Shown: positions 1-43,702 of the stretch, piece by piece
How the letters are laid out: each line of letters starts with the position of its first letter
Numbering within the stretch: position 1 is the stretch's first letter
Assembly: GCA_902778285.1 (NCBI GenBank)
Contig: CACYXC010000024.1
Span: 1-43,702, forward strand
From: Oscillospiraceae bacterium
GTDB lineage: Bacteria; Bacillota; Clostridia; Oscillospirales; Oscillospiraceae
Length of the DNA stretch: 43,702 bases
Direction of reading: 5' to 3'
Made by a program: the position numbers and the translations under genes
The notes under the pieces: generated by a model
The model's input: only the letters and a program-made list of their open reading frames with translations
Databases searched by the model: none
Told to the model about the DNA's origin: nothing

Positions 1-604
<604 letters not shown>

Positions 605-612
605 AACAGCTT

Positions 613-647
613 CAAACTGTTCAGTCCCACGGGGACTGAACAGTTTG
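613..647. repeat. Perfect 16-bp inverted repeat after dnaK
   Basis: Arms 613-628 and 632-647 are exactly complementary with a 3-nt loop, starting 9 bp after the dnaK stop. The T-run expected of an intrinsic terminator is missing: the hairpin is followed by AGGAGATCC. It could reduce read-through into dnaJ or protect the dnaK mRNA 3' end. I treat it as an RNA hairpin of unknown role. Confidence 0.7.
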
Positions 648-937
648 AGGAGATCCTTGCGCTTATCGCACACGGCGCACGAGAGACGCGCCCTGTTTGG
701 TCGGCGCAAGGCCTCGCAGCGCTCGGCTTGAGGTGTTTTTGTCGAGGCAAAGCCCCGTCAAAAACGGATACCTGTTTCTTTTTCGCGTGCGCGCGAAAAA
801 TCAGAGGGGAACGCCCCTCCGAACTCCCCCAAAGAGCAGGCGAGGCAACGGCGACAGGAATCTTTCCAATCCTCTCTTTCACAATAACCCTGCCTTTGAG
901 GCGAGGATTATCCTCGCCTCATTGGTGTGTATTCCCC

Positions 938-974
938 TGTCATGCTGAGATTCTTCGCTTCGCTCAGAATGACA
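938..974. repeat. Dispersed repeat with TGTCAT-type inverted ends, copy 1
   Basis: This 37-bp unit begins TGTCATGCTGAG and ends CTCAGAATGACA, so its ends are near-perfect inverted repeats. The middle carries GATTCTTCGCTTCGC. Related copies lie at 9597-9661 and, more decayed, at 15233-15285. The shared words are TGTCATTCTGAG and CGAAGAATC. This is a short noncoding palindromic repeat, possibly a mobilised miniature element. Confidence 0.75.
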
Positions 975-1039
975 CGATCTGAAAAGCACGGCGTTCTTCC
1001 GCAGAAGTGAAAGTACCCGCGGAACGACGAGGAGACCAT

Positions 1040-2173
1040 ATGGCAGAAAAACGCGATTACTACGAGGTGCTCGGCGTCGATAAGAGCGCCACGCAGGACG
1101 AGATCAAAAAAGCCTTCCGCAAGATCACCAAGGCCAACCACCCGGATCTGCACCCGGGCGACAAAGAGTGTGAAGAGCGCTTCAAGGAGGCAAACGAAGC
1201 CTACGAGGTCCTCTCCGACGAGGACAAGCGCAGGAAGTACGACCAGCTCGGCCACGCGGCCTTCGACCCCAACGCCGGCTACGGCGCCGGCGGCTTCGAG
1301 GGCTTCGGCGGCTTCGGCGATCTGGGCGATATCTTCGGGGACATCTTCGGCGGCTTCGGAGGCTTCGGCGGCCAGACCCGCAGCCCCAACGCCCCCCGCC
1401 GCGGCGACAATGTGCGCGTGAGCGTGAACATCTCCTTTGAGGAGGCGGCCTTCGGCTGCGAAAAGGAGATCACCGCGCCGCGCGTGGAGGCCTGCCCCGA
1501 CTGCAAGGGCAACGGCTGCGCCCCCGGCACCACGCCGGAGATCTGCCCCGACTGCAAGGGCACGGGCACCGTACGCACCACCCAGCGCACGCCCTTCGGC
1601 GCCATGCAGTCCACTTCCCCCTGCTCCAAGTGCCGCGGCACGGGCAAGATCATCCACCAGCCCTGCAAGACCTGCCGGGGTATGGGCAATATCCGCCGCC
1701 AGCACAAGATGACCGTGAAGATCCCCGCCGGCATCGACGACGGGCAGAGCATCTCCCGCCAGGGCTACGGCAACGCGGGCGTAAACGGCGGCCCCGCCGG
1801 CGATCTGCTCATCAACGTGATCGTGCGGCCGCATCCGATCTTCGAGCGTGACGGCAACTCCGTCGTCATGGAGCAGGAGATCAGCTACGCGCAGGCCACG
1901 CTCGGCGCGGAGGTCGAGGTCCCCACGCTTGACGGCAAGGTCAAGCTCAACATACCCGAAGGCACGCAGCCCGGCGCGGTCTTCCGGCTTCGCGGCAAGG
2001 GCATCCCCTACCTGCGCGGCGGCGGCCGGGGCGATCAGTTCGTCTCCGTCAAGGTCGGCATCCCCCGGAACCTGACCTCGTCCCAGAAGGAGCTGCTGCG
2101 GCAGTTCGCGGCCTCCATGGGCGAGTACGACAGCGGCGGCAAGTCGGGCATCTTCGGCAAGAAAAAGAAATAA
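1040..2173 (+). CDS. dnaJ: Chaperone protein DnaJ (Hsp40)
   Basis: This is the full-length (377 aa) type I Hsp40 co-chaperone. It delivers unfolded clients to DnaK and stimulates its ATPase. The J domain (about residues 4-70) carries the HPD motif. It is followed by a Gly/Phe-rich linker made of repeated GGFGGFG and DIFGDIF units. Next is a zinc-binding domain with four CxxCxGxG-like repeats (CPDCKGNG, CPDCKGTG, CSKCRGTG, CKTCRGMG), then the C-terminal substrate domains. I chose the ATG at 1040 because AGGAG sits 5 nt upstream and the J domain begins directly after it. An in-frame ATG at 1007 would add 11 residues that do not belong to the family. A bidirectional terminator follows at 2189-2230. 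Confidence 0.97.
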   Translation: MAEKRDYYEVLGVDKSATQDEIKKAFRKITKANHPDLHPGDKECEERFKEANEAYEVLSDEDKRRKYDQLGHAAFDPNAGYGAGGFEGFGGFGDLGDIFGDIFGGFGGFGGQTRSPNAPRRGDNVRVSVNISFEEAAFGCEKEITAPRVEACPDCKGNGCAPGTTPEICPDCKGTGTVRTTQRTPFGAMQSTSPCSKCRGTGKIIHQPCKTCRGMGNIRRQHKMTVKIPAGIDDGQSISRQGYGNAGVNGGPAGDLLINVIVRPHPIFERDGNSVVMEQEISYAQATLGAEVEVPTLDGKVKLNIPEGTQPGAVFRLRGKGIPYLRGGGRGDQFVSVKVGIPRNLTSSQKELLRQFAASMGEYDSGGKSGIFGKKKK

Positions 2174-2188
2174 CACGATCCGTATAAC

Positions 2189-2230
2189 AAAAAGGATGAT
2201 CCTGCGTATAATCACAGGATCATCCTTTTT
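2189..2230. terminator. Bidirectional intrinsic terminator between dnaJ and the histidine kinase gene
   Basis: A perfect 16-bp stem has arms 2189-2204 and 2215-2230 with a 10-nt loop. The left arm starts with five A and the right arm ends with a T-run, so the hairpin has a T-tract on both strands. It lies between two convergent genes and can serve both. Confidence 0.92.
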
Positions 2231-2253
2231 TCCTTCTTCGGGAGCATCCCGGC

Positions 2254-3138
2254 TTATTCGGGAAAAGAAAGCCGGATCGTCAGCCGCCCGTCGGTCAGGC
2301 TCGCCGAGACGCTGCCGCCCATGCGCTCCGTAAGCGTCCGGGAGATCGCAAGGCCGAGCCCGGTGGACTTTCGCGCGGAATCGACGGTGAAGAAGCGGTC
2401 GAACAGGCGGCCCACCTCGACCTCGCTGAGCGCGGAGGCCGCGTTTTCAAAGCAGATCGTCCCGTCTGCGGACAGGGTGACACGCAGGTCGCCGTCGCTG
2501 TATTTGGCGGCGTTGGAGAGCAGGTTGGAGAAGATCCGCATCAGCGCGGCGCGATCCAGCGTTCTCTGTACCTCTGTCTCCGGAAGGGAGATCTCCGGCG
2601 TGATGCCGCGCTCCTTCAGCATCGTATAGGCCGCGGCGAAGCTCTCCTGCAGGGCGGCGCTGAGGGACAGGACTTCGGGATGCATCTGCTCGTCCTCCGA
2701 GGAGACCAGCGAGTAGCGGAACAGCTCCTCGCAGAGCGAGCGCATGGCCTCGGCCCTCTCTCCGATGACCGCGACGTAGCGGGCGGCGTCCGGTGACAGC
2801 TCCTCCCGCTCCAGCAGCTCCACATAGCCGCAGATCGCCGTCAGCGGCGTGCGCAGATCATGCGAGACGTTGACGACCGCGTTTTTCAGTTCTCTGTCGC
2901 CGCTCAGGTATGCGTGGCGCTGTTCCCGCAGCTCACGCAGCGCGGCGTTGAGCCCGGCGGCGCATCTTCGGACATAGGGATCGCGCGAGGAGAGGCGGAT
3001 GAGTCCGTTGCTCTCCTCCGCGATATTCTGCGCGAAGAACGCCCGCAGCTCGTCCAGGCTCCTGTGGAGCGCGGCGAGCCGCACGAGCAAAAGCAGCGAC
3101 AGCAGCGCGAGCGCGCCGCAGAGGAGCCAGGGCAGCAT
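2254..3138 (-). CDS. Sensor histidine kinase with one N-terminal membrane segment
   Basis: This 294-aa HisKA-type sensor kinase is the last gene of a minus-strand operon with a response regulator and an ABC exporter. Residues 2-23 form one hydrophobic segment, and almost nothing lies outside the membrane. A linker follows, then the H-box NVSHDLRTPLTAICGY with phospho-acceptor His93. The ATP-binding domain has an N-box with Asn209 in SNLLSNAAKY, and G-box STGLGLAIS near 258-266. There is no extracytoplasmic sensor domain. In families with this layout (known for kinases paired with peptide-antibiotic ABC exporters) the stimulus is often sensed through the transporter or within the membrane. That role is inferred here. 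The cognate regulator is presumably the gene at 4986-5645. Confidence 0.93.
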   Translation of the reverse strand: MLPWLLCGALALLSLLLLVRLAALHRSLDELRAFFAQNIAEESNGLIRLSSRDPYVRRCAAGLNAALRELREQRHAYLSGDRELKNAVVNVSHDLRTPLTAICGYVELLEREELSPDAARYVAVIGERAEAMRSLCEELFRYSLVSSEDEQMHPEVLSLSAALQESFAAAYTMLKERGITPEISLPETEVQRTLDRAALMRIFSNLLSNAAKYSDGDLRVTLSADGTICFENAASALSEVEVGRLFDRFFTVDSARKSTGLGLAISRTLTERMGGSVSASLTDGRLTIRLSFPE

Positions 3139-3147
3139 AGCATCACA

Positions 3148-3987
3148 TCATTTCAGTTCTTTTTTCCGGAAGCCCAGCAGGCCGGCCCCGGTCGTCAGCA
3201 GGAAGAATAGTGCGGACTGCAGCGGGAAGCGGGCGACGCGCTCCGCTTCCATGTTGCTCAGCATCGAGCCCTGTCCCGTCGGCAGGAAGTCCACGAGCCA
3301 CTCAAGGACCGCCCGTTTCCAGCCTCCCACATAGGCGGGGTTGCGGTACGGCTCCGACCAGACCGGCTCGCCGTTGACAAAGTCGACCACGTCCCTTGCG
3401 ATCTCCGCCTGAGAAAGAGCACGCTCCAGGCCTCCGCTGATAAAGATCATGGCGAAGAACACGGCGATGCAGGCGAGGAGCGCGTATGCCCGGCTGGAAA
3501 TCAGCAGGGACAGCATCACGTACAGCGACACAACTCCCATCACGCAGCACACAGAGGCGAGAACGCAGCGGGCAAAATGCGGGAGATCCATGCCGATACG
3601 CCCGTGGGTGGCAAAGGCCTGCAGGGCATAGGCCGCCGCGCAGACGGCGGCGAGGCAGAGGGCGCTCAGCAGGCAGACGAGCAGATCGGAAAGGTAGATC
3701 CCGCTGCGCCGGTGGCCGGCGATCAGCTTGTTGCGAATCGTCCCGTCGTGCGTATCGACGCCCAAAAACAGCGGCACAAACGCGGCGAGGATCATGGCGT
3801 GCACCATCGTCGCCTGAAACAGGGCCTCGTCGATCGCCCAGCCCTGCGAGGGGTCGCAGATGCGCCCGGCCTCGCTCAGCTCCGCGCGGAACGGCGGGAT
3901 CGTCAGCAGGGCGGCGAGGGCGAGCGTCACCCAAAAGAGCCAGGATTTCCGCAGCCTCATCCAGTCGGCGGAAAGCAGATTCGTCAT
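3148..3987 (-). CDS. ABC-2 type transporter permease
   Basis: This 279-aa integral membrane protein has about six hydrophobic segments, beginning at residues 15-30 and ending near 255-272, with a short basic tail FRKKELK. It has the size and layout of ABC-2 permeases such as BcrB or lantibiotic-immunity permeases. A longer loop with WSEPYRNPAYVGGWK lies before the last segments. The start overlaps the end of the upstream ATPase gene by 4 bp (ATGA), so the two are translationally coupled and almost surely form one exporter. The substrate cannot be read from the sequence. An antimicrobial peptide or a cell-wall-active compound is a guess from the two-component context. Confidence 0.88.
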   Translation of the reverse strand: MTNLLSADWMRLRKSWLFWVTLALAALLTIPPFRAELSEAGRICDPSQGWAIDEALFQATMVHAMILAAFVPLFLGVDTHDGTIRNKLIAGHRRSGIYLSDLLVCLLSALCLAAVCAAAYALQAFATHGRIGMDLPHFARCVLASVCCVMGVVSLYVMLSLLISSRAYALLACIAVFFAMIFISGGLERALSQAEIARDVVDFVNGEPVWSEPYRNPAYVGGWKRAVLEWLVDFLPTGQGSMLSNMEAERVARFPLQSALFFLLTTGAGLLGFRKKELK

Positions 3988-4895
3988 GCCCGCTCACCTC
4001 CCACCAGATTCAGATAGTAGCTCTCGAGGCTCTCGTCCCGCTCCTGCAGGCCGATGAGCTCGCAGTTTTGTTTTTTCAGCGCTTCCACCAGCCGGGAGAC
4101 GTTCGGTCTGGCATAGATGTCCGCCGTTGTTTGGGAAAGGATCTCGTACTCCACATGCTCGTCGTCCAATACGCGGGCGAGCGCCCGGGTATCGCTGACC
4201 TCCACGCGCAGGCATTTCCGGCAGGCGGCCTCCAGATCCCCGGCGCTGAGCTCTTTCACGAGCCTGCCCCGGTCGATAAAGCCGTACCAGGAGGCCAGGC
4301 GCGAAAGCTCGTCCAGATTATGGCTTGAAATGAGGACTGTGATCTGCCGCTCGCGATTGAGCCGTAGGATCAGCTCGCGGATCTCGATGATGCCCTGCGG
4401 ATCAAGCCCGTTGATCGGCTCGTCCAGCAGCAGGAAATCCGGATCGCCCGCGAGGGCGACGGCGATGCCGAGGCGCTGGCGCATGCCGAGCGAGAACTGC
4501 CGCGCCTTTTTCTTCCCCGTGTCCGAAAGCCCCGTCAGCTCCAGCAGCTCCGGGATCCCCTCTTCGCTCGGAAGGCCGAGGACCCGGTACTGCAGTTTCA
4601 GATTCTCCTCCGCCGTCATCTCCCCGCAGATCGCGGGCGCCTCCACCACCGCGCCGATCCGTCGGCGGGAATTGCGGATCTCGGGGTCGCGGCCGTCTCT
4701 CCCGTACAGGCGGAAGCTGCCGGATGAGGGCCGCTGCAGTCCGCAGACCAGACGGATCAGGGTCGTTTTGCCGGCCCCGTTTTTGCCGACGAAGCCGTAG
4801 ATCGCGCCCTTCGGGACGTGCATATCCAGCCCGTCCAGGGCCTTGAAGCGGCCGTAGCGCTTGGACAGGGCATCCGTCGAAAGAACATAGTCCAT
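3984..4895 (-). CDS. ABC transporter ATP-binding protein (BcrA/CcmA-like)
   Basis: This 303-aa cytoplasmic ATPase energises the permease at 3148-3987. The Walker A motif GKNGAGKTT is at about residues 37-45. The signature FSLGMRQRLG and Walker B FLLLDEP followed by NGLDP are intact, and the switch histidine appears in LISSHNLDEL. About 80 residues beyond the nucleotide-binding core form the C-terminal extension typical of the BcrA/DrrA type. AGGAGG with good spacing precedes the ATG at 4895. The 90-bp gap to the response-regulator gene contains TTGACA on the minus strand, but I find no matching -10, so a separate promoter is not proven. Confidence 0.95.
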   Translation of the reverse strand: MDYVLSTDALSKRYGRFKALDGLDMHVPKGAIYGFVGKNGAGKTTLIRLVCGLQRPSSGSFRLYGRDGRDPEIRNSRRRIGAVVEAPAICGEMTAEENLKLQYRVLGLPSEEGIPELLELTGLSDTGKKKARQFSLGMRQRLGIAVALAGDPDFLLLDEPINGLDPQGIIEIRELILRLNRERQITVLISSHNLDELSRLASWYGFIDRGRLVKELSAGDLEAACRKCLRVEVSDTRALARVLDDEHVEYEILSQTTADIYARPNVSRLVEALKKQNCELIGLQERDESLESYYLNLVGGERA

Positions 4896-4985
4896 ATGGG
4901 ATTCCTCCTCTCTGTGATGCCCTCAGCTTAGCGCGGAACGGTTCAGAAAGCGGAAAAGGCAAGTGTCAAGAAATGGTTGAGATTT

Positions 4986-5645
4986 TTACTCCGCCATCTT
5001 GAAGCCGATGCCCCACACGGCCTCGATATATTCCCTGTCGCTCAGCTCCCGGAGTTTCCGGCGCAGGTTGCTGACATGCGTTTTCAGCGAGCTCTCCGTG
5101 CAGTCGGGCGTATCCGCGCCGATGCGGTCCAGAAGCTGCGCCTTGGTGATGACCTGCCGGGGGTTTAGCATCAGGAGCTTCAAAATGGCAAACTCCGTCC
5201 GGGTCAATCGGGCGTCCTGTCCGTTGATCGCCGCCGTGCGGCTGTTCAGGTCCAGTCGGAGATCGGCGTGCTGAAGGATCTCCTGTTCCGCCCCGTCCGC
5301 ATGCCGGAGCTGTACGGCAATGCGCGCGAGCAGCTCGCGGATGTCGAAGGGCTTCGTCACATAGTCCGCCGCCCCGCGCAGCAGCATCCCGACCTTGTCG
5401 TCCACATCTACCTTCGCGCTGACGACGATCACGGGGACGCCCTTCAGATGCGGCAGCACCTCTTCCCCGCTCAGGCCGGGCAGCATCATGTCCAGCAGGA
5501 CCAGATCGGGTCTCGTCTGCCGGAGCAGCAGCACCGCCTCCGTCCCGGAATACGCCCGCAGGACAGCATAGCCCTCTTTTGTCAGGGCTTCTTCCAGCAG
5601 ATTCCCTATGCTCGGATCATCGTCTACGATCAGTATCGTTGCCAT
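4986..5645 (-). CDS. Response regulator, OmpR/PhoB family
   Basis: This 219-aa transcription factor is probably phosphorylated by the kinase at 2254-3138. The receiver domain has the acidic pocket at Asp8-Asp10, phospho-acceptor Asp52 in LVLLDMMLPG, switch Ser77 and invariant Lys99 in YVTKPFD. The C-terminal winged helix (about 125-217) contains the usual LTRTEFAILKLL and the recognition-helix region SSLKTHVSNLRRKL, ending GIGFKM. It precedes the ABC and kinase genes and follows the esterase gene by only 15 bp. All five genes therefore probably share the promoter at 6573-6601. Autoregulation of the exporter is the expected role. Confidence 0.96.
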   Translation of the reverse strand: MATILIVDDDPSIGNLLEEALTKEGYAVLRAYSGTEAVLLLRQTRPDLVLLDMMLPGLSGEEVLPHLKGVPVIVVSAKVDVDDKVGMLLRGAADYVTKPFDIRELLARIAVQLRHADGAEQEILQHADLRLDLNSRTAAINGQDARLTRTEFAILKLLMLNPRQVITKAQLLDRIGADTPDCTESSLKTHVSNLRRKLRELSDREYIEAVWGIGFKMAE

Positions 5646-5660
5646 GGTATTTTCTCCTGT

Positions 5661-6539
5661 TCAGCAGAAGCCGCGGAAGAAGTCGCACTCGTCGCGGTTG
5701 CACTGCGCGGCGTCGGCCGAGTACATGTTGCAGTGGAACACATGGCCGAGCACGTGGTCCCTGTCGCCGTAATATCTGTATACCACAGGCACGCCCAGGC
5801 TCTCCAGCTTCCTGACCATCGGCGGGGCAGCCTGCGCCAGGAAGTCGCCCTCCGCCGTCATGATCACAGCGGGCGGGAACTTGTCCGTCACATGGCGGAT
5901 CGGGCTGATCCTTCTCAGCTCCTCATCCGTCCCCTTGTCGGGCAGCAGATCGGCCATGAGGCGCGCGGTGTGATCCTTCTTCGACTCGATCCGGATCTCG
6001 TACACGCCGCAGTTGAGGGCCACCGCCGTCGGCGCGAAGCCCGCCGGGGCGCGGAAGGGGTATTGGGCCGCATAGTCCGGGTTCGTGCACAGGCAGCAGA
6101 AGAGCGACAGGAGATGCGCGCCGGCGCTGTCGCCCACGCCGAAGACGTGTCCGGTATCGAAGCCGAAGCGCTCCGCGTTGTCCAGCACCCAGGCAAAGAC
6201 GCTGTTGGTATCTTCCAGCTGGGAGGGATACTTGAACTTCGGCGCGAGGCGGTAGGTGAAGTTCACCACCGCGAAGCCGTGCTGCGCGAGACTCATGCAG
6301 TAATACTGGTAGCGCTCCTTGTCGCCGTAGACCCAGGCGCCGCCGTGGACGCTGACGATCACGGGCAGCTTGCCGCCCGCGCCTTTGGGGCGATAGACGT
6401 CCAGCACGTTCCGGCGCCGGTTCGGACCGTATACGATGTCGTCATAGCGGACGATGTCCGCCGGGGTCGTAAGGCCCGCGTCGCGCTTTTCGTCCCCGCG
6501 CCTGAAGACCGCGCGCACGAGCATACTGGTGATGGACAT
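5661..6539 (-). CDS. Alpha/beta-hydrolase, carboxylesterase of the HSL/Aes type
   Basis: This 292-aa esterase-like hydrolase is probably cytoplasmic. The oxyanion-hole motif HGGAW is at residues 65-69. The nucleophile elbow GDSAG has Ser138. An acidic residue in the TAEGDF region and a histidine in DRDHVLGH near 260 complete a plausible triad. These motifs fit family IV (hormone-sensitive-lipase-like) esterases, which hydrolyse short-chain esters. The natural substrate is unknown. It is the first gene of the minus-strand run and ends 15 bp before the response-regulator gene, so it may be co-regulated with the exporter. A detoxifying role is possible but unproven. Confidence 0.9.
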   Translation of the reverse strand: MSITSMLVRAVFRRGDEKRDAGLTTPADIVRYDDIVYGPNRRRNVLDVYRPKGAGGKLPVIVSVHGGAWVYGDKERYQYYCMSLAQHGFAVVNFTYRLAPKFKYPSQLEDTNSVFAWVLDNAERFGFDTGHVFGVGDSAGAHLLSLFCCLCTNPDYAAQYPFRAPAGFAPTAVALNCGVYEIRIESKKDHTARLMADLLPDKGTDEELRRISPIRHVTDKFPPAVIMTAEGDFLAQAAPPMVRKLESLGVPVVYRYYGDRDHVLGHVFHCNMYSADAAQCNRDECDFFRGFC

Positions 6540-6572
6540 ACGGATCCCTCCCGGTGATTCTTGGTTTTAACA

Positions 6573-6624
6573 ATTATACCCGCTCGAAAAAGCGATTGCA
6601 AGCGCTGCGCGCAGCGGGTATAAT
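6573..6624. promoter_or_regulatory. Divergent sigma-A promoter pair sharing one palindromic -35 box
   Basis: TTGCAA at 6596-6601 is its own reverse complement. To the right, a perfect TATAAT lies at 6619-6624 after 17 bp (toward the GNAT gene). To the left, a perfect TATAAT on the minus strand lies at 6578-6573, also after 17 bp (toward the esterase operon). The -10 regions sit inside exact 12-bp inverted arms, 6573-6584 and 6613-6624. RNA polymerase cannot occupy both promoters at once. Confidence 0.9.
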
Positions 6625-6708
6625 GGGCACATCGAAGGATACATCGGATGCGGAGCTCTGCGCGGCACAAGCCGCGAAATCGGATTTGCATAAAGGCGGA
6701 GGGATCTT

Positions 6709-7260
6709 ATGCAGTACAGGAAGACGATCAAGCTCAAAAACGGAAAGAGCTGTATCATCAGAAACGGCGCCGTGCAGGACGCGCCGGCCGTGCTCGAAAA
6801 CTTCATCCTGACGCACGGGCAGACCGATTTTCTGGCGACCTATCCGGAGGAGAACCGCTTCACCCTCGAGCAGGAGGAGGCGTTTTTGAAACGCAAAGAG
6901 GAGCACGCACGCGAGGTCGAGCTCGTGGCCGAGGTCGACGGTGTGATCACCGGCACGGCGGGGGTCGACTGCATCAGCAATGCCGAGAAGATGCGGCACC
7001 GCGGCTCCTTCGGCATCAGCGTCGACCGGGCCTGGTGGGGGCTCGGCATCGGGCGCGCGCTGACGGAGGCCTGCACCGAGTGCGCAAAAGCGGCGGGCTT
7101 TTCTCAGCTGGAGCTGGATGTCGTCGCGGCAAACACCGCGGCGCTGCGGCTTTATGAGAGCGTGGGCTTTGTCGAATACGGCAGGAATCCGAGAGGCTTT
7201 CGCTCGCGGGAGAAGGGCTGGCAGGAGCTTGTGCTCATGCGGCTGGCGCTCGCGGAATGA
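6709..7260 (+). CDS. GNAT-family N-acetyltransferase
   Basis: This 183-aa acyl-CoA-dependent acetyltransferase has the RimJ/RimI-like GNAT fold. The acetyl-CoA pyrophosphate-binding motif A is visible as RAWWGLGIGRALTEAC (about residues 105-120), matching R/Q-x-x-G-x-G/A. It is followed by LELDVVAANTAALRLYESVGF, the conserved segment with the ANxxAxxLYxxxGF signature. The acceptor (protein N-terminus, amino sugar, antibiotic or other amine) cannot be read from the sequence. GGAGGG precedes the ATG, the promoter is at 6596-6624, and a terminator follows at 7298-7342, so the gene is monocistronic. Confidence 0.93.
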   Translation: MQYRKTIKLKNGKSCIIRNGAVQDAPAVLENFILTHGQTDFLATYPEENRFTLEQEEAFLKRKEEHAREVELVAEVDGVITGTAGVDCISNAEKMRHRGSFGISVDRAWWGLGIGRALTEACTECAKAAGFSQLELDVVAANTAALRLYESVGFVEYGRNPRGFRSREKGWQELVLMRLALAE

Positions 7261-7297
7261 GTGTGCGGCGTGAAAGACGCCGGCCTCTGAATAACAG

Positions 7298-7342
7298 CAA
7301 CCGGAGTGTGTGTACGTTTGTGCACTACACTCCGGTTGTTTT
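7298..7342 (+). terminator. Intrinsic terminator of the GNAT gene
   Basis: Arms 7298-7309 and 7327-7338 form a 12-bp perfect stem with an 17-nt loop, followed by TTTT. It lies between the convergent GNAT and glmM genes. On the minus strand the T-run is poor, so it serves mainly the plus strand. Confidence 0.85.
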
Positions 7343-7355
7343 ATGTTCTCTCGTT

Positions 7356-8702
7356 TTATGCGATGTGGCCCTTGGCCTTGATGACCTCGATGACCTGATC
7401 GACGTACTTCTCGCAGAGCTCATCGCTCTCGGCCTCGACCATGACGCGGATGACGGGCTCCGTGCCGCTCTCGCGCACGAGGATGCGCCCGGTGTCGCCC
7501 AGCGCGTCCGCGACCGCCTTCACCGCGGCCTGCACGTCCGGGTCGTTCTGCGCCGCGGGCTTGGACTTGACGCGCACGTTCTTCAGGACCTGCGGGTAGA
7601 AGACCACGGGGGCCGCCAGCTCGCTCATGGGCTTCTCCTTGGCAAGCATCACTTCCATGAGCTTGAGGCTCGTCAGGATGCCGTCGCCGGTGGTCTCGTA
7701 CTTGAGGAAGATCGTGTGTCCGCTCTGCTCGCCGCCGAGGCGGTTGCCGGTCTTGACCATGTTCTCATAGACGTACTTGTCGCCGACCTTGGTCTTCTCG
7801 TACTCGATGCCCACCTTGTCGAGGGCCTTGTAGAGGCCGAAGTTCGACATGACGGTGGTGACGACCTTGTTGTTGAGGAGCTTGCCGCGCTCCTTCATGT
7901 ACAGGCCGTAGATGTACAGCGTGTGGTCGCCGGTGACGACATTGCCCTTCTCGTCCACGCAGAGGCAGCGGTCGGCGTCGCCGTCGTAGGCAAAGCCGAC
8001 GTCCAGGCCCTTGTCCACCACGAACTTCTGCAGGTGCTCGATATGCGTCGAGCCGCAGTCGGTGTTGATGTTGTAGCCGTCCGGCTCCGCGTTCATGACA
8101 TAGGTCTTCGCGCCGAGCGCGTCGAACACGGCCTTCGCGATCTGCCAGGCGGCGCCGTTTGCCACGTCCAGGCCCACCTTCACGTCCTTGAAGCTGTACT
8201 TCGACATGGAGATCAGGTGCCCGATATAGCGGTTGCGGCCGGCCACATAGTCCACGGTGCGGCCGATCTGCTCCCGCTCGGCAATGGGGATCTCGATCTT
8301 GCCGTCGATGTACTCCTCGACCTTGAGGATGGTCTCCTCGTCCATCTTCTCGCCGCTGCCGCTCAGGAGCTTGATGCCGTTGTCGTAGTAGGGGTTGTGG
8401 GAGGCGGAGATCATGATGCCGCAGTCGAAGTCGTCCACGCGGGTGATCCAGGCCACGGAGGGCGTGGTGGTCACGTGCATGATATAGGCGTCCGCGCCGG
8501 AGGCCATGAGGCCCGTGCACAGCGCGTACTCGAACATGTAGGAGGAGCGGCGGGTGTCCTTGCCGATGACGACCCGGGCCTTCTTGCCCAGACGCGCGCC
8601 GTAGTACCAGCCGAGGAAGCGGCCGATCTTGATGGCGTGCTCATAGCTCAGGCCCTTGTTCGCCTCGCCGCGAAAGCCGTCCGTGCCGAAGTATTTGCCC
8701 AT
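7356..8702 (-). CDS. glmM: Phosphoglucosamine mutase
   Basis: This 448-aa enzyme converts glucosamine-6-phosphate to glucosamine-1-phosphate for UDP-GlcNAc, peptidoglycan and cell-envelope synthesis. The N-terminus GKYFGTDGFRGEAN is typical of the family. The phosphoserine loop ISASHNP puts the catalytic Ser at about 101. The Mg-binding DGDADR loop and the C-terminal phosphate-binding RESGTEPVIRVMVE are intact. The start at 8702 is fixed by GGAGAGG upstream and by the fit of the GKYFGTDGFRG N-terminus. The frame stays open further upstream into nagB, but that extension is a different reading frame of nagB. Only 2 bp separate it from the nagB stop, so it is the third gene of a coupled acetyltransferase-nagB-glmM operon. 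Confidence 0.97.
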   Translation of the reverse strand: MGKYFGTDGFRGEANKGLSYEHAIKIGRFLGWYYGARLGKKARVVIGKDTRRSSYMFEYALCTGLMASGADAYIMHVTTTPSVAWITRVDDFDCGIMISASHNPYYDNGIKLLSGSGEKMDEETILKVEEYIDGKIEIPIAEREQIGRTVDYVAGRNRYIGHLISMSKYSFKDVKVGLDVANGAAWQIAKAVFDALGAKTYVMNAEPDGYNINTDCGSTHIEHLQKFVVDKGLDVGFAYDGDADRCLCVDEKGNVVTGDHTLYIYGLYMKERGKLLNNKVVTTVMSNFGLYKALDKVGIEYEKTKVGDKYVYENMVKTGNRLGGEQSGHTIFLKYETTGDGILTSLKLMEVMLAKEKPMSELAAPVVFYPQVLKNVRVKSKPAAQNDPDVQAAVKAVADALGDTGRILVRESGTEPVIRVMVEAESDELCEKYVDQVIEVIKAKGHIA

Positions 8703-8704
8703 GC

Positions 8705-9496
8705 TTACAGCCTCTCCTTCCGCTCGATGTCGAGGAAGTACTTGTAGGTGTCCACGGTCAGCTCGCCGCAGGCGGCCTCGTCGCAGGCGATGATGGCGCC
8801 GTTGTGCATCTGCAGGGCGGAGCAGGTCCACTTGTGGCTGACGTTGCCCTCCACGGTCGCCGCGAGGGCGCGGGCCTTGTTGTGGCCGGAGATGAGGACC
8901 AGGACTTCCTTGGAATCGGTCACGGTGCCGATGCCGACGGACAGGGCCTGGGCGGGGACCTTCTCGGGGTCGCCTCCGAAGAAGCGGGAGTTGACGATGC
9001 GGGTGTCGGTGGTCAGGTCGCGCACGCCGGTGCGGGACGTGAGGGAGGTGAAGGGCTCGTTGAAGGCCAGGTGGCCGTCCACGCCGATGCCGCCCATGAA
9101 GAGGTCGATGCCGCCGTAGGAGGCGATCTTCTCCTCGTAGCGGGCGCACTCGCCCTCGGGGTCGTCGGTCATGCCGTTGAGGATGTTGATGTTCTCGGGC
9201 TTCATGTCGACCAGGTGGTCGAAGAGGTTGTCGTGCATGAAGTACCAGTAGCTCTGGTCATGCTCGTGGGGCAGGCCCAGGTATTCGTCCATGTTGAAGG
9301 TGACGACGTTGGCAAAGCTCAGCTCGCCCGCCTGATTCATACGCACCAGTTCCCTGTACACGCCGATGGGGCTGGAACCGGTGGGCAGCCCCAGCACGAA
9401 GGGGCGCTCTTCCTTGTGGGCCTTGATCTTTGCCGCGATGTAATCGGCCGCCCACTTGCACATTTTCTCGTAATTGTCCTGAATCACAACACGCAT
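8705..9496 (-). CDS. nagB: Glucosamine-6-phosphate deaminase (possibly acting as amidating synthase)
   Basis: This 263-aa NagB-family enzyme interconverts glucosamine-6-phosphate and fructose-6-phosphate plus ammonia. The catalytic residues of the E. coli enzyme can be placed: Asp70 in TFNMDEYLGL (D72), then Asp140, His142 and Glu147 in GVDGHLAFNEP (D141, H143, E148). The phosphate loop is LPTGSSP. NagB is normally catabolic, but here it is transcribed with glmM and a GlmU-like acetyltransferase behind a glmS-type ribozyme that should switch the operon off when GlcN6P is high. That logic fits synthesis of GlcN6P from fructose-6-phosphate and ammonia better than breakdown. The direction of flux is an inference. 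Confidence 0.95.
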   Translation of the reverse strand: MRVVIQDNYEKMCKWAADYIAAKIKAHKEERPFVLGLPTGSSPIGVYRELVRMNQAGELSFANVVTFNMDEYLGLPHEHDQSYWYFMHDNLFDHLVDMKPENINILNGMTDDPEGECARYEEKIASYGGIDLFMGGIGVDGHLAFNEPFTSLTSRTGVRDLTTDTRIVNSRFFGGDPEKVPAQALSVGIGTVTDSKEVLVLISGHNKARALAATVEGNVSHKWTCSALQMHNGAIIACDEAACGELTVDTYKYFLDIERKERL

Positions 9497-9532
9497 GGTA
9501 AGTTTCTCCTTTTCAAATCATTATTCCTTATA

Positions 9533-9575
9533 GGCTCCCCTGTGTAAGGGGAGCTCCCGCGAAGCGGGCAAGGGG
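9533..9575. repeat. Dispersed GGCTCCCC-type palindromic repeat
   Basis: The unit has two adjacent hairpins: GCTCCCCT (9534-9541) with AGGGGAGC (9547-9554), then CCCGC with GCGGG (9556-9568). Related units lie at 15544-15590 and 15630-15677. It sits inside the amino-sugar operon, between the acetyltransferase gene and nagB. Confidence 0.75.
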
Positions 9576-9596
9576 TCGATTATGTCCCTTTTCCTC

Positions 9597-9661
9597 TGTC
9601 ATTCTGAGGAGCTTCGGCGACGAAGAATCTCACGAGATCCTTCGCTGCGCTCAGGATGACA
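9597..9661. repeat. Dispersed repeat with TGTCAT-type inverted ends, copy 2
   Basis: This 65-bp unit starts TGTCATTCTGAG and ends CTCAGGATGACA, an 11 of 12 inverted match. It contains CGACGAAGAATCTCAC and CCTTCGCTGCG. It lies immediately after the acetyltransferase stop (9664 on the minus strand), within the operon. It should form a long hairpin in the mRNA upstream of nagB. Confidence 0.8.
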
Positions 9662-9663
9662 GT

Positions 9664-10320
9664 TTAGTATTTTTCCACGATGTCGCCGCTGTTCTTGTAG
9701 ATACAGTTTTCGGGGACCACGCCGCGCACGCAGGAAGTCGGGTAGACGTTGCTGTGCCGGCCGATCACCGTGCCGGGGTTGCAGACGCTGTTGCAGCCGA
9801 CTTCCACATAGTCGCCCAGCATGGCGCCGAATTTCTTAAGGCCGGTCTCGATCTGCTCTGTGCCGTTGTGCACCACGACGAGCTTCTTATCGCTCTTGAC
9901 GTTCGAGGTGATGGAGCCCGCGCCCATGTGGCTGTAATAGCCGAGGATCGAATCACCCACATAATTATAATGCGGGGTCTGCACGTGGTCGAAGAGGATC
10001 ACGTTTTTCAGCTCCACAGAGTTTCCGACCACGCAGTTGGCGCCGACCAGGGCAGAGCCCCGGATAAAGGCGCAGTGGCGCACCTCGGTCTCGGGCCCGA
10101 TGATGCAGGGGGCGCCGAGATAAGCCGTGGGGAAAATCTTCGCCGTCCTATGCACCCAGACGTGCTCGGAGAGCTCCTCATAGTCCTCCCCCAGCGTGGG
10201 GCCGAGGGCCAGGATCAGGTCCTTGATGCCCTTGAGCGCCTCCCAGGGATAGGTGAAGCCGCGCAGATAGTCCGCCGCCAGCGTGTGGTCAAGATCGTAA
10301 AGATCCGATATTGTATACAT
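9664..10320 (-). CDS. Stand-alone left-handed beta-helix acetyltransferase resembling the GlmU C-terminal domain
   Basis: This 218-aa protein has an N-terminal helical segment followed by hexapeptide repeats of a left-handed beta-helix (about 55-210). The stretch HxxYxGD-xxx-G-xxxxx-GAGSITSN at 117-140 lines up with the acetyl-transfer site of GlmU. There E. coli has the catalytic His363 in HLTYLGDAEIG followed by GAGTITCN, and His117 occupies that position here. No uridyltransferase domain is attached. It is the first gene after the ribozyme and precedes nagB and glmM, so acetylation of glucosamine-1-phosphate is the most coherent role. GGAGG lies 11 nt before the ATG, a slightly long spacing. 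Another sugar-phosphate acetyl- or nucleotidyltransferase-like function remains possible. Confidence 0.8.
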   Translation of the reverse strand: MYTISDLYDLDHTLAADYLRGFTYPWEALKGIKDLILALGPTLGEDYEELSEHVWVHRTAKIFPTAYLGAPCIIGPETEVRHCAFIRGSALVGANCVVGNSVELKNVILFDHVQTPHYNYVGDSILGYYSHMGAGSITSNVKSDKKLVVVHNGTEQIETGLKKFGAMLGDYVEVGCNSVCNPGTVIGRHSNVYPTSCVRGVVPENCIYKNSGDIVEKY

Positions 10321-10374
10321 TGGATTCTATGCCTCCGTTGCTTTCAGCTTGCTCAGCAAGGGGAGCGATGAGGA

Positions 10375-10500
10375 AATCTCTGTTACAGTGTTGATTCTGC
10401 TTTTTGCCCTTCCTCTGACGACCCGCTCCGGCCGCGGCAGCATCCGCCGAGTTTTTCGATCGCTGCCGACCTCGTCAACCGATCACGGTCCTGGCGCTAA
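10375..10500 (-). ncRNA. glmS-type self-cleaving ribozyme in the leader of the amino-sugar operon
   Basis: Read on the minus strand, the leader contains the conserved glmS ribozyme core in order. TTAGCGCCAGGACC gives the cleavage site between A at 10498 and G at 10497. GGTTGACGAGG follows (480-470 side), then ATCGAAAAACTCGGCGGATG (10460-10441) enclosed by the complementary pair GGCAG/CTGCC. A purine-rich 3' part includes GGAAGGGCAAAAAGCAG. The promoter at 10587-10615 would start transcription near 10580, and the first gene starts at 10320. The known class uses glucosamine-6-phosphate as a catalytic cofactor and destabilises the mRNA after cleavage. Boundaries are approximate on the 3' side. 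Confidence 0.92.
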
Positions 10501-10586
10501 TAACCGCCCCCTCCTCCCGGGGAGCATGCTATTTTACATGCGGCGGCCACAGGGCTGAGCACGGTTCGGCTGCCGTATTCCAAAAT

Positions 10587-10615
10587 ATTGTAGCACAGCT
10601 TTCCGTTTTTTTCAA
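10587..10615 (-). promoter_or_regulatory. Sigma-A promoter of the ribozyme-nagB-glmM operon
   Basis: On the minus strand, TTGAAA (10615-10610), a 17-bp spacer and TACAAT (10592-10587) predict a start near 10580. That is about 80 nt upstream of the ribozyme cleavage site. Confidence 0.85.
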
Positions 10616-10677
10616 TTTACCGCCCGTGCAGCGCCGCATTTTTGTTCTCAATCCACGAAATCGCGCGCACTGTCACG

Positions 10678-10716
10678 AAAAAATCCGGCCTTTTGCCGAT
10701 GCGGCAAAAGGCCGGA
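10678..10716 (-). terminator. Intrinsic terminator of the GT4 glycosyltransferase gene
   Basis: Arms 10702-10716 and 10684-10698 form a 15-bp stem with a 3-nt loop. On the minus strand it is followed by a run of six T (10683-10678). It starts 17 bp after the glycosyltransferase stop. Confidence 0.93.
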
Positions 10717-10732
10717 GACCTGTTGTCAGGGA

Positions 10733-12172
10733 TCAGTGGAAGCGATCCAGCTGCCGGTAAAACTCGGACAGCTGCTCGTTGATGCGGCGGCGCTCCTCCG
10801 TGAGCTCATTGCGCAGCTCCTCGACGTTGCTCTCGATGCTATCCCGGAACTGCCTCTGCAGCTCGCGGCGGCGCTCCAGCAGGCTCTGCAGCTGCATGGC
10901 GGAGCGGATCTGCTGCTGCACCTCGCGGCTGCGGTTGAGCGCGTCCATCCAGCCGGCCATGCCGTGGAAGAAATCGTCGGTCAAGCCGTCGTGCTTCGGA
11001 TAGCGGCCCATGCGGTAGTTCTCGATCACAACGCCGTAGCGTTCATAGGCGTTCTTCACGGCGCTCTCCCAGGAGATATAGATCTCCCGCTGGGCGCCCT
11101 CGCCCACCCGGCGCATGCTCCCGGGCGCACCGAGGAGCTCGCGGAGCTTTGCCGCCATTGAGGCGGCTTTTTCCTCGATCAGCAGGCCGCTGACGCCGTC
11201 GCGCACGTCCTCGGCGGCGCAGCTGCCCGCGACGAGCACGCTGCCGAGGCCGCAGGCCGCCGCCTCGCGCACGACGAGGCCGTTGGTGTCAAAGGTCGAG
11301 GGGAAGAGGAAGAGGTCGGCCCGGCAATACCAGGCGCGGATGCGCTCGCGGTCGCGGATCGGGTCGGAGAAGAGCACCCTGCCGTCAAGCTGCAGCTGTC
11401 TCGTATAGGCCACGATCTCCTCCTTGTCGCCGCCGCCGCCGACGAAGACCATGCGGAAGTCCCGCCCCTCGTCGGCGAGCATTTTGAGCGCGTCGAGGAT
11501 GATGCGGATGCCCTTGTACCACATCATGCGGCCCACGAACAGGAAGACCGGCAGCTTCTCCGGCAGATCGAAGCCGCCGGTGACCTCGGAGATCAGCTTC
11601 CCGTCCACGCGGCCGCGCGGGAAGTCCACGCCGTTGGGCATGACGCGGTACTCGCCCTGATAGCCGAGCTTGCGCAGGTTTTCCCCCGCGCCGTTCGAGA
11701 CGGTCCAGACCTCGTCGCAGGCGGAGATGTTCTCGACCAGCAGCCGCGCCGCGCCCTCCTGCAGGAGCCTGGAGCGGACGGCGTTGGCAATGTCGATGTC
11801 GAACTTGGTGTGGTAGGTGAAGACCACCGGCACGTCGATCCTGTCGCGCAGGGAGCGGGCGAGCATGGTCGAGGTGATGGGACAGTGGCTGTGGATAATA
11901 TCGAAGCGCGCGTCCTCCAGCTTCTTCATCAGCTCCGGTGAGAAGGGCAGGCCTGCGCGGTAGCCCACGAATTTGGTCATGTCCACGCTGGGATAGCGCA
12001 GGACCGGGAAGGGGTAGACGGAGTCGTCGGCCTCCGGGTAATACGGCGTGACCACGGTGGGGCTGCCGTACTCGCGGGCGATGATGTCCGCGTAATTGGT
12101 CACCGCGTTGGCCACGCCGTCGATGGCCGGCGGGAAAGAGTCGTTGATGAGACAGACATTGAGCTTGTCCAT
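10733..12172 (-). CDS. GT4-family glycosyltransferase with C-terminal coiled-coil extension
   Basis: This 479-aa retaining glycosyltransferase has the GT-B fold. The N-terminal acceptor domain begins LNVCLINDSFPPAIDGVANAV. The C-terminal donor-binding domain begins near FLFVGRMMWYKG and carries the EX7E-like segment FDTNGLVVREAAACG, in which the first acidic residue is Asp rather than Glu. It resembles glycolipid (diacylglycerol) glucosyltransferases and mannosyltransferases of Firmicutes, but the acceptor is not certain. The last 90 or so residues are rich in Arg, Glu and Gln (for example LLERRRELQRQFRDSIES) and should form a coiled coil, possibly for membrane or protein contact. GGAGG lies before the ATG at 12172. 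An in-frame start 30 bp upstream lacks a ribosome site. Confidence 0.9.
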   Translation of the reverse strand: MDKLNVCLINDSFPPAIDGVANAVTNYADIIAREYGSPTVVTPYYPEADDSVYPFPVLRYPSVDMTKFVGYRAGLPFSPELMKKLEDARFDIIHSHCPITSTMLARSLRDRIDVPVVFTYHTKFDIDIANAVRSRLLQEGAARLLVENISACDEVWTVSNGAGENLRKLGYQGEYRVMPNGVDFPRGRVDGKLISEVTGGFDLPEKLPVFLFVGRMMWYKGIRIILDALKMLADEGRDFRMVFVGGGGDKEEIVAYTRQLQLDGRVLFSDPIRDRERIRAWYCRADLFLFPSTFDTNGLVVREAAACGLGSVLVAGSCAAEDVRDGVSGLLIEEKAASMAAKLRELLGAPGSMRRVGEGAQREIYISWESAVKNAYERYGVVIENYRMGRYPKHDGLTDDFFHGMAGWMDALNRSREVQQQIRSAMQLQSLLERRRELQRQFRDSIESNVEELRNELTEERRRINEQLSEFYRQLDRFH

Positions 12173-12207
12173 GCTGTACCTCCGTAATGGGTCGTATGCC
12201 ATATGGT

Positions 12208-12235
12208 ATTATATCCGATCCGCGCCGTTTTGCAA
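12208..12235 (-). promoter_or_regulatory. Sigma-A promoter of the glycosyltransferase gene
   Basis: On the minus strand, TTGCAA (12235-12230), a 16-bp spacer and a perfect TATAAT (12213-12208) lie about 36 bp upstream of the start codon at 12172. Confidence 0.8.
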
Positions 12236-12312
12236 GTCAAAAGCGCCGATCTCCCCGCGCGGCGCGGTTCTCCCATATCTCCGTGTAATGTTTCCTTCTT
12301 CAACAGCGCCGT

Positions 12313-12345
12313 GCGACAGGCTTCTTGGAATTACATAATTATAAT
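12313..12345 (+). promoter_or_regulatory. Candidate spoIIE promoter with 21-bp spacer
   Basis: A perfect TATAAT lies at 12340-12345. The only -35-like hexamer is GCGACA at 12313-12318, inside TGCGACAGG, which resembles half of a Spo0A box (TTCGACAAA on this strand). The 21-bp spacing would be abnormal for a plain sigma-A promoter. It is, however, the spacing reported for the Spo0A-activated spoIIE promoter of Bacillus subtilis. Experimental support is needed. Confidence 0.5.
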
Positions 12346-12363
12346 TATTTCACAATTATGTAA
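12331..12363. promoter_or_regulatory. AT-rich 10-bp inverted repeat just upstream of spoIIE
   Basis: TTACATAATT (12331-12340) and AATTATGTAA (12354-12363) are exact inverted copies, separated by 13 bp. They overlap the predicted -10 and start region and end 5 bp before the AGGAGG site. The position suggests an operator. The repeat is strikingly AT-rich for this genome. Confidence 0.6.
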
Positions 12364-12380
12364 ACTCAGGAGGCGGACTT

Positions 12381-14711
12381 ATGGCTTTGGGAGAACAAGG
12401 GAAGCCGCTGGAGCTTCCGCGGGCGGCGGGCGTCAAAACGGATCGCCGCTTCTTCACGGCGGCCCACTGCTGCATCTATTTCACACTGGGCTTCGTGATG
12501 GCCTGCGCGCGGGTGCTGGAGGACGGCGCGCCCTTCGGGATGGCGCTGGCCGCGGCGGCCGGGCCGGGCATCAGCGGGGTGTCGGCCCTGCTGGGCGCCT
12601 CGCTGGGCTACCTGGGCGGCGGGCTGGAGTGGGGCGTGCGCTATGTGGCGGCCTCAGTGCTGGTGTACACGGTGGCCTTCGTGTTCCACGAGCTGCCGAT
12701 TTACCGCAGGCCCTTCTTCATGCCCGCTGTCGCCGGAACCGTCATGGCCGCGACGGCCTGGCTGGGCGGCTATGCGCAGGCGAAGGACCTGCTGAGTCTG
12801 CTCTCCGCCCTGTTTTTAGAGAGCGCGCTGGCCTTCGGCGGGACATACTTTTTCCGGGAGGCGCTGGCAGGCACCGGCGGCGGCACCGAGGGCGGCGAGC
12901 TGCGGCACGGCGCGGCGGTGATGATCCTGCTGTCCTGCCTGCTGATGACGCTCTCGCGGCTGCTGCTGTTCGACACGGTCTCCGTCGGGCGGGTGCTGGC
13001 CCTGATCCTGGTGATGGCCTCGGCCATGAAGGGCGGGATGCTCAGCGGCGCGGCCGTGGGCACCGTGCTCGGCCTTGCGATGGACGCGGGCAATCCCGGC
13101 GCGCCGTTTTACACCATGGCCTATGCCCTGTCCGGCCTGCTCTCCGGCGTCTTCGGGCGGCACGGGCGCTTTGTCTTCGTCCTCTCCTTCATCCTCAGCG
13201 GGGCGCTGGCCGTGGTGGCCGCCTGGCAGACGGAGATCTACATCAGCGCCCTGTTCGAGACCTTCTGCGCCTCGGTGCTGTTTTTGCTGCTGCCGACGTT
13301 CTGGGTGGGGCGGCTGGGTCTGCTGCTGCAGTCCGCGGGGCGCGGCAGCGGGGAATCCGGGCTGCGGCGCTTCGCCGCGCGGCGCGTCCGGGAGATGAGC
13401 GAGGCCTACGGCGAGCTCTACGAGATCGTGCGCAGCGGCGTGGAGAGCACGGCCAACGACGAGAACGTGGCCAAGGTCTTCGACCGGGCGGCGGACGCGG
13501 TCTGCGTACGCTGCAAAAACAAGAACCAGTGCTGGAACGCGGACTATCTGGACACGCTCTCCGCCATGAACGACGCCACCCGCGCCATGGTGGAAAAGGG
13601 CAGTCTCGCGGCGGAGGACCTGCCGGGCCACTTCAGGGCCAAATGCACGGATCTGGGCGCCTTCGTCACCGCCGTCAACGGAGAGCTGCGCGCCATGGCC
13701 TACCGGCGGCAGCTGCGCAGCCGCCTGGCCGAAAGCCGGAGCCTCGCCTGGGGCCAGTATGCCGATATCGCCCAGGTGCTCGGGGACGTGGCCGGGGAGC
13801 TCGGCAGCATCAACGGCGCGGACCCTCTCGCCGAACGGCGGCTGCTGCGCTATCTGCGCGGGCTCGACATCGACGCGGAGGCCGCCGTCTATCGGGACGG
13901 CAGCGGGCGGCTGCACGCGGTCATCGAGAGCGGGCGGCTTTCGCCGCTGACGAAGGAAGCGGATTATCTGGAGAAGCTCTCGGCCGTGGTGGGGGTGCGC
14001 CTGTGCCGGCCGGAGGCTGAGACGGAGGGCAGCTCCCGCCTGACGCTACTGGAGGCGGAGCCGCTGGCGGTCTCGGTCGGCATCGCGGCGCTCAAAAAGC
14101 GCGGCGAGAAGGTCAGCGGCGACAGGGGCAGCTATTTCAAGACCGACGCGGGCGTGCTCTGCGTGCTGCTGTCCGACGGGATGGGCGCCGGGGACGAGGC
14201 CGCCCGGGACAGCGCCCGGGTGATCGGGATCCTGGAAAAATTCCTCCGCTCCGGCGTCGACCCGGCGGTGGCGATGAAGCTGCTCAACTCCGTCATGCTG
14301 CTGCAGAGCCCGGACTCCTGGGGCTACGCCACGGTGGATCTGATGTGCGTGGACCTCTTCAGCGGCGACGCCTGCTTCTACAAATACGGCGCGGCGCCCT
14401 CCTACGTCAAAAACGGCAAGAGCATCCGCCGCATCCGTGGCGAGAGCCTCGCGGTCGGCCTCTGCCCCGGCGACGGCAGCGGCATCGCGCCGGACGCCGT
14501 GCACATGCGTTTGCGCCCCGGGTCGCTGGCGGTGGTGGCGAGCGACGGGGTGCTGGCCGACGAGGAGGACGACTGGCTCAAGCCGCTGCTGGAGCAGGAG
14601 AGCGGCGACATGCGCGCGCTGGCGAAGCTGGTGCTGCGGGAGGCGGAGAAGCGCTTCGGCGCGTCGGACGACATGACCGTGGTCACCGTGCATGTGGAGG
14701 AGCGCGCATGA
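12381..14711 (+). CDS. spoIIE: Stage II sporulation protein E (PP2C-type phosphatase)
   Basis: This 776-aa membrane phosphatase dephosphorylates the anti-anti-sigma factor SpoIIAA so that sigma-F becomes active in the forespore; it also acts at the polar septum. The N-terminal third (about 30-320) holds roughly ten hydrophobic segments. A central regulatory region follows, including the cysteine cluster CVRCKNKNQCW. The C-terminal PP2C domain starts near SVGIAALKKRGEKVSGD. It has the metal-binding SDGMGAGDEAARDSA and, near the end, SDGVLADEEDDW and ASDDMTVVTV. Length is close to the Bacillus protein (about 827). AGGAGG with 7-nt spacing fixes the ATG at 12381. Its presence shows an endospore-forming lineage. 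Confidence 0.96.
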   Translation: MALGEQGKPLELPRAAGVKTDRRFFTAAHCCIYFTLGFVMACARVLEDGAPFGMALAAAAGPGISGVSALLGASLGYLGGGLEWGVRYVAASVLVYTVAFVFHELPIYRRPFFMPAVAGTVMAATAWLGGYAQAKDLLSLLSALFLESALAFGGTYFFREALAGTGGGTEGGELRHGAAVMILLSCLLMTLSRLLLFDTVSVGRVLALILVMASAMKGGMLSGAAVGTVLGLAMDAGNPGAPFYTMAYALSGLLSGVFGRHGRFVFVLSFILSGALAVVAAWQTEIYISALFETFCASVLFLLLPTFWVGRLGLLLQSAGRGSGESGLRRFAARRVREMSEAYGELYEIVRSGVESTANDENVAKVFDRAADAVCVRCKNKNQCWNADYLDTLSAMNDATRAMVEKGSLAAEDLPGHFRAKCTDLGAFVTAVNGELRAMAYRRQLRSRLAESRSLAWGQYADIAQVLGDVAGELGSINGADPLAERRLLRYLRGLDIDAEAAVYRDGSGRLHAVIESGRLSPLTKEADYLEKLSAVVGVRLCRPEAETEGSSRLTLLEAEPLAVSVGIAALKKRGEKVSGDRGSYFKTDAGVLCVLLSDGMGAGDEAARDSARVIGILEKFLRSGVDPAVAMKLLNSVMLLQSPDSWGYATVDLMCVDLFSGDACFYKYGAAPSYVKNGKSIRRIRGESLAVGLCPGDGSGIAPDAVHMRLRPGSLAVVASDGVLADEEDDWLKPLLEQESGDMRALAKLVLREAEKRFGASDDMTVVTVHVEERA

Positions 14712-15019
14712 GACTGCGACTGAGGCTGCGCTCCCTGCTGCCGCGGCGGGAGCGAAGGCCGCCGGTCCGGGGCACCGTGAGCAATGTAATCGTGGTCAAG
14801 GCCCCGGCCCCCTGCTTCCGGGAAGCGCTGTTTATCCTGCGCGACGAGTATCTCAACGACGGGGTGCAGAGCCGGGAGGCGCTCCTTCGGCAGGCGCGGG
14901 AGGCCGCCGCGTCCTTTGCCGGACCCGCGAGCCCTCCCCCGCCCCGGCGTTTTCTCTGGCTGCTGCCGCTGCTGGCCGCGGCGGCGCTTCTGGCGCTGCG
15001 CCTGTGCGGCATGATATGA
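14708..15019 (+). CDS. Small basic single-pass membrane protein coupled to spoIIE, unknown function
   Basis: This predicted 103-aa product is not one I recognise. Its ATG overlaps the spoIIE stop (ATGA), and GGAGG lies 7 nt upstream inside spoIIE, so it is translationally coupled. The N-terminus is very basic (MRLRLRLRSLLPRRERRPP). A central part reads VSNVIVVKAPAPCFREALFILRDEYLN and is predicted helical with charged residues. After a PPPPRR stretch comes one C-terminal membrane helix rich in Leu/Ala that ends at the C-terminus. This is a tail-anchored layout with the basic part in the cytoplasm. Context suggests a sporulation-associated accessory protein. It could also be conserved only among close relatives. 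Confidence 0.75.
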   Translation: MRLRLRLRSLLPRRERRPPVRGTVSNVIVVKAPAPCFREALFILRDEYLNDGVQSREALLRQAREAAASFAGPASPPPPRRFLWLLPLLAAAALLALRLCGMI

Positions 15020-15023
15020 AGCA

Positions 15024-15051
15024 AGGTCCGCACCCGGAGGGGTGCGGACCT
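15024..15051. terminator. Terminator hairpin, left copy flanking element A
   Basis: This 28-bp unit (perfect stem around CCGGAGG) begins 5 bp after the stop of the small gene. It is repeated exactly at 15167-15194. It has only two A before it and no T-run after it, so it is weak alone. Confidence 0.8.
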
Positions 15052-15167
15052 CAGGGTGTCGACAAAGTGTCGACACCCTGAGAATCAAAAATGAGAACTT
15101 TCGAAAAAGTTCTCATTTTTGAGAATATCAAACGCGAGAGGGAATACTAGGTTTGTCTACAGTCTGA
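15051..15167. mobile_element. Terminator-inserted miniature element, copy A (117 bp)
   Basis: The left end TCAGGGTGTCGACAAA (15051-15066) and the right end TTTGTCTACAGTCTGA (15152-15167) are imperfect 16-bp inverted repeats. Inside are a 15-bp perfect hairpin centred on TGTCGACA-AAG-TGTCGACA (15050-15082), a 16-bp hairpin with CAAAAATGAGAACTTT as left arm (15086-15121), and the shared word CGCGAGAGGG (15133-15142). No coding region fits. The element is bounded by exact 28-bp copies of the local terminator hairpin. Related elements are at 23242-23380 and 32134-32297. That it is mobile is inferred from the inverted ends and flanking duplication. Confidence 0.75.
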
Positions 15168-15194
15168 GGTCCGCACCCGGAGGGGTGCGGACCT
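15167..15194. terminator. Terminator hairpin, right copy flanking element A
   Basis: This is an exact 28-bp duplicate of 15024-15051. It is followed by only TT, so termination strength on either strand is doubtful. Confidence 0.75.
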
Positions 15195-15232
15195 TGCAAT
15201 GCATACAAAGGCTGAACAAGCCAAAACGGATT

Positions 15233-15285
15233 TGTCATTCTGAGGAGCGAGGCGACGAAGAATCCCACATATCGTTCAGAATGCG
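15233..15285. repeat. Dispersed TGTCAT-type repeat, copy 3, right end decayed
   Basis: It begins TGTCATTCTGAGGAGC and contains CGACGAAGAATC, as in the copy at 9597-9661. The right end reads GTTCAGAATGCGCG, so the last bases of the inverted end are lost. Confidence 0.65.
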
Positions 15286-15344
15286 CGTTTATTTGAGATC
15301 TTTCGCTCCGCACTGCCCTGACAGGGACGGGACCTGGTTTTCTC

Positions 15345-15753
15345 GTAGGGACGGCTGTCAGCCGCCCGCGGGCATCGTGCGTGGTTAGACAGGCGGGCGA
15401 GCGATGCTCGCCCCTACGGGTGGGTCGATTCTCCGCTGTAGGGGCCGACGCCCTCGGCGGCGCGTCTGTTCATCTGCGTATCGCGTCGGCGGGCGCTTCG
15501 TGAAGCGCCCCTACGGGGAGGGGCGGTTCTCCGCGCGTTGAGCCGCCCTGTGTAAGGGGAGGTGGCCGAGCGGAGCGAGGTCGGAGGGATTGTTGTCCGC
15601 GTTTTTCTGTTTGCCCGCCCGTCTGTCAGCCCCTCAGTCACTTCGTGACAGCTCCCCTTGCACAGGGGAGCCTTTTTGCGGGACGTCCGGGAGGCCGTCC
15701 CCTACAGAGCTTTGTTCGTTCCCCCTCGCAGGGACGGGCATTGCCCATCCGCG
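15345..15753. repeat. Cluster of GC-rich palindromic repeats with CCCCTAC/GTAGGGG ends
   Basis: At least six units occur: 15345-15370, 15392-15417, 15438-15462, 15488-15514, 15682-15704 and 15728-15753. Each is an imperfect palindrome such as GGGCGAGCGATGCTCGCCCC carrying a CTAC or GTAG end. The loop and stem bases differ from unit to unit. They alternate in orientation. Two GGCTCCCC-type units (15544-15590, 15630-15677) are interleaved. The second forms a hairpin followed by TTTTT (15651-15677) that could terminate plus-strand transcription. Confidence 0.7.
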
Positions 15754-15796
15754 GATATCGCGCGGGGACAGACAGGCATGACCCTTTTTCCGGCCG

Positions 15797-16909
15797 CTAC
15801 TTGATCAGGAACAGATACTTCCGGCAGAAGGGGATCTTCGAGAGCGGCCAGATGATCAGGCCGCTGAGCCCCAGCGGGGCGAAAAGCATGAACAGCAGTT
15901 TCGCGGCGCGGTGCCAGCCGGTAAAGTACATGTACCAGTGGAAACCCCAGAGGAAAAAGACGTGGAGCAGATAGAGCGCGAAGGCCGAGCTGCTGACGAT
16001 TGCCATCGGCTTTTCCCAACGGCGGAGGCGCCCAGCCCAGCGGCGGAAGCATTCGAATACGAAAACCGAGGAGAACAGGATCGCCGGGGACATATAGGCC
16101 AGCAGATGCGTCGAGCAGGAGTAGCAGTAATACTGCACGGCGCAGCAGCTCAGATAGCTCAGCGCGGTAATGAGAATGAGCATGCGGTTTGAAAGCTTCT
16201 CCAGCCCTCCGCGGGAGATCTGCCAGCCGGCGGCGATATAGATCAGATAGACAGAGACGAAATTGGAGTCATACAGGACAAAGTTCATCTTCGGCAGCCC
16301 AAAGATCTCCAGCCAGCCGTTGATCATGGGCAGCAGCATGTCGCAAAGGAAGGCCCCGGCCAGCGGCAGGAGCAGGAGCCTCGGCGCCGGCGCCCGGTAC
16401 AGGATCCAGGCGAAGATCGGGATGATCAGATACACGCTGAGGATCATCGGGACGTACCACATACTGTCAAAGCGCACCGGATCCAGAAACAGCAGCGTCT
16501 TGACGCAGCCCCAGAGCTTTTCCGTCAGGCTGGCGCCTGCCAGCGGCGCGTTGTAGGGCTTGAGCAGGACAAAGAACCAGAAGCCGAAAAAGGTCCAGAT
16601 CTCGCCCGTGATGAAGACGCTCAGCCAGTTGTGCCGGTAAAAGCGCCGGACTTCCTCTTTCGTGTCGAAGCGACGGTTCAAAAGCAGCGCGCCGGTGATC
16701 ATCAGAAACAGCGGCACGCCGTAGCGGCTGACGACGGTCAGCATCGCTTTCAGGATCGTGGATGCCAGTCTGATCGACACGAACTCCTGCTGCACGAAAT
16801 CATAATTGTCCCAGGTGCGGTTGACCGCGTGGTTGAGCGCGATCAGGAAGATGGCGGCGCAGCGGGCCGCGTCGAGGTAGAGGATCCTCGGCCTGTCTGT
16901 TTTTTCCAT
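15797..16909 (-). CDS. Membrane-bound acyltransferase, acyltransferase-3 family
   Basis: This 370-aa protein has about ten hydrophobic segments and transfers acyl (often acetyl) groups to extracytoplasmic sugars, lipids or peptidoglycan. The first segment carries the family signature LDAARCAAIFLIALNHA, in which an Arg and a His about ten residues apart are conserved. Another feature is SRYGVPLFLMITGALLL, the VPLFFxISG-like second segment. It ends in a basic tail (FCRKYLFLIK). GGAGG lies just before the ATG at 16909, and its promoter is at 16949-16977. The acceptor is unknown and nothing in the neighbourhood identifies it, although the genes to the right handle carbohydrates. Confidence 0.93.
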   Translation of the reverse strand: MEKTDRPRILYLDAARCAAIFLIALNHAVNRTWDNYDFVQQEFVSIRLASTILKAMLTVVSRYGVPLFLMITGALLLNRRFDTKEEVRRFYRHNWLSVFITGEIWTFFGFWFFVLLKPYNAPLAGASLTEKLWGCVKTLLFLDPVRFDSMWYVPMILSVYLIIPIFAWILYRAPAPRLLLLPLAGAFLCDMLLPMINGWLEIFGLPKMNFVLYDSNFVSVYLIYIAAGWQISRGGLEKLSNRMLILITALSYLSCCAVQYYCYSCSTHLLAYMSPAILFSSVFVFECFRRWAGRLRRWEKPMAIVSSSAFALYLLHVFFLWGFHWYMYFTGWHRAAKLLFMLFAPLGLSGLIIWPLSKIPFCRKYLFLIK

Positions 16910-16948
16910 GCTCCGCCTCCTTCCGCCGCGGTTTGAAACATCGTTTTT

Positions 16949-16977
16949 ATCATAGCGGATTTCCCGCCCGTTTTCAA
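16949..16977 (-). promoter_or_regulatory. Sigma-A promoter of the acyltransferase gene
   Basis: On the minus strand, TTGAAA (16977-16972), a 17-bp spacer and TATGAT (16954-16949) lie 40 bp before the start codon. Confidence 0.8.
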
Positions 16978-17043
16978 GTTATATTGTTTTTTCCGGCCAA
17001 TCGTGTTGCCGTGCCGCTTTTCCGCCGCCCGGCGACGAATCGG

Positions 17044-17073
17044 TTGACAAGCGCCCGCGAAACGCGATATGAT
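17044..17073 (+). promoter_or_regulatory. Sigma-A promoter of the GH31-symporter-hydrolase operon
   Basis: A consensus TTGACA (17044-17049), an 18-bp spacer and TATGAT (17068-17073). An in-frame ATG at 17069 falls inside the -10 box, which excludes it as a start codon. Confidence 0.85.
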
Positions 17074-17116
17074 ATTTACAGTTAAAGAAGATAAAAGCCA
17101 TTCGGGGAGGTCAGCC

Positions 17117-19096
17117 ATGCTCAAATCGAGTATCTCCTGGAACACCTGGACCCTGTCGGCCGGGGAGTGCCGGCTGCTGTCGCACACGCCGACCATGCCC
17201 TTTGCCTCCGCCGTCCGACAGGAAAAACGCTACAGCGCCAAGCGCGGCAGCGTGAAGACCGAGGTCGTGGAGACGGCCCGCATCCCGCTCACCGATCTGC
17301 GCGAGGAGGCCGACGGCGTCCTCTGTTTCTTTGCAGGGAAACACAGCCTGCGCGTCCGCCCTGTGGAGGAGAAGAACGGATTCACGCTGCAGCTCACAGG
17401 CGAGGAGGGCTGGTCCTACGAGTTCCGGCTCCCCGCGCGAAAGGGCGAGGCCGTCTTCGGCGGCGGTGAGCAGTACCGGAAGGTGAACCTGCGCGGCGAA
17501 CGGGTGGTCAACTTTGTCTCGGAGCACATCAAGGCCACGACCATCGTCGAAAAGGCACTGGTGCCCCGTCCGCTCTATCTCGAAAAGCCCCACAGCAGCA
17601 TCGGCAGCTATGCGCCCATGCCCGTCTTTGTCACCGACCGGGGGCGGCTGATCCTCTTTGACACCCCCTGCGACGGGCTGGCGGATTTCTCCGACGACAA
17701 CGAGCTGCTCTTTTCCTTTGACGCCTGCCCGAAAAGCCTGACGCTGCTCGCGGGCCGCAGCTTGAGGGAGCTCTCGGCCATGCTGGACGCGCGCATTCCC
17801 AACCGGCAGTACCTGCCCGCCTGGTGCCATGAGGGCATGATCCTCGGTATTCAGGGCGGCACGCAGACGATCCTGGACAAGTGCTTTAAGATGCTCGACG
17901 CGGGGGCGAAGGTCTCCGCCGTCTGGAGTCAGGACTGGTCGGGCGAGAAGCGCACCGTCATGGGCAAGCAGGTCAACTGGAACTGGGAGGTCGACAGGGC
18001 GCTCTATCCCGATCTCAGGGGCGCGATCAAAAAGCTCAACGCGCGCGGCGTGCGTTTTCTGGCCTACATCAACCCCTACCTCGTCAAGGGCGGCCCGCTG
18101 TATAAGCACTGCAAGGCCAAGGGCTGGCTGATCCGGAAGCAGGACGGCAGCATCTACCATATCAAATCCACCACCTTCGACGCCGGCATGCTGGATCTGA
18201 CCCATCCGGACGCGGTGCGTTATATCAAGGAGACGCTGATCGGCAAAAATATGCTCGACCTCGGCATTTCCGGCTGGATGGCGGACTTCGGCGAATACCT
18301 GCCGGTGGACTGCGTGCTGCACGACGGGGACCCGCGGCTTCTGCACAACACCTGGCCCGTGCTCTGGGCGAAGATCAACCGCGAGGCCATCGAGGAGTAC
18401 GGCGCGGAGGACGCCTTCTTCTTCACCCGCTCCGGCTACCTCGGCATCCAGAGCTACGCGCCCATCCTCTGGAACGGCGACCAGCACACCGACACCACCA
18501 GGGACTATGGCATGCCCTGCGTCATGCCCGCGAGCTTCTCCCTCGCCTTCTCCGGCGTGACCATGGTGCACTGCGACATCGGCGGCTTCTTCTCCTTTGC
18601 GAAGATGCGGCGAAACGGCGAGCTCTTCACCCGCTGGATGGAGATGGGATGCTTTTCCCTGCTCATGCGCAGCCACGAATCCATCCGCCCCTGGGCCAAC
18701 GCCCAGTTCGACGCCCGAAACGTCAAGCCCTACACCGTGAAGCTGACGAGGCTGCACGCGGCGCTGCGGCCCTACATCGAGCAGCTCGCCGAGGAGGCGG
18801 CCGCGGGCGTGCCCGCGCTGCGGCCGGACTTCTGGGAAGCCGGGAGCTTTGCCGCCTCCGGCGACCCCTACAGCTATTTTCTGGGCGACGATCTCTTCGT
18901 CTGCCCGGTGATCCGCCTCGGCGCGCGCAACCGGACGGTGCATCTGCCGGAGGGCGATTGGATCGGCTTCTGGACCGGGCGGAGCTACGCGCCCGGCAAG
19001 CATCAGGTCGTCGCCCCGCTGGGGAGGCCGCCGGTCTTCTACCGCAGGGGCAGCAAATATGCAGAGCTTTTCCGCCAGGCGGCGGACGGCGTCTAA
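17117..19096 (+). CDS. Glycoside hydrolase family 31, related to YihQ but with altered sulfonate pocket
   Basis: This 659-aa retaining alpha-glycosidase belongs to the GH31 branch that includes E. coli sulfoquinovosidase YihQ. The nucleophile Asp390 lies in GWMADFGEYLP and the acid/base Asp455 in LWNGDQ, both placed as in YihQ (D405, D472). In YihQ the sulfonate of sulfoquinovose is bound by R301, W304 and Y508. Aligning by eye the segment QDWSGEKRTVMGKQVNWNW and the CDIGGFF motif, these positions become Gln285, Trp288 and Phe491. Two of three are changed, so a different glycoside is likely. GGGGAGG lies 6 nt before the ATG at 17117. The operon continues with a symporter and another hydrolase, so the substrate is probably imported intact. 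No signal peptide is seen. Confidence 0.88.
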   Translation: MLKSSISWNTWTLSAGECRLLSHTPTMPFASAVRQEKRYSAKRGSVKTEVVETARIPLTDLREEADGVLCFFAGKHSLRVRPVEEKNGFTLQLTGEEGWSYEFRLPARKGEAVFGGGEQYRKVNLRGERVVNFVSEHIKATTIVEKALVPRPLYLEKPHSSIGSYAPMPVFVTDRGRLILFDTPCDGLADFSDDNELLFSFDACPKSLTLLAGRSLRELSAMLDARIPNRQYLPAWCHEGMILGIQGGTQTILDKCFKMLDAGAKVSAVWSQDWSGEKRTVMGKQVNWNWEVDRALYPDLRGAIKKLNARGVRFLAYINPYLVKGGPLYKHCKAKGWLIRKQDGSIYHIKSTTFDAGMLDLTHPDAVRYIKETLIGKNMLDLGISGWMADFGEYLPVDCVLHDGDPRLLHNTWPVLWAKINREAIEEYGAEDAFFFTRSGYLGIQSYAPILWNGDQHTDTTRDYGMPCVMPASFSLAFSGVTMVHCDIGGFFSFAKMRRNGELFTRWMEMGCFSLLMRSHESIRPWANAQFDARNVKPYTVKLTRLHAALRPYIEQLAEEAAAGVPALRPDFWEAGSFAASGDPYSYFLGDDLFVCPVIRLGARNRTVHLPEGDWIGFWTGRSYAPGKHQVVAPLGRPPVFYRRGSKYAELFRQAADGV

Positions 19097-19172
19097 CGAA
19101 ACTCGCTCCATTCCGCTTCCCCGGGACTGTTACGCCGGGAAAGCTCCATCTCCGCTCCTTCCGTCTTTCTTT

Positions 19173-19202
19173 CCCTTTCAAAGCGCTTCGGCTTTGAAAG
19201 GG
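19173..19202 (+). other. Intercistronic hairpin between GH31 and symporter genes
   Basis: CCCTTTCAAAGC (19173-19184) and GCTTTGAAAGGG (19191-19202) form a 12-bp perfect stem with a GC-flanked TTCG loop. No T-run follows. It may stabilise the upstream mRNA or be a processing site. Confidence 0.7.
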
Positions 19203-19288
19203 TGATTGGATCCGGGCGAAGTTTACTTCCTTTTCATTCAGCGCTTCACAGAAAAAACACATACATTTTTAAAAGAGAGGAAAGCGAG

Positions 19289-20710
19289 GTGGACAACTCC
19301 TATCTCGCGCGCACCAGCGGCATCAGGGCCAGAGACAAGATCGGCTGCGCCATGGGCGACCTGGCCTCCTGCCTGGTCTTCGGCCTGACCCAGAGCGTGC
19401 TGAACAAGTACTACACCGACGTGCTGGAGATCAGCGTCCTGAGCGTGATGATCATGACGATCATCGCCCGCATCTGGGACGCGATCAGCGACCCCATCTG
19501 GGGACGCATCATCGACGGCGCGAAGCCCCGGAAGGACGGGCGCTACCGCCACTGGATCAAGGTCTTCGCCGTGCCCGTGGCGCTGGCGGCGGTGCTGATG
19601 TTCGCGGACGTGCGCGGCTTCTCGGCCGGCGGACGGCTTGCCTGGATCTACTTCAGCTACATCCTCTTCGGCATGCTCTACACCTGCATCAACATCCCCT
19701 ACGGCTCGCTGGCGCAGGTCGTCACCTCCAGCGACAAGGAGCGCAGCTCCCTGCCGGTGTTCCGCTCCATCGGCTCCACCTTCGGCGCGATGCCCGCGAT
19801 GGTGCTGGCGAGCATGTGCTACGTCAAGCTCGCCGACGGCAGCAGCCAGATGGACTTCCACCGCGTGTTCGTCGGCGTGTGCGTCATCGCCGCGCTGAGC
19901 GTGCTGGCCTACTTCCTCTGCTATGCCTGGAGCAAGGAGCGCGTGGAGTCCAGGCCCGCCCCGCGGCAGAAGGGCGAGACCATGAAGGTCATCCGCATTC
20001 TTCTCAAGAGCCGCCCCTTCATGGCGGTATCGCTGGCCTCCATGCTCTTCCTGGCCGCCCAGATGTTCGGCCAGGGCTACAACACCTACCTCTTCCACCA
20101 CTATTTCAAGCAGCCGGGGCTGACCATGCTGCCCACCGTGTTCCAGTATCTGCCCGTGGCGGTGATCATGTTCTTTGCCACCCGCATGGGCAACAGGCTC
20201 GGCCGCCGCGAGGTCTGCTCCTACGGCGTGCTGCTGGCCGCGGTGTTCTACCTCGCGCTGTTCGTGCTGGCGCTCTTCGGCGTCACGAACGTGTGGCTGT
20301 ATCTGGCCGCCTGCCTCGCCTCCGGCGTGGGCACCGCCTTCATCTTCCTGCTCATCTGGGTCATGGCGACCGACGCCATCGACTACAACAAGGTCACTTA
20401 CGGCCTCAACGACGAGGCCACCAGCTACGCCTTCTACTCCTTCATGCGCAAGCTCGGCCAGACCGTGGCCACCATCCTCATCAACGTCCCGCTGCTGCGC
20501 ATCGGCTATAACGGCAGCGAGCTGAAGACCGAGGGCCTGAGCGACGCGGCCCTGCGGAGCATGTACAACTCCTCCGTCATGATCCCGGCGGTGCTGTTTC
20601 TGCTCGTGTTCCTGATCCTGCGCTTCTTCTACCCTCTGTCGAAAAAGCGCATCGAGGAGCTGCAGATTCAGAAGGAGGAGGCCTACCGCAAGCTGAACGA
20701 GGCCAAGTAA
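19289..20710 (+). CDS. MFS transporter of the glycoside-pentoside-hexuronide:cation symporter (GPH) type
   Basis: This 473-aa membrane protein has about twelve hydrophobic segments. The N-terminal motifs are typical of GPH symporters such as MelB, XylP or UidB: KIGCAMGDLASC with the conserved GD near the first helix, ARIWDAISDPIWGRIIDGAKPRKDGRYR with the cation-site-associated D and the loop between helices 2 and 3, and YGSLAQVVTSSDKERSSL. Such proteins import glycosides with H+ or Na+. I place the start at GTG 19289, because GAGAGG lies 8 nt upstream and the protein then has normal length. The in-frame ATG at 19202 would add 29 non-conserved residues. The next gene starts 2 nt after its stop. 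Confidence 0.92.
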   Translation: MDNSYLARTSGIRARDKIGCAMGDLASCLVFGLTQSVLNKYYTDVLEISVLSVMIMTIIARIWDAISDPIWGRIIDGAKPRKDGRYRHWIKVFAVPVALAAVLMFADVRGFSAGGRLAWIYFSYILFGMLYTCINIPYGSLAQVVTSSDKERSSLPVFRSIGSTFGAMPAMVLASMCYVKLADGSSQMDFHRVFVGVCVIAALSVLAYFLCYAWSKERVESRPAPRQKGETMKVIRILLKSRPFMAVSLASMLFLAAQMFGQGYNTYLFHHYFKQPGLTMLPTVFQYLPVAVIMFFATRMGNRLGRREVCSYGVLLAAVFYLALFVLALFGVTNVWLYLAACLASGVGTAFIFLLIWVMATDAIDYNKVTYGLNDEATSYAFYSFMRKLGQTVATILINVPLLRIGYNGSELKTEGLSDAALRSMYNSSVMIPAVLFLLVFLILRFFYPLSKKRIEELQIQKEEAYRKLNEAK

Positions 20711-20711
20711 C

Positions 20712-23186
20712 ATGGCGAAGGTCCACATCGGCTTCGGCTTTCACGTCAACTGCTATCACTCCTACCGGGGCGATACGAACGACGCGCTGGGCTTCGGCGG
20801 CGATATCCGCATCATACGGCACATTCTGGATACCCTGGACGATCGAAACGCCCGGGGTATCCCCGTTCGCGGGACCTGGGACTTTGAAAATGCCTTTACG
20901 CTGGAGAAGGTGCTGCCCGAATACGCGCCGGACATCATCGAGCGCGTGCGGCGGCGCGGCGACGAGAACCTCCTCATGGGCTACAACAACGGCGCCATGA
21001 GCGCCATGACCGAGGACGAGTTCGCGGCCTCCGTCGCCTGGGCGATCACGAACCCGTACGGCAGCGGGCTGGAGGACCTCTTCGACAGCTGCGAGAGGAT
21101 CATCCGCCCGCAGGAGGTCATGTTCTCCCCGCCGCAGGTGAAGTCCTACAAAAAGGCGGGTGTGGAGGCGATCTGCCTCTACTACAGCTGCATCTCCTTC
21201 GACGCCTTCCGCACGCTGATCCCGCAGCTGCCGGACGCGCTGGCCTTCAACCCCCTGCGCTACACCTGGCAGGGCGAGAGCATCACGGTCCTGCCCACCT
21301 ACTCCCCCAACGACGTCATGGACGCGGGCTCGCTGCGGGCGCTGGCCTTCGACCTGCACGAACAGCAGCTTCGCGGCGAGATCCCCGGCGACGTGTTTGT
21401 TTTCATCAACACCGACGCCGACAGCTTCCTCTGGGAGCCCATGGCCGCGCCGATGGACCGGCTGCCCTGCTTCGGCGGCATCGGCGGCTATATCGACGAG
21501 GTGGCCGATCTCGACTTCGTCGTGTTCGACACGCCGGGCGGCTACCTGAAAAGCCACGAACCCGCGGGCGAGATCAGCTTCGGGCAGGACGTGGCGGACG
21601 GCAACCTCTCCGGCTACATGAGCTGGAGCGAGAAGCCCTACAACCGCCTGATCTGGACAAGACTGGAGCGGGCGCGTGCCGCGGCGCGGCTGTATGCGCA
21701 CGACAGCGCTTCCCCCTTCTTCGAGACGCGGGTGCGGCTGCTCTCGACGACGCATTTCGGCCTCGCCTCCCCGGTCATGAACATCACGCGCGAGCGTAAG
21801 GCGCTGGCGCTGTCCGAGACCATGCTGCGGCAGGAGCACGACGCGCTGCCCTCCCCGGAAATGCTGACCCTGCGCGATCCGGGTCTCACCGGACTCGCCG
21901 CCGTGCAGCTCTCGCTGGCAGACGGCTTCTGCGAGGACTTCTCCCGCCTGCGCCCGGAGAGCGAGGGCCTGCGGAGCTGGACGGCCTGCGAGACCGGGCG
22001 GCATGCGAGCGGCTGTCTCGCGTCGCTCTGGCTGATTACCCGCTTCGACGCGCCGCGGGCGGAATACGCGCTGCGCTTCAGCCTCGGCGAGGGCAAAAAG
22101 CCCGCTTTGCTTGGCGGGAGCGGCTGGTCCGTGACGGACGCGCCGCGGGGGCTCTCCCTGCGCCTCTGCGGGCGGGAGCTCGCGGCGCTGGACAGCTGGA
22201 TCGATTACGGCGGCAAAATCTTCCGCTTCGATCCCCCCGTACGGGAGGCGCTGCCGCTGGGCGGCGAAGGCTGCGGCACGCGGCTGCGCGGGGCGGTGCA
22301 TCTGCCCGGGGAGCTTCACAGCGGCAGCTACTGCTTCGACTTCTTCACCTCCCCGGCGGCTGACTGCCTCTTTGTCCGCAGCGCGGTACAGTACCCCTAC
22401 ACGAGAGAGGACCGCGAGATCTCCTCGCAGGCCTCCACCCTCGGCCGCTACAGCGACACGAAATGGCTGCAGACCGCGCCCTTCGAGCTGACGCTGCGCG
22501 GGGGCGACGGCATCGCCGTCGAAAAGCGCAATTTTGCCGGGGCGCTCAGCCGCTACGAGATGGCGGACTTCTGGCGCGCCTTTCCGCAGAACGAGAACAT
22601 CTGCTCCATCAACCACCAGCTCACCGGCGGGACGCTCTGCGTGGCGGACACCCGCGGCGGGCTGCTGCTGGCCCACGCGCGGCAGGTGCTGGGCAGCATG
22701 GCCCACTGCCCGATGCGGCTGAAGACCGAGGGCGGCGCGCGCCTTGTGAGCATGAACCCCTTCGGGACCTATTTCGGGCCGCAGCGCTACTATCCCAGCC
22801 GCGGCAACGGCTGCTCCATGGAGCTGTATCTCGCCGCAGCGCCGCAGGCCCGCAGTCTGGGGCCGGCCTGCAACGGCGCCTTCGAGCAGGCGGTGCAGGC
22901 CGTCTTCCCGGTCTCCGGCTCCGCCCCCACAGCGGCGCAGCAGCGTCAGGCCGAGGCCATTGCCGACGGCGTGATCGCCCTCGGCGGCGGTCCGGTGCGG
23001 CCCTTCGCGGGCGACAACGTGCGCCTGCACGAGGCGGTGGACAACAAGGTCGAAGCGAAGGATCTCAGGAGCGTCACCTTTGTCGAGCAGTGCGGCGGCG
23101 TCGGCCCCGTGCTCGGCATGCTGGGCCGCTACGCGGCCAATCTCCTGCGCGCGCAGGCCCGTATGCGGAAGCGGGAAAAGCGCTGA
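20712..23186 (+). CDS. Large putative glycoside hydrolase, family not recognised (GH38/GH57-like barrel suspected)
   Basis: This 824-aa protein has no signal peptide. The first 330 or so residues look like a polysaccharide-deacetylase/GH38/GH57-like (beta/alpha)7 barrel: GFGFHVNCYHSYRGD at the start, then RGTWDFENAFTLEKVLPEY, LLMGYNNGAMSAMTEDEF and FSPPQVKSYKKAGVEAICLYY. The His and Asp of the first motif and the Asp/Glu of WDFENAF are candidate catalytic or metal ligands. The rest appears beta-rich and ends in a helical Arg-rich tail. It starts 2 bp after the symporter stop and shares an operon with GH31, so it probably processes the same imported sugar. I cannot assign a CAZy family with certainty; a non-hydrolytic role is possible. 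Confidence 0.6.
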   Translation: MAKVHIGFGFHVNCYHSYRGDTNDALGFGGDIRIIRHILDTLDDRNARGIPVRGTWDFENAFTLEKVLPEYAPDIIERVRRRGDENLLMGYNNGAMSAMTEDEFAASVAWAITNPYGSGLEDLFDSCERIIRPQEVMFSPPQVKSYKKAGVEAICLYYSCISFDAFRTLIPQLPDALAFNPLRYTWQGESITVLPTYSPNDVMDAGSLRALAFDLHEQQLRGEIPGDVFVFINTDADSFLWEPMAAPMDRLPCFGGIGGYIDEVADLDFVVFDTPGGYLKSHEPAGEISFGQDVADGNLSGYMSWSEKPYNRLIWTRLERARAAARLYAHDSASPFFETRVRLLSTTHFGLASPVMNITRERKALALSETMLRQEHDALPSPEMLTLRDPGLTGLAAVQLSLADGFCEDFSRLRPESEGLRSWTACETGRHASGCLASLWLITRFDAPRAEYALRFSLGEGKKPALLGGSGWSVTDAPRGLSLRLCGRELAALDSWIDYGGKIFRFDPPVREALPLGGEGCGTRLRGAVHLPGELHSGSYCFDFFTSPAADCLFVRSAVQYPYTREDREISSQASTLGRYSDTKWLQTAPFELTLRGGDGIAVEKRNFAGALSRYEMADFWRAFPQNENICSINHQLTGGTLCVADTRGGLLLAHARQVLGSMAHCPMRLKTEGGARLVSMNPFGTYFGPQRYYPSRGNGCSMELYLAAAPQARSLGPACNGAFEQAVQAVFPVSGSAPTAAQQRQAEAIADGVIALGGGPVRPFAGDNVRLHEAVDNKVEAKDLRSVTFVEQCGGVGPVLGMLGRYAANLLRAQARMRKREKR

Positions 23187-23203
23187 TCTCCGTTCTCACG
23201 CAA

Positions 23204-23242
23204 AAACTCCCCGGATTCGCCTCTCGCGAATCCGGGGAGTTT
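23204..23242. terminator. Terminator hairpin, left copy flanking element B
   Basis: This 39-bp unit is preceded by an A-run, so on the minus strand it is hairpin plus T-run and can end transcription from the amylosucrase side. One base (C at 23218) differs from the right copy (A at 23394). Confidence 0.85.
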
Positions 23243-23380
23243 CAAGCTGTCGACAAAGTGTCGACAGCTTGAAAATCAAAAATGAGAACTCCCCAAAAAG
23301 TTCTCATTTTTGAGTATATCAATCGCGAGAGGGAATAATGCGTGTCAAACTTCGGCAGCATGGGTTTGTCTACAGTCTGA
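23242..23380. mobile_element. Terminator-inserted miniature element, copy B (139 bp)
   Basis: The left end TCAAGCTGTCGACAAA (23242-23257) and right end TTTGTCTACAGTCTGA (23365-23380) match those of element A. Hairpin 1 has arms 23240-23255 and 23259-23274, 16 bp with loop AAG. Hairpin 2 has arms 23276-23290 and 23299-23313, with left arm TCAAAAATGAGAACT. The word CGCGAGAGGG lies at 23324-23333. The stem bases next to TGTCGACA are AAGC/GCTT here but AGGG/CCCT in element A, so the fold is kept while sequence changes. Flanking 39-bp terminator copies differ at one position. No coding capacity. Confidence 0.8.
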
Positions 23381-23418
23381 AACTCCCCGGATTAGCCTCT
23401 CGCGAATCCGGGGAGTTT
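23380..23418 (+). terminator. Terminator hairpin, right copy flanking element B
   Basis: The duplicate of 23204-23242 is followed by TTTTT (to 23420), so it is an intrinsic terminator for the plus-strand hydrolase operon. Confidence 0.88.
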
Positions 23419-23432
23419 TTATCTGTCTATCC

Positions 23433-25286
23433 TTATTTCTCAAAGTCGCACAGCAGCCAGGCAAAGCCGCCTGCCGGCAGCGTCACGTGCCACTTGTCCG
23501 CGGCCTCTCCCGTCAGCAGGTCCGTGTACTCGCCGAGCTCGTCGATGTTCACCGTGCGCTCGTCGGCGGCGAAGTTGAAGAGCGCGACGAGCTTTTCGCC
23601 CCTGAAGTAGCGGCCGATGCCCAGCACGCTGTCGCTGCGGGTGTTGACGATCCAGACGTCCGCCCCGCCGTCGAAGACCCGGTGGGCGGCGCGCAGCGTC
23701 TCGAGCTGCCGCAGGGCGTCGAAGACGCGCTGTTCGGGCGTGCCCGGGATTTTGCGCTGCGCGGCGCGCTCCCAGTCCATGTCGCCGCGGTGGAGATAAC
23801 GGCTGTCGGCGGCCTTCTGCGGGTCGTTATGGTAGCCGTAGTCGTTCTCCTGCGCGACCTCGTCTCCGCTGTAGAGGACGGGGATGCCGCTGAGCGTGAA
23901 CATGTAGGCGTGCAGCATGAGATCCAGCCGCAGCGCCCAGTCGAGCTTCGCGCCGTCCTCTTCGCGGCGGGCGCTCTCCACGCCGCAGAGGGAGGCCGTG
24001 GTGCCGCACAGGCGCGCGTCCCCCAGGCGGGGATCGTCGTTGTACAGCTCGCCGCGGGCGGGGCTGCCCGGCCATTTTCCGGTCAGGTAGTCGTTGAGAT
24101 ACTTCTTGTGCGGCACCTCGCCCATGCCGAACTGCCGGAGGAAGCCGTAATCCAGGCCCCAGCCGATATCGTCGTGGCAGCGCAGGTAGTTGAGGAAGCT
24201 GTACTGCCGCGGCAGGGCGAAGACCTGGCCGAGCTGATGGCGCAGCAGGCGCACGTCCGCCGTGGCCACGGTGTGCCAGGTGCTGGCCATCGTGGTGACG
24301 TTATAGAGCAGGTGGCACTCGGGCCTGTCCACCGTGCCGAAATAGGGCACGACCTTGCTCGGCTCCATGACCACCTCACCCAGCAGCAGCGTCGCGGGGC
24401 AGACCAGCTCGCAGGCCAGGCGCATCATGCGCACCAGGGTGTGCACCTGCGGAAGATTGCGGCAGCTCGTCCCCAGCTCCTTCCAGATGTACGGCACCGC
24501 GTCGAGGCGGATGATGTCGATGCCCTGATTGCAGAGGAAGAGCATATTCTCGGTCATGTCGCGGAACACGACGGGGTTTGAATAGTCCAGATCCCACTGA
24601 TAGGGGTAGAAGGTGGTCATGACCACCTTGCCCGCCTCCCCGCACCAGGAGAAGTTGCCCGGGGCGGTGGTGGGGAAGACCTGCGGCACGGTCTTTTCAA
24701 ATTCCTGCGGGATGCTCCAGTCGTCGTAGAAGAAGTAGCGCGCCTGGCACTCCGCGTCGCCCGCGCGGGCACGTCTGGCCCACTCGTGGTCCTCGCTGGT
24801 GTGGTTCATCACGAAGTCCAGGCACAGGCTGATGCCGCGCGCGTGGCAGTCCTCCGCCAGCGCGGAGAGCTCCTCCATCGTGCCGAGCTCCGGCTGCACC
24901 CGGCGGAAGTCGGCCACGGCGTAGCCGCCGTCGCTGCGGCCCGCGGGGCTCTCCAGCAGGGGCATCAGATGCAGATAGTTGACGCCGCACTCCTCGACAT
25001 AGTCGAGCTTTTTCCGCACGCCCTCCAGATTCCCGGCAAAGGCGCCGACATACATCAGCATGCCGAGCAGATCCCGGCTCCGGTACCAGTCGGGATCGGC
25101 CAGACGCCGCCCGTCGATGGCGCGCATGCCCTCGGGCCGCGCCTCATACATATGCCAAAGCATGCCGACGAAGCTGTCATAGGCCGCCTCGTCGCCGTGG
25201 TAGAGCTCCAGAAAGAGCCGTTTCAGCTCTTCCTCATGGCGGGAAAAGCGCCCCAGAAATACCCGATCCCAGCTGCTGTGGTCCAT
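23433..25286 (-). CDS. Amylosucrase-like GH13 enzyme
   Basis: This 617-aa GH13 glucansucrase resembles amylosucrase, which uses sucrose to extend alpha-1,4-glucan and releases fructose; sucrose hydrolase activity is an alternative. The catalytic residues are readable: nucleophile Asp262 in GIDIIRLDAV, acid/base Glu304 in LLLGEVV, and transition-state Asp372 in LRCHDDIGW. The stretch WKELGTSCRNLPQVH after the nucleophile is characteristic of amylosucrases. The length fits, and no signal peptide is visible, so it is cytoplasmic. I chose ATG 25286 because GGAGG sits 8 nt upstream. An in-frame GTG at 25295 overlaps that ribosome site. It follows the CoA-transferase gene by 29 bp on the minus strand. 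Confidence 0.93.
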   Translation of the reverse strand: MDHSSWDRVFLGRFSRHEEELKRLFLELYHGDEAAYDSFVGMLWHMYEARPEGMRAIDGRRLADPDWYRSRDLLGMLMYVGAFAGNLEGVRKKLDYVEECGVNYLHLMPLLESPAGRSDGGYAVADFRRVQPELGTMEELSALAEDCHARGISLCLDFVMNHTSEDHEWARRARAGDAECQARYFFYDDWSIPQEFEKTVPQVFPTTAPGNFSWCGEAGKVVMTTFYPYQWDLDYSNPVVFRDMTENMLFLCNQGIDIIRLDAVPYIWKELGTSCRNLPQVHTLVRMMRLACELVCPATLLLGEVVMEPSKVVPYFGTVDRPECHLLYNVTTMASTWHTVATADVRLLRHQLGQVFALPRQYSFLNYLRCHDDIGWGLDYGFLRQFGMGEVPHKKYLNDYLTGKWPGSPARGELYNDDPRLGDARLCGTTASLCGVESARREEDGAKLDWALRLDLMLHAYMFTLSGIPVLYSGDEVAQENDYGYHNDPQKAADSRYLHRGDMDWERAAQRKIPGTPEQRVFDALRQLETLRAAHRVFDGGADVWIVNTRSDSVLGIGRYFRGEKLVALFNFAADERTVNIDELGEYTDLLTGEAADKWHVTLPAGGFAWLLCDFEK

Positions 25287-25315
25287 TGGATCCACCTCCG
25301 TATGTTGAATAATGA

Positions 25316-26653
25316 TTATCGTTTGTTGCTGCGGCGCCAGATGCGCTGCGCCTCCGCCGCGTGAATCAGCTCCTCCCGGAAATCCGGGTGCGCGACGGAG
25401 ATGATCGCCTCGGCCCGCTGCCAGGCGGGCTTGCCCGAGAGGCTGACCGCCCCGTACTCGGTGACGATCCAGGGCGCCTGCGCCCGGGGCGTGGTGATCA
25501 CCTCGCCGCCGGCAAAATGCGGCAGGATGTTGGAGTGCAGCACGCCCTGCCTGTCCGTGAAGGTGGAGGCCGTGGCCAGGAAGGCCTTGCCGTGCGGCGC
25601 CTCGAAGGCGCCGGTCACGAAGTCCAGCTGCCCGCCGGTGCCGCTGATCTGCCGCAGCCCCGCGGTCTCGGAGCAGACCTGCCCGTAGAGGTCCACGGCG
25701 AGGCAGCCGTTGATGGAGACAAAGTTTGCAAACTGGCGGATCACCGCCGGGTCGTTGATATAGTGCATGGGCGCGGAGAGGATCGAGATGTTGTGATCGA
25801 GGAAATCGTAGAGCTCGCGCGAGCCGTTGCAGATGCCGAAGATGCCCTTGCCGCGGTTGAGCTCCTTGCGCTCGTTGGTGATCTTCCCGGCCTGATAGAG
25901 CGTCAGGTAGCCGTCGCTCATCAGCTCCGTGTGCATGCCCAGATCCTTCAGATCGGACTCGGCGATGAGGCTGCCGAGGGCGTTGGGCATGCCGCCGATG
26001 CCGAGCTGCAGGGTGATGCCGTCCTGCAGATGGGGGAAGATGTTGGCGGCGATTTTCCGGTCGATGTCGCTGATCCTCACCGGCGCGGGGTGGACAAAGT
26101 CCTCGTCGTTCTCCACGATGGCGTCCACCTGCGTGACATGGATGCTGTCCGCCTCGAGCCCCACGATGTAGGGCATGTGCGGGTTGACCTCGACGATCAC
26201 CCTGTCCGCCGCGTCGATCAGCTCCTGCTGGGCGCAGTTCGTGAGCCCGTAGCTGAAATAGCCGTGACTGTCCATGGGAGCGACCGTGACCATCGCCACG
26301 TCCACCGGCGCGTCGCCGCGCTCATAGTAGCGCCCGCAGTGGCGGAAGAGCATCGGCGAGAAATAGGCCCTGCCCGCGTCCAGATACTTCCGGTCGAGCC
26401 CCGAGCAGTGCCATACATTATAGGTAAAGCTCTCCTGCTCCGGGTCCTGCTCCACCACCTGCACCGGGCGCATGGAGATCGCGCCGCGCAGCTTCACGTC
26501 CCGCAGCTCGCCTTTTCGTCCGGCCAGCGCCCGGTCCAGCGCCGGCGGGAAGGACACGCACTGGCTGTAATCCACCCAGTCGCCGTCTTTGACCAGCCGG
26601 ACGGCCTCCTCCGCCGTGCGGAGTCTCTTTCTGTACTCCTCATGGATGTTCAT
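25316..26653 (-). CDS. Acyl-CoA:carboxylate CoA-transferase (butyryl-CoA:acetate / 4-hydroxybutyrate type)
   Basis: This 445-aa family I CoA-transferase of the acetyl-CoA hydrolase/transferase group swaps CoA between an acyl-CoA and a free acid. In gut butyrate producers it carries out the last step, butyryl-CoA plus acetate to butyrate plus acetyl-CoA. Family features are LGIGGMPNALGSLIAESDLKD, the HTELMSDGYL segment with Glu243 as likely CoA-thioester-forming residue, RQISGTGGQLDFVTGA and the C-terminal AHPDFREELIHAAE. Distinguishing butyryl, 4-hydroxybutyryl and related substrates by eye is not reliable. The start overlaps the HAD gene stop (ATGA) with GGAGG 7 nt upstream. Its company, amylosucrase and a HAD phosphatase, is unusual. 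Confidence 0.9.
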   Translation of the reverse strand: MNIHEEYRKRLRTAEEAVRLVKDGDWVDYSQCVSFPPALDRALAGRKGELRDVKLRGAISMRPVQVVEQDPEQESFTYNVWHCSGLDRKYLDAGRAYFSPMLFRHCGRYYERGDAPVDVAMVTVAPMDSHGYFSYGLTNCAQQELIDAADRVIVEVNPHMPYIVGLEADSIHVTQVDAIVENDEDFVHPAPVRISDIDRKIAANIFPHLQDGITLQLGIGGMPNALGSLIAESDLKDLGMHTELMSDGYLTLYQAGKITNERKELNRGKGIFGICNGSRELYDFLDHNISILSAPMHYINDPAVIRQFANFVSINGCLAVDLYGQVCSETAGLRQISGTGGQLDFVTGAFEAPHGKAFLATASTFTDRQGVLHSNILPHFAGGEVITTPRAQAPWIVTEYGAVSLSGKPAWQRAEAIISVAHPDFREELIHAAEAQRIWRRSNKR

Positions 26654-27501
26654 GCTCTGTCCTCCAGAATCCGATCGACCGTGCGCGCAAAACCGCAGTC
26701 CTCGTTGCTCTCCGTCACCGCGTCCGCCGCGGCCTTCACCGCCGCGTCCGCGTTCGCCATCGCCACGCCGAGCCCCGCCGCGCGCAGCATCTCGATATCG
26801 TTCGAGCCGTCGCCGAAGGCCGCGCTCGCCGCGGCGTCGATCCCGAGCGCGGCGCAGAGCGCCAGGAGGGCCTTGCCCTTGCCGGCGCCGGCGCTGTTGA
26901 CTTCTATATTATTCTTCACCGACGTGGTGGCCTGCAGGCCGGGGAAGCGCCGCGGGAGTTCCCGGAGCGTCGCCTGCCGCAGCTCCTCGTCCTCGGGCCT
27001 GAAAAACATCTGCAGCTTCTGCAGGTCCTCGCCCCGCTGCCGCAGGGTCTCCTTCAGATCGTCCACGGGCCTTCGCAGGCCGTAGAGCATTTTCAGGACC
27101 TCCGGCTCCTTCGCGAAGTAGGGCGGCGCCGCCTCCAGCATGGCGCGCGTCATCCAGCCGCACTCGTTCTGGTAGCAGTCATAGATGACCGGCAGCGTGT
27201 CCAGATATTCATAGCAGCGGAGCGCGAGCTCCAGCGGGATATCCGCCCGGACCAGCGTGCGCTGTTCCTGCCGGTCGTAGACCGCGGCGCCGTTGGATAA
27301 GATGAAGTAGCGCAGAAACGGCAGCTCTTTCAGCTGCGGCGGCAGGCCGCGGAAGATGCGCCCGGTGGCCGGGGCCAGCGTGATCCCCCGCGCCGCGGCC
27401 TTCTCCAGGGCGGCAAGGTTTTCCTGCGGGATGCTCTTGTCATCCCGCAGGAGAGTGCCGTCCAGATCGAAGGCAATCAATGAATACGCGTGTTTACTCA
27501 T
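26650..27501 (-). CDS. HAD-superfamily hydrolase, Cof type
   Basis: This 283-aa Cof/YbiV-type phosphatase has a C2B cap and usually dephosphorylates sugar phosphates or nucleotide-like metabolites. Motif I is FDLDGTLL (Asp11 and Asp13), motif II SNGA, then a lysine in GKGKALL (motif III) and the acidic motif IV FGDGSNDIEML. It starts at residue 1 only 10 residues before motif I, so no later start is possible. No Shine-Dalgarno sequence precedes the ATG, and the predicted promoter places the transcript start at or within 2 nt of it, suggesting leaderless translation. It is the first gene of a three-gene minus-strand operon. Confidence 0.93.
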   Translation of the reverse strand: MSKHAYSLIAFDLDGTLLRDDKSIPQENLAALEKAAARGITLAPATGRIFRGLPPQLKELPFLRYFILSNGAAVYDRQEQRTLVRADIPLELALRCYEYLDTLPVIYDCYQNECGWMTRAMLEAAPPYFAKEPEVLKMLYGLRRPVDDLKETLRQRGEDLQKLQMFFRPEDEELRQATLRELPRRFPGLQATTSVKNNIEVNSAGAGKGKALLALCAALGIDAAASAAFGDGSNDIEMLRAAGLGVAMANADAAVKAAADAVTESNEDCGFARTVDRILEDRA

Positions 27502-27508
27502 ATTTTAT

Positions 27509-27537
27509 ATTATGCCGCACAAGCCCGGATTTGACAA
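27509..27537 (-). promoter_or_regulatory. Sigma-A promoter abutting the HAD start codon (leaderless candidate)
   Basis: On the minus strand, TTGTCA (27537-27532), a 17-bp spacer and CATAAT (27514-27509). The expected start is at 27503-27501 and the ATG begins at 27501. Confidence 0.7.
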
Positions 27538-27639
27538 GCCTTGATTTCGATTCAGGGGCGTTCATTCGGCTATTGTGCACAAAAACCTGATTCTGTCCCG
27601 CCTGTTTTTGTCAGTTTTCAAAAATATGTCATTTCCCTC

Positions 27640-27668
27640 TTGCAATTGTCCCCCAATTCGGGTATGAT
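27640..27668 (+). promoter_or_regulatory. Sigma-A promoter of the TAXI-TRAP transporter operon
   Basis: TTGCAA (27640-27645), a 17-bp spacer and TATGAT (27663-27668). The predicted start near 27675 is followed within 10-25 nt by a palindromic operator. Confidence 0.85.
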
Positions 27669-27684
27669 GGCATCACCGCAAAGG

Positions 27685-27701
27685 TGTATACTTGTATACA
27701 A
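27685..27701. promoter_or_regulatory. Palindromic operator candidate (GntR-type) before the TRAP operon
   Basis: TGTATAC-TT-GTATACA (27685-27700) is a perfect inverted repeat, and TTGTATACAA (27692-27701) is itself a perfect palindrome of the kind bound by FadR-subgroup GntR regulators. It lies just downstream of the predicted transcription start, a typical repressor position. No regulator gene is adjacent. Confidence 0.65.
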
Positions 27702-27718
27702 TTAAGGAGGATATAACC

Positions 27719-28750
27719 ATGAAAAAGATTTTTGCTCTGCTGCTTGCGCTGTGCATGGTCTTCGCGCTGTGCGCCTGCGGCTCCAGCGCCGCCCCCGCCC
27801 CCACCTCTGCTCCGGCCGCGGATGCTCCCGCTGCCGATGCGCCTGCGGACGCCGCTCCCTCTGCCAAGCTGACCATGGGCACCGGCGGCGAGGCCGGCAC
27901 CTACTACGCCTTCGGCGGCGTTCTGGGCAGCTACATCGGCTCGAACACCGACATCTCCATCAACGTCGTCTCCTCCGGCGGCAGCGCCGCCAATATCACC
28001 GGCATCGTGGTCGACGGCATCTTCGATCTGGCCACCGTGCAGTCCGATGTTATGACCTACGCCTACAACGGCACCAATTCCTTCACCGACAACAAGCTGG
28101 ACGCCTTCCGTGTCCTGGGCGGCCTCTACGCCGAGACCGTGCAGATCGTAACCTGCAACCCCGACATCAAGTCCGTTGCCGACCTGGCCGGCAAGAACGT
28201 CTGCGTCGGTGACGTGGGCTCCGGCACCTACTTCAACACCGTTGACATCCTGGCCGCTTACGATCTGACCCTGGACGACATCAAGCCCGTTTACCAGTCC
28301 TTCGGCGATTCCACCGAGAGCCTGAAGGACGGCAAGATCGACGCCGCCGTCATCACCGCCGGCGCTCCCACCACCGCTGTCGTCGACCTGGCCACCTCCA
28401 ACAGCGTGTACCTGGTCTCCATCGACGACGAGCACATGACGAAGCTCCTGGCCGACTGCCCCTGGTACGCTTCCTACACCATCCCCGCCGGCACCTACAG
28501 CGGCTTTGACTCCGACGCTGTCACCGTCACCGTAAAGGCCACGCTGGTCTGCCGCGCCGATCTGCCCGACGACGTGGCCTACGCCATCGTCTCCACGATC
28601 TACAACAACGCCGAGGCCATCACCGCGCTGCACGCCAAGGGCGCCGAGCTGTCTCTGAGCTTCGCCACCGACGGCATCGCCGTTCCCTTCCACGCCGGCG
28701 CTGCCAAGTTCTTCGCCGAGAACGGCATCACCGTCGACACGGGCGCCTGA
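27719..28750 (+). CDS. TAXI-family TRAP transporter solute-binding lipoprotein
   Basis: This 343-aa extracytoplasmic substrate-binding protein belongs to a TAXI-type TRAP transporter, which drives uptake of organic acids or amino acids by an ion gradient. The N-terminus MKKIFALLLALCMVFALCAC ends in a lipobox (LCAC), so Cys19-20 anchors it to the membrane. An Ala/Pro-rich linker follows. The TAXI signature appears as MGTGGEAGTYYAFGGVLGSY and continues with VVSSGGSAANI. The ligand cannot be inferred. AGGAGG precedes ATG 27719. The codon choice is strongly biased to C-ending codons, as expected for a highly expressed protein. The permease gene follows after a hairpin. Confidence 0.95.
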   Translation: MKKIFALLLALCMVFALCACGSSAAPAPTSAPAADAPAADAPADAAPSAKLTMGTGGEAGTYYAFGGVLGSYIGSNTDISINVVSSGGSAANITGIVVDGIFDLATVQSDVMTYAYNGTNSFTDNKLDAFRVLGGLYAETVQIVTCNPDIKSVADLAGKNVCVGDVGSGTYFNTVDILAAYDLTLDDIKPVYQSFGDSTESLKDGKIDAAVITAGAPTTAVVDLATSNSVYLVSIDDEHMTKLLADCPWYASYTIPAGTYSGFDSDAVTVTVKATLVCRADLPDDVAYAIVSTIYNNAEAITALHAKGAELSLSFATDGIAVPFHAGAAKFFAENGITVDTGA

Positions 28751-28785
28751 TCGCCGGGCACTCTTCATAAGGGAAAATCGCACAA

Positions 28786-28814
28786 CGGAGTGCCGTTTTC
28801 ACAACGGCACTCCG
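28786..28814 (+). other. Intercistronic hairpin between TRAP binding protein and permease
   Basis: Arms 28786-28797 and 28803-28814 form a 12-bp stem with a 5-nt loop and no T-run. Such hairpins commonly protect the binding-protein mRNA and lower permease expression relative to it. Confidence 0.75.
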
Positions 28815-28857
28815 ATTGAATATTCAAACACCTACTTTTTGACTCGGAGGGATCCCC

Positions 28858-30978
28858 ATGACAAAGCACAACAGGAACGATACACCGATGCACTCCTCTG
28901 CGCCGGGCGCGGATGAGCACGGCTTCGACCAGGCCGCGATGGACGAGGTCATGAAGAAATATGACCGGGAGTCCAACACCCGCGTCTGGGAGGGCTGGCA
29001 GAAGTGGGCCGTCTATGCCGTCATGGCGTTCTACTCCCTGTTTGTGATCTACGTCACGCTCTTCGCCACCTGGCTCGACCTGATCCGCTATCCGTCCTTT
29101 GTGGGCGGTATCCTGCTGGTCGGTTATCTGAACTATCCGGTGAAGAAGGGCGTGCAGCGCGTCAACCATATCCCCTGGTATGACTGGATCCTCATGCTCG
29201 CCGGCGCGGCGGCCTTCTTCTACGTCGTCGTCAACGCCCACAGCCTGACCGTCCGTCTGGGCATGTCCCAGGTCCGCCCCTATGAGATCGCGATCGGAGT
29301 CGTCGGCATCCTCACGCTGCTGGAACTCTGCCGCCGCGCGGTGGGCATCCCCATCCTGTGCGTGGCGGGCGTGTTCATGGGCTACGCGCTGTACTACTAC
29401 GCCGGGATCAAGCACCTGAGCGCCGCGGCCACCGTGCGCAATGTGACCGTCAGCCTGTTCTACAAGGTCCAGGGCGGCGGCATCCTCGGCACGCCGATCC
29501 AGGTCTGCGCCAAGTTCATCCTCGTGTTCATCATCTTCGGCGCCTTTCTGGAGCGCACCGGCATCGCCCAGTTCTTCATCGACCTGGCCAACTCTCTGGT
29601 CGGCCGCTTCTCCGGCGGTCCCGCCAAGGTGGCGGTCATCTCCTCGGCGCTGTGCGGCATGGTGTCAGGCTCCTCGGTCGGCAACACCGTCACCACCGGC
29701 TCCGTCACGATCCCGATGATGAAAAAGACCGGCTACAGACCGGAATTCGCGGGCGCCGTCGAGGCCGCGGCCTCCACCGGAGGCCAGATCATGCCGCCCA
29801 TCATGGGCGCGGCGGCCTTCCTGATGGCCGAGTACGTGGGCGTCCCCTACTCGAACATCATCCTCCGTGCCATTCTGCCCGCGATCCTGTACTTTACCGG
29901 CATTTTCATCGCCGTCCATCTGGAGGCGAAAAAGCTCGGTCTGCAGGGCATGCCCGCCGAGCAGCTGCCGCTGCTGAAAAACCTGATCGGCCGCAGCTAT
30001 CTGCTGCTCCCGCTGGTGATCCTGGTCTATCTGGTCTCCTCCGGCAGCAACACCATGGCCTTTGCGGCCGCCATCGCCATCCTCTTCGCGGTGCAGGTCT
30101 CCAACGCCCACCGCAACCCGGCCCTCGGCGTGATCGGCATCGCGGCGCTGCTGTGCTATCTGTTCGTCGCGCTGCCGGGCGGGGTGAAGCTGGCGCTCCT
30201 CTTCATCGCCATCGTCTGCGCCGCCGTGTGCATGTTCAGCAAAGAGGCCGTCATGACGCCGCTCGTCTTCTTCGACGCGCTGGCCAACGGCTCCAGGAGC
30301 GCCATCTCCGTGGGCGCCGCCTGCGGCGTGGCCGGCATCATCGGCGGCTGCATCACCATCACGGGCCTCGCCTCCCAGATCATCACCGCCATCATCACCC
30401 TCTCCCACGGCTCGGTGCTGATCGCGCTGTTCTTCACGATGCTCTGCTGCATCGTGCTGGGCATGGGCGTGCCCACCACGGCCAACTACTGCATCATGGC
30501 CTCCACCTGCGCGCCGATCCTGATCCAGCTCGGCATCCCCGTGCTCGCGGCGCACTTCTTCGTCTTCTACTTCGGCATCGTGGCGGACATCACGCCGCCC
30601 GTGGCGCTGGCAGCCTATGCGGGCTCGGCCATCGCCAAGGCGCCGCCGATGAAGACCGCCTTCAACGCCTCGAAGCTCGCCATCGGCGCCTTCGTCGTGC
30701 CCTACATCTTCGCGCTCAATCCCGCCATGCTGCTCATCGACACCACCGCCGTGCAGGTGGTTCTGGTGATCGTCACCTCCATCGTCGGCATCTTCGGCGT
30801 GGCCGCCGCCCTCAACGGCTACCTGCGCGGCCGGCTGCATCCGCTGCTGCGCGTGCTGATCGGCGCGGGCGGCCTGCTGATGATGGACCCCAGCCCCGCG
30901 ACCGACATCGTCGGCGTCGTGATGCTGGCCGCCGTCGTCGTGTTTCAGGCCACGCGCGCGAACCGGAAGACCGCGTAA
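28858..30978 (+). CDS. TRAP transporter fused permease (4TM-12TM, TAXI type)
   Basis: This 706-aa integral membrane protein unites the small (DctQ-like) and large (DctM-like) TRAP subunits, as is usual for TAXI systems. A 45-residue cytoplasmic N-terminus precedes the first helices. The large-subunit core is clear from AKVAVISSALCGMVSGSSVGNTVTTG split over helices, ASTGGQIMPPIMGAAAF, and the C-terminal repeat VLGMGVPTTANYC with VADITPPVALAAYAGSAIA. These hold the conserved substrate and Na+ site residues of the family. GGAGGG precedes ATG 28858. It works with the lipoprotein encoded upstream. A terminator follows at 30996-31037. No separate third subunit is present. Confidence 0.95.
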   Translation: MTKHNRNDTPMHSSAPGADEHGFDQAAMDEVMKKYDRESNTRVWEGWQKWAVYAVMAFYSLFVIYVTLFATWLDLIRYPSFVGGILLVGYLNYPVKKGVQRVNHIPWYDWILMLAGAAAFFYVVVNAHSLTVRLGMSQVRPYEIAIGVVGILTLLELCRRAVGIPILCVAGVFMGYALYYYAGIKHLSAAATVRNVTVSLFYKVQGGGILGTPIQVCAKFILVFIIFGAFLERTGIAQFFIDLANSLVGRFSGGPAKVAVISSALCGMVSGSSVGNTVTTGSVTIPMMKKTGYRPEFAGAVEAAASTGGQIMPPIMGAAAFLMAEYVGVPYSNIILRAILPAILYFTGIFIAVHLEAKKLGLQGMPAEQLPLLKNLIGRSYLLLPLVILVYLVSSGSNTMAFAAAIAILFAVQVSNAHRNPALGVIGIAALLCYLFVALPGGVKLALLFIAIVCAAVCMFSKEAVMTPLVFFDALANGSRSAISVGAACGVAGIIGGCITITGLASQIITAIITLSHGSVLIALFFTMLCCIVLGMGVPTTANYCIMASTCAPILIQLGIPVLAAHFFVFYFGIVADITPPVALAAYAGSAIAKAPPMKTAFNASKLAIGAFVVPYIFALNPAMLLIDTTAVQVVLVIVTSIVGIFGVAAALNGYLRGRLHPLLRVLIGAGGLLMMDPSPATDIVGVVMLAAVVVFQATRANRKTA

Positions 30979-30995
30979 AACGGCATACAGAACAG

Positions 30996-31037
30996 AACAT
31001 GCGTCAAGCTGTGCTCCGCAAAGCTTGACGCATGTTT
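30996..31037 (+). terminator. Intrinsic terminator of the TRAP operon
   Basis: Arms 30996-31010 and 31022-31036 form a 15-bp perfect stem with an 11-nt loop, followed by a short T-rich stretch (TTTCGTTTCC). Confidence 0.85.
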
Positions 31038-31053
31038 CGTTTCCTGATAAAGT
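31025..31053 (+). promoter_or_regulatory. Possible promoter of the secreted repeat-protein gene
   Basis: TTGACG (31025-31030), a 17-bp spacer and TAAAGT (31048-31053). The -35 lies in the descending arm of the upstream terminator. The -10 is a weak match. Confidence 0.5.
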
Positions 31054-31100
31054 AGAAACGGAAACGATGAAATCGGTACTGACTCGGAAAGGAGAATACG

Positions 31101-32084
31101 ATGAAAAAAGTTCTGTCCCTTCTTTTGGCGGCGGTCCTGCTGTGCGGCCTCTGCGGCGTCTCTGCGCTGGCCGAGGGCGAGGCGGACATTTTCGGCAGCT
31201 ACACACTCATCGACATGCTCGACAGCAGCTCGGACGAGGACATGACCGAGGCCATCCAGGCCATGGCCGCGCTCGGGATGTCGGCCACGCTGACCGTGAA
31301 CGAGGACGGCAGCGCGCTGATGGATATCTTCGGCGAGCAGCAGGCACTGACCTTCGATTTTGACGCGCAGACCGTCACCGACGGCGAGGAAGCCATCTCC
31401 TATTCCTTTGACGGCGAGAAGCTGATCATCGGCGATGAGGAGCAGGGCTTCGTCTTCAGCAAGGCGGGCGTCGAGATGCCCCAGCGCAGCGGCGGCCCCT
31501 TCTCCTTCTACCTGATGACGGAGCTTCTGGACGGGGGCGGCGAGGACCTCCTGCCCGAAATCAAGGCCTCCCATGGAGAAGACACTCTCTGCGCGCTGTA
31601 TCTTTTCAAGGACGGCAGCGGGATCCTTGAGATGTACGGCGAAAGCACTCCGCTCCAGTTCGATTTCGACACGATGACGATCACGGCCGGGGATGAGACC
31701 GCCGTCTTCAAGCAGGAAGGCGACGTTCTGCGCATCGTGGATACTGAGAACAGCATCGGGACATTCGTTCTGTCCGATCCCGGCTGTGTCGGCCCCTATG
31801 TCATGGCCGCCATGGTCAGCGGCGAGGACGGGGACATGAGTGAACAGCTCGCCCTGCTGGAGGCCGTGAACATGCTGCCGAAGCTGGTCATCGACGAGGA
31901 CGGCAAGGGCGCTTTGGACCTGTTTGGCAGCGAAATGGCTCTGGTCTTCGACTTCGAGGCGCTGATGGTTGACATTGAGGGAGAGTCGATCCCCTTCACC
32001 TATGACAAGGGCGTTATCGAAATCGGCGAGGGCGATCAGTTCATGAGCTTCGCCCGCGTGCTGCCGGAGGCGGACGGGGACTGA
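31101..32084 (+). CDS. Secreted protein with three imperfect ~90-residue repeats, unknown function
   Basis: This 327-aa product is not a family I recognise. A Sec signal peptide (MKKVLSLLLAAVLLCGLC, cleavage likely after SALA) precedes an acidic mature chain. Three similar units of about 90 residues can be aligned by eye, starting GSYTLIDML, GPFSFYLMT and GPYVMAAMV. Each contains an N-terminal helix, then a beta pattern with GxALxDIFG / GILEMYG / GALDLFG followed by LxFDFxxxTV. The repeats suggest three copies of a small beta-domain binding something at the cell surface. Comparable lipoprotein repeats occur in gut Clostridia with no assigned role. GGAGA precedes the ATG. It is followed by element C. 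Confidence 0.8.
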   Translation: MKKVLSLLLAAVLLCGLCGVSALAEGEADIFGSYTLIDMLDSSSDEDMTEAIQAMAALGMSATLTVNEDGSALMDIFGEQQALTFDFDAQTVTDGEEAISYSFDGEKLIIGDEEQGFVFSKAGVEMPQRSGGPFSFYLMTELLDGGGEDLLPEIKASHGEDTLCALYLFKDGSGILEMYGESTPLQFDFDTMTITAGDETAVFKQEGDVLRIVDTENSIGTFVLSDPGCVGPYVMAAMVSGEDGDMSEQLALLEAVNMLPKLVIDEDGKGALDLFGSEMALVFDFEALMVDIEGESIPFTYDKGVIEIGEGDQFMSFARVLPEADGD

Positions 32085-32102
32085 TCCCGGTTCAAGAGCA
32101 AA

Positions 32103-32134
32103 AGGTGCTGTGCCGCAAGGGGCACAGCACCTTT
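32103..32134. terminator. Terminator hairpin, left copy flanking element C
   Basis: This 32-bp unit is preceded by AAAA-rich sequence, giving hairpin plus T-run on the minus strand. It is repeated exactly at 32297-32328. Confidence 0.85.
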
Positions 32135-32297
32135 CACGCTGTCGACAAAGTGTCGACAGCGTGAAAGGCAAAAATGGGAACTTCCGAAAAGGTTCCCATT
32201 TTTACGCAGATTGCACTGCGAAAGGGGATTACCGTCCCCTCTCGCGCTCTCCCCATGCGAATCCGACTTGTTCTGCATAGCTTTGTCTACAGTCTGA
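32134..32297. mobile_element. Terminator-inserted miniature element, copy C (164 bp)
   Basis: The left end TCACGCTGTCGACAAA (32134-32149) and right end TTTGTCTACAGTCTGA (32282-32297) match elements A and B. Hairpin 1 is 18 bp here (32130-32147 with 32151-32168) with ACGC/GCGT beside TGTCGACA. Hairpin 2 (32170-32203) has AAAAATGGGAAC/GTTCCCATTTTT, changed from GAGAAC/GTTCTC in both arms. The middle is longer than in A and B and contains GGGGATTACCGTCCCC. The word shared by A and B occurs in inverted orientation (CCCTCTCGCG, 32237-32246), so the interior has been inverted or replaced. Confidence 0.8.
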
Positions 32298-32328
32298 GGT
32301 GCTGTGCCGCAAGGGGCACAGCACCTTT
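32297..32328 (+). terminator. Terminator hairpin, right copy flanking element C
   Basis: The exact duplicate of 32103-32134 is followed by a T-run to 32330. It is a good plus-strand terminator for the secreted-protein gene. Confidence 0.88.
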
Positions 32329-32332
32329 TTCT

Positions 32333-33046
32333 TTATCTGTGATAGATCCGCCGGATCTCCTCCGTCTCCCGCCCGTCGGCGTCGGTGAGATACACGACCG
32401 GCTCGACCGCGAGCCCCGGTCTGCCGCCGCGCCGCCCCTCGGCCAGCACCAGATTCGGCGCAGCGCCGGGCCGGTGGCAGCACAGGCGCAGCCGCTTGGG
32501 CTCCAGACCGTGCCGCGTCATCGCGCACAGCAGCTCCGAGAGGCGCTCCGGCCGGTGCACCACGCAGAAGCGCCCGCCCGTGGGCAGGAGCCACGCCGCC
32601 GCCGTGCAGAGCTCATCGAGCGTACAGTCCGTCTCCTCCCGCGCCTGCGCGCGGGCCGGGTCCGGGGCGCGGGCCCCGCTGCCCGCCGGGAAATAGGGGG
32701 GATTTGTCACGCATAAATCGAAGCTCCCGCTCCGAAACAGCTCCCGCACGCGGCGGATATCGCCGCAGAGGACGCTGCCGCGGTCAGAAAGGCCGTTCTG
32801 CTCCAGATTCTCCCGCGCGAGCTGCGCGGAGTCCGCGCGCAGCTCCAGCCCGGTCATCTCCAGCTGCGGCGCGCCCCAGAGCAGCAGGAGCATCAGAATG
32901 CCCGAGCCGCAGCCGAGGTCGATCCCCCGCGCCGCCTTCCCCGCGGCGAAATCGGCCAGCAGCACCGAGTCCGTCCCCAGCGGCGCCTGCGGCGTCTGTC
33001 GGAAAACGGGCCCGCCCGGCCAGAGTTCCATGCTCTCCGTTTTCAT
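32333..33046 (-). CDS. TrmN6-like methyltransferase (tRNA1(Val) adenine-N6 methyltransferase family)
   Basis: This 237-aa SAM-dependent methyltransferase resembles YfiC/TrmN6, which methylates A37 of tRNA1(Val) in E. coli. The SAM-binding motif I is GIDLGCGSGI (41-50). The acidic end of strand 2 is LELRADSAQLA, and the N6-adenine motif NPPY is at 115-118. The N-terminal FRQTPQAPLGTDSVLLADF is typical of the group. No Shine-Dalgarno sequence precedes the first ATG (33046); a second ATG five codons in, preceded by GGAGA, is an alternative start. A 14-bp palindrome lies directly upstream (33052-33065). It ends 5 bp from the right terminator copy of element C. Confidence 0.88.
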   Translation of the reverse strand: MKTESMELWPGGPVFRQTPQAPLGTDSVLLADFAAGKAARGIDLGCGSGILMLLLLWGAPQLEMTGLELRADSAQLARENLEQNGLSDRGSVLCGDIRRVRELFRSGSFDLCVTNPPYFPAGSGARAPDPARAQAREETDCTLDELCTAAAWLLPTGGRFCVVHRPERLSELLCAMTRHGLEPKRLRLCCHRPGAAPNLVLAEGRRGGRPGLAVEPVVYLTDADGRETEEIRRIYHR

Positions 33047-33051
33047 ATTGG

Positions 33052-33065
33052 TTAGATATATCTAA
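33052..33065. promoter_or_regulatory. Perfect 14-bp AT-rich palindrome before the methyltransferase gene
   Basis: TTAGATATATCTAA is fully self-complementary and lies 6 bp upstream of the first ATG. It could be a -10 region, an operator or part of a leaderless start. No -35 is convincing. Confidence 0.5.
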
Positions 33066-33077
33066 TCACGGCTTCGA

Positions 33078-33105
33078 GGAAAGAGCGGCGCACGCCGCTC
33101 TTTCC
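33078..33105 (-). terminator. Hairpin after the ferredoxin gene
   Basis: Arms 33078-33089 and 33094-33105 form a 12-bp stem with a 4-nt loop, 10 bp after the ferredoxin stop on the minus strand. The following T-run is poor (CTCGAAG), so termination may be partial. Confidence 0.65.
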
Positions 33106-33114
33106 TCTGTGTGA

Positions 33115-33285
33115 TTACTCGGACACGATGGCCTCAGCGGGGCACTGGGCAGCGCAGGCGCCGCACTCCAGGCACTTGCTGGGATCGATCTCGTAGTGGA
33201 GCTCACCCATGTCGATGGCCTCAGCGGGGCACTGAGCAGCGCAGGAACCGCAGGACAGGCACTCATCGGTGATAACGAAAGCCAT
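33115..33285 (-). CDS. 2[4Fe-4S] ferredoxin, clostridial type
   Basis: This 56-aa electron carrier has two CxxCxxCxxxCP motifs: Cys9, 12, 15 and 19, and Cys38, 41, 44 and 48. Each cluster is bound by three cysteines of its own motif plus the fourth of the other. The two halves are internal duplicates (CAAQCPAEAI appears in both), as in Clostridium ferredoxins. It donates low-potential electrons in anaerobic fermentation, for example to hydrogenase or Rnf-type complexes, or receives them from pyruvate:ferredoxin oxidoreductase. AGGAGG with 7-nt spacing precedes ATG 33285, and the third-position C/T-rich codons suggest high expression. It has its own promoter at 33370-33397. Confidence 0.97.
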   Translation of the reverse strand: MAFVITDECLSCGSCAAQCPAEAIDMGELHYEIDPSKCLECGACAAQCPAEAIVSE

Positions 33286-33369
33286 GATGTTACCTCCTAT
33301 GTATTATTTTGATTCAATTCCCACTTGCAAAATAGGAAATTGCCGGCTTTTCAGCCTCTTTTCGGCTTC

Positions 33370-33397
33370 ATTGTAACACAAGTTTTCAAAAAATCAA
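33370..33397 (-). promoter_or_regulatory. Sigma-A promoter of the ferredoxin gene
   Basis: On the minus strand, TTGATT (33397-33392), a 16-bp spacer and TACAAT (33375-33370). This leaves an untranslated leader of about 75 nt. Confidence 0.75.
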
Positions 33398-33540
33398 CGT
33401 TTATTTTTTCCGCGCTTTTCTAAAGCATTCCATTTGTGGCAATAATGCTTCCGGGCGCATCTGGGATTCGCCGTTTTCGGCGAAGGGACCGCGCTATGAT
33501 AAGCATGATCATCGGATAGCGCTGCGGAAGGAGGAAGCGG

Positions 33541-35826
33541 ATGAAGAGCAACGAGAAGTTTACCGTACGGGCCGAGCAGGCCATCGAGCAGGCCGGGCGC
33601 ATCGCCGGGGAGCTGGGACACAGCTTCGTCGGCACGGAGCATCTGCTGCTGGGCGTGCTGGCCGAGGGTGAGAGTCTGGGCGGTACGATCCTCCGGCGCT
33701 ACGGGCTGGAGAGCGACGCTCTGCGGCGCCGCCTCGCCGAGCGGCTGGGGCGGGGCTGTCCTGCGCGGCCGCAGCAGGGCCTGAGCGATCACGCCCGGCA
33801 GGCGGTGGAGCGCGCCGCGGCGGAGGCCGCCCTGCTGCGTCAGGGCTTCATCGGGACCGAGCACCTGCTCCTCGGCATCCTGCGTCAGCCGGACTGCGGC
33901 GGCACGGCGCTGCTGCGGGAGCTGGGACTGGAGCCCAACGATCTCTACACCGACATCGTGGACGTGTTCGGCGCCCCCTCTCCCAACGAGCGGACGCAGC
34001 CGGGCCTGACGCGCACGCTGCGCCGGACCGAGACGCGGGTGCTGGACCAGTACAGCCGGGACCTGACGGAGCTCGCCGCCGCCGGGCGCATCGACCCGGT
34101 GGTCAGCCGCGGCGATGAGATCCGCCGCGCCGTGCAGATCCTCTCCCGCCGCAGCAAGAATAATCCCGTCCTCGTGGGCGAGCCAGGCGTGGGCAAGACC
34201 GCCGTGGCCGAGGGGCTGGCGCTGCGCATCGCGCGCGGGGACGCGCCGGAGCCGCTGCGCCGCAAGCGCATCGTCTCGCTGGATATCCCCGCCATGCTCG
34301 CGGGCACCAAGTACCGCGGCGACTTCGAGGAGCGCGTCAAATCCGTGCTGAGGGACGTCAAACGCGCCGGAGACGTGATCCTCTTCATCGACGAGCTGCA
34401 CACGATCATCGGCGCGGGGAGCGCCGAGGGCGCCATCGACGCGGCCAACATCCTCAAGCCTGCCCTCGGCCGCGGCGAGGTGCAGATCATCGGCGCCACC
34501 ACGCCCGAGGAGTACCGCCGCCACATCGAAAAGGATGCGGCGCTGGAGCGGCGCTTCCAGCCCGTGCAGGTCTCGGAGCCGGGGCGGGAGCAGACGCTGG
34601 AGATGCTGCGCTCCCTGCGTCCTGCGCTGGAGCTGCACCACGGCGTGCGCATCGCCGACGAGGCGCTGGCGGCGGCCGTAGACCTGTCCCGGCGCTATAT
34701 CCACGACCGCTTTCTGCCGGACAAGGCCGTCGATCTGCTCGACGAGGCGGCCGCCTCCCTGCGCGTGGGAGAGCGCGGAGAGGGCTTTCGCGTCGGCGCG
34801 GAGAGCGTGGCGAAGGTGGTCTCCCTCTGGACGGGCATCCCCGTCACCGGACTGGACCGCGGCGAGAGCGCCCGCCTGCTCGATCTGGAGACGCGGCTGA
34901 AGGCGCGCGTCATCGGGCAGGACGAGGCCGTGGCCGCCGTGGCGAGGGCCGTGCGCCGCAGCCGGGTAGGGCTGCGGGATCCGGGGCGGCCGGTGGGCAG
35001 CTTCCTCTTCCTCGGCCCCACCGGCGTGGGCAAGACCGAGCTCTGCCGCGCGCTGGCCGAGACCGTCTACGGCGATGAGGCGGCCGTGATCAGGCTGGAC
35101 ATGTCCGAGTATATGGAAAAGCACAGCGTCAGCCGGATCCTCGGCTCGCCGCCGGGCTACGTGGGCTACGACGACGGCGGCCAGCTGACCGAGCAGATAC
35201 GCAGGCGGCCCTGGTCTGTGGTGCTCTTTGACGAGATCGAGAAGGCCCACGAGGATATCTGGAGCCTGCTGCTGCAGATCCTGGACGAAGGGCACCTGAC
35301 CGATGCGGGCGGCCGCCGGGTGGATTTCCGCAACGCGATGATCGTCATGACCTCCAACGTCGGCGCAAAGCTCATCACCGACGGGCGCAGCCCGCTGGGC
35401 TTCAACACCGGCGGCGCGCTGGACGAGGAGGCCATGCGCGCAAGGGTCCTGGAGGAGCTGCGCGGCACCTTCCGGCCGGAATTCCTCAACCGCGTGGACG
35501 AGACCATCGTGTTCCACCGGCTGGGGCCGACGGAGCTGCTGCGCATCACTCAGCTGCTGCTCGAGCGGATGCGGCGGCGCTTCGCCGGGCGCGGCCTCAC
35601 GCTGGAGGCCGGCGCGGAGGCCGCGCAATGGCTCGCGCGGCAGGGCTGCGACGAGAATTACGGCGCAAGACCGCTGCGCCGTCTGCTGCAGCGCAGCATC
35701 GAGGACGCCGCGGCGGAGCTGCTGCTGGAGGGAAAGGCCGCTCCGGGCGACCGGATCTGCGCCCGCGTGGAAGGAGATTCGCTGCATCTCGAGGTCGTGC
35801 GGGGCGCGCTGCCGGCGGAGGCCTGA
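33541..35826 (+). CDS. clpC: ClpC-like AAA+ unfoldase lacking the middle (M) domain
   Basis: This 761-aa Hsp100 ATPase unfolds proteins for the ClpP peptidase. Two Clp-N repeats occupy residues 1-145 (GHSFVGTEHLLLGVL and GFIGTEHLLLGIL). The first AAA+ domain has Walker A GEPGVGKT near 214-221 and Walker B VILFIDE near 280. The second has GPTGVGKTE near 491-499 and VVLFDEIEKAH. A ClpP-docking loop LGF is at about 618-620. Between LLDEAAASLRVGERGEGF and VAKVVSLWTGIPV there are only about ten residues, where ClpC normally has the 50-60 residue coiled-coil M domain that binds adaptors such as MecA. No clpP, mcsA or ctsR is adjacent. GGAGG precedes ATG 33541. A possible -10 TATGAT is at 33495-33500 without a clear -35. 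Confidence 0.92.
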   Translation: MKSNEKFTVRAEQAIEQAGRIAGELGHSFVGTEHLLLGVLAEGESLGGTILRRYGLESDALRRRLAERLGRGCPARPQQGLSDHARQAVERAAAEAALLRQGFIGTEHLLLGILRQPDCGGTALLRELGLEPNDLYTDIVDVFGAPSPNERTQPGLTRTLRRTETRVLDQYSRDLTELAAAGRIDPVVSRGDEIRRAVQILSRRSKNNPVLVGEPGVGKTAVAEGLALRIARGDAPEPLRRKRIVSLDIPAMLAGTKYRGDFEERVKSVLRDVKRAGDVILFIDELHTIIGAGSAEGAIDAANILKPALGRGEVQIIGATTPEEYRRHIEKDAALERRFQPVQVSEPGREQTLEMLRSLRPALELHHGVRIADEALAAAVDLSRRYIHDRFLPDKAVDLLDEAAASLRVGERGEGFRVGAESVAKVVSLWTGIPVTGLDRGESARLLDLETRLKARVIGQDEAVAAVARAVRRSRVGLRDPGRPVGSFLFLGPTGVGKTELCRALAETVYGDEAAVIRLDMSEYMEKHSVSRILGSPPGYVGYDDGGQLTEQIRRRPWSVVLFDEIEKAHEDIWSLLLQILDEGHLTDAGGRRVDFRNAMIVMTSNVGAKLITDGRSPLGFNTGGALDEEAMRARVLEELRGTFRPEFLNRVDETIVFHRLGPTELLRITQLLLERMRRRFAGRGLTLEAGAEAAQWLARQGCDENYGARPLRRLLQRSIEDAAAELLLEGKAAPGDRICARVEGDSLHLEVVRGALPAEA

Positions 35827-35850
35827 GCGGCGTCCCCTTCCGCGGATAAC

Positions 35851-35884
35851 AGAGCGCGCCCGACCTTCCGGTCGGGCGCGCTCT
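35851..35884 (+). terminator. Hairpin terminator of the clp gene
   Basis: Arms 35851-35865 and 35870-35884 form a 15-bp, very GC-rich stem with a TTCC loop. T-rich sequence begins only about 6 nt later. It lies between two convergent genes. Confidence 0.82.
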
Positions 35885-35898
35885 CCGCTTGTTTTCTT

Positions 35899-36960
35899 TT
35901 ATTTGACGATGCTCTTGGGCAGCCACGCCGTGGTCACATAGGCGTCGCTCTCGGCGGTGTTATCCTTGATCTTCTGGCAATAAGCGTCGGCCGCCTCCCT
36001 GCTGTAGAAGGCCCCGGTCATGATCTCGTACACGCGGGAGCACTCGTACACAAAGGCGGGGAAGCCCGCGGCGCTCATGGCGTCCCGCGTACGCTCGGCC
36101 CCGCTGAAGGAGAAGCCCGCGGAAAACTGCACCGTGTAGGCCAGGACCTGGCCGTTCTTCTCCCGGTAGTAGGCGCCGGTGGGTTTTTCCAGGTTGTCCT
36201 TGATCGGGCCGGGCAGGCCGTTGGTTTCGTAGTCCTCGGTGAAGGCCTCGATCTCGCTCTCGTCGACCGTGGTCGTGACGATGATGGTGTCAGTCCGGTC
36301 GGTGTTGCTCCAGATGCAGTCGCGGTAGAGCAGGGCGTTGCAGATGTCGTGGAACTTGCCGCTCATCACCCGAAAGCTGTTTCCGTTCTCCTGAATAAAG
36401 GCGTCAAAGCCGGCCTTCTGCATCTTTTCGACCAGCGCCTCGGCGTAGGAGATATCCTGCACGGTGGACAGGGCCACGGTATAGACCTCGCTCCCGACGG
36501 TGTCCTGCGCAGAGCAGGTCGTGCGGGTGGTCGCCGGCTGCGCCGTCTCCTCGGGGGCGCTCTCCTGCGGCCCGGCCTCGAAGACGTCGATCGCCTCCGC
36601 GGGCAGCCACGCGCTGCTGATAAAGACCTTCACATCCTCGACAGACTCGCCGATCTCCCCGCGGTATGCCAGCGCGTCCGTCATCTCGCGGAACTTCCCG
36701 CACAGGACGGCGGTTTTGCCCTCCGCCTCGTAGAGATAGGCGTCAAAGCCGGCCTTAAGCAGCCGGTCGCGCAGCGCCTCGCAGCTCTCCTCCCCGGTGG
36801 GAAGGAGCTTCACCGCGTACACGCTCTCCTGGCTCCTGTCCTGCCTGTAGCTCTGATCCGCGGCATAGCTGCCCTCGGCATAGGCCGGGGCGCTCAGCGT
36901 CAGCACGATCGCCAGCGCCAGCAGAAAGGCCGAAAACCGCTTTCCCCTTGTGTTGCGCAT
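35899..36960 (-). CDS. Secreted protein with SPOR-like repeats
   Basis: This 353-aa protein has a Sec signal peptide (hydrophobic 10-24, cleavage likely after PAYA). The mature part contains three repeats of SPOR-like character, each a beta-alpha-beta-alpha unit. They begin VYAVKLLPTG, VYTVALSTVQ and AYTVQFSAGF, followed by a helix and a KAGFDAYLYEAEGKTAVLCG-type strand (the central ones read KAGFDAFIQENGNSFRVMSG). SPOR domains bind denuded peptidoglycan glycan strands at division or sporulation septa. Here they may target the protein to the wall. A 7-bp hairpin sits in the leader just before GGAGG. The extended -10 promoter (TGGTATAAT) is at 37018-37026. Confidence 0.82.
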   Translation of the reverse strand: MRNTRGKRFSAFLLALAIVLTLSAPAYAEGSYAADQSYRQDRSQESVYAVKLLPTGEESCEALRDRLLKAGFDAYLYEAEGKTAVLCGKFREMTDALAYRGEIGESVEDVKVFISSAWLPAEAIDVFEAGPQESAPEETAQPATTRTTCSAQDTVGSEVYTVALSTVQDISYAEALVEKMQKAGFDAFIQENGNSFRVMSGKFHDICNALLYRDCIWSNTDRTDTIIVTTTVDESEIEAFTEDYETNGLPGPIKDNLEKPTGAYYREKNGQVLAYTVQFSAGFSFSGAERTRDAMSAAGFPAFVYECSRVYEIMTGAFYSREAADAYCQKIKDNTAESDAYVTTAWLPKSIVK

Positions 36961-36977
36961 CGTTGTATCCTCCCTGT

Positions 36978-36996
36978 CGCCCGCTCAGCGCGGGCG
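36978..36996 (-). other. Leader hairpin next to the ribosome site of the SPOR-like gene
   Basis: CGCCCGC and GCGGGCG (36978-36984 and 36990-36996) form a 7-bp GC stem that ends just 5 nt before the GGAGG. It could modulate translation. Confidence 0.55.
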
Positions 36997-37017
36997 GTTT
37001 TCTTTCAGTATCGAATT

Positions 37018-37026
37018 ATTATACCA
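37018..37026 (-). promoter_or_regulatory. Extended -10 promoter of the SPOR-like gene
   Basis: On the minus strand, TGGTATAAT (37026-37018) matches the TGnTATAAT extended -10. No consensus -35 is visible. Confidence 0.6.
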
Positions 37027-37112
37027 CAGTTTTCCTGCCGCGGGGGATTTTTTAAGAATTCTTCATGTTTTCCCTCCGCCCCGGCCGGGCGCGGATCGGC
37101 CGTGCTTTCGTC

Positions 37113-37141
37113 TTGCAAATGACCGTTTGCGATGCTATACT
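37113..37141 (+). promoter_or_regulatory. Sigma-A promoter of the leucine-rich-repeat genes
   Basis: TTGCAA (37113-37118), a 17-bp spacer and TATACT (37136-37141), about 50 bp before the start codon at 37192. Confidence 0.82.
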
Positions 37142-37191
37142 GTAATGTATTCCATGATTCAGGTTGCTCAAAGCATTTGGGAGGCCGGACA

Positions 37192-38508
37192 ATGAAGGCT
37201 ATCAGAAAAATCTTTTCTCTCCTGCTGGCGGGCGTTTTCGTCCTCTTCGGCAGCTCCGTTTTCATGCAGTCGGGCGGGCCGGGCCTGCCCTCTCCCGCCG
37301 TCACCGCCGCCGCTGACGACGCGGCCGAGGCCCCCGAGGGCTTGACGGAGGAGATCACCGCCGTTCAGGCGGACCCCGCGGAGGCCCTGCCGACGGAGCC
37401 TCCCGCGCCGACGCCGGCGCCGATGGTCAACGTGCTGGGCACCGAATATCCCACCGACACCACGACGGCGCTGGATCTGAGCGGACGCGGGCGCGACGCG
37501 GTCCTGTCCGTCGTCGAAAGCCTGGGGCAGTTTACGGCGCTCGAGCGCATCGTCCTCGGCTCCGAGGGAGACGGGCTGAGCTGGGACGACATCGCGCGCG
37601 TGCATGCCGCCGCGCCGGACGCCGCGCTGGACTACGCCTTCACGCTCTACGGCACGGCGCAGAATCTCGCCAACGAGACGGTGAACCTCAGCCACGTGCC
37701 CGTGGGCGACCGCGGCGCCGCCGTCACGGCCGTGCTGCCCTACATGACGCGCTGCACCTATCTGGACATGGACAGCTGCGGCGTGAGCCATGAGGACATG
37801 TACGCCATCCGGCAGGCCTTCCCCGCCGTCAACGTTGTCTGGCGCGTCAACTTCAAGGGCTACAGCGTGCGCACCGACGCGGAGCGCATCCTGGCCTCCA
37901 AGCCCTCCATCGCCGGGGAGCTGCACGATGAGGACGTGGTCGTGCTCAAATACTGCGACGGCTGCAAATATCTCGACCTCGGCCACAACGAGAGCCTGAC
38001 CAACATCGAGTTCGTGCGCGGCATGCCGAATCTGGAGGTCGCGGTCATCGCCATGAACCCGATCCAGAGTCTGGAGCCGCTGAGAGACTGCCCGCACCTG
38101 GAGTATCTGGAGACCCAGACCACCAGCATCACCGACCTCAGCCCGCTGGCCGATATGAAGGAGCTGCGCCATCTGAACATCTGCAAGCTTCCGAACCTCT
38201 ACGACATCTCTCCGCTCTTCAACCTGCCCGACCTGATGCGCCTGTGGATCGGCTGCATCACCCCCATCCCCGCCGAGCAGGTCGCGCGGATGCAGGAGAT
38301 CGCCCCCGCCTGCGAGATCGACACCTCCGTGGTCGACCCGACCACCGGCACCTGGCGCATCACAGGCTACATCCGCGTCAGCCTCCCGCTGCACTCCGAC
38401 CTGGACTTTGAGCAGGAGGTCCTGGCCCCGCGCTACTACCTGCTGCAGGAGCAGTTCGGCTACAAGGATTCCGATTTCTCCTTCGCCGGCAACGACCCCC
38501 TGTACTGA
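37192..38508 (+). CDS. Surface protein with leucine-rich repeats, paralogue 1
   Basis: This 438-aa exported protein starts with a basic N-terminus and a hydrophobic signal segment (about 7-24). There is no lipobox, so it may be membrane-anchored or cleaved. A Pro/Ala/Glu-rich spacer follows. From about residue 80 it carries irregular leucine-rich repeats with the consensus LxxLxxLxxCxxIxxLxPL, clearest in IQSLEPLRDCPHLEYLE and ITDLSPLADMKELRHLNI. It ends ISPLFNLPDLMRLWIGCITP and a C-terminal RYYLLQEQFGYKD. Such repeats form a protein-binding solenoid. It shares the ERILASxPxIxGEL segment and the whole repeat region with the next gene, so they are tandem duplicates. GGGAGG lies 6 nt before ATG 37192. 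Confidence 0.85.
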   Translation: MKAIRKIFSLLLAGVFVLFGSSVFMQSGGPGLPSPAVTAAADDAAEAPEGLTEEITAVQADPAEALPTEPPAPTPAPMVNVLGTEYPTDTTTALDLSGRGRDAVLSVVESLGQFTALERIVLGSEGDGLSWDDIARVHAAAPDAALDYAFTLYGTAQNLANETVNLSHVPVGDRGAAVTAVLPYMTRCTYLDMDSCGVSHEDMYAIRQAFPAVNVVWRVNFKGYSVRTDAERILASKPSIAGELHDEDVVVLKYCDGCKYLDLGHNESLTNIEFVRGMPNLEVAVIAMNPIQSLEPLRDCPHLEYLETQTTSITDLSPLADMKELRHLNICKLPNLYDISPLFNLPDLMRLWIGCITPIPAEQVARMQEIAPACEIDTSVVDPTTGTWRITGYIRVSLPLHSDLDFEQEVLAPRYYLLQEQFGYKDSDFSFAGNDPLY

Positions 38509-38537
38509 TATTTCTTATCTGTTTTTGGAGAAGGCCC

Positions 38538-40163
38538 ATGCGTAAGAAAACACTGTGTCTCTGCCTGCTGACGCTCAGCCTGCTGCTGTGCGCCTGCGGC
38601 GGAGCGAAGGTTGAGCCCGTCGTCGTCGACGGGAACGAATACCGCCCCGACAAAACCACGGAGATCACCGCCGTGCTCACCGAGGAGACGATCTCCGTTC
38701 TTGACGAGCTGCCCAATCTGCAGCGGGCCGATCTGAGCGGCAGCAGCTGCCTCGGCGCGATCCGCGACTGGGCGAAGGCCCACCCCGCGGTCGCTGTGAC
38801 CTACACCGTGCCCGTGCGGAGCGATATGGTCGTGACGAACGACACGGTCTCGCTGGATCTGTCGGGCGTGCCGCGCGCGGAGCTCGGCGAGGCCCTGCTC
38901 ATGCTCGAATACCTGCCCACGCTGCAGGAGGTGCAGCTCGGCGCGCTGGAGGAGTCCGCTCCGGCCGATCTGCTGCAGGAGCGCTTTCCCGCGCTGCGCC
39001 TCGGCTATACCCCCACCTGGCGCGGACAGACGCTGGATCTGAATATGACGAGCCTCGATCTGCGGCAGGTCTCCGAGGCGGACGCGAGGGCGCTGCTCGG
39101 CTGGCTGCCGTCCATGCGGAATCTCAGCAACGTGGAGCTCGGCAGCGGCAGCGCGGAGAACCCGCCCGTCGCGTGGGAGACGCTGGCCGCGCTGGAGAAG
39201 GCCGCGCCGCAGGCGAGCTTTCATTACAGCTTCACGCTCTACGGCAAGGAGCTGAGCCTGCAGGACACCGAGCTCGACCTCAATCACATCTACATCGGCG
39301 ATCAGGGCGCGCTGGTCAAGGCCGTGACGGCCTGCATGCCGGAGCTTGAGTATCTGGACATGGACTTCTGCGGCGTGGATGACGAGTACATGGCCGAGAT
39401 CCGGGACAGCCTGCCCGACACGGAGGTGGTCTGGCGCGTCTGGTTCGGCACGGGCTACACCGCGCGCACCGATACGGAGCGCATCCTGGCCTCCAACCCC
39501 GGCATCGGCGGCGAGCTCTGCCCGGAAAACACCGTCCCGCTCAAATACTGCACCAGGGTCAAGCATCTGGACCTGGGGCACAATTCCTTCCTCGGCAATC
39601 TGGACTTCTGCAATTACATGCCCGATCTGGAGACGCTGGTCATCGCCCTGTCGGACATCAGCGACCTCTCCCCGCTGGCCAACTGCCCGCACCTGCGCTA
39701 CGCGGAGCTGCAGACCAGCGCCCTCAACGACCTGCGCCCGCTGGCCAACTGCCATGAGCTGCACGATCTGAACATCTGCTACAACTTCAGCCTCACGGAC
39801 ATCACGCCGCTCTATGGGCTCACGAGCCTCGACCGGCTCTGGATCGGCTGCCTGACGCCCATCCCCGCCGCGCAGCTCGAGGAGATCCGCCGGCTCCTGC
39901 CGGACTGCACGATCAACACCAAGGATCTCGACCCCACCCGCGAGGAGTGGCGCTGGGACGGCGAGTACGACAACGGCATGCTCCGCCCCGCCGCCGCCTA
40001 CGAGAGACTGCGCGAGGAAATGGAGTATGACCGCGCCCCCTTCTCCTACTCCTACATCCGCAACGATCCTCTCTACCCGCCGCACGGCCAGGGCGACAAC
40101 ACCACGCCGCCCACCTGGTTCACCACCCAGATCCCCATCCCCGTGGACTACACGGTGTATTGA
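38538..40163 (+). CDS. Lipoprotein with leucine-rich repeats, paralogue 2
   Basis: This 541-aa protein is a paralogue of the gene just upstream (30-bp gap, same operon). The N-terminus MRKKTLCLCLLTLSLLLCAC ends in a lipobox, so it is anchored to the outer face of the membrane by a lipidated cysteine. The leucine-rich repeats match the neighbour motif for motif, for example HLDLGHNSFLGNLDFCNYMP, SDLSPLANCPHLRYAELQ and LDRLWIGCLTPIPAAQ. This copy is about 100 residues longer in the N-terminal half and has an extra C-terminal tail (PPHGQG and WFTTQIPIPVDYTVY). A ligand cannot be deduced. The pair probably forms a binding or adhesion unit at the surface. A strong terminator follows. Confidence 0.88.
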   Translation: MRKKTLCLCLLTLSLLLCACGGAKVEPVVVDGNEYRPDKTTEITAVLTEETISVLDELPNLQRADLSGSSCLGAIRDWAKAHPAVAVTYTVPVRSDMVVTNDTVSLDLSGVPRAELGEALLMLEYLPTLQEVQLGALEESAPADLLQERFPALRLGYTPTWRGQTLDLNMTSLDLRQVSEADARALLGWLPSMRNLSNVELGSGSAENPPVAWETLAALEKAAPQASFHYSFTLYGKELSLQDTELDLNHIYIGDQGALVKAVTACMPELEYLDMDFCGVDDEYMAEIRDSLPDTEVVWRVWFGTGYTARTDTERILASNPGIGGELCPENTVPLKYCTRVKHLDLGHNSFLGNLDFCNYMPDLETLVIALSDISDLSPLANCPHLRYAELQTSALNDLRPLANCHELHDLNICYNFSLTDITPLYGLTSLDRLWIGCLTPIPAAQLEEIRRLLPDCTINTKDLDPTREEWRWDGEYDNGMLRPAAAYERLREEMEYDRAPFSYSYIRNDPLYPPHGQGDNTTPPTWFTTQIPIPVDYTVY

Positions 40164-40169
40164 TCCCCG

Positions 40170-40202
40170 CTCCTCCCTTTCGCAGAAAGGGAGGAGTTTT
40201 TT
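40170..40202 (+). terminator. Strong intrinsic terminator after the leucine-rich-repeat operon
   Basis: Arms 40170-40181 and 40185-40196 form a 12-bp stem with a 3-nt loop, followed by TTTTTT (40197-40202). Confidence 0.95.
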
Positions 40203-40213
40203 CTTTTGGGGGC

Positions 40214-40242
40214 TTGACACGGCAGTTTGATAGGTGTATATT
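40214..40242 (+). promoter_or_regulatory. Sigma-A promoter of pyrG
   Basis: A consensus TTGACA (40214-40219), a 17-bp spacer and TATATT (40237-40242). Transcription should begin near 40249, leaving a leader of about 135 nt. Confidence 0.9.
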
Positions 40243-40248
40243 TTTAGA

Positions 40249-41982
<1,734 letters not shown>

Positions 41983-42044
41983 GTCTTGTCAGCACTTCTC
42001 CGCTGCGGTATAAAGGCAAAAACTGTCGGGCAAAGGAGACGAAC

Positions 42045-43580
42045 ATGCAGAAGATCCTGATCCTGGATTTCGGCGGCCAGTACAACCAGCTCATCGCCCG
42101 CCGCGTGCGCGAGCACCACGTGTACTGCGAGGTGCTGCCGCACGATACGCCGCTTGCGGCCATCCGCGCCTTCGACCCCATCGGCATCATCTTCACCGGC
42201 GGCCCGAGCTCGGTTTACGCGCCCGGCGCGCCCTCCGTCGATCCGGCGGTCTTCACGCTCGGCCTGCCCATCCTCGGCATCTGCTACGGCTGCCAGCTGC
42301 TGGCGCAGGCGCTGGGCGGCCGCGTCACCGCGGCGCAGGACGACGCCGCGCGGGAGTACGGCAAGACGCGCACCTTCTTCGACCCCTCCTGCCCCCTGTT
42401 CCGGGGCCTGCCGGAGGAGAGCGTGACCTGGATGAGCCACGGGGACTACATGGCCGCGGTGCCGGTGGGCTTCCGGCTGGCCGCCCGCTCCGCCGCCTGT
42501 CCCACCGTGGGCATCTGTGATGAGAGCCGCGGCTTCTACGGCGTGCAGTTCCACCCGGAGGTCAGCCACACCGAGTACGGAAGCCGGATGCTGCGCAATT
42601 TCCTCTATGAGATCTGCGGCGCCGTGGGCGACTGGACCATGGCGGATTTCAGGCGCCGCGCGGTGGAGCGCCTGCGCAGGGAGCTCGCCGGACGGCGCGT
42701 GCTGCTGGCCCTCTCCGGCGGGGTGGACTCCTCTGTGGCGGCGGCCCTCCTGTCCGAGGCCGTGGGCACTCGGCTCAACTGCGTGTTCGTCGACCACGGG
42801 CTCATGCGCCTGCACGAGGGCGACGAGATTGAAGCCGCCTTCTCCGCCCGGCCGCTGCGCTTTGTGCGCGTAAACGCCGAGGAGCGCTTTCTCGCCCGCC
42901 TCGCGGGCGTGACCGAGCCGGAGCAGAAGCGCAGGATCATCGGCGAGGAGTTCATCCGCGTCTTCGAGCGGGAGGCAAAAAAGCTCGGCGCCGTGGACTG
43001 TCTGGCCCAGGGCACCATCTATCCGGACGTGATCGAGTCCGGCCAGGGCGAGGCCGCCGTGATCAAGAGCCATCACAACGTGGGCGGCCTGCCCGAATAT
43101 GTGGATTTCAAGGAGATCGTCGAGCCGCTGCGCCTGCTCTTCAAGGACGAGGTGCGCGCGCTCGGCCGGGATCTCGGCCTGCCGGAGGCGCTGGTCTCGC
43201 GCCAGCCCTTCCCCGGCCCGGGGCTGGGCATCCGCGTGATCGGGGAGATCACGCGGGAGAAGCTGGACATGCTTCGGCAGGCGGACTTCATCTTCCGGGA
43301 CGAGGTGGCGAAGGCCGGGCTTGCGCAGAGCATGAGCCAGTATTTTGCGGCGCTGACCAACATGCGCTCGGTCGGCGTGATGGGCGACGGGCGCAGCTAC
43401 GACTACGCCGTGGTCCTACGCAGCGTCCAGACCTCGGACTTCATGACCGCCGACTGGACGCGCATCCCCTACGAGCTGCTGGACCGGGTCTCGGTGCGCA
43501 TCGTCAACGAGGTGCGCGGCGTCAACCGCGTTTTCTACGACATCACCTCCAAGCCCCCCGCCACGGTGGAATTTGAATAG
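42045..43580 (+). CDS. guaA: GMP synthase (glutamine-hydrolysing)
   Basis: This 511-aa enzyme aminates XMP to GMP in purine nucleotide synthesis. The N-terminal glutaminase domain begins [20 protein letters not shown], with nucleophile Cys80 in GICYGCQ and catalytic His/Glu in QFHPEV. The ATP-pyrophosphatase domain has the PP-loop LSGGVDSSV near 224-232, and the C-terminal dimerisation domain ends [12 protein letters not shown], as in other GuaA proteins. Length is standard. It follows pyrG by 62 bp and may be co-transcribed. No terminator is visible after its stop; an insertion sequence begins 26 bp downstream, so the native 3' end may have been separated. Confidence 0.98.
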
Positions 43581-43606
43581 GAAAAAAACACAGCCCCGCT
43601 CGAATT

Positions 43607-43702
43607 TGATATGCTCCCTCTATGAGAGACAGTGAAAGGAAAAAACACTGTCAAACATAGGGGGAGCATTGTTATGCCACAAAAGCAAAAGATAGGGGCA
43701 GA
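43607..43702 (+). mobile_element. Left end of an insertion sequence (IS3-like), continuing outside
   Basis: The left terminus appears to be TGATATGCTCCCTC at 43607. A large near-perfect inverted repeat with arms 43611-43634 and 43646-43669 (ATGCTCCCTCTATG facing CATAGGGGGAGCAT) precedes a start codon at 43674. A long stem right at the end of an element typically blocks incoming transcription from reaching the transposase. The assignment to an IS3/IS150-type family rests on the TGATATGCTCCC end and the encoded N-terminus and is provisional. Confidence 0.65.
43674..43702 (+). CDS. Transposase subunit, first nine residues only (cut by window edge)
   Basis: ATG 43674 opens a frame reading MPQKQKIGA to the window edge, preceded by GGGGGAG. 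The short basic opening resembles the helix-turn-helix OrfA of IS3-family elements. Too little is visible for a firm family call. Confidence 0.5.

Follow-up and report, generated by a model that had tools for sequence, protein, structure and literature searches.

In an Oscillospiraceae genome, MITEs derived from an IS1182-family insertion sequence are flanked by duplicated terminator-like hairpins

The closest described systems are IS1272 and TnSha1, members of the IS1182 family that, in the parts of the publications available to us, are reported to remove the target hairpin wholly or partly and to leave no target duplication (PMC4923244, PMC5678879). The elements described here resemble them, as far as those parts go, in family name, in 16-bp ends, in insertion at hairpins that are often terminators, in targeting without primary sequence specificity, and in several independent insertions in one terminator in both orientations; they differ in that the hairpin is duplicated here and replaced there (PMC4923244, PMC5678879). 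The stem-loop model of Wan et al. (2017), in the sections accessible to us, includes a pathway b, where the element is joined at the cruciform's 5' feet and the stem-loop ends up duplicated in full (PMC5678879). That pathway predicts exactly the product seen here; in those sections it is drawn as an alternative without an example (PMC5678879), whereas for the IS clade and the large MITE family described here it is what usually happens. For another family member, ISPse1 from Paracoccus (1653 bp, ends 16/16), the last figure of the table in the available portion of the source, taken here to give the duplication length, is 4 bp (PMC3281130); the IS1182 family is therefore not uniform. What is new is a variant of the known hairpin-targeting IS1182-family insertion in which the hairpin is kept in two copies.

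Three elements between duplicated hairpins

The window, the whole stretch of DNA analysed, comprises 43,702 nucleotides from Oscillospiraceae bacterium (GCA_902778285.1, contig CACYXC010000024.1, positions 1 to 43,702, forward strand). Its three elements and their parts are as follows.

15024..15051, +, left target-hairpin copy of element 1 (28 bp, outer A..T pair counted in)
15051..15167, +, MITE 1 (TCAGGG...TCTGA; outer T and A common to element and target duplication)
15050..15082, +, left-terminal hairpin of MITE 1 (15-bp stem, 3-base loop)
15085..15122, +, internal hairpin of MITE 1 (17-bp stem, A and T runs at foot, terminator-like)
15167..15194, +, right target-hairpin copy of element 1 (identical to left copy)
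23204..23242, +, left target-hairpin copy of element 2 (39 bp)
23242..23380, +, MITE 2 (from end motifs and flanking repeat)
23240..23274, +, left-terminal hairpin of MITE 2 (from folding)
23276..23313, +, internal hairpin of MITE 2 (read by eye)
23380..23418, +, right target-hairpin copy of element 2 (one difference from left copy)
32103..32134, +, left target-hairpin copy of element 3 (32 bp)
32134..32297, +, MITE 3 (164 bp)
32130..32168, +, left-terminal hairpin of MITE 3 (18-bp stem, flanking target bases counted in)
32170..32204, +, internal hairpin of MITE 3 (read by eye)
32297..32328, +, right target-hairpin copy of element 3 (identical to left copy, followed by a T run)

Searching the window with TTTGTCTACAGTCTGA returned three perfect right ends and three left ends at 3 mismatches, six matches in all vs a mean of 0.07 in shuffles. 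The left motif TGTCGACAAAGTGTCGACA found the same three loci, each matched on both strands (0.00 in shuffles). The first-pass annotation had described 16-bp inverted ends; such ends are present, but they agree at 13/16 bases rather than at all 16. Two hairpins, one left-terminal and one internal, occur in each of the three MITEs, and the annotated direct hairpin copies of 28, 39 and 32 bp were reproduced at those lengths around elements 1, 2 and 3. The repeat of element 3 extends two T beyond the symmetric hairpin. Most likely, CA and TG bound the element proper, with the outer T and A being part of the target duplication. Folded as DNA, the three target hairpins gave -14.8 to -21.8 kcal/mol (z -5.3 to -8.6), with 0/200 shuffles folding as well.

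Genome copies and their probable IS1182-type partner

The ends are conserved beyond the window: a genome-wide search yielded 139 right-end matches, with 0 in the control. We excluded right ends with <34 bp downstream and dropped 12 of the remaining 93 with <200 bp upstream, leaving 81 copies, 68 of which sit between two copies of one hairpin. Every one of these flanking repeats contains a stem of at least 6 pairs, and no two of the 68 are the same, which bears out the earlier observation that the hairpin is unlike between loci and alike on both sides of each element. When flank pairs were swapped, a repeat appeared in 10/810, and 9 of those 10 trace to a single nested copy (L245). Loops of the duplicated hairpins are 3 bases long in 21, 4 in 43 and 5 in 4. 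The elements measure 100-279 bp, too short for a transposase, and share their ends with an autonomous IS. The assembly contains runs of N (L009, L029, L256), so some internal length variants of the MITE may be artefacts.

Five contig ends in the same genome carry the same 16-base end and a gene start, each contig stopping 96-99 bp into the IS element, start codon included. The MITE right end and the IS left end are identical at 16/16 bases. No complete transposase gene matching NF033551 was found in the assembled contigs of this genome (0 matches). Three relatives, L086, L178 and L337, scored 444.9, 478.1 and 461.5 bits against this IS1182 model (cut-off 270), and the relatives' transposase has the Pfam domains DDE_Tnp_1_6 and DUF772. 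D147, D304 and E431 are invariant across 34 transposase sequences and probably form the catalytic triad. By sequence, no relative of solved structure was convincing (best E 0.49). The predicted transposase model (mean pLDDT 82.2) had one fold match at E <0.001, piggyBac (6x67), followed by ISCth4 and Tn5; with low TM-scores, these matches would support a DDE fold and nothing further.

On their ends, size and target duplication, we assign the window elements as MITEs, non-autonomous derivatives of an IS1182-family DDE insertion sequence, and it is very likely that an IS1182-family transposase moves them. The first-pass annotation had suggested that a full-length relative with the same ends might encode a transposase or a reverse transcriptase, and had read the long duplications as a hint against an ordinary DDE enzyme. 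The relative was found; because it encodes an IS1182-family DDE transposase, the hint was not borne out.

Flanks, empty sites and geometry of the duplication

The related IS set comprised 80 of 408 relatives among the matches listed, of which 66 were scorable and 14 lacked the motif or flank. Within these listed matches, 49/66 IS loci were flanked by one hairpin twice, 11/66 lay between two different hairpins, and 6/66 had one hairpin (four) or none (two); L182 is scored with one hairpin in this count, yet a separate analysis shows its repeat. Hairpins stood on both sides at 49/49 matched IS loci compared with 70/1320 random positions, and swapped flanks matched in 0/322, again among the matches listed. 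Among 21 further loci with short flanks (L282-L302), L286 has the repeat and the remainder were not scorable. Three distant family members (L342-L344, 28-30% identity) had no repeat and no convincing ends. With the hairpin present twice in 68/81 MITE copies and, among the matches listed, in 49/66 IS loci, the flanks do not conform to hairpin replacement of the IS1272 type.

For a Bacillus carrier, the joined empty sites are present in 22 relatives (30 loci compared, of which 8 fell below the alignment threshold, the carrier itself being one of the 8). At 17 of the 22 sites there is one perfect hairpin with at least 7 pairs, and 5 have none perfect; a second hairpin was found in 0/22 and IS ends in 0/22. 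For this carrier, the expectation of a single terminator at empty sites held in so far as no second hairpin was present. For window element 2, none was found among 60 other genomes, where no relative was close enough in DNA; its locus gave matches of 22-55 bases in 10/60.

The duplication begins with an A 5' of the hairpin and ends 3' of it with the T that pairs with this A; it is nearly symmetric about the hairpin dyad. In 64 MITE sites (4/68 without a clean TCA start were left out), A was present in 95% and T in 100%. In 38 IS sites, A and T were each present in 95%; here, 12/50 repeats with ambiguous ends had been removed by hand (L121, L135, L147, L149, L156, L165, L167, L174, L179, L184, L191 and L193). 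Apart from the A..T pair, site composition revealed no conserved half-site. With A and T counted, the duplication measured 20-43 bp in the 64 MITE sites, which departs from the short duplication of fixed length of ordinary DDE elements. Its half-length correlated with palindrome half-length (r = 0.56, n = 63, as L228 gave no stem in that analysis; maximum 0.45 in 5000 permutations), and stem length accounts for only part of duplication length. The earlier proposal of cuts at the two bases of the stem stands in outline, the cut falling 5' of an A paired with T near the foot: 0-2 further pairs lie outside the cut in 37/63 sites, but 3-11 do so in 23/63. Tract orientation was right in 29, left in 22 and equal in 13 MITEs, and right in 16, left in 13 and equal in 9 ISs.

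Proposed mechanism, rival explanations and distribution

We consider it highly probable that these are MITEs of an IS1182-family IS whose DDE transposase targets DNA hairpins, with joining at a cruciform followed by gap repair. The targets are DNA hairpins unrelated to one another in sequence, mostly resembling intrinsic terminators; insertion at such hairpins with duplication of the stem-loop, as first proposed from the window, is supported by the flanks and the 22 empty sites described above. In the proposed sequence of events, the palindrome would extrude as a cruciform and the element would be joined at its two 5' feet; once unfolded, the hairpin would be spanned by a single strand on either side of the element, and repair of these gaps would make each a full hairpin copy. 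Joining at the cruciform feet would allow a fixed spacing of active sites yet a variable duplication length. We infer this mechanism from end products, and near-symmetry and the tracking of stem length agree with it at that level. The data suggest that the enzyme reads DNA shape rather than sequence, and we lean slightly toward a specific form of this idea, in which this DDE clade recognises the four-way junction and cuts 5' of A at each foot, the target dictating duplication size. If so, it would be, to our knowledge, the first natural transposition system whose duplication length depends on the secondary structure of the target.

Observing cruciform extrusion in normal cells has long been difficult. 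If the proposed mechanism is true, insertions of such elements would map extrusion in living cells: an element that inserts at good hairpins and marks their feet by the duplication would act as its natural recorder. Keeping the hairpin, twice, may also explain many copies in a small genome at little damage, and hairpin duplication supplies the complementary half of the IS1272 model as published.

Terminator-like targets form hairpins in RNA and in DNA, and a transposase acting on a single-stranded hairpin, in a lagging-strand gap or an R-loop near a terminator, should give the same end product once repair had made the second copy. This seems unlikely to us: the A..T boundaries on both sides fit a duplex cruciform, and a one-strand target might give a strand bias, whereas tract orientation is about equal. 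The dyad symmetry, taken alone, would suit a dimer on inverted half-sites, with one subunit bound to each arm of a linear duplex palindrome and the arms setting the cut distance without extrusion. We regard that as improbable, given that no half-site is conserved beyond the A..T pair, that a rigid dimer bound to linear DNA could hardly produce duplications ranging over 20-43 bp, and that loops are short (3-5 bases in all 68).

It is scarcely credible that the two hairpins pre-existed as double terminators or that the element carries a copied hairpin along. The 11/66 IS loci between different hairpins (among the matches listed) could be read that way, but the same hairpin flanks most MITEs and, among the matches listed, most ISs, the 68 MITE repeats all differ, and no empty site has a second hairpin; a carried hairpin would be common to loci, yet no swapped flanks matched among the matches listed. 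A different transposase as driver of the MITEs was suggested by contig C32, where the MITE interior is joined to a gene tail, the gene having relatives that fit an IS630 model. The same tail is joined to other DNA on contig C74, the C32 junction lies inside the MITE rather than at its end, and the IS1182-type element shares all 16 right-end bases. On these grounds we reject an IS630-type driver, and we regard any different transposase as most improbable.

Of the 11 mixed-hairpin loci among the matches listed, 9 come from records titled MAG or uncultured, a rate of 9/24 vs 2/42 in the others (Fisher p = 0.001, among the matches listed), so misassembly may explain many. Mixed-hairpin copies in complete records are real: the complete genome of Lachnospiraceae GAM79 has 2 among 10 copies, one of them also among the 66. 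No reciprocal hairpin partner for these was found among the copies listed. In the window's genus, 4/5 copies with both ends readable lie between different hairpins; L100, one of these mixed loci, shares its contig with L163 from the set of 66.

Plasmid or phage records had matched hairpins in 7/14 cases and two different hairpins in 3/14, and their carriers range over Bacillota, Fusobacteriota, Alpha- and Gammaproteobacteria and one phage. ISEfa7 and IS1562, named from record annotation (sibling E. faecium plasmids and a note in phage Javan87), are full-length ISs, unlike the MITEs. The name ISEfa7 is absent from all 10 papers listed in a literature search. Both have the same ends as the elements described here, and the one copy of each type shows a hairpin duplication, of 25 and 26 bp, respectively.

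The hairpin repeated around the MITE copies

Direct reading of the window places the three members of the MITE family, which are short non-autonomous elements, as follows:

15051-15167, MITE element 1
23242-23380, MITE element 2
32134-32297, MITE element 3

The first-pass annotation credited these elements with shared 16-bp inverted ends. The right ends are indeed identical over 16 bases, but the left ends match their inverse at 13 of 16 positions. With up to 3 mismatches allowed, the left-end motif occurs in the window only at these three loci. The same annotation described copies of the local hairpin on both sides of each element, and these copies are present (28, 39 and 32 bp); two pairs are identical and one pair differs at one base. 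The target hairpins are strong folds as DNA and sit shortly 3' of three plus-strand frames from a mechanical listing (14345-15019, 20712-23186 and 31101-32084).

In the window's genome (2.43 Mb, 76 contigs), the MITE right end has 139 matches at up to 2 mismatches, and a reversed control has none. The left hairpin is a near-palindrome and was therefore counted on both strands (119 + 116 matches), giving approximately 118 hairpins at up to 1 mismatch. The right end was present, at up to 1 mismatch, in 33 of 99 genomes searched: the window's own, 31 of the 60 further members of its genus, and 1 of 38 outside the genus. Because the reversed control also matched three of the 99 genomes, once each, genomes with one or two right-end matches may be chance.

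From the window and fetched stretches we collected 93 distinct right ends, 81 of which had at least 200 bp upstream. The right-flank sequence recurs directly left of the element in 68 of these 81 copies. Every one of the 68 repeats includes a stem with at least 6 pairs (at least 8 in 65), and their first 20 bases are never alike between any two. When flanks were swapped among copies, 10 of 810 pairs reached the same score, and nine of these involve locus L245, whose right flank is MITE sequence itself. The 13 copies with no flank repeat include two at assembly gaps (L029, L256), three nested copies (L245, twice, and L262), one whose left hairpin is truncated (L017), one with an exchanged flank (L252), one whose arms are equal and loops differ (L243), and one with a left end that is not recognisable (L042); the second hits of L013, L241 and L263 are probably not of this family. 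At L236 (~340-465), also among the 13, the MITE apparently lies within a reading frame. Its duplication, judged by eye, is 6 bp (AGTTCT) and symmetric about a small palindrome (GGAAGTTCTTCC), resembling the loop-duplication route drawn as pathway c in excerpts of Wan et al. (PMC5678879).

Several individual loci show further arrangements. At L245 and L262, MITE right ends are joined to another MITE's left hairpin, so the MITE apparently also inserts at its own terminal hairpin. Contig C32 (1-640, locus L031) carries parts of three MITEs in tandem with the same hairpin between each, a row that reflects several rounds of insertion at a single terminator. The first MITE of this row is cut by the tail of an IS630-type gene. 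Contig C53 (L077) begins beside the hairpin of the row and, judging by that sequence, may be its other side. At L013, the minus-strand end at 1843 is a different right end (TTTATCAACAGTCTGA) adjoining another hairpin, probably from a second, related element family.

A probable IS1182-family partner and its insertion sites

Five contigs of the window's genome break off inside a longer element, after its first 96-99 bp; this element has the MITE's 16-base end and opens a frame with ATG ATG AC. This frame continues in relatives as an IS1182-family transposase, the probable driver of the MITEs; the version in relative L086 reaches 444.9 bits with the IS1182 model NF033551 (cut-off 270). The model had no match in the window's genome, where the transposase gene is probably unassembled. 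The IS630-type gene was rejected as the MITE driver: its tail is joined inside one MITE on C32 and to other DNA on C74, which indicates a separate element. At two loci (L035, L049), a long subterminal hairpin at the IS left end lies immediately 5' of the transposase start and may keep the gene silent when it is read through from outside.

An alignment of four transposases was used to scan one genome per species (84,980 species), and the best 80 of 408 relatives were analysed. The two ends and their flanks were readable in 66 of these 80 IS loci. The same hairpin lies on both sides (matched) in 49 of the 66, two different hairpins (mixed) in 11, one hairpin in 4, and none in 2. In the controls, a hairpin adjoined 70 of 1,320 random positions, and none of 322 flank swaps produced a repeat. 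The 14 plasmid or phage records comprise seven matched cases (Peribacillus pB, Sutcliffiella, an ISEfa7-type copy in E. faecium, Cetobacterium, Providencia, Aminobacter, and Streptococcus phage Javan87), three mixed cases (Peribacillus pA, Exiguobacterium, and S. simulans), one with a single readable side, and three distant relatives (28-30% identity) without a repeat. The hairpin-duplication rule holds across the IS clade.

Insertion with duplication of the whole stem-loop, as originally proposed, implies that empty sites lack a second terminator hairpin. We joined the flanks of two Bacillus sp. OV166 insertions (L186, L187) around a single hairpin copy and searched 60 genomes of that genus, carrier included. 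Twenty-two of the 30 returned loci, from 22 other genomes, align across the junction (4 for L186 and 18 for L187). One perfect hairpin of at least 7 pairs lies at the junction in 17 of them, and five have no perfect hairpin of that size. Two hairpins were found in 0 of 22 and IS ends in none, which bears out this expectation in the OV166 relatives and indicates that the second hairpin arrives with the element. An empty site for window element 2 was not found because the relatives are too distant.

Mixed copies do not fit this rule, and they are not rare. They make up 11 of the 66 readable IS loci, 3 of the 14 plasmid or phage records, 4 of the 5 copies from the window's genus that could be read, and 2 of 10 in the complete Lachnospiraceae genome GAM79. 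Some are counted in more than one set: L163, among the 66, and L100, from the window's genus, are the same contig, and L192 is both among the 66 and one of the two mixed GAM79 copies. Mixed IS copies are at L086, L087, L088, L100, L192, L219, L334, L336 and L338; among the MITE copies examined there is one case, L252. Each end of a mixed copy still abuts a hairpin. By record title, 9 of 24 IS loci in MAG or uncultured records are mixed versus 2 of 42 in others (Fisher P = 0.001); therefore, misjoined repeats may account for many. Mixed IS copies are found in complete records too, where recombination between copies would produce them. So would a transposition that attaches one end to a second hairpin, with deletion of the intervening DNA. 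No reciprocal pair was found among the GAM79 copies listed.

Duplication geometry and a proposed cruciform route

At 95% of 64 MITE sites and 95% of 38 IS sites, an A immediately borders the unambiguous repeat at its 5' side; a T borders it at its 3' side in 100% and 95% of these sites, respectively. Given this rule, the T-CA...TG-A ends most likely reflect a duplicated outer A..T, with CA...TG as the element proper. This is supported by a GAM79 copy (L117, the same as L196) with an outer T..A pair, whose junctions read A-CAG...CTG-T. Including the A and T, duplications span 20-43 bp, and in 62 of the 68 repeats the measured centre falls no more than 1 base from that of the hairpin. Half the duplication length correlates with palindrome half-length (r = 0.56, n = 63; best of 5,000 permutations, 0.45). 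Pairs outside the duplication (n = 63 sites) number none in 14, two in 18, and 8 or 11 in 6. T-tract orientation is split about evenly.

DDE transposases join both element 3' ends to the target at a fixed spacing, which sets the duplication length. In the copies analysed here, that length differs from target to target. In an extruded cruciform, the 5' feet of both hairpins would be neighbours at the junction for stems of any length, so that a fixed-spacing enzyme acting there would yield duplications of variable length. Joining at these feet is the best-supported mechanism; the cruciform itself we infer.

The same route appears as pathway b in excerpts of Wan et al. (PMC5678879). There, IS1272 is reported to replace its target hairpin without duplication, whereas the MITE and IS clade described here duplicates it. 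Excerpts of Furi et al. (PMC4923244) describe TnSha1/IS1272 targeting terminators with partial deletion, and those of PMC12056078 describe IS1182-related elements transposing with or without target duplication or deletion. A survey (PMC9208149, in part) finds IS1182 enriched between convergent genes, which is what terminator targeting would predict. Thus, the family and its hairpin targeting are already known, and whole-hairpin duplication has been proposed on paper. In the literature searched, mostly from listings and without ISfinder and most subscription journals, we recognised no description of whole-hairpin duplication as a rule of the IS clade or of these MITEs. ISfinder reportedly gives long, variable duplications for the IS1182 family, and its curators may already have seen such lengths.

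Hairpins within the MITE

The MITE left end is itself a hairpin. The stem bases compared lie within:

15057-15075, left-terminal hairpin stem in the window
23248-23266, left-terminal hairpin stem in the window
32140-32158, left-terminal hairpin stem in the window
further copies in the window's genome (G000)

In 56 of 57 complete copies, the three variable positions of the stem hold complementary bases. Six stem variants occur, one of which accounts for 46 of the 57. This complementarity points to possible selection on the fold, or to possible copying through a hairpin-templated process. Inside the MITE there is also a strong hairpin flanked at the foot by A and T runs, which has a 17-bp stem in element 1 and resembles a bidirectional terminator. 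At 612-648, the window also contains an unoccupied hairpin with a 17-bp stem (TCAAACTG...CAGTTTGA) whose ends resemble those of the MITE and which is possibly a MITE remnant.
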